Shown here: piece after piece, positions 1 to 21,745 of the stretch | Layout: the number at the start of each line of letters is the position of its first letter | How positions within the stretch are numbered: position 1 is the first letter of the stretch | Source: a virus | IMG/VR virus record: IMGVR_UViG_3300031565_000437 | Location: 1-21,745 of that record | Reading direction: 5' to 3' (one strand) | DNA: 21,745 nt | Program-made: the position numbers and the translations under genes | Notes under the pieces: generated by a model | Told to the model about the DNA's origin: nothing | Databases searched by the model: none | The model's input: only the letters and a program-made list of their open reading frames with translations

Positions 1-225
1 GAAAAAATTCATTTTTATGGTGAAGCCAAGATAAAAAACAATCAATGGTTTGTTTTCAGTGAAAACATCCATAAAATGGAAATCGCTTTAGAACAACTCC
101 AAAAATCTATGGAAACCGTTGTCAAAGTAATGAGAAGAAGGCTCGAAGAATACGAGAATCTTAATAATGGGTTTAGTGTTCTTAAAATCGTGGCTTTCGA
201 AGATGACGAAGTTATTGATGATTAA
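1..225 (+). CDS. 3' end of an unidentified plus-strand gene (partial)
   Basis: An open frame runs from the first base of the window to a TAA at 223-225, giving the last 74 residues of a protein whose start lies outside. The visible part has a short strand-like stretch (FYGEAKIKNNQWFVFS), then a charged amphipathic helix with a basic patch (VMRRRLEEYENL), and an acidic end (FEDDEVIDD). I do not recognise the family. Codon use and AT content look like the neighbours and there are no internal stops. Its end overlaps by 14 bp the 3' end of the convergent membrane-protein gene on the other strand, which is common in compact phage genomes. It marks a switch of coding strand at the left edge of the head-gene block. 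Confidence 0.6.
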   Translation, partial: EKIHFYGEAKIKNNQWFVFSENIHKMEIALEQLQKSMETVVKVMRRRLEEYENLNNGFSVLKIVAFEDDEVIDD

Positions 226-721
226 CAGCAAGTGATGGGTCTACTGCTGGTTCACCAGTGTTTGAAGAAGTGGTTGTGTTTCCACCAAAGCCACCACTAG
301 TATTTCCAAGGTCTTCAACAGCCTCATTTAAGTCATCAAAACGTTTCGTGAGGTCAAGAACACCCTTACCATTAGCAGCAACACCAACATTAACTGCCTT
401 GAATTGCTTATCGATTCTATCTTTTTGTTGAATCATCAATTCTTTTTGATATTCTTCAACCTTATCTGCTCGTGGTTCAAACACCATAAAATAGAAACTG
501 ACAAAGATTCCCAATATGGTCATAATTGTCGCAATGAAACCCTTCAGGGTAAATTGTACTATAGTATTTGCCCCAAGTGTGGTAGTAGGTTGTGGCTGCA
601 CAGGTTGTGCAGGGGTTGGTTGCTGATTGTCTGGCATAGTGTTGCTTTTCTTTTTAATCTTTATGTTCCCTATAATCTTAAAGATTGCTTTTATTATCTT
701 ATTTACGAGTCCTAGGTTCAT
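212..721 (-). CDS. Single-pass membrane protein with coiled-coil ectodomain; holin-like topology
   Basis: The 169-aa product has a basic amphipathic N-terminus (residues 1-27), a Pro/Gln-rich linker (28-48), one hydrophobic span (about 61-81, rich in F, I and V), a charged helical segment (about 82-131) and a Gly/Ser/Thr-rich tail. Start choice is uncertain. ATG at 721 overlaps the upstream gene by 23 bp. A second ATG at 637 would remove the basic helix, giving 141 aa beginning MPDNQQPTPA. No promoter motif lies in front, so it is probably co-transcribed with the secreted protein upstream. The topology (short inside N-terminus, one span, larger outside domain) resembles T4-type holins. There is no sequence evidence for lysis function, and a structural or superinfection role is equally possible. 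Confidence 0.7.
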   Translation of the reverse strand: MNLGLVNKIIKAIFKIIGNIKIKKKSNTMPDNQQPTPAQPVQPQPTTTLGANTIVQFTLKGFIATIMTILGIFVSFYFMVFEPRADKVEEYQKELMIQQKDRIDKQFKAVNVGVAANGKGVLDLTKRFDDLNEAVEDLGNTSGGFGGNTTTSSNTGEPAVDPSLAVNHQ

Positions 722-1196
722 AGACTGCTGCCTCCCATGTTACTTCAAACTCACAAAATTGATTGTCGCAATGGTGCGTATAAATTAATGTTGGTTCCGT
801 TCCAATTGAAACCGTCATTCCCTTTGGAAATTGGTCTACTAATATATCTTTACCGCCAACAAATATTCGTAATCCCCTCACCCATGTATTAGTACTATCT
901 CCCTCAAACTTTGATTTACTCACAAGATATAACTCATAGTGATATTCGGTAACTGGTGGCATTTCAAGATTTTTTTTCATATCTCTTTTACCACCAACAT
1001 TCATATCCACCACATGAACAACGTTCTTTTCTTCAGTAATAGTGGTGAATGCACCCAATGAAACAACATTACCTTCCTCGGTTGCTAATTTAAATGTGCC
1101 GTAATCCTTATAAATCTCTTTATCGTATGCGCTATTCTGAGCGAACAAACCACCACCGAATAATATCAGTGCCAAAATAAATATTAATTTTTTCAT
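699..1196 (-). CDS. Secreted protein with Bacteroidota-type signal peptide, function unknown
   Basis: The 165-aa protein begins with a textbook signal peptide: MKK, a hydrophobic core (LIFILALILFGGG), then LFAQN, so cleavage after Ala19 is likely. No lipobox Cys follows the core, so type I cleavage is expected. The mature part is about 146 residues, beta-rich in appearance, with a pair of Cys in a short HCDNQFCEF segment that could form a disulfide in the periplasm. I do not recognise the fold. The start is fixed by the signal peptide, which leaves only 5 nt between the GTATTTATA motif and the ATG, so the mRNA may be leaderless. The gene lies just after the terminator that ends the capsid gene. 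It may act on the host envelope (lysis, exclusion or adhesion); that is inference. Confidence 0.8.
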   Translation of the reverse strand: MKKLIFILALILFGGGLFAQNSAYDKEIYKDYGTFKLATEEGNVVSLGAFTTITEEKNVVHVVDMNVGGKRDMKKNLEMPPVTEYHYELYLVSKSKFEGDSTNTWVRGLRIFVGGKDILVDQFPKGMTVSIGTEPTLIYTHHCDNQFCEFEVTWEAAVYEPRTRK

Positions 1197-1201
1197 ACGT
1201 A

Positions 1202-1210
1202 TATAAATAC
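1202..1210 (-). promoter_or_regulatory. Late-promoter candidate GTATTTATA for the secreted-protein gene
   Basis: An exact GTATTTATA in gene orientation ends 5 nt before the ATG at 1196. It lies between the capsid-gene terminator and the next gene, where a new promoter is needed. If it acts as a -10 element, transcription would begin at or next to the start codon. Confidence 0.6.
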
Positions 1211-1221
1211 TGATTTAAAAC

Positions 1222-1252
1222 AAAAAAGGGAAGCAACTTGCTTCCCTTTTTT
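1222..1252 (-). terminator. Bidirectional intrinsic terminator after the major capsid gene
   Basis: The stem GGGAAGC / GCTTCCC (1228-1234 and 1240-1246, loop AACTT, extendable by two A-T pairs) is flanked by A6 on the left and T6 on the right, so both strands show a G/C stem followed by a U tract. It starts 20 bp past the stop codon of the capsid gene on the minus strand. Confidence 0.9.
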
Positions 1253-1271
1253 ATCTTTATCAATCAATTGA

Positions 1272-2978
1272 TTACACAAGGTCACCAATTCCGAATACCT
1301 GTAGACCGTCACAGTAGATTCTACCGTAATATCTGTTCAATACCATTTTCTTTGCATAACGAGTCATGATACCACGAATCGGAGTAAAGTCGAATGGATT
1401 GTACATCACAGGAGTAAGCTGCATTGGTACGTAAGGAGCGTAGATGTATCCTGTTTCCAAGATGCTAGTTCCTTTATGACCAATAAGCACTGTGTTAGCA
1501 GGTGAATAAGGGTCACGATATACTAAGTAACGTCCACTTAAAGTACCGATTTTCTCAATACCCATGTTGTACTTATCCTGCTCTGGAGCAGCATTAGATA
1601 CGTGGAAATACTCAAGGTCATCAAATACAGCAGAAACTTCTGGAGAAACTACTACCCATGATGCGCCACCACGAAGGGTTGCTTTGTGGATTTGTGCTGA
1701 AATCTGGTTGATTTTAGTAACCAATGTCTGATTCCAGTCCTTTTGTACACCGTAATACTGGTTAGTTGCACCTTGCTTGCGAAGACCATTATAGTCCCAA
1801 CGAGCAGTCCAAGCAGCACCTCTACGAAGGTCACGAAGAATTTCACGGTCAATTTCAGCAGCCATTTGCTCTGACAATAAAGCAGTTAATTCTGCTTCAG
1901 CATCAATGTTATGGAATGCTGACACGTCTTGTGCCAATTCTGGTGTCCACATAGCACGCATCTTACGAGTTTCAACAGAAACTGTAACTTGGTCTAGTTG
2001 GAATGTTACTTCAGCCATTCTTGAATCTTCTTCAAGGTCGCTGTAAGTTCTGTAGGTTACTTCCCAATCACTTGGTGCTGGCTGACTTGCGCCACTCAAT
2101 GCTTGGTAACCATTAGTACCTGCGTACTGTAGGTCAACAAGAAGAATAAGTTTACCATTTTTGTCAACAATTGCTTGTCCGTACTTCTGTACCTTTACGT
2201 TGAAAGGAATACTATCGCCAGCAGCGATACCTTCACTTGCGTAAGGAGCAGGAGCAGTAAGAGCAATCGTAGGTAGAGTAACTTTCAATCCAGCAAGGAA
2301 TGATTCAGTGTCCATAGGAACACCAGTTGGTCCTACCAATTTACCTTCTTCAGTAGAATAAATTCCACCAACGGTAATTTGGACAAATTTGTCAGTACCA
2401 ATAACGAATGTTTCGCCAGTGGTTGCGCCAGTAACAACTGTAATGTCACCTTTTGAACGGTCAAATAATGATGTACCTTCTTCATTGTACTCAGTTGCAT
2501 AGAATGCATCGTATAATGAACGGCTTTCAAATTGAGTTCTTGAATCAGCAGCTTTGTCAGCAGCGTTGCCATATGCACCGTCAGGTGAAGTATGGACTCC
2601 AAGAGCTTGCTCTGCCCAAGGTGCAGTAGTTGAATCAACTCTTACACTAGTCTTAGGGTTAATGTAGTATAACTTACCAATAGGTAGGTTAAGTGCCTGT
2701 ACAGACACGATGTCGTTTGCTAACAATTTAGCAAATACTCTTCGGATTACAGGAAAAGCAACTGTTTCAAACTGACCACTGTTTGATGAATCTGACGACT
2801 CATTAATCATGTGTGAAAGTTGATTCTCGAATAACTGAGCACAGTTTTCTTTTACGTTTCCTTCTAATCCTTCTAACAGACCAATCTTTTCCCAACGATT
2901 AGTTGTTATTTCTCTTTGTTCACGGAGTTGCTTTAAACCAATGTTACCAACATCTCCACTTTCGGTTAAAAATCCCAT
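1272..2978 (-). CDS. 23: Major capsid protein, T4 gp23-like
   Basis: This 568-aa protein forms the hexameric lattice of the head. The N-terminus resembles the T4 gp23 leader region, with a RWEKIGLLEGLEG segment (28-40) and an LFENQ block (49-53). FPVIRRVFAKLLANDIVSVQAL (from about residue 75) matches the start of the mature shell domain. The C-terminus has the family-typical FTPIRGIMTRYAKKM. A candidate gp21-type cleavage site, INE|S at Glu60, is close to the T4 site at residue 65. The protein is about 50 residues longer than T4 gp23; the extra length may lie in the beta-rich middle (about 190-290). ATG at 2978 follows the scaffold stop by 26 bp of A-rich DNA with no exact promoter motif, so it is probably co-transcribed with the scaffold. 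A strong terminator follows. Confidence 0.96.
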   Translation of the reverse strand: MGFLTESGDVGNIGLKQLREQREITTNRWEKIGLLEGLEGNVKENCAQLFENQLSHMINESSDSSNSGQFETVAFPVIRRVFAKLLANDIVSVQALNLPIGKLYYINPKTSVRVDSTTAPWAEQALGVHTSPDGAYGNAADKAADSRTQFESRSLYDAFYATEYNEEGTSLFDRSKGDITVVTGATTGETFVIGTDKFVQITVGGIYSTEEGKLVGPTGVPMDTESFLAGLKVTLPTIALTAPAPYASEGIAAGDSIPFNVKVQKYGQAIVDKNGKLILLVDLQYAGTNGYQALSGASQPAPSDWEVTYRTYSDLEEDSRMAEVTFQLDQVTVSVETRKMRAMWTPELAQDVSAFHNIDAEAELTALLSEQMAAEIDREILRDLRRGAAWTARWDYNGLRKQGATNQYYGVQKDWNQTLVTKINQISAQIHKATLRGGASWVVVSPEVSAVFDDLEYFHVSNAAPEQDKYNMGIEKIGTLSGRYLVYRDPYSPANTVLIGHKGTSILETGYIYAPYVPMQLTPVMYNPFDFTPIRGIMTRYAKKMVLNRYYGRIYCDGLQVFGIGDLV

Positions 2979-3004
2979 TTTATTTAATGTTTTATTTTTT
3001 ATAC

Positions 3005-4567
3005 TTAAATTATTTTTTGTCCTCTAGTTCTTGTTTTTTCGACATACTCAATCAATCTTTTCATTTTTTGAATGTGTTTGTCATCAGCATAAGCTGTAAC
3101 TTCTTTCGCTTCGTCAATTTGCTTTGAAGCTGAAGGCGCAATAGAGGCACTTGCCTTAGTTTCAATGCTTTCAGTTAAAGTAGATTTGGTTTGCTTCATT
3201 TCTGTAAGGAAACTTTTGTACTTCTCCTGTGATTCAGCGATTGTATCAACTTTCTTGAACTCGTTGATAATCTTAATTTTATCTTCCTGAGTTAATGCCA
3301 AGCTCTCATTTACCAATAGGTTATTTACATGCGCTAAGTTGGTATTGAAAGTTGCCATCTCTTTTAATTGATTGCGATACTTTTCAAGTGCAGACTTATA
3401 TTGTTCTACTAACGTAGTCACTGACTGCTTATATTTCTTAGTTTCGTTTAATTTCTTTGTCAAACTTTTGTTCTCATTAATTAAACTACTAATCTTTGGT
3501 TCATTTCCTTCATTCTTCATCGCATCACGTAATCTACTTGCTTTACCATAATTGGTATTGTCATTAGCACCTACTTGTCTTGCGTTTGAATGGGTTTGGG
3601 TGTGCTGGATGTTTTCCTCAACTTCTTGTTCACCTTCAGCACCACCGCCTAATACAGCCATTACGTCTGCATCAGTTATTTCTTCTTCATCAATCATTGC
3701 TGTGGTAGGTCCACCGGGATTAACCTTGTTTGCACCTTTACCACCCTGATTTTTTTGTTCTGCAACTTCTTCTTCATCAATCATTGCTGTGGTAGGTCCA
3801 CCGGGATTAACCTTGTTTGCACCTTTACCACCCTGATTTTTTTGTTCGCCAATGCCTTGAATCATTTCGTCAATCTGATTTCTCATATTAACTAATTTAT
3901 CATAAGCAATTCCGTCATCAGGACCACTTTTAGGGTTGGTGTTAATTGTCTCCAACTCATTCATCGCAGAAATTTCTTCCTCGATTTCGTCCATCGTGAT
4001 AACTTCGTCTTCAGCATCTGCGCCTTCCAATGCAGAACCTACACTATTCATATCAAGACCTGTCATGTCAAATTCTTCTTTCAGAGTTGTGTCATTAGCA
4101 ACAGTATCCTGTTTTGTGGTGATTTTATCAAGATATAAGTCACCGTCTTCGGCTTCGCCTTTACCTAGATTTGGAGTATCGCTTTCGATATCCCCCATAA
4201 AATCTTTTTCACGTTCTTCTTTCACAACATCTGGTCCCACTTCAGGAGCCTTTTTATCAAACGGCTGATTTTTATCATCAGCTTCTTTTACAACCTTTTT
4301 GGTCTCTTTTACTTGATTCTTCATAACAGATTCTTCTTTGTTTGATTCATCTTCGCCTGACTTGTCAGACTCTTTAGCTTCGTCTAGTTTCTTATAAGAC
4401 TCTTTAGCTTTTTTATTTTTATTTAACTCTTCTTTCAGTAACTTACTATAACTATCTGGAAACTGTTCAGCTAAATTTTTCTTAGCATTAGCGTCCGCAG
4501 CATCTTGAATCTCTTTGAACTCAACCAAAGCCTCTTTCATTACTGATGTTTTTTTAGTATCTCCCAT
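3005..4567 (-). CDS. 22: Prohead core scaffolding protein, T4 gp22-like
   Basis: This 520-aa protein would form the internal core on which the capsid assembles and is then digested by the prohead protease. It lies between the protease and capsid genes, as in T4. It is highly charged: a Lys/Glu/Asp-rich N-terminal half (1-240), two perfect 27-residue copies (241-267 and 270-296, EQKNQGGKGANKV...), a coiled coil (about 352-470) containing NLAHVNNLLVNESLAL, and a C-terminal helix (HIQKMKRLIEYVEKT). The coiled coil and C-terminus look like T4-family scaffolds; T4 gp22 is roughly half this length, so the acidic N-terminal half is extra. Several [IL]xE sites (LINEN, LNET, FLTEM, TLTES) could be protease targets. 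It has its own upstream motif at 4604-4612. Confidence 0.88.
   Translation of the reverse strand: MGDTKKTSVMKEALVEFKEIQDAADANAKKNLAEQFPDSYSKLLKEELNKNKKAKESYKKLDEAKESDKSGEDESNKEESVMKNQVKETKKVVKEADDKNQPFDKKAPEVGPDVVKEEREKDFMGDIESDTPNLGKGEAEDGDLYLDKITTKQDTVANDTTLKEEFDMTGLDMNSVGSALEGADAEDEVITMDEIEEEISAMNELETINTNPKSGPDDGIAYDKLVNMRNQIDEMIQGIGEQKNQGGKGANKVNPGGPTTAMIDEEEVAEQKNQGGKGANKVNPGGPTTAMIDEEEITDADVMAVLGGGAEGEQEVEENIQHTQTHSNARQVGANDNTNYGKASRLRDAMKNEGNEPKISSLINENKSLTKKLNETKKYKQSVTTLVEQYKSALEKYRNQLKEMATFNTNLAHVNNLLVNESLALTQEDKIKIINEFKKVDTIAESQEKYKSFLTEMKQTKSTLTESIETKASASIAPSASKQIDEAKEVTAYADDKHIQKMKRLIEYVEKTRTRGQKII
3680..3847 (-). repeat. Perfect 81-bp tandem repeat (87-bp period) within the scaffold gene
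   Basis: Positions 3680-3760 and 3767-3847 read identically, separated by 6 bp. The period is 87 bp (29 codons), so the frame is kept. Identity includes third codon positions, pointing to a recent duplication. Confidence 0.93.
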
Positions 4568-4603
4568 CTTATTAAATTGTCGTATCTAATACTGTAATTT
4601 TTA

Positions 4604-4612
4604 TATAAATAC
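4604..4612 (-). promoter_or_regulatory. Late-promoter candidate GTATTTATA for the scaffold-capsid unit
   Basis: An exact GTATTTATA in gene orientation lies 36 nt before the scaffold ATG at 4567, in a 132-bp gap after the protease stop. It is the only exact copy ahead of both the scaffold and the capsid gene. Confidence 0.6.
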
Positions 4613-4699
4613 ATTCCCATCGGGAAAAAGTATATTTTTTAATAAAAACAGTACAAAATTTCTTGCATATATCGAATTTTATGATTATCTTCTGGCACT

Positions 4700-5416
4700 T
4701 TATAAAAGGAACCTATTAATTGCACTGTTTATTTTTTGGTCTTCTTCCTTAAGGTAAATACCGTTTTTGTTCACGTAATTTTCACCGAAACTCACATTAC
4801 CTTGTTTCTCAGGAAATAGAAACGCACCGGGTGTGCTCGGAGTAGCCACCAAGTCAAAACCAATTAATTCGAAATCGTCCTGAACCAAATTCTCACCATT
4901 AATTTCTTTAAGCGTTCCAACACCACGACTTGAGATACCTAACTTAATCTTATTCTGTAGGTACAGGACAATTTTATCACCAACCACTGAAACGATACCA
5001 AACTTAATGTAACCCGGAGATACAATCAATTTCAATTGACCATATAATACGTTTTCTTGTTCTCCCTTACCCCACCACATCTTAGTAATCATGTGCGAGA
5101 TGTTCTGTAGAGAAATAATACTTGAGTCAGGATGGTCGGCTTCAGATACCGCACTATTGGTTTGGACTAATTCTTGATAAACTTGTACTTGAGGAACCAA
5201 AACGTTCTGAGGATAGATACGACCATTTTTATTTTTAACCCCCCATTTCTGTAATATACAATTAACCAACACTGGTTCGTTTAGCTTTAGCTCGAAATTC
5301 TCATTAAGAATATCTTTGTTGATTTCGGAATTAATAAACCCGGCATCATGCTCGATTAATATACCAAAACCAGTATCGCCTTCCTCTAATATCTTGCTTA
5401 ATTCTTTCTTTAACAT
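4700..5416 (-). CDS. 21: Prohead maturation protease, T4 gp21-like
   Basis: This 238-aa serine protease of the T4 gp21 / herpesvirus-assemblin-like fold cleaves scaffold and capsid precursors inside the prohead. The catalytic His lies in SEADHPDS (His95), and the nucleophile Ser in the family signature LGISSRGVGTL (Ser162 or Ser163; by alignment with GISSRG-type signatures I favour Ser162). A following FELIGFDLVATPSTPGAFL block (182-200) is also typical. T4 gp21 is about 212 aa, so length fits. The last 30 or so residues are charged and may be self-cleaved. The start at 5416 gives MLKKELSKIL and lies 13 nt after a CTATTTATA motif. Order protease, scaffold, capsid is the T4 order. Confidence 0.94.
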   Translation of the reverse strand: MLKKELSKILEEGDTGFGILIEHDAGFINSEINKDILNENFELKLNEPVLVNCILQKWGVKNKNGRIYPQNVLVPQVQVYQELVQTNSAVSEADHPDSSIISLQNISHMITKMWWGKGEQENVLYGQLKLIVSPGYIKFGIVSVVGDKIVLYLQNKIKLGISSRGVGTLKEINGENLVQDDFELIGFDLVATPSTPGAFLFPEKQGNVSFGENYVNKNGIYLKEEDQKINSAINRFLL

Positions 5417-5429
5417 CTTGAATCTTTAT

Positions 5430-5438
5430 TATAAATAG
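5430..5438 (-). promoter_or_regulatory. Late-promoter candidate CTATTTATA for the protease gene
   Basis: CTATTTATA in gene orientation, 13 nt before the ATG at 5416. It differs from the commonest form only in the first base (C for G). Confidence 0.55.
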
Positions 5439-5452
5439 TTTTAATTACTATT

Positions 5453-5602
5453 TTAACCCCCCATGAGTCTTGGAGTTTCTTCTTTAAGAACAATTTCATT
5501 GATATCGTGTATGTTTTCCACAAACATTCGGGTTTCCAATTCCATTAATTTTTCACTGATAATAACATTAATTTCCTTGAGCTTCTCCAATTTTTTTGTC
5601 AT
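5453..5602 (-). CDS. 49-aa coiled-coil miniprotein
   Basis: A short frame starts with ATG at 5602 and ends with TAA at 5453-5455. The product begins MTKKLEKLKEINVIIS and ends RLMGG. It is a mostly helical, highly charged peptide with leucine/isoleucine spacing compatible with a coiled coil and no membrane span. It begins 10 bp after the stop of the membrane coiled-coil gene and ends 15 bp before the next promoter motif, filling an otherwise unexplained 197-bp gap between genes. Codon use and tight spacing support a real gene, probably co-transcribed with the gene in front. Function is unknown; a partner of the neighbouring 136-aa protein or a small core peptide are both possible. Confidence 0.65.
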   Translation of the reverse strand: MTKKLEKLKEINVIISEKLMELETRMFVENIHDINEIVLKEETPRLMGG

Positions 5603-5612
5603 AATGGTGGGC

Positions 5613-6023
5613 TTATTTAACTGTTAATTTTTCAACTTTTTCTCGAATCTCGCTTACAACCTTTAATATTTCTTCTGACCTGCTTTTATCGAATTTATCT
5701 TCTAAATCCAGAAGATTCGAAACTCCGTTCAATACACGAAGAGTTTCTTTTTCACTTTCCATCCATTGACGACTTCTTTCTTCTTCACGTTTAAGCATCT
5801 CAACTCTAATATCATCAAGTTTTTGTTCATTTTCTTTTCGAATGACATTAATTTTTGCAGCATATTGGTGCTCCATTAGTTCGGCTTTCTTTGTTTTAGC
5901 GTGTAATGCTCTTACCATCGCCATTATTTCAAAACCAAATACGACACACACCCCAATAAACAAGTAAAAAAAGACATTATACCAAATTGGGTGAATATGA
6001 TTGACTGCTTCAAGTAATACCAT
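5613..6023 (-). CDS. N-terminally anchored membrane protein with long coiled coil
   Basis: The 136-aa product has one hydrophobic span near the N-terminus (about 14-37, FFYLFIGVCVVFGFEIMAMV) followed by an almost continuous charged helix (about 45-133), rich in E, K and R with heptad-like hydrophobics. The basic residues after the span suggest the coiled coil is cytoplasmic, but orientation is not certain. I do not recognise the family. It heads a unit with the 49-aa gene, just after the divergent promoter region shared with the plus-strand hub gene. Possible roles include a spanin/holin partner, a membrane initiator of prohead assembly, or a tail factor; none is shown by sequence. Confidence 0.8.
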   Translation of the reverse strand: MVLLEAVNHIHPIWYNVFFYLFIGVCVVFGFEIMAMVRALHAKTKKAELMEHQYAAKINVIRKENEQKLDDIRVEMLKREEERSRQWMESEKETLRVLNGVSNLLDLEDKFDKSRSEEILKVVSEIREKVEKLTVK

Positions 6024-6034
6024 TTTTTCTTTTC

Positions 6035-6043
6035 TATAAATAG
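6035..6043 (-). promoter_or_regulatory. Late-promoter candidate CTATTTATA, leftward arm of a divergent pair
   Basis: CTATTTATA in gene orientation, 11 nt before the ATG at 6023. With the plus-strand copy at 6093-6101 it forms a divergent pair inside a 93-bp intergenic region. Confidence 0.55.
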
Positions 6044-6092
6044 TCGAAGCACACCAATTAAACTCATAGATATTTACATTTTTTATTAAGAG

Positions 6093-6101
6093 GTATTTAT
6101 A
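6093..6101 (+). promoter_or_regulatory. Late-promoter candidate GTATTTATA for the giant hub gene
   Basis: An exact GTATTTATA on the plus strand, 15 nt before the ATG at 6117. It is the only plus-strand gene start in the window and the motif flips with the gene, showing that its orientation is tied to transcription direction. Confidence 0.62.
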
Positions 6102-6116
6102 TGAAAAATCCGAAGG

Positions 6117-9100
6117 ATGGCAATCGATGTAATTAAAACAAACGGTAACGTAATGCTGGTATCACCAAACAGTGTGAATATTAATACTGATATGGTTAAT
6201 GGTGTCCCACAATACGAAAACATGTATATATTTGCTGAATTAACAGCACAAAGTAAGGGAAGAACCATTATCATTAATAGTGACGCACAAACCACAACTT
6301 CAAAAAAAGTAAATTTCATCGGAAATGACCAGAACAACAATGTTGATAACCCAAACTATTTGAATTTTACAACAAATTATTATGATGGGAGTACTGGTGA
6401 GAATACACATTATGAGGGTTTTGGAATTAACAATATTAAAATCGTAATTAATTCATCATTTATTCCACAAGTGAGCATTCAATTTGTTGATGTCAGAGGT
6501 TTGGCGTTTTTTAATCAAACCGAATCACCATATAGAATTTTATTTGACTTCCCACCACCAATATTCACTTTAACAGTAAAAGGGTATTATGGCAAACCAA
6601 TAACATATAGATTACATCTTGTTAAATACACATCAGAATTTAGTTCAGCAAATGGTAATTTTATAATCGATGCTCAGTTTGTTGCAATGACATTTGCGCC
6701 ATTGTCAGACATATTATTTAGATATATAGTGAATACTCCATTGATTGATGATGCAGCATCGATGACACCAAAACCTAACGTTCCACCTAAGAATACCTAT
6801 GAATTGATTCTGAAACTAAAGAATCTATATAAGGAAATTGCAAAAAAATTAGAAACTGATGAGGAAAATATTGAATATAAGGACATAAATGATGATGTTA
6901 AAAAGATTGATGCCATTAATGAAATATTAAATGGTTTTAAGGGTAACGAAGGCTTAAATAAACCCGGAATACCATTAATGGTAATAAGAGCACCATTTGT
7001 GGATGATAGTAGGTATATATTCCCCAAAACAAATTCAATTCCTGATGAACAATTAGAAATAATTGAACACACATCTGCATTCGATACTATAATAGCAAGC
7101 TCACAATCGAGTGGAAGAAAAAGCACACCCAAGCATAGACTATATATTCTTTATCTTGTTGGTGATGGTATTCCGATTCCAGATAACACAAAACCACCAA
7201 CAACCTATACCACACCAAAACCACTATATTGGCAAAATCCAACGCAAAACGATAGTGGATTTAATAAAGCATTAGTTGCATATAAAAAAATGTTACAGGG
7301 TGAAGCTACCACAATAGTCAGTCTTAATTCTAGGGATGATGATATTGCTGACCCGAAATCATTTCTCAATAAATCAAATGTGGTGAATGGTACTTTTGAT
7401 TATAGTAATACTGGTGGAACTAAATATTATGGACTGGATATCACCACTTTTTATCATAAAATATATCAGAAAAAAGCTGAATTAGAAAAAGACAGAACTC
7501 AACTTGCAATAGATATTATAACCAAAATCAACAACATGGTACAGGAAAAACTAGGAATGATACCATCAATATATAATATTTTTGATATTATTCTGAGTGA
7601 TGTTGATAAATTCTTTAACAAATTAAAATCGGTATCATATGAAGCCTATAAATCACACAATAATATAGATGCGAATAAAAGACTTATTCTTGGTGACGGT
7701 GGTTATGCTGAGAATAAAAATCTCGAAGTATATTCATTCCCGTTGATTATTAATAAGGGACTTGATGGTAGAGAAGAACGAATTGCTCCGGTTGAATTAA
7801 GAAGAAAAATTCCTTTTCCTGAAATAGACCTTTGTACCGATTTCATTGATACGTTTCTGGCTCAAAGAAGATTGGAAAAGGAGTATAATTTAAAGGATGA
7901 CCAAGCCGATGATGGTACTTATAAATGGATACCGATATCGCCATTCGACTCAACAATTGGTGGTGCTTCACCTCAAAGTCCATATTTGGGTCTTAGTGAT
8001 GATGTACGAACAGAAACACTTAAAATACTTTTAAATCGTTTCTATATGCTAACACAAGGTACATTACCGGAAGCGTTTTATGCGGAACCAACAGATGATA
8101 GAAAAAAGGATAAGGCAAATATTATTATTAATGATGCCTATGTGGAACTATATGGAAAAGCAGAAGCAATTAACTTGAATTCGGCAATATTCTCAGAAAA
8201 AACTAGAATGGCAATTGAGGTTATGGCAAATCAATATAACAGAACTAAATTAGAAAGATTCTATGAAGACATTAAAAAAGTTAGTTTCACATATGCCACT
8301 GGAAACACTGGTCCACCAGCAACATCCAATATATATAGTTTCCCGACAAACGACCCAAAATACTTATTAATTAATCCTTCATTTACTTCAGAAGGAAGAG
8401 TCTATACTAATAAAACTAATGAGGGATTTGAAGGGATTGAATTTATAGATGGTACTGTCGAGGTTCAAGAACTCAATGAGAAATCAAAAAATCTCATTGA
8501 TGGCTTCTTTGAGAATACTGAAAATAAAAGATTATTTGGTGGAGACCCTGCTGAACACTTTTTTGAATTCACGAAACAAAATTTATTGTATATAAGAGAC
8601 AAAATCGGTAATAAAAGAGTAACAGATTATATTAGTGAAATTCCACTTCGTACCAGATTTCTTAGTGATGCAACTTATTATCCCGCTACTGGACAACGTG
8701 ACAGAAATTTTCCGGGTAGTGGTAATGACGATGCCGAAAGACAAGAAATTGCTTATCAAGAAGGAAATAATTCATTTACATATTTAGGTAGTAATGAGGG
8801 TAGACTTTTGGATAGAAGTAGAGACATTGCTCAAGTTTGGTCTGATGTTTTGGGAAATTATGATACCGAAATTATAGACACAATAACTGGTGAAACTACG
8901 GATGATAGGAGAATAAGTTCAATATTAATACTTTCGAATTTCGGATATACAGTAAGTCCATTCAATAAATATCCAAACTCATTAAATTCAATTGTTTTTG
9001 ATACACCAGCAGCTATTGAAATCCCAGCATATTATACACCATATCTAGGCGCATTACTTAATGCTATTGAAAATGATTGGGTTGATGGTAGTACGGGTAT

Positions 9101-11498
9101 TTTAGAATATTTCATTAATGGTCCGGGTAAAAATCTACCAAATCGTGGTTTTTATATTTTAGCTGATTTACATGATATAGAACTTTATTTATCGGAAAAA
9201 GATAAACAGGAATTAAGAAATACGTATAATAGTTATATGAAAAGGTTTCATGATGAAATTCGTTCGCAAATTGGTGAATTATATATAAGTGTTCATACTA
9301 ACACTGGTCTTAATTTCAACTCTCCCGGTTATACCCCAACACTGGCTCAGAAAAAGATGGACCTATATAGGTATTTTCTTGATGATAATGCCAATCTTGG
9401 AAGAGTGGAAAAAAATATCGACCCAAGTGGGGGTAAGGGACAATATTTTAGCACTATATTAAAAAATCTTATTATTAGGAAAAACCTACTTAATTATAGT
9501 CAATTAACATTCGAAATGCCTCAAACTGGTGAGGTGTTGTTTCAAAATTCTGGATATACGTCACTTAAGGAATTAAATACGAATGGTATTGGAACACTTA
9601 GCAGTGGTGCTACGAAAACAATTAACGATAGTTATTTCACATCGTTATTTACAACCCTTGCTAAACTCGTTGTTGAGAAAAGGGCTGAAATTAATGATGA
9701 GAAAGAGGAACAAGATAAAAGTAAAGGGGATTCTGATATTATGAATCAACTATATTATTCGTTTAAGAATATAAACGATAAATGGTTAACCGGAACAGCA
9801 GTTAATAATAAGAAGGGGTTTCCTTTTAACCCTGATGGTAAAAGAATGATTGATTTATTTTCTTTTGTTGACAGAGGAATGAATCCAATTGGTGAAACCA
9901 TATTAAATGCTGAGATTCTAACCGAAATGATGAATGACCCAAATATTAGTTTATTTACGGTACTATCGCAATTATTGTCATTAAATGGTTTTGAGTTCTT
10001 TCCTCTTCAGAATTTTTTAAATTTTAAAGATGAAAATTCATGGAAAGAATCATTTGAAATATATAATGGTCCTATTGGTCAAGATGAAAATACGTTCTTT
10101 GTTTGTATGTACATCGGTGGTTCTGCAAGTTATCCATCTGTAGAAGGGAACGGTTTTCAGAATGATGGTATTATTGATATCACAGAACCCGGAGTGAAGG
10201 GTTTTGAAAAAAATACCAGTGGTTCACAATATGAGGAAAATCAGAATCAAGAAAAAAACACCAATTTTCCTTGGCGTGAAGTCCGAGCATTTAGAGTTAG
10301 ATTCGGAGAACAAAATCAATCAATGTTTACTGACATGAAAATCGATAGTAAAGAATATCCAGAAACCAATGAAAGTATTCAGATTTTATCAAGATTAGCT
10401 GGTGATAATAATCCCGATGCTGGTATACCTAAAGGACAAAACCTTTACAACTTATATGAAAATAGGTCATATAAGGCAACGATTACTGGCTTCGGAAATG
10501 CCATGATTCAACCAACCCAATATTTTCAGTTGGAGAACATTCCTATGTTCAATGGAGCATACATTATTCTGACAGTAGAACACAATATCACTGCAAATAA
10601 AATGACTACGAGTTTCAGTGGTACGAAACTATTAAAGTACCCTATGCCAAGAGTATTAACTCCTGTTGCATTTATGAATTATGATGGTCAATCAATTGGT
10701 GATTATACCAGACAAGCACTTACTTTAGGAACACAGTTAACTAGTATGGAACCAGATAGAGTTGGTAACCGTAAAGATAAGGGTGGGTTAGATGGTGTGT
10801 TTGGTGTTGATGTTTCTCACCATAACGGTGTTGCTGACTGGAAAAAAGCTAAAGCTGATAGAGTTGAATTTGCATTTATTAAACTCACACAAGGAGATAG
10901 TTTTTATAGTGGTTCTGTACCCAATTATGATATCGATAAGCAAATTAATGATGCAATTGATAATAAGGTAGAGGTTGGGTATTATCATTTCGCTGAATGG
11001 GGGAACACATCTGACCCTGAAGTTGATGGTGTGACTCAAGCCAACAATTTTATTAGCAGATTAAGTGAAGTGCCGAAATCTAAATTTCCTGCCGTTCTGG
11101 ATGTCGAAGGTGGTTGGGCTTGGGCTGCTAAACGAGGTGTACCGTATAGGTGGAGTAATAAAACAACGGACCTCAATATAATGATTCAATCATTTATTAA
11201 CACAATGGCTGATGTGGGATATGAGACAATGATTTATTCTCGTAAAGGATTCATGGAAGAACAGCAAATCACTGGTTTCGGTAAACAAGCGTTATGGTTG
11301 CCTCATTGGTTTGATTTACGTGGAAAAAACAACCCAGAAAGAGACGAACCGCCAGTTCCAAAAGATTGGTTTGATTGGGATGTATGGCAATTCAGCGCAC
11401 AGGGTATTGTTGATGGAATACAACCCGCTCAACAAGAAGGTGCTGAAGGTGTTGATTTAAATGTGATGAGGAAACGTTTTTTTAGGAAATACACTTAA
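6117..11498 (+). CDS. Giant baseplate hub-like protein fused to a C-terminal GH25 muramidase
   Basis: The 1793-aa protein has three recognisable parts. The N-terminus (about 1-210) is beta-rich and includes FGINNIKIVINSSFIPQVSIQF and FTLTVKGYYGKPITYRLHL, typical of tail-hub (gp27-type) domains. Residues about 1395-1525 return to hub-like sequence (ATITGFGNAMIQPTQYFQL, NIPMFNGAYIILTVEHNI), like the end of such hubs. Residues about 1559-1793 are a GH25 lysozyme: DVSHHNG (Asp1565), FAFIKLTQG, GYYHFA, LDVEGG (Asp1662, Glu1664) and a final VDLNVM; the catalytic acids are present. The roughly 1100-residue middle is unassigned. It probably sits at the tail tip and cuts peptidoglycan during DNA entry. 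It is inverted relative to the head genes and its stop overlaps the convergent gene by 4 bp. ATG 6117 fits the motif spacing. Confidence 0.87.
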   Translation: MAIDVIKTNGNVMLVSPNSVNINTDMVNGVPQYENMYIFAELTAQSKGRTIIINSDAQTTTSKKVNFIGNDQNNNVDNPNYLNFTTNYYDGSTGENTHYEGFGINNIKIVINSSFIPQVSIQFVDVRGLAFFNQTESPYRILFDFPPPIFTLTVKGYYGKPITYRLHLVKYTSEFSSANGNFIIDAQFVAMTFAPLSDILFRYIVNTPLIDDAASMTPKPNVPPKNTYELILKLKNLYKEIAKKLETDEENIEYKDINDDVKKIDAINEILNGFKGNEGLNKPGIPLMVIRAPFVDDSRYIFPKTNSIPDEQLEIIEHTSAFDTIIASSQSSGRKSTPKHRLYILYLVGDGIPIPDNTKPPTTYTTPKPLYWQNPTQNDSGFNKALVAYKKMLQGEATTIVSLNSRDDDIADPKSFLNKSNVVNGTFDYSNTGGTKYYGLDITTFYHKIYQKKAELEKDRTQLAIDIITKINNMVQEKLGMIPSIYNIFDIILSDVDKFFNKLKSVSYEAYKSHNNIDANKRLILGDGGYAENKNLEVYSFPLIINKGLDGREERIAPVELRRKIPFPEIDLCTDFIDTFLAQRRLEKEYNLKDDQADDGTYKWIPISPFDSTIGGASPQSPYLGLSDDVRTETLKILLNRFYMLTQGTLPEAFYAEPTDDRKKDKANIIINDAYVELYGKAEAINLNSAIFSEKTRMAIEVMANQYNRTKLERFYEDIKKVSFTYATGNTGPPATSNIYSFPTNDPKYLLINPSFTSEGRVYTNKTNEGFEGIEFIDGTVEVQELNEKSKNLIDGFFENTENKRLFGGDPAEHFFEFTKQNLLYIRDKIGNKRVTDYISEIPLRTRFLSDATYYPATGQRDRNFPGSGNDDAERQEIAYQEGNNSFTYLGSNEGRLLDRSRDIAQVWSDVLGNYDTEIIDTITGETTDDRRISSILILSNFGYTVSPFNKYPNSLNSIVFDTPAAIEIPAYYTPYLGALLNAIENDWVDGSTGILEYFINGPGKNLPNRGFYILADLHDIELYLSEKDKQELRNTYNSYMKRFHDEIRSQIGELYISVHTNTGLNFNSPGYTPTLAQKKMDLYRYFLDDNANLGRVEKNIDPSGGKGQYFSTILKNLIIRKNLLNYSQLTFEMPQTGEVLFQNSGYTSLKELNTNGIGTLSSGATKTINDSYFTSLFTTLAKLVVEKRAEINDEKEEQDKSKGDSDIMNQLYYSFKNINDKWLTGTAVNNKKGFPFNPDGKRMIDLFSFVDRGMNPIGETILNAEILTEMMNDPNISLFTVLSQLLSLNGFEFFPLQNFLNFKDENSWKESFEIYNGPIGQDENTFFVCMYIGGSASYPSVEGNGFQNDGIIDITEPGVKGFEKNTSGSQYEENQNQEKNTNFPWREVRAFRVRFGEQNQSMFTDMKIDSKEYPETNESIQILSRLAGDNNPDAGIPKGQNLYNLYENRSYKATITGFGNAMIQPTQYFQLENIPMFNGAYIILTVEHNITANKMTTSFSGTKLLKYPMPRVLTPVAFMNYDGQSIGDYTRQALTLGTQLTSMEPDRVGNRKDKGGLDGVFGVDVSHHNGVADWKKAKADRVEFAFIKLTQGDSFYSGSVPNYDIDKQINDAIDNKVEVGYYHFAEWGNTSDPEVDGVTQANNFISRLSEVPKSKFPAVLDVEGGWAWAAKRGVPYRWSNKTTDLNIMIQSFINTMADVGYETMIYSRKGFMEEQQITGFGKQALWLPHWFDLRGKNNPERDEPPVPKDWFDWDVWQFSAQGIVDGIQPAQQEGAEGVDLNVMRKRFFRKYT

Positions 11499-12271
11499 AG
11501 CAATTCCTTTTTGAGTTCGTGAAGTCCGATAATGTTGTCGTCAACATTCTTTTTATCATAAACCATTTCCTTGATTTTCTGAATGGCTTTGGTGATATTA
11601 TCATTGGTGTTGTCTTTTTCGATACCTTCTAAAATCACGAGATTTTCGTTTTTCATGGTTTCGAGAAGACTTTCTTTTTCTTTATCGTTTGATTTAATAA
11701 GTATCTTAAGTAAATCAGTATCACTTTCACTAAGGTCACCATATTTCTCATTAAATTTACCGACTGCGATTTCAAGAACGCTTTCATTAATAGGTTCAAC
11801 ATCAACGTTCTCAATTAACGATTTTTTCGGAGTTCTCACATGTTCCAATACTAATACAAGTGCTTCATGCATTTTATCAATATCCTTTTTCAGATGATTC
11901 TCATGTGTTTCGTGAATTAACGTATCAATAGCTTGATAAAGATTTACCTTATCATTATTAGGGAGAATGTCTTCTGTTACGAATTGTATTAGTTTTTCAC
12001 GTTCAGCATCAATTTCTTCAATTGTGAATACTTCAAACAAATCAATTTGCTCATCAATATATTCTTTTGCTAGAACTTCACTTTCAATAATCTTACTTTC
12101 AATACTATTGAAAACATTGAATTCCATTTGCAGATATGGTGAATTTTTCACTACATCGAGAAAATTAGTGGTGATTTTCTTCGATTCTTCAATTAAGTTA
12201 CCGTTGAAGTAGGCATCCTTTAGTTTGGTTGAAACCAATAAATTAACAATTCCTATGTTGAAGTTTTCCAT
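11495..12271 (-). CDS. 258-aa acidic helical protein; prohead-core candidate by position
   Basis: The product is almost entirely predicted helix, acidic, with no membrane span or signal peptide and no Cys. I do not recognise a domain. It lies directly after the portal gene, where T4 has the small prohead core genes 67 and 68, and contains possible gp21-type cleavage sites (SLIEN near 151 and PINES near 160, LLET near 202). It also has a family-neutral C-terminus, GLHELKKELL. A prohead-core role is therefore inferred from position and composition, not homology. Its TAA stop interlocks with the plus-strand hub stop: TTAA at 11495-11498 ends both genes. An exact promoter motif lies 20 nt before the ATG. 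Confidence 0.82.
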   Translation of the reverse strand: MENFNIGIVNLLVSTKLKDAYFNGNLIEESKKITTNFLDVVKNSPYLQMEFNVFNSIESKIIESEVLAKEYIDEQIDLFEVFTIEEIDAEREKLIQFVTEDILPNNDKVNLYQAIDTLIHETHENHLKKDIDKMHEALVLVLEHVRTPKKSLIENVDVEPINESVLEIAVGKFNEKYGDLSESDTDLLKILIKSNDKEKESLLETMKNENLVILEGIEKDNTNDNITKAIQKIKEMVYDKKNVDDNIIGLHELKKELL

Positions 12272-12291
12272 AATGATTAACTCAATTTAAA

Positions 12292-12300
12292 TATAAATAC
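12292..12300 (-). promoter_or_regulatory. Late-promoter candidate GTATTTATA for the 258-aa gene
   Basis: An exact GTATTTATA in gene orientation, 20 nt before the ATG at 12271 and 42 bp after the portal stop. Confidence 0.6.
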
Positions 12301-12342
12301 TATAATTACCTATAAACGCTTGACAATAATAATGCACGTTAA

Positions 12343-14337
12343 TTAATCATCCACGTTCAAATCCTCAATATTCTCAATTTCAATATCTTGAATATCTTCA
12401 TTTTTTTGTGGACTATTAATGCTTTCAGTGCTTTCCAATAGCTTCTCTATCTCATTTACCATGTTTAGTGCTGTTTTATTCAGATTATCATTTTTATTAT
12501 TGTTTTCCTGAATAATCTCTTTCTGTCTGGTTTTCTTCTTAGTACCTGTTTCTTGTGTACTACCATAAACCAGTTTTTCAACGAGGTTGACATATTCTTC
12601 TTCTGTCATTTTACTTTCCATCATTGGGGGAGCAGCACCGCCACCAAGTGGCGCACCACCTAAGTCACCACCTAAGTCACCACCGGGAGCACCCGGAGCA
12701 CCGCCCATCGGAAGCGCACCCATGTCACCACCCGGCAAACCACCTTCTGGTGGCATTCCACCTTCGGTTTCACCTGTCATAGCAGCCATATCTTCAATTG
12801 GTTCACCGAATCTCTTATCAATGTCAACAAATAAGCCAGATTTCTTAATTGTAACCGGAGCATCAGCAAGTTCTTGCATAACAACCTTCTCCATTTTCTG
12901 TTGTTTCAGGTCATCAACAATTTCTTTGTCGCTCATATTGAAAATCAGGCGTTTTGCAGTTGTATGTGACATTGCAGCCACACCACCTTCAGCACGTGTT
13001 AATTCAGTATAGGTCTGAGCCTTATCTCTTAGCAATTCAGACTTCAATAATTCTTGCTGTGTTGAAGGATTAGTAAGGGTTAACATAAAACCATTTAAAT
13101 CTTCACCACTATAACCCAATAAATAAAGATGAATCATTGCCATCTTATTGAGTTCTTGAATCATTGCTTGTTGAATACGATTTACTTTCTTTGCAAACCT
13201 AATATCGTATTGCGCCATATTTTTTCCACCACCACTTGCGTCTTGGAAACTAAGGAATGGCTTCGGAACACCGAGACCAGTAAATAAATTGTCTCTGAGG
13301 TATTCAATATCTTGAATCTGGTCTAAGTTCTGAGCACCGGGAAGTGTCTCGATTCCTGTCTGTGTATTTGCATTTCTTACCGGAAGGAAATAATCTTCAT
13401 CATTCCCCAGAATATTGAATCTGTAGTCGATTTGACCATCATTTGGAGCAACACTTGCTGTTTTTTTGAACGTAGTCGCAACTTTGTAGATGTATTCTTC
13501 AATATCGTCTTCATCAATGTTTCCAACATCGATTTTAAACACTTTTTTCTCACCAGCACGAATAATTCTGTAGGTAAGCATAGCATCTTCTGCCATAACA
13601 AGCTGACGGAATACCCTACGGACCTTATTTAAGATTGATGAACCATAAGGTAGGTATTTATCGTCTCCAAGAAGTCTAAAGTGAGCGATTTCAAATACAT
13701 TGAATTCATCACCAGTCATTCTTTCCTTGAATTTCACCAATGGTTTACCGTTTTGAATTCTTTCGAATCTCTCAATTTCGTAATTCACGAGTTGTTTCAC
13801 GTGCGTAATACCCTTTTTTCGTTCACCATAGAGTAGAACGAAATTATCACCATATTTACAAACATTTCTCACCCAAAACGGTAGGTTCACATTCACGTTT
13901 ACAATATCGTAGAAAAATTCCTCTAATAATATCTTAATTCTTTCTTTGTTGGAGAAAATATTGAGCATTTTACCATTTAAACCAATAGTTGTGGCTTCTT
14001 CCATGAATAAATCCAATGCGCTACTAATAATTGGATAATATTCCATGCCCTCATAGTCGATATATGCGGGAAGTCTGGCTGCTTCATATTGTAGTGCTTT
14101 CTGGAACCCCCTATCGGTAGTACGGAAGAATTTATTTTGAAGTTCACGCTTCTGTTCAATCTCCAAACCTTTTTGATGAACTTCTTCAGGAGTCCTACCC
14201 CTAATAACAATTTTTGATTTTTCTGGTGTTGCTACAGGCGCAACAGATGTTGAATCTTGCATCCCAAACCCACCAATATTTAACATGGCACTGAGTTCTT
14301 GGTATATTGTGCCTTTTTTCTTTTCTTCGCCAGCCAT
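12343..14337 (-). CDS. 20: Portal vertex protein, T4 gp20-like, with Gly/Pro/Met-rich C-terminal extension
   Basis: The 664-aa protein would form the dodecameric ring that starts head assembly and through which DNA passes. The core (about 50-510) carries segments typical of T4 portals: YLPYGSSILNKVRRVFRQL (228-246), AEDAMLTYRIIRAGEKKVF (249-267), TGIETLPGAQNLDQIQDIEYL (327-347) and FTGLGVPKPFLSF (352-364). T4 gp20 is 524 aa; the extra length is mainly a C-terminal tail with a Gly/Pro/Met-rich stretch (525-572), a short helix (577-592) and an acidic Asn/Glu-rich end. The tail may link the portal to the core or the terminase, which is inference. ATG at 14337 is preceded by two promoter-motif copies. 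Confidence 0.94.
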   Translation of the reverse strand: MAGEEKKKGTIYQELSAMLNIGGFGMQDSTSVAPVATPEKSKIVIRGRTPEEVHQKGLEIEQKRELQNKFFRTTDRGFQKALQYEAARLPAYIDYEGMEYYPIISSALDLFMEEATTIGLNGKMLNIFSNKERIKILLEEFFYDIVNVNVNLPFWVRNVCKYGDNFVLLYGERKKGITHVKQLVNYEIERFERIQNGKPLVKFKERMTGDEFNVFEIAHFRLLGDDKYLPYGSSILNKVRRVFRQLVMAEDAMLTYRIIRAGEKKVFKIDVGNIDEDDIEEYIYKVATTFKKTASVAPNDGQIDYRFNILGNDEDYFLPVRNANTQTGIETLPGAQNLDQIQDIEYLRDNLFTGLGVPKPFLSFQDASGGGKNMAQYDIRFAKKVNRIQQAMIQELNKMAMIHLYLLGYSGEDLNGFMLTLTNPSTQQELLKSELLRDKAQTYTELTRAEGGVAAMSHTTAKRLIFNMSDKEIVDDLKQQKMEKVVMQELADAPVTIKKSGLFVDIDKRFGEPIEDMAAMTGETEGGMPPEGGLPGGDMGALPMGGAPGAPGGDLGGDLGGAPLGGGAAPPMMESKMTEEEYVNLVEKLVYGSTQETGTKKKTRQKEIIQENNNKNDNLNKTALNMVNEIEKLLESTESINSPQKNEDIQDIEIENIEDLNVDD

Positions 14338-14360
14338 TATTATAATTTTTTATAGTTTTT

Positions 14361-14369
14361 TATAAATAC
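14361..14369 (-). promoter_or_regulatory. Late-promoter candidate GTATTTATA, proximal copy before the portal gene
   Basis: An exact GTATTTATA in gene orientation, 23 nt before the portal ATG at 14337. A second copy lies 36 bp further upstream. Confidence 0.58.
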
Positions 14370-14396
14370 TCTGAAATTTTGAAAAAGTCAGTTATT

Positions 14397-14405
14397 TATA
14401 AATAC
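14397..14405 (-). promoter_or_regulatory. Distal GTATTTATA copy before the portal gene, within a dyad
   Basis: An exact GTATTTATA in gene orientation, 3 nt past the terminase stop. It lies in TATTTATAAATA (14393-14404), so this site also contains TATAAATA, the T4 late-promoter sequence, in the gene's own direction. Confidence 0.5.
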
Positions 14406-14408
14406 ATT

Positions 14409-16502
14409 CTATCTTTTGTTTTTATCTTTAATGCCTTGAAATAACCAAGCATTTGCACCAAGGGGGTTCAGAGGGTCTGCGCCATCTGCCGTAAACATCG
14501 GTTTATTCTTTAATTTTTTCTTTTCACCAATTTCTTTCATGTCATTTATGGTAAGGATTGATTTAAGCATTTTTTCGGTAATCCCCTTATTTTGCTTAAA
14601 CTTAGCCATATCGAAATTCAAAACATAAAGCCCAATCGCCAATCCCATTATACTGTCATCATGGAAGGTTCGTTTATGGTCAGCAACACGGTTTCCAGCT
14701 ACCGTAACGAACGTTTTTAACTCATTGAGTAATCTTACCGACCTAATAACGACATCCTCTAAATGGATAGCTCTCTGCATCTCAAGAACAACTGACGGAC
14801 GGTTATTTCCAATAAAGAAACCCGGTATCAAATCAATATTCGATACCTTACCATCAGGCATGACTTTTACCCCCATCTTAATATATCCATTTAATCGGTC
14901 TCGTGTTGGTTTGTGTCCTACTTCAGCATAATGGACATTCTCATAACCCATTTCAAGTAATTTTTCAACAGTATGTACACCATGACCACCAGTGATATCA
15001 ACAACACAATATGCGTCATTATATCGTTTACCGTATTGGTATGCTATTTCAGCAAGTTGTTGTGGACTTATTTTACCATAGTATTCCGCAACTTGCTCAA
15101 CTTTATGTCGTTTTATTTTAATTTTTTTCGATTTACCGTTCTTCGTAATAACCTTTTCCTCAATAATTTCAATTGTTTTGAGCATATTGAGTGTAGAGTT
15201 ATCCTCTCCGTGTCCCGGTGAAGCATCGAGTGCCATAATATAGGTTTCACCCGGTTTAGCTTCCTCAAAAATCCACATGTTACCATCAAGATATTCTTGC
15301 GTAAATTCGGTTTGAATTTCATTCTCTTCAATTCGTTTAAGATATACTTCGGCAATAAAGTTATCACCAGAACCTAGAAATGAACAAAGTAATTCCTGTG
15401 CGATTTTACGCATATCACCATTGGCATTACGGACTTGTTCTTCAAACCACGGAGAACTAGCAGTCCAACCATCTTCCATCAACTGGATTCGTTGTTCATT
15501 TGACCTACCATTGTCTTCTAACCTAATTTCATTAGTTTTATCCTTATTCTTCAACCAAACCAAATCTTCATTATATCTTGGGTCATTAAACCACCAGAGT
15601 TCAACAGCGTGAAAATTGTTTTTAGGTTTCCCATTTTCATCCCTTTCCCTTGCACCTTGGAATGTCTTGTAGAATACAGCATCAAGTCCAGAAGGTGTAC
15701 TTACCATAATTGCACGACCACCAGTTTGTAGTGTTGGCAGTGCTGAAGTCCAGAACTTATCACCTTTCTCTGCCCACGCAGTTTCATCCCAGAACAACAG
15801 GGTTGGTGTCATACCACGCAAAGTCTTAGATGCGAATGCACCAAGTCTTGATTTGTTATCGTAAATCTTGAGTTTCTGAGTATCTTTGAGATTCTCATCA
15901 GTATTCCTACCAGTTTTTGGTCTAAGCCATGAAGGACAACCTTCAATAAATTCAACAACATCACTCATTAACTCACCAGTAGCAGTTTCCAGTTTATCGG
16001 CAACAATAGCTGCTTGACGGTTTTTATTGAACATGACGTACCAAGCAATATATGCGCAGGTGGTTGTACTGATACCTGCCTGACGATATTTGTTGGCAAC
16101 GACAAACTTATGTTTTAGGAATGCCCTAATTAGGTCTTTCTGGAAATCAAATAATTTGAAAGGTACAATGAGACCATCAGTACCCTGAGTCTGGTCAAAA
16201 ATTGTCAAGTAGGTTTCAATGAAATAGATAGGGTCTCCTGCACAACGAACGAACTCGTCTTCTTGTTCTGTAAACGTTAGTTCACAGGCTTTTTTTGCAA
16301 CACCGTCTTTAGTGATAACAACGGCTTCAATGCTCCCTGTTTTTCTTAATTTTTTCGCTAATTTTCTGGCTTCTTCTTTTTGTTGTTCCAATTGAGCATC
16401 AAACGGAATAACTGGCACGTGTTCTGGAAAATTCTCATCGGATTTTTTCGATTTTTTCGGTTTCCTTTCCAAATCACTATTTAAATCAAGGTTAAGATTC
16501 AT
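14409..16502 (-). CDS. 17: Large terminase subunit, T4 gp17-like packaging ATPase/nuclease
   Basis: The 697-aa motor pumps DNA into the prohead and cuts it. ATPase domain: adenine-binding region FKLFDFQKDLI (115-125), a deviant Walker A KYRQAGIST (138-146) lacking the usual GK[ST] lysine, Walker B LLFWDE (Asp239, Glu240), and coupling motif VSTPSG (267-272). Nuclease domain: acidic residues in MALDASPG (Asp426), VVDITGG (Asp502) and FHDDSIMGLAIGLYVL (Asp615/Asp616), the T4-type metal triad. It is longer than T4 gp17 (610 aa), with a basic N-terminus and a charged insert (about 441-470). An in-frame ATG at 16550 exists, but it would put the promoter motif inside the gene; ATG 16502 is better. 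The small terminase is not seen. Confidence 0.96.
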   Translation of the reverse strand: MNLNLDLNSDLERKPKKSKKSDENFPEHVPVIPFDAQLEQQKEEARKLAKKLRKTGSIEAVVITKDGVAKKACELTFTEQEDEFVRCAGDPIYFIETYLTIFDQTQGTDGLIVPFKLFDFQKDLIRAFLKHKFVVANKYRQAGISTTTCAYIAWYVMFNKNRQAAIVADKLETATGELMSDVVEFIEGCPSWLRPKTGRNTDENLKDTQKLKIYDNKSRLGAFASKTLRGMTPTLLFWDETAWAEKGDKFWTSALPTLQTGGRAIMVSTPSGLDAVFYKTFQGARERDENGKPKNNFHAVELWWFNDPRYNEDLVWLKNKDKTNEIRLEDNGRSNEQRIQLMEDGWTASSPWFEEQVRNANGDMRKIAQELLCSFLGSGDNFIAEVYLKRIEENEIQTEFTQEYLDGNMWIFEEAKPGETYIMALDASPGHGEDNSTLNMLKTIEIIEEKVITKNGKSKKIKIKRHKVEQVAEYYGKISPQQLAEIAYQYGKRYNDAYCVVDITGGHGVHTVEKLLEMGYENVHYAEVGHKPTRDRLNGYIKMGVKVMPDGKVSNIDLIPGFFIGNNRPSVVLEMQRAIHLEDVVIRSVRLLNELKTFVTVAGNRVADHKRTFHDDSIMGLAIGLYVLNFDMAKFKQNKGITEKMLKSILTINDMKEIGEKKKLKNKPMFTADGADPLNPLGANAWLFQGIKDKNKR

Positions 16503-16516
16503 TATAAAATGTTTAT

Positions 16517-16525
16517 AATAAATAC
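16517..16525 (-). promoter_or_regulatory. Variant late-promoter candidate GTATTTATT for the terminase gene
   Basis: GTATTTATT in gene orientation (last base T instead of A), 14 nt before the ATG at 16502. It supports 16502 as the real start of the terminase. Confidence 0.42.
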
Positions 16526-16544
16526 TATCGACCTGAAAACAGCA

Positions 16545-16576
16545 AAGCACGGTACATATCTGGACGCACCGTGCTT
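16545..16576 (-). other. Perfect 9-bp stem-loop in the 118-bp gap before the terminase gene
   Basis: AAGCACGGT (16545-16553) and ACCGTGCTT (16568-16576) pair perfectly around a 14-nt loop. A promoter motif lies upstream (16613-16621) and another downstream (16517-16525), so the hairpin would be near the 5' end of a short leader transcript. On the minus strand it is followed by TGCTGTTTTC, a poor U tract, so it could be a weak terminator or attenuator, or part of a small RNA. Confidence 0.5.
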
Positions 16577-16612
16577 CGATTTCCTTCGCCCAAATGGAGC
16601 GATGAACACTTA

Positions 16613-16621
16613 TATAAATAC
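16613..16621 (-). promoter_or_regulatory. Late-promoter candidate GTATTTATA overlapping the stop of the 157-aa gene
   Basis: An exact GTATTTATA in gene orientation; its first G is the last base of the upstream TAG stop. The terminase start is 110 nt further on, and the hairpin at 16545-16576 lies between. Confidence 0.52.
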
Positions 16622-17094
16622 TAGAACATTATCGAAGAAGTCTCAACAAATTCGTTGTTTTTTAAAATAATTTTCCTAGAACTCAATAAATCCTTAACCT
16701 TTGTCAACGACATACCGTAGTGAAACACCAATAATGGCACGTCATCGTCATCGGTTTCAAACATCTTCTCATAATCACTAAAACTACCATCAGGTTCTTG
16801 TTCCAGTTCATATGCGAGTGCGTGAATCGTATGATAACCATGCATATATTCTCTATCAACGGCTTCATGTAAACAGAAGAAGTTGAGTGAACTTGTTTTT
16901 AAATTAAAAATAGCATTAATGAAATCAGGTTCAGGTGGGTCTGCATTATCACAAGCAGGACTAATGTCCCATCTCCAAGCCAACACATCAATATTGGTAG
17001 GGTCTAACGAGAAAATGAATTCATAAAGTCCTTCATCTTTCGCATTATACCCAATCTTTAGAATATATATCAGTTTTAGTTTATCTTCATCCAT
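16621..17094 (-). CDS. 157-aa protein of unknown function
   Basis: The product is an acidic soluble protein with no membrane span or signal peptide. Notable features are a Trp/Cys-containing segment (AWRWDISPACDNADPPEPDF, about residues 39-58), a second Cys with nearby His in FFCLHEAVDREYMHGYHTIHA (about 72-92), and an acidic stretch TDDDDV. The two Cys and the His cluster (LHEA, MHGYHTIHA) could bind a metal, but no known motif is complete. It lies directly upstream of the terminase gene, where T4 has the small terminase gp16. It shows none of the coiled-coil character expected of gp16, so I do not assign that role. A GTATTTATG variant motif lies 13 nt before the ATG. Confidence 0.78.
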   Translation of the reverse strand: MDEDKLKLIYILKIGYNAKDEGLYEFIFSLDPTNIDVLAWRWDISPACDNADPPEPDFINAIFNLKTSSLNFFCLHEAVDREYMHGYHTIHALAYELEQEPDGSFSDYEKMFETDDDDVPLLVFHYGMSLTKVKDLLSSRKIILKNNEFVETSSIMF

Positions 17095-17107
17095 AACATG
17101 ATTTTAT

Positions 17108-17116
17108 CATAAATAC
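17108..17116 (-). promoter_or_regulatory. Variant late-promoter candidate GTATTTATG for the 157-aa gene
   Basis: GTATTTATG in gene orientation (last base G instead of A), 13 nt before the ATG at 17094. Position fits the other sites; the sequence match is weaker. Confidence 0.4.
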
Positions 17117-17150
17117 TGAGAACCGGGAAATGATAAAGTATAGAAGCCTC

Positions 17151-17570
17151 TTAATTCTTACTAAATTGTAAGCCACTTTCATTTTTAATTGCTGACAGTA
17201 TGATATTCAATGAAAAGTCATATGCAGAAAGACTTTTCCTTTCCTTGTACTTGAAATATTGAAGTAGTAATTGGGAAACAAATGAAATACCTAACATAAC
17301 CAATGCAATAGTTGGATTTATGAATAATGACAATACTGCAAGAATAAGGAATGTTGTTCTTAGATTGAGTGAGAGTCGCTTCCAACTCAGAACAATGTTC
17401 AGAATATCATCACTATATAATGTGAAGACCCTCCGGTATTCAAACCAGTTCACTTCCGAATTATCTTCTTTGGTTCCCTGAACCTCTGCGAAGATTTCGA
17501 GTTCACGTTGCTTAGAGCCACCAACGTAGCTCCTTTTGAATTTCAAATTATTAAATTTTCTATGTATCAT
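17151..17570 (-). CDS. Small integral membrane protein with a two-helix hairpin
   Basis: The 139-aa product has a basic, polar N-terminal part (1-70), then two adjacent hydrophobic segments (about 71-84 and 87-106) split by FINPT, which look like a membrane hairpin, and a polar C-terminal part. Both ends would then face the same side. I do not recognise the family. It is the one gene in this stretch that follows a terminator yet lacks the GTATTTATA motif. Instead, TACCTTTG lies 13 nt before the ATG, matching the -7 element of Bacteroidota housekeeping promoters. It may therefore be expressed earlier than its neighbours and act on the host membrane, for instance in superinfection exclusion; that is speculation. 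Confidence 0.75.
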   Translation of the reverse strand: MIHRKFNNLKFKRSYVGGSKQRELEIFAEVQGTKEDNSEVNWFEYRRVFTLYSDDILNIVLSWKRLSLNLRTTFLILAVLSLFINPTIALVMLGISFVSQLLLQYFKYKERKSLSAYDFSLNIILSAIKNESGLQFSKN

Positions 17571-17583
17571 AGTTCTTATACGA

Positions 17584-17591
17584 CAAAGGTA
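17584..17591 (-). promoter_or_regulatory. Host-type -7 promoter element TACCTTTG
   Basis: TACCTTTG in gene orientation matches the Bacteroidota TAnnTTTG element. It sits just after a terminator and 13 nt before the ATG at 17570. No TTTG occurs at the usual -33 distance; the nearest, only 11 nt upstream, is too close, so the call is tentative. Confidence 0.35.
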
Positions 17592-17603
17592 AAAAAATGT
17601 TAC

Positions 17604-17632
17604 AAAAAAACCCGAATTTCTTCGGGTTTTTT
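17604..17632 (-). terminator. Bidirectional intrinsic terminator after the 830-aa gene
   Basis: The stem CCCGAA / TTCGGG (17611-17616 and 17621-17626) has a 4-nt loop (GAAA when read on the minus strand) and is flanked by A7 and T6, giving a U tract on either strand. It starts 24 bp after the stop of the 830-aa gene. Confidence 0.92.
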
Positions 17633-17656
17633 CAAATCTATTATTATGATTGTGTA

Positions 17657-20149
17657 TTAAACACCACCCAATTGGGTCTTACCTTGTGTACCACCGTGTC
17701 TGAATTTACTAGGAATTGCAGCAGCTTTACTCGCTTCTGGTTCATAACGAACAGTTTCAAAATCACCACCAAGTCTTAGGGTTCCTCCATTACCATCAAC
17801 AAATTGTTGTAGGATTTCGTATTTTAGTTCAGGTGGAGTAGTCTTTGCTGCTCTACCAATCGCACCCATTTGTGGATTAATTAAAATGTTTTGGAATGCC
17901 TGTTTGAATAATTTTTCAATACCAGCAGCATCTTGTGGGTTAAGTTTTGCAAACCTCTCAGGAACGCTGAAACCCATAATTTCATTTACTGCTTGTGATT
18001 CGAAGAGTTCGAATTGCTTATCAATAGTTCTGTCAAGTTTTTGTAAAGTTGCTGATTTTTTAGTTTCAGTTAAAACAGGTTTTTTCAAACCAGCTTTTTC
18101 TTCAAGTCTGTTGCGAATATATTTTCTGAGTTTCGCTTCGCTTTCATTCATTGTAACGCTAACACTGTCTTTAGTTACTTCAACAGTTGTTATTTCAGCA
18201 CCTTCGGGTTTTACAACACCACCACCCATTGATTCAAAACCTGAAATCATATTCATTTCTGGCTCTTCGTGTTTTGTTAAGTCTAATACGTTGTCTTCAG
18301 CAGGAGCTTCTTCAGCATCAACATCAAGATTCTCGATATCGATGTCTTCACCTTCTTTTTCATCGTTTTCCTTCATTTCGACCTGTGGTACGTTATCAGA
18401 ACTCAACTTCTTACCAGCTTTTTCGCTAACCTTGATATTAACTTCTTCTTCCATTGCTGGAGGCATAACCTCAGTACTGTCAACCGGAATACCGTCTTCA
18501 GCAAGACCTAAACCACCAATACCCCCTTGGGTCTGTGAAGCACCAACTTCTTGGCTAATTGCTGTCATAATTCTTTTCAAATCAACTTTCTCTTTACCTG
18601 CTTTAACTAATCTATTATTTAATGCAGTGATTTGTTTGCCGAGATTAGCTGCAACGCCTTCAAGTTTCTTTACTTCGGCAGGTACAACAGCACTGTGTGC
18701 TGCTTTTTTTACGTCTCCAACATAACCACTTACAGCATCTTTTGCTTGGGTTGCTTTATCACCAATAGCTGTGCCAATTTGGGTTGCTTTATCACCAATA
18801 GCTGTGCCAACCTTTTGTACTCCTTGTTTAACATCACCAGCAACTTTACCAGCAGCACCTTTCATCATTCTACCCAAATTACCGAATAATTCGTTGATTT
18901 GTGCATCTTTATCTTCAGCACTGGTTTCGTTCATTTCCATTGAAAACGGTTCAACCTGATTTGCATATTCATCGTGTCCGTATTCGCCTTTTAGTTTTGC
19001 AAGAATTTCAGGTGTGATGAATAAAGCCACTGCTTTAAAGTCACCATCATTCTGACCTTCATCATGTGCGTTTGCGTAACCGCTAACCATATTAGTCATT
19101 TCTTCTTCACCACATTCCTTAACTGAATCGACATTATAACCACGTGATTCTGCGTATTGAGCAAATCCACCACATTCTGCACATTGTTGTTCTGCAACCT
19201 CTTCTTCTGGTTCTGAAACCATAATTTCGTCACTGGTTTCAGTATCCTCAACATTTTGTCCCAAATCTTCAATATCTTCAGGTGGGACAACCTTTGTAAT
19301 TTTTTCAGCCATTGCTTTTCTGTCTTCGATATCAATATCAGGAAACTTATCTTTAAACGCTGAAAGGAATGTATTCACATATGATTTAACTTGAGAATCA
19401 GTTAATTCTGTTTTTCTCAATTGATTAGTTATTTTACCAAGACTTTTTTCAATTTCTCTTTCGATTTCAGTTTCTGGGTCTTCAACAGCAACTGCTTCTT
19501 CATCACCACCTAATTCCGCATCACCAGCTAGTGGGTCAGCACCCATATCATCCACTGGCATTTCACCACCCATATCACCACCAGCTAGTGGGTCAGCACC
19601 CATATCATCCACTGGCATTTCTTCAGCAGGGGCATCCATCGCATCAATTCCGGCATCCATTTCAGCATCCGGTGCTGGCATAGCTGGTTCAGCAGGTACT
19701 TCAGCAGCAGCAGTTGCAGCGTCTAAATCACCCAACTTATTTGAAGCCATTTCGATTTCCTGTTCAGCTTTACCCTCAATCAACATTCCTTTCTTACCAA
19801 CACTTTTCATTGGCTTGATTTCAAGACCCTCATTGATGGTTTTAAGCATCATGTTCCTGTTTTTTCTGGCTTCAGCTAATTTAGTATATTCGAAATCAGT
19901 GACATTTCCTAATCCACCAATATATACGAAATCCGCAACGGTTTGATTTTCATTAAGACCACCTTTTTTGATGTAGTATTTATGCTGCTCTTTAATGATA
20001 CCATAAGCAACGCCATTCGCTGCTTTTTCAATATCAATTAAAGTACCCAGATTACGAGTCTGTGATTCATTTACTGAAGTTCCCTTTACGTCAGCCAATT
20101 TCTTCATTCTGGCGTAATACGATTCTTGTGATGTATATTTCTTATTCAT
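17657..20149 (-). CDS. Large acidic low-complexity protein with internal repeats; head-core or internal-protein candidate
   Basis: The 830-aa product has no domain I recognise. An ordered-looking N-terminus (1-125, including VADFVYIGGLGNVTDFEY) is followed by an Ala/Pro/Asp/Met-rich acidic region (about 130-235) with two copies of MPVDDMGADPLAG. Next come a helical acidic part with three Cys (QQCAECGG...KECGEE, about 320-345), an 11-residue amphipathic repeat resembling LEA-type helices (GTAIGDKATQ twice, about 440-475), more acidic linker, and an ordered C-terminus (about 700-830) ending KTQLGGV. Sites like INEG (105-108), LIEG (124-127) and VLTET suit the prohead protease. Composition resembles scaffolds and internal head proteins, which is the basis of the call. 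A motif lies 40 nt upstream and a terminator follows. Confidence 0.85.
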   Translation of the reverse strand: MNKKYTSQESYYARMKKLADVKGTSVNESQTRNLGTLIDIEKAANGVAYGIIKEQHKYYIKKGGLNENQTVADFVYIGGLGNVTDFEYTKLAEARKNRNMMLKTINEGLEIKPMKSVGKKGMLIEGKAEQEIEMASNKLGDLDAATAAAEVPAEPAMPAPDAEMDAGIDAMDAPAEEMPVDDMGADPLAGGDMGGEMPVDDMGADPLAGDAELGGDEEAVAVEDPETEIEREIEKSLGKITNQLRKTELTDSQVKSYVNTFLSAFKDKFPDIDIEDRKAMAEKITKVVPPEDIEDLGQNVEDTETSDEIMVSEPEEEVAEQQCAECGGFAQYAESRGYNVDSVKECGEEEMTNMVSGYANAHDEGQNDGDFKAVALFITPEILAKLKGEYGHDEYANQVEPFSMEMNETSAEDKDAQINELFGNLGRMMKGAAGKVAGDVKQGVQKVGTAIGDKATQIGTAIGDKATQAKDAVSGYVGDVKKAAHSAVVPAEVKKLEGVAANLGKQITALNNRLVKAGKEKVDLKRIMTAISQEVGASQTQGGIGGLGLAEDGIPVDSTEVMPPAMEEEVNIKVSEKAGKKLSSDNVPQVEMKENDEKEGEDIDIENLDVDAEEAPAEDNVLDLTKHEEPEMNMISGFESMGGGVVKPEGAEITTVEVTKDSVSVTMNESEAKLRKYIRNRLEEKAGLKKPVLTETKKSATLQKLDRTIDKQFELFESQAVNEIMGFSVPERFAKLNPQDAAGIEKLFKQAFQNILINPQMGAIGRAAKTTPPELKYEILQQFVDGNGGTLRLGGDFETVRYEPEASKAAAIPSKFRHGGTQGKTQLGGV
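18746..18810 (-). repeat. 32-bp tandem repeat encoding an 11-residue helical repeat
   Basis: Positions 18746-18777 and 18779-18810 are identical, period 33 bp, encoding two copies of GTAIGDKATQ-type units in the 830-aa protein. Confidence 0.88.
19522..19621 (-). repeat. 43-bp direct repeat (57-bp period) in the acidic region
   Basis: Positions 19522-19564 and 19579-19621 are identical, period 57 bp (19 codons), encoding two copies of EMPVDDMGADPLAG in the 830-aa protein. Confidence 0.88.
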
Positions 20150-20189
20150 TTGAATATTTTTTATGTGCTAATTATTAGTTACATTTTTT

Positions 20190-20198
20190 TATAAATAC
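20190..20198 (-). promoter_or_regulatory. Late-promoter candidate GTATTTATA for the 830-aa gene
   Basis: An exact GTATTTATA in gene orientation, 40 nt before the ATG at 20149 and 27 bp after the stop of the 82-aa gene. Confidence 0.58.
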
Positions 20199-20225
20199 TT
20201 AATTAAGAACAAAAAAATGCAGTTC

Positions 20226-20474
20226 TTATATTATTTCCTTTTTTTCATTCATAACACCGTATTTAATAAGCATCTCATTTACTTTAGGTGTGATTAAATT
20301 TTTTCTCGAATAATTGTCAATAACAGATTGGTTTGCACCATCAATCGAAACACTTTCATTAAGGTTTTTTCGATTCGAGTGTAAATCGGCAACAATATCA
20401 TAGAACACCTTTTCGGCTTTCTTACTTTCAATGAAAGTTTCCAATTGTTTAGTTGTTACAATAATTCTTCTCAT
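20226..20474 (-). CDS. 82-aa protein of unknown function, translationally coupled
   Basis: The ATG overlaps the stop of the nucleotidyltransferase gene in an ATGA arrangement (20471-20474), a strong sign of translational coupling. The product is small, basic at the start (MRRIIVTTKQ) with a helical first half and a polar second half; there is no membrane span. A sequence NLNESVS (about 37-43) resembles a prohead-protease site. I do not recognise the family. Coupling suggests it works with, or in stoichiometry with, the nucleotidyltransferase-like protein. A toxin-antitoxin-like pairing can be imagined, since small proteins often pair with minimal nucleotidyltransferases, but the gene order and the size of the partner do not specifically support it. 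Confidence 0.75.
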   Translation of the reverse strand: MRRIIVTTKQLETFIESKKAEKVFYDIVADLHSNRKNLNESVSIDGANQSVIDNYSRKNLITPKVNEMLIKYGVMNEKKEII

Positions 20475-21307
20475 ATGTCAGAATTTAATACTTCGTTAAT
20501 ACCTAATTCGTTTAGACTTAATTCTTGTGTGAGATAATCGTTCTTTATCTTCACCAGTCTTTCAAGATATCCGGTATTTCTTAAAACCTTAAATGCAATA
20601 TTTTCTGATGAAAACTCACCACTTTTATCAAGTCCACTTTGTCTTAATTTTTTTATTTTATTTTTGAGTGCCTCATGTTTTCTCAGAAAATCGTCTTCAC
20701 TCTTATTACCCTCCAAATCTTCGATTGCATTCATTAAGTCTGCCGATTTCAACTGCACATTAGCTGTATCAATATTAATTATCTTTTTCGTTGGCTTTTT
20801 AATCCACTCATCTTTAGCCAGTGAATATGTGCCAGAAGAATGATGGGGTTCAGCACTGTCTTGAAAATACATTTCAACATCATGTCCCTTTACTTGAATC
20901 GGTAATCTTTCTGTCCAAAGTGCCTTTTTTAATTTAAAATAATCACCCACGAATTCCTTGTTTTCCGAAATCTGATTGAAATCCAATATAACATGAACAT
21001 CCATATCGGAATTTTCGTTGTAATTAAAATTGGCAATACTACCAGTTAATATAACGTCTTTATATTTAAGGTCTTCAGCACCACAGAACTCAATAAACCT
21101 TTTGGCATTTAACAATAAGGCTTTCCTGATATCGGGTTTGATTTTATCATCAGATTCCCAGACAATAGGATTCAATGTGTCATGCATTTGTATTGACGAC
21201 ACATCTACAACATCAGGTTCAATAACTTCTTTCAGAGTATCTGAAATATTATTTCTTCTCCAATATTTACCTGACCAAAAACGTGGATTTTTTTTTACCT
21301 CGTCCAT
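20471..21307 (-). CDS. Nucleotidyltransferase-fold protein (pol beta-like)
   Basis: The 278-aa protein carries the signature of the minimal nucleotidyltransferase fold: LTGSIANF (Gly89, Ser90), then SDMDVHVIL (Asp101, Asp103) as the two metal-binding acids. A later strand, HDVEMYF (Asp143 or Glu145), could supply the third. Such enzymes transfer a nucleotide monophosphate to RNA, protein or small molecules; the substrate here cannot be read from sequence. The rest is helical, including a Lys-rich helix (KHEALKNKIKKLRQSG, about 200-215). I prefer ATG at 21307; a GTG at 21319 would add 4 residues. Only 23 bp separate it from the gene in front, so the two are likely co-transcribed. Its presence in a structural module is unexpected. 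Confidence 0.83.
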   Translation of the reverse strand: MDEVKKNPRFWSGKYWRRNNISDTLKEVIEPDVVDVSSIQMHDTLNPIVWESDDKIKPDIRKALLLNAKRFIEFCGAEDLKYKDVILTGSIANFNYNENSDMDVHVILDFNQISENKEFVGDYFKLKKALWTERLPIQVKGHDVEMYFQDSAEPHHSSGTYSLAKDEWIKKPTKKIINIDTANVQLKSADLMNAIEDLEGNKSEDDFLRKHEALKNKIKKLRQSGLDKSGEFSSENIAFKVLRNTGYLERLVKIKNDYLTQELSLNELGINEVLNSDI

Positions 21308-21330
21308 ACCAAATTCCACTGAATATTAAA

Positions 21331-21745
21331 TTATTTACCTACTTTTGCAATTGCTGCAACAGGAATTTTAGGTTTCGCTTCGTCTAATTCCTTTTTTTCT
21401 TCCTTTTTACCCTCTTCTTCACCTTCTTCTTCACCCTTTTCGAATTCAGGACTTTCTTTCTTCTCATGCTCCTTACCTTCTTCGTCTTTTTCGTCTTCCT
21501 TTTCACCCTTTTTCTTGTCGAAATTCCATTCTTGGAGATTTTCAGGGTCAAGTTCACCAGTTTCAATATCAACTACTTCTGAGTCTTCAGCAGGAGCTTC
21601 TTCAGCTTCCCCATGAAGCATAGCGTAGAGTTCATCAACCTTTGCCGTTAATTCCGCAAGTTTTTCTTCTGGAGATTTTTCCTCAACTGGTTCTTCAGCA
21701 GGTACTTCAGCACCCATCTCAGCACCCATCTCAGGAGAAACTTCC
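21331..21745 (-). CDS. C-terminal part of an acidic Ala/Glu/Lys-rich protein (5' end outside window)
   Basis: The frame is open to the right edge of the window, so the start is missing; at least 137 residues are visible. An in-frame ATG at 21729 is part of an internal MGAEMGAE repeat and need not be the start. The visible part has an Ala/Pro/Glu-rich stretch (AEVPAEEPVEEK), a short helix (KLAELTAKVDELYAML), an acidic linker (EEAPAEDSEVVDIETGELD), then a long Lys/Glu-rich low-complexity run, ending KPKIPVAAIAKVGK. It looks like a disordered prohead-core or internal head protein. The AEEAPAED stretch is shared with the 830-aa protein and identical over 23 bp of DNA. No conserved domain is visible. 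Confidence 0.72.
   Translation of the reverse strand, partial: EVSPEMGAEMGAEVPAEEPVEEKSPEEKLAELTAKVDELYAMLHGEAEEAPAEDSEVVDIETGELDPENLQEWNFDKKKGEKEDEKDEEGKEHEKKESPEFEKGEEEGEEEGKKEEKKELDEAKPKIPVAAIAKVGK

Follow-up and report, generated by a model that had tools for sequence, protein, structure and literature searches.

The stretch of DNA analysed here (the window), an IMG/VR fragment of 21.7 kb, is 5.0% non-coding. It carries T4-like phage head genes (gp23 capsid, gp21 protease, gp20 portal and gp17 terminase) and raises the question of what kind of signal the box GTATTTATA ahead of its genes is, and what reads it. Late transcription in T4 is the classic example of a minimal sigma factor driven by a sliding clamp, and the late box has been reported to be nearly constant across T4-like phages. 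An earlier note on this DNA had seen the box at the head of nearly every gene unit and recognized in it the reverse complement of the T4 late promoter. We consider, with a probability of roughly two in three, that GTATTTATA is a −10-type late-promoter box read by a diverged phage gp55-type sigma factor. As judged from sequence, it is a variant of the T4-type late promoter that is new and spread broadly across the phylogeny; in the literature available to us, we found no report of TATTTATA as a phage late promoter.

The box at gene starts

The window contains 10 exact copies of [GC]TATTTATA, compared with ~0.89 expected, and this number was reached in 0 of 100 shuffles. The motif count placed all ten where the earlier note had put them, nine on the minus strand and one on the plus strand. 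Each copy lies in non-coding DNA and points at a gene. The note's author had found no exact copy inside a gene, and this was confirmed (0/10 intragenic) even though so little of the window is non-coding.

On the minus strand, exact copies of GTATTTATA precede the 165-aa gene (box 1202..1210, start 1196, gap 5 nt) and the 520-aa gene in the gp22 position (4604..4612, start 4567, gap 36 nt), which is followed by gp23. The form CTATTTATA, likewise exact, precedes the genes for the gp21 prohead protease (5430..5438, start 5416, gap 13 nt) and a 136-aa protein (6035..6043, start 6023, gap 11 nt). The single plus-strand copy (GTATTTATA, 6093..6101) faces a divergent 1793-aa GH25-domain gene (start 6117, gap 15 nt). 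Further minus-strand copies of GTATTTATA head the 258-aa gene (12292..12300, start 12271, gap 20 nt), the gp20 portal gene (start 14337), which has a proximal box at 14361..14369 (gap 23 nt) and a distal tandem box at 14397..14405 (gap 59 nt), and the 830-aa gene (20190..20198, start 20149, gap 40 nt). The portal gene has paired boxes in the relatives G001 and G002 as well. An extra TATTTATA at 14393 on the plus strand overlaps the minus-strand copy (TATTTATAAATA) and has no gene behind it. The 1793-aa protein (6117-11498, plus strand) carries a C-terminal GH25 lysozyme-type domain and is encoded by the sole plus-strand gene in the head block.

Two one-mismatch boxes of the minus strand, also listed in the note, proved to be real: GTATTTATT (16517..16525) lies 14 nt ahead of ATG 16502, the likely start of the terminase gene terL, and GTATTTATG (17108..17116) lies 13 nt ahead of the 157-aa gene (start 17094). 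An exact distal tandem copy of GTATTTATA (16613..16621, minus strand) is situated 110 nt upstream of the same ATG. Box and reading frame together indicate that TerL likely starts at ATG 16502 and not at the upstream GTG 16550. A perfect 7-bp inverted repeat, GCACGGT...ACCGTGC (16547-16574, minus strand), lies between both TerL boxes. The unboxed genes also match the earlier description: those for gp23, the 49-aa, 82-aa and 169-aa proteins and the nucleotidyltransferase lie closely behind or overlap the preceding gene, and the remaining exception, at 17570, has a different promoter upstream.

A search with the capsid protein yielded 80 relatives, mostly of 73-93% identity and on contigs of up to 365 kb, and we therefore place the window phage in an uncultured jumbo-phage group. 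The named phages nearest by capsid are Microcystis phage Mel-JY01, the uncultured phage LR756508, Rhodothermus phage RM378 and Flavobacterium phage immuto, at only 27-42% identity. The relatives are IMG/VR contigs, possibly incomplete genomes, and gene starts were untrained first-ATG calls. In the 80 related contigs, TATTTATA was 67-fold enriched in the 60 nt ahead of start codons; for relatives and window together there were 351 copies in 77 kb of such upstream regions versus 80 in 1,173 kb of gene bodies, and the box-to-start gap peaked at 13-20 nt. Mechanical 8-mer discovery ranked TATTTATA first. The number of boxed genes was 334, compared with 33 after dinucleotide shuffling of the upstream regions, whereas the antisense form stayed near background (68 genes versus 44 shuffled), and over half of its upstream matches either lie before a divergent gene or share bases with a sense box. 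Enrichment and orientation bias at gene starts, on which the earlier proposal had been staked, withstood the genome-wide check in three large relatives. The contigs, being related, do not count as independent samples, so the p-values make the evidence look stronger than it is; more weight falls on the gene-by-gene footprint and on the comparison across lineages.

The footprint covers genes with an assigned start; gp20 and TerL had none assigned and rest on the labelling in three relatives and on immuto. An exact or near box was found ahead of the gp22 homologues in 74 of 75 contigs, of gp21 in 68/73, of the 258-aa gene in 43/46, of the 136-aa gene in 36/36 and of the 165-aa gene in 21/22. Homologues of gp23 had a box in 0 of 73 cases, and gp23 is presumably transcribed together with gp22. 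Each gene tends to keep a characteristic gap, ~16 nt for gp21 and ~35 nt for gp22.

Such gene-specific, conserved gaps argue against an element that faces the ribosome. A translation or leaderless start signal, or an operator, would fit a box near start codons with one gap of just 5 nt. However, the gaps differ among genes (5-40 nt) while each gene retains its own, and the box is largely confined to late genes and is missing inside operons, as the gp23 homologues illustrate. Since the gaps range from 5 to ~40 nt, most often 13-20 nt, and most predicted leaders comprise several nucleotides, we regard such a signal as hardly credible. The leaderless reading was discarded, as homologues of the 165-aa gene mostly have gaps of 17-18 nt.

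Late genes and the T4 late promoter

In three relatives, the box was present on 10 of 15 late homologues and on 2 of 16 replication or metabolism homologues (Fisher p = 0.003), with genes labelled by T4 proteins, small numbers, mechanical ORF starts and classes that we assigned ourselves. The separation is incomplete in both directions: part of the late homologues have no box and two early-type homologues have one. In immuto, the boxed genes include those for TerL, portal, sheath, tail completion, baseplate hub, tape measure and tail spike. Because the box stands on virion genes and is largely missing from replication genes, a −10-type box of late promoters is the best reading. Of the two alternatives offered in the earlier note, a changed specificity of the late sigma factor fits best, as the box stands on late genes and is found in phages that also encode a diverged gp55-like protein (see below); the other, a leaderless element or operator, did not find support.

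In T4, the box recognized by gp55 is 8 bp long and lies one helical turn before the transcription start, and there is no −35 element (PMC2988020). The late promoter TATAAATA together with gp55 is known from T4, KVP40 and 44RR, with NATAAATA in S-PM2 and a variant in Aeh1 (PMC2988020, PMC2984593); cyanomyoviruses use NATAAATA (PMC2984593). The box described here resembles that of T4 in being an 8-bp AT box at the −10 position upstream of late genes, oriented with the gene and associated with a gp55-type protein. The logo of 167 sites left after redundancy removal reads A[GC]TATTTATA-NNN-AA, with the trailing AA at 90% and 86%. Around −35 its information content is near zero, so that no −35 box appears among these sites, and only weak T-rich and C-rich positions were seen 13-19 nt upstream of the box. 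The lack of a conserved −35 element and the AT-rich downstream sequence are further likenesses to T4. Unlike in T4, the sense consensus is TATTTATA and not TATAAATA, a G or C (89%) stands ahead of the box and a conserved AA follows 4-5 nt behind it; moreover, none of the gp23 homologues in 73 relatives is headed by a box.

TATTTATA differs from T4 TATAAATA solely at the two central bases, AA to TT. Because TAT and ATA are mutual reverse complements, this exchange turns the whole box into its reverse complement. The earlier identification as a reverse complement of the T4 late promoter therefore holds for the letters, whereas in biological terms it amounts to a two-base change in an otherwise symmetrical box, and no flipping of the promoter is required to explain it. 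Counts of upstream TATNNATA forms agree with a changed sense consensus: TATTTATA led in three large genomes (151 versus 44 TATAAATA), whereas in T4, our positive control for this counting, TATAAATA led (21 versus 5 TATTTATA). We also considered TATAAATA as a second sense promoter of the clade and rejected it, since its excess is partly due to divergent genes and overlap with TATTTATA. Lone TATAAATA copies in the relatives showed no peak at 13-20 nt.

The template strand does carry TATAAATA, and recognition of the T4 letters on that strand would explain a reverse-complement box. Phage AR9 provides a precedent, as the promoters of its non-virion RNA polymerase are read on the template strand (PMC9209446); AR9, however, has a phage multisubunit polymerase and another promoter sequence. 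A two-base central change gives the same letters more simply, and the forms TATTTAA of RM378 and LR756508 are not reverse complements of the T4 box. Recognition on the template strand thus appears highly improbable to us.

Under the preferred reading, the host RNA polymerase core with a diverged, phage-encoded gp55-type sigma factor would bind the box, in which the T4 consensus TATAAATA would have changed at its two central bases. RNA would start near the conserved AA, the fourth and fifth base after the box. If the geometry is that of T4, RNA would start ~4-7 nt past the box and most genes would have leaders of ~8-15 nt; the conserved AA at bases 4-5 is compatible with a start one helical turn from the box centre. 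We infer both the binding of the gp55-like protein to the box and the position of the RNA start from sequence.

A diverged gp55-like protein

The earlier note had suggested looking for a gp55-like gene. The window itself holds no sigma gene; the candidate lies outside it and is known from the relatives. Classical gp55 (phrog_234) was rejected as the late factor because it occurs in only 2 of 22 relatives, too rarely to explain the box. In these it is a short gp55-like protein of 108-119 aa, encoded beside DNA ligase; a third case was found with a purpose-built profile, A1. These short proteins (L090, L091 and L153 in G015, G002 and G005) do not have the C-terminal third of T4 gp55. Profile A1 led to a second protein of ~250 aa, which is present once per genome in 14 of 14 large relatives.

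The ~250-aa family occurs in at least 146 IMG/VR stretches, and a broader profile found more than 400. Distant homologues are present in immuto (immuto26A_153, annotated as hypothetical), LR756508 and Mel-JY01, with a faint match in RM378. Searches for the protein in T4, cyanophage S-SM1 and Salicola phage SCTP-2 gave no match. In comparison with T4 gp55 it is highly diverged and longer (about 230-290 aa).

Several comparisons bear on its nature. Sigma70_r2 matched 11 of 33 family members below threshold, and the sigma family phrog_1740 matched 7 of 33; the Sigma70_r2 scores of some members (13-16 bits) resemble that of T4 gp55 (14.5). In a search of 6712 ORFs, the protein was collinear with cyanophage and Vibrio gp55 at an E value of about 0.1, the cyanophage alignment spanning an N-terminal stretch and the FDP...AFSYF core, and the best matches outside the family included canonical sigma factors. 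Aligned by hhalign with single T4 gp55, the family gave no convincing match. Profile comparison with T4 gp55 or the RM378 sigma factor gave nothing with the narrow alignment and slight matches with broader ones, and a PDB sequence search with the family profile returned nothing relevant. AlphaFold2 models had pLDDT values of 70 and 76 and pTM values of 0.41-0.44; the top Foldseek matches were sigma-32, WhiG and a SigH model (E 0.25-0.6, not significant), and WhiG again came first, not significantly, with the second model. Taken together, the data are consistent with a sigma factor, but weakly so. The C-terminus is highly conserved (...IYF.EK.DYLDD) and recalls the hydrophobic-acidic end of T4 gp55. 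An insertion of ~40 residues inside sigma region 2 is seen in some members.

All box users tested carry the gp55-like protein: the 14 of 14 large relatives, immuto, immuto-like contigs and Mel-JY01. In immuto, 24 genes were boxed versus 2 copies in gene bodies, and contigs fetched with the immuto protein had 115 boxes upstream versus 34 in bodies. In the 50 kb available of Mel-JY01, the box occurred 6 times upstream versus 2 in bodies, and TATAAATA 0 versus 7 times. LR756508 and RM378, whose homologues are more distant, have TATTTAA instead (small partial samples). Phages without the gp55-like protein use forms of TATAAATA: the box of T4 itself, CATAAATA in SCTP-2 (small sample) and NATAAATA in cyanomyoviruses (PMC2984593). 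With a cyanobacterium as the host of Mel-JY01, the box seems to track phage lineage and not host. Another T4-like Microcystis phage, Ma-LMM01, has late promoters unlike those of T4 (PMC5780444). Box and sigma-like protein have apparently changed together in a broad, mostly uncultured branch, with one Flavobacterium and one Microcystis phage in culture. The branch would offer a natural experiment on the change of sigma −10 specificity, and the box would allow late genes to be labelled from sequence in many unannotated phage contigs. In immuto26A_153, the late-sigma candidate has a name in a culturable phage. Further upstream motifs were seen in immuto (TATATTTAGGTA; L146-L149) and in immuto-like contigs (TATCAATAATTAA; L250-L329), where TATCAATA occurs 132 times upstream versus 30 in bodies.

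Sliding clamp, canonical sigma factors and other promoter classes

Activation of T4 late transcription requires the gp45 clamp. With two models, no gp45 scored above cut-off in the large relatives, immuto or Mel-JY01, although the T4 control was detected; one weak match appeared among the 14 large relatives, and a strongly diverged clamp could escape such a search. No beta-type clamp was detected above cut-off in the same phages. The failure to detect either clamp sets these phages apart from T4; T4-like activation is therefore not supported, and the activation step may differ. Immuto is annotated with a family A DNA polymerase. We regard it as possible, though doubtful, that a T4-like branch comprising phages of Bacteroidota and a cyanobacterium combines a diverged gp55 and an inverted-core box with late transcription without a gp45-type clamp, template-strand reading being the extreme form of this idea. 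If true, late transcription in this branch would no longer be tied to the replication clamp, the defining feature of the T4 paradigm.

Canonical sigma factors are a further candidate for reading the late box. Among the 14 large relatives, 13 encode canonical sigma-70 (ECF-like) proteins, one or two each, that scored above the curated Sigma70_r2 cut-off, as would be expected if such a protein, and not the gp55-like one, recognized the box. However, G010 had no Sigma70_r2 match, and the same box is used by immuto and Mel-JY01 in the absence of any match, which indicates that canonical sigma proteins are not needed for it. We therefore consider this assignment unlikely and retain the gp55-like protein as the probable reader. 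The sigma-70 proteins of G002 are encoded at 62542-63189 and 292610-293191. One sigma-70 type sits in a small-gene region rich in promoters of a second class.

The primary sigma factor of the host could also be thought to read the box, which sits at a −10/−7-like position. The Bacteroidota primary-sigma promoter consists of TTTG at −33 and TAnnTTTG at −7. A promoter class resembling it, TTG-N20-TATATTTG, the third in these phages, was found in G001, G002 and G015 and suggests a Bacteroidota host. Yet it is a class separate from the late box in the same genomes: the late box has neither element, and TATATTTG and the late box occurred together on only 10 of 160 genes. Moreover, Mel-JY01, whose host Microcystis is a cyanobacterium, shows enrichment of this box too. 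A host-type element is thus very unlikely.

The second class is strongly conserved and has the consensus TTGTAACATTTT-N11-TTCGTATAAT, with 84 distinct sites in three relatives and the window. It almost never occurs on a late-boxed gene (1/88) and is concentrated in small-gene regions (260-340 kb in G002, 20-110 kb in G015). The temporal class of the second and third promoter classes is inferential. In the window, the second class is represented by TTGTAACATTTTTTTACCTTTGTCGTATAAG (17575..17605, minus strand), which precedes the 139-aa gene starting at 17570. Directly before this promoter lies a terminator-like hairpin, CCCGAA..TTCGGG followed by a T run (17604-17626, minus strand).
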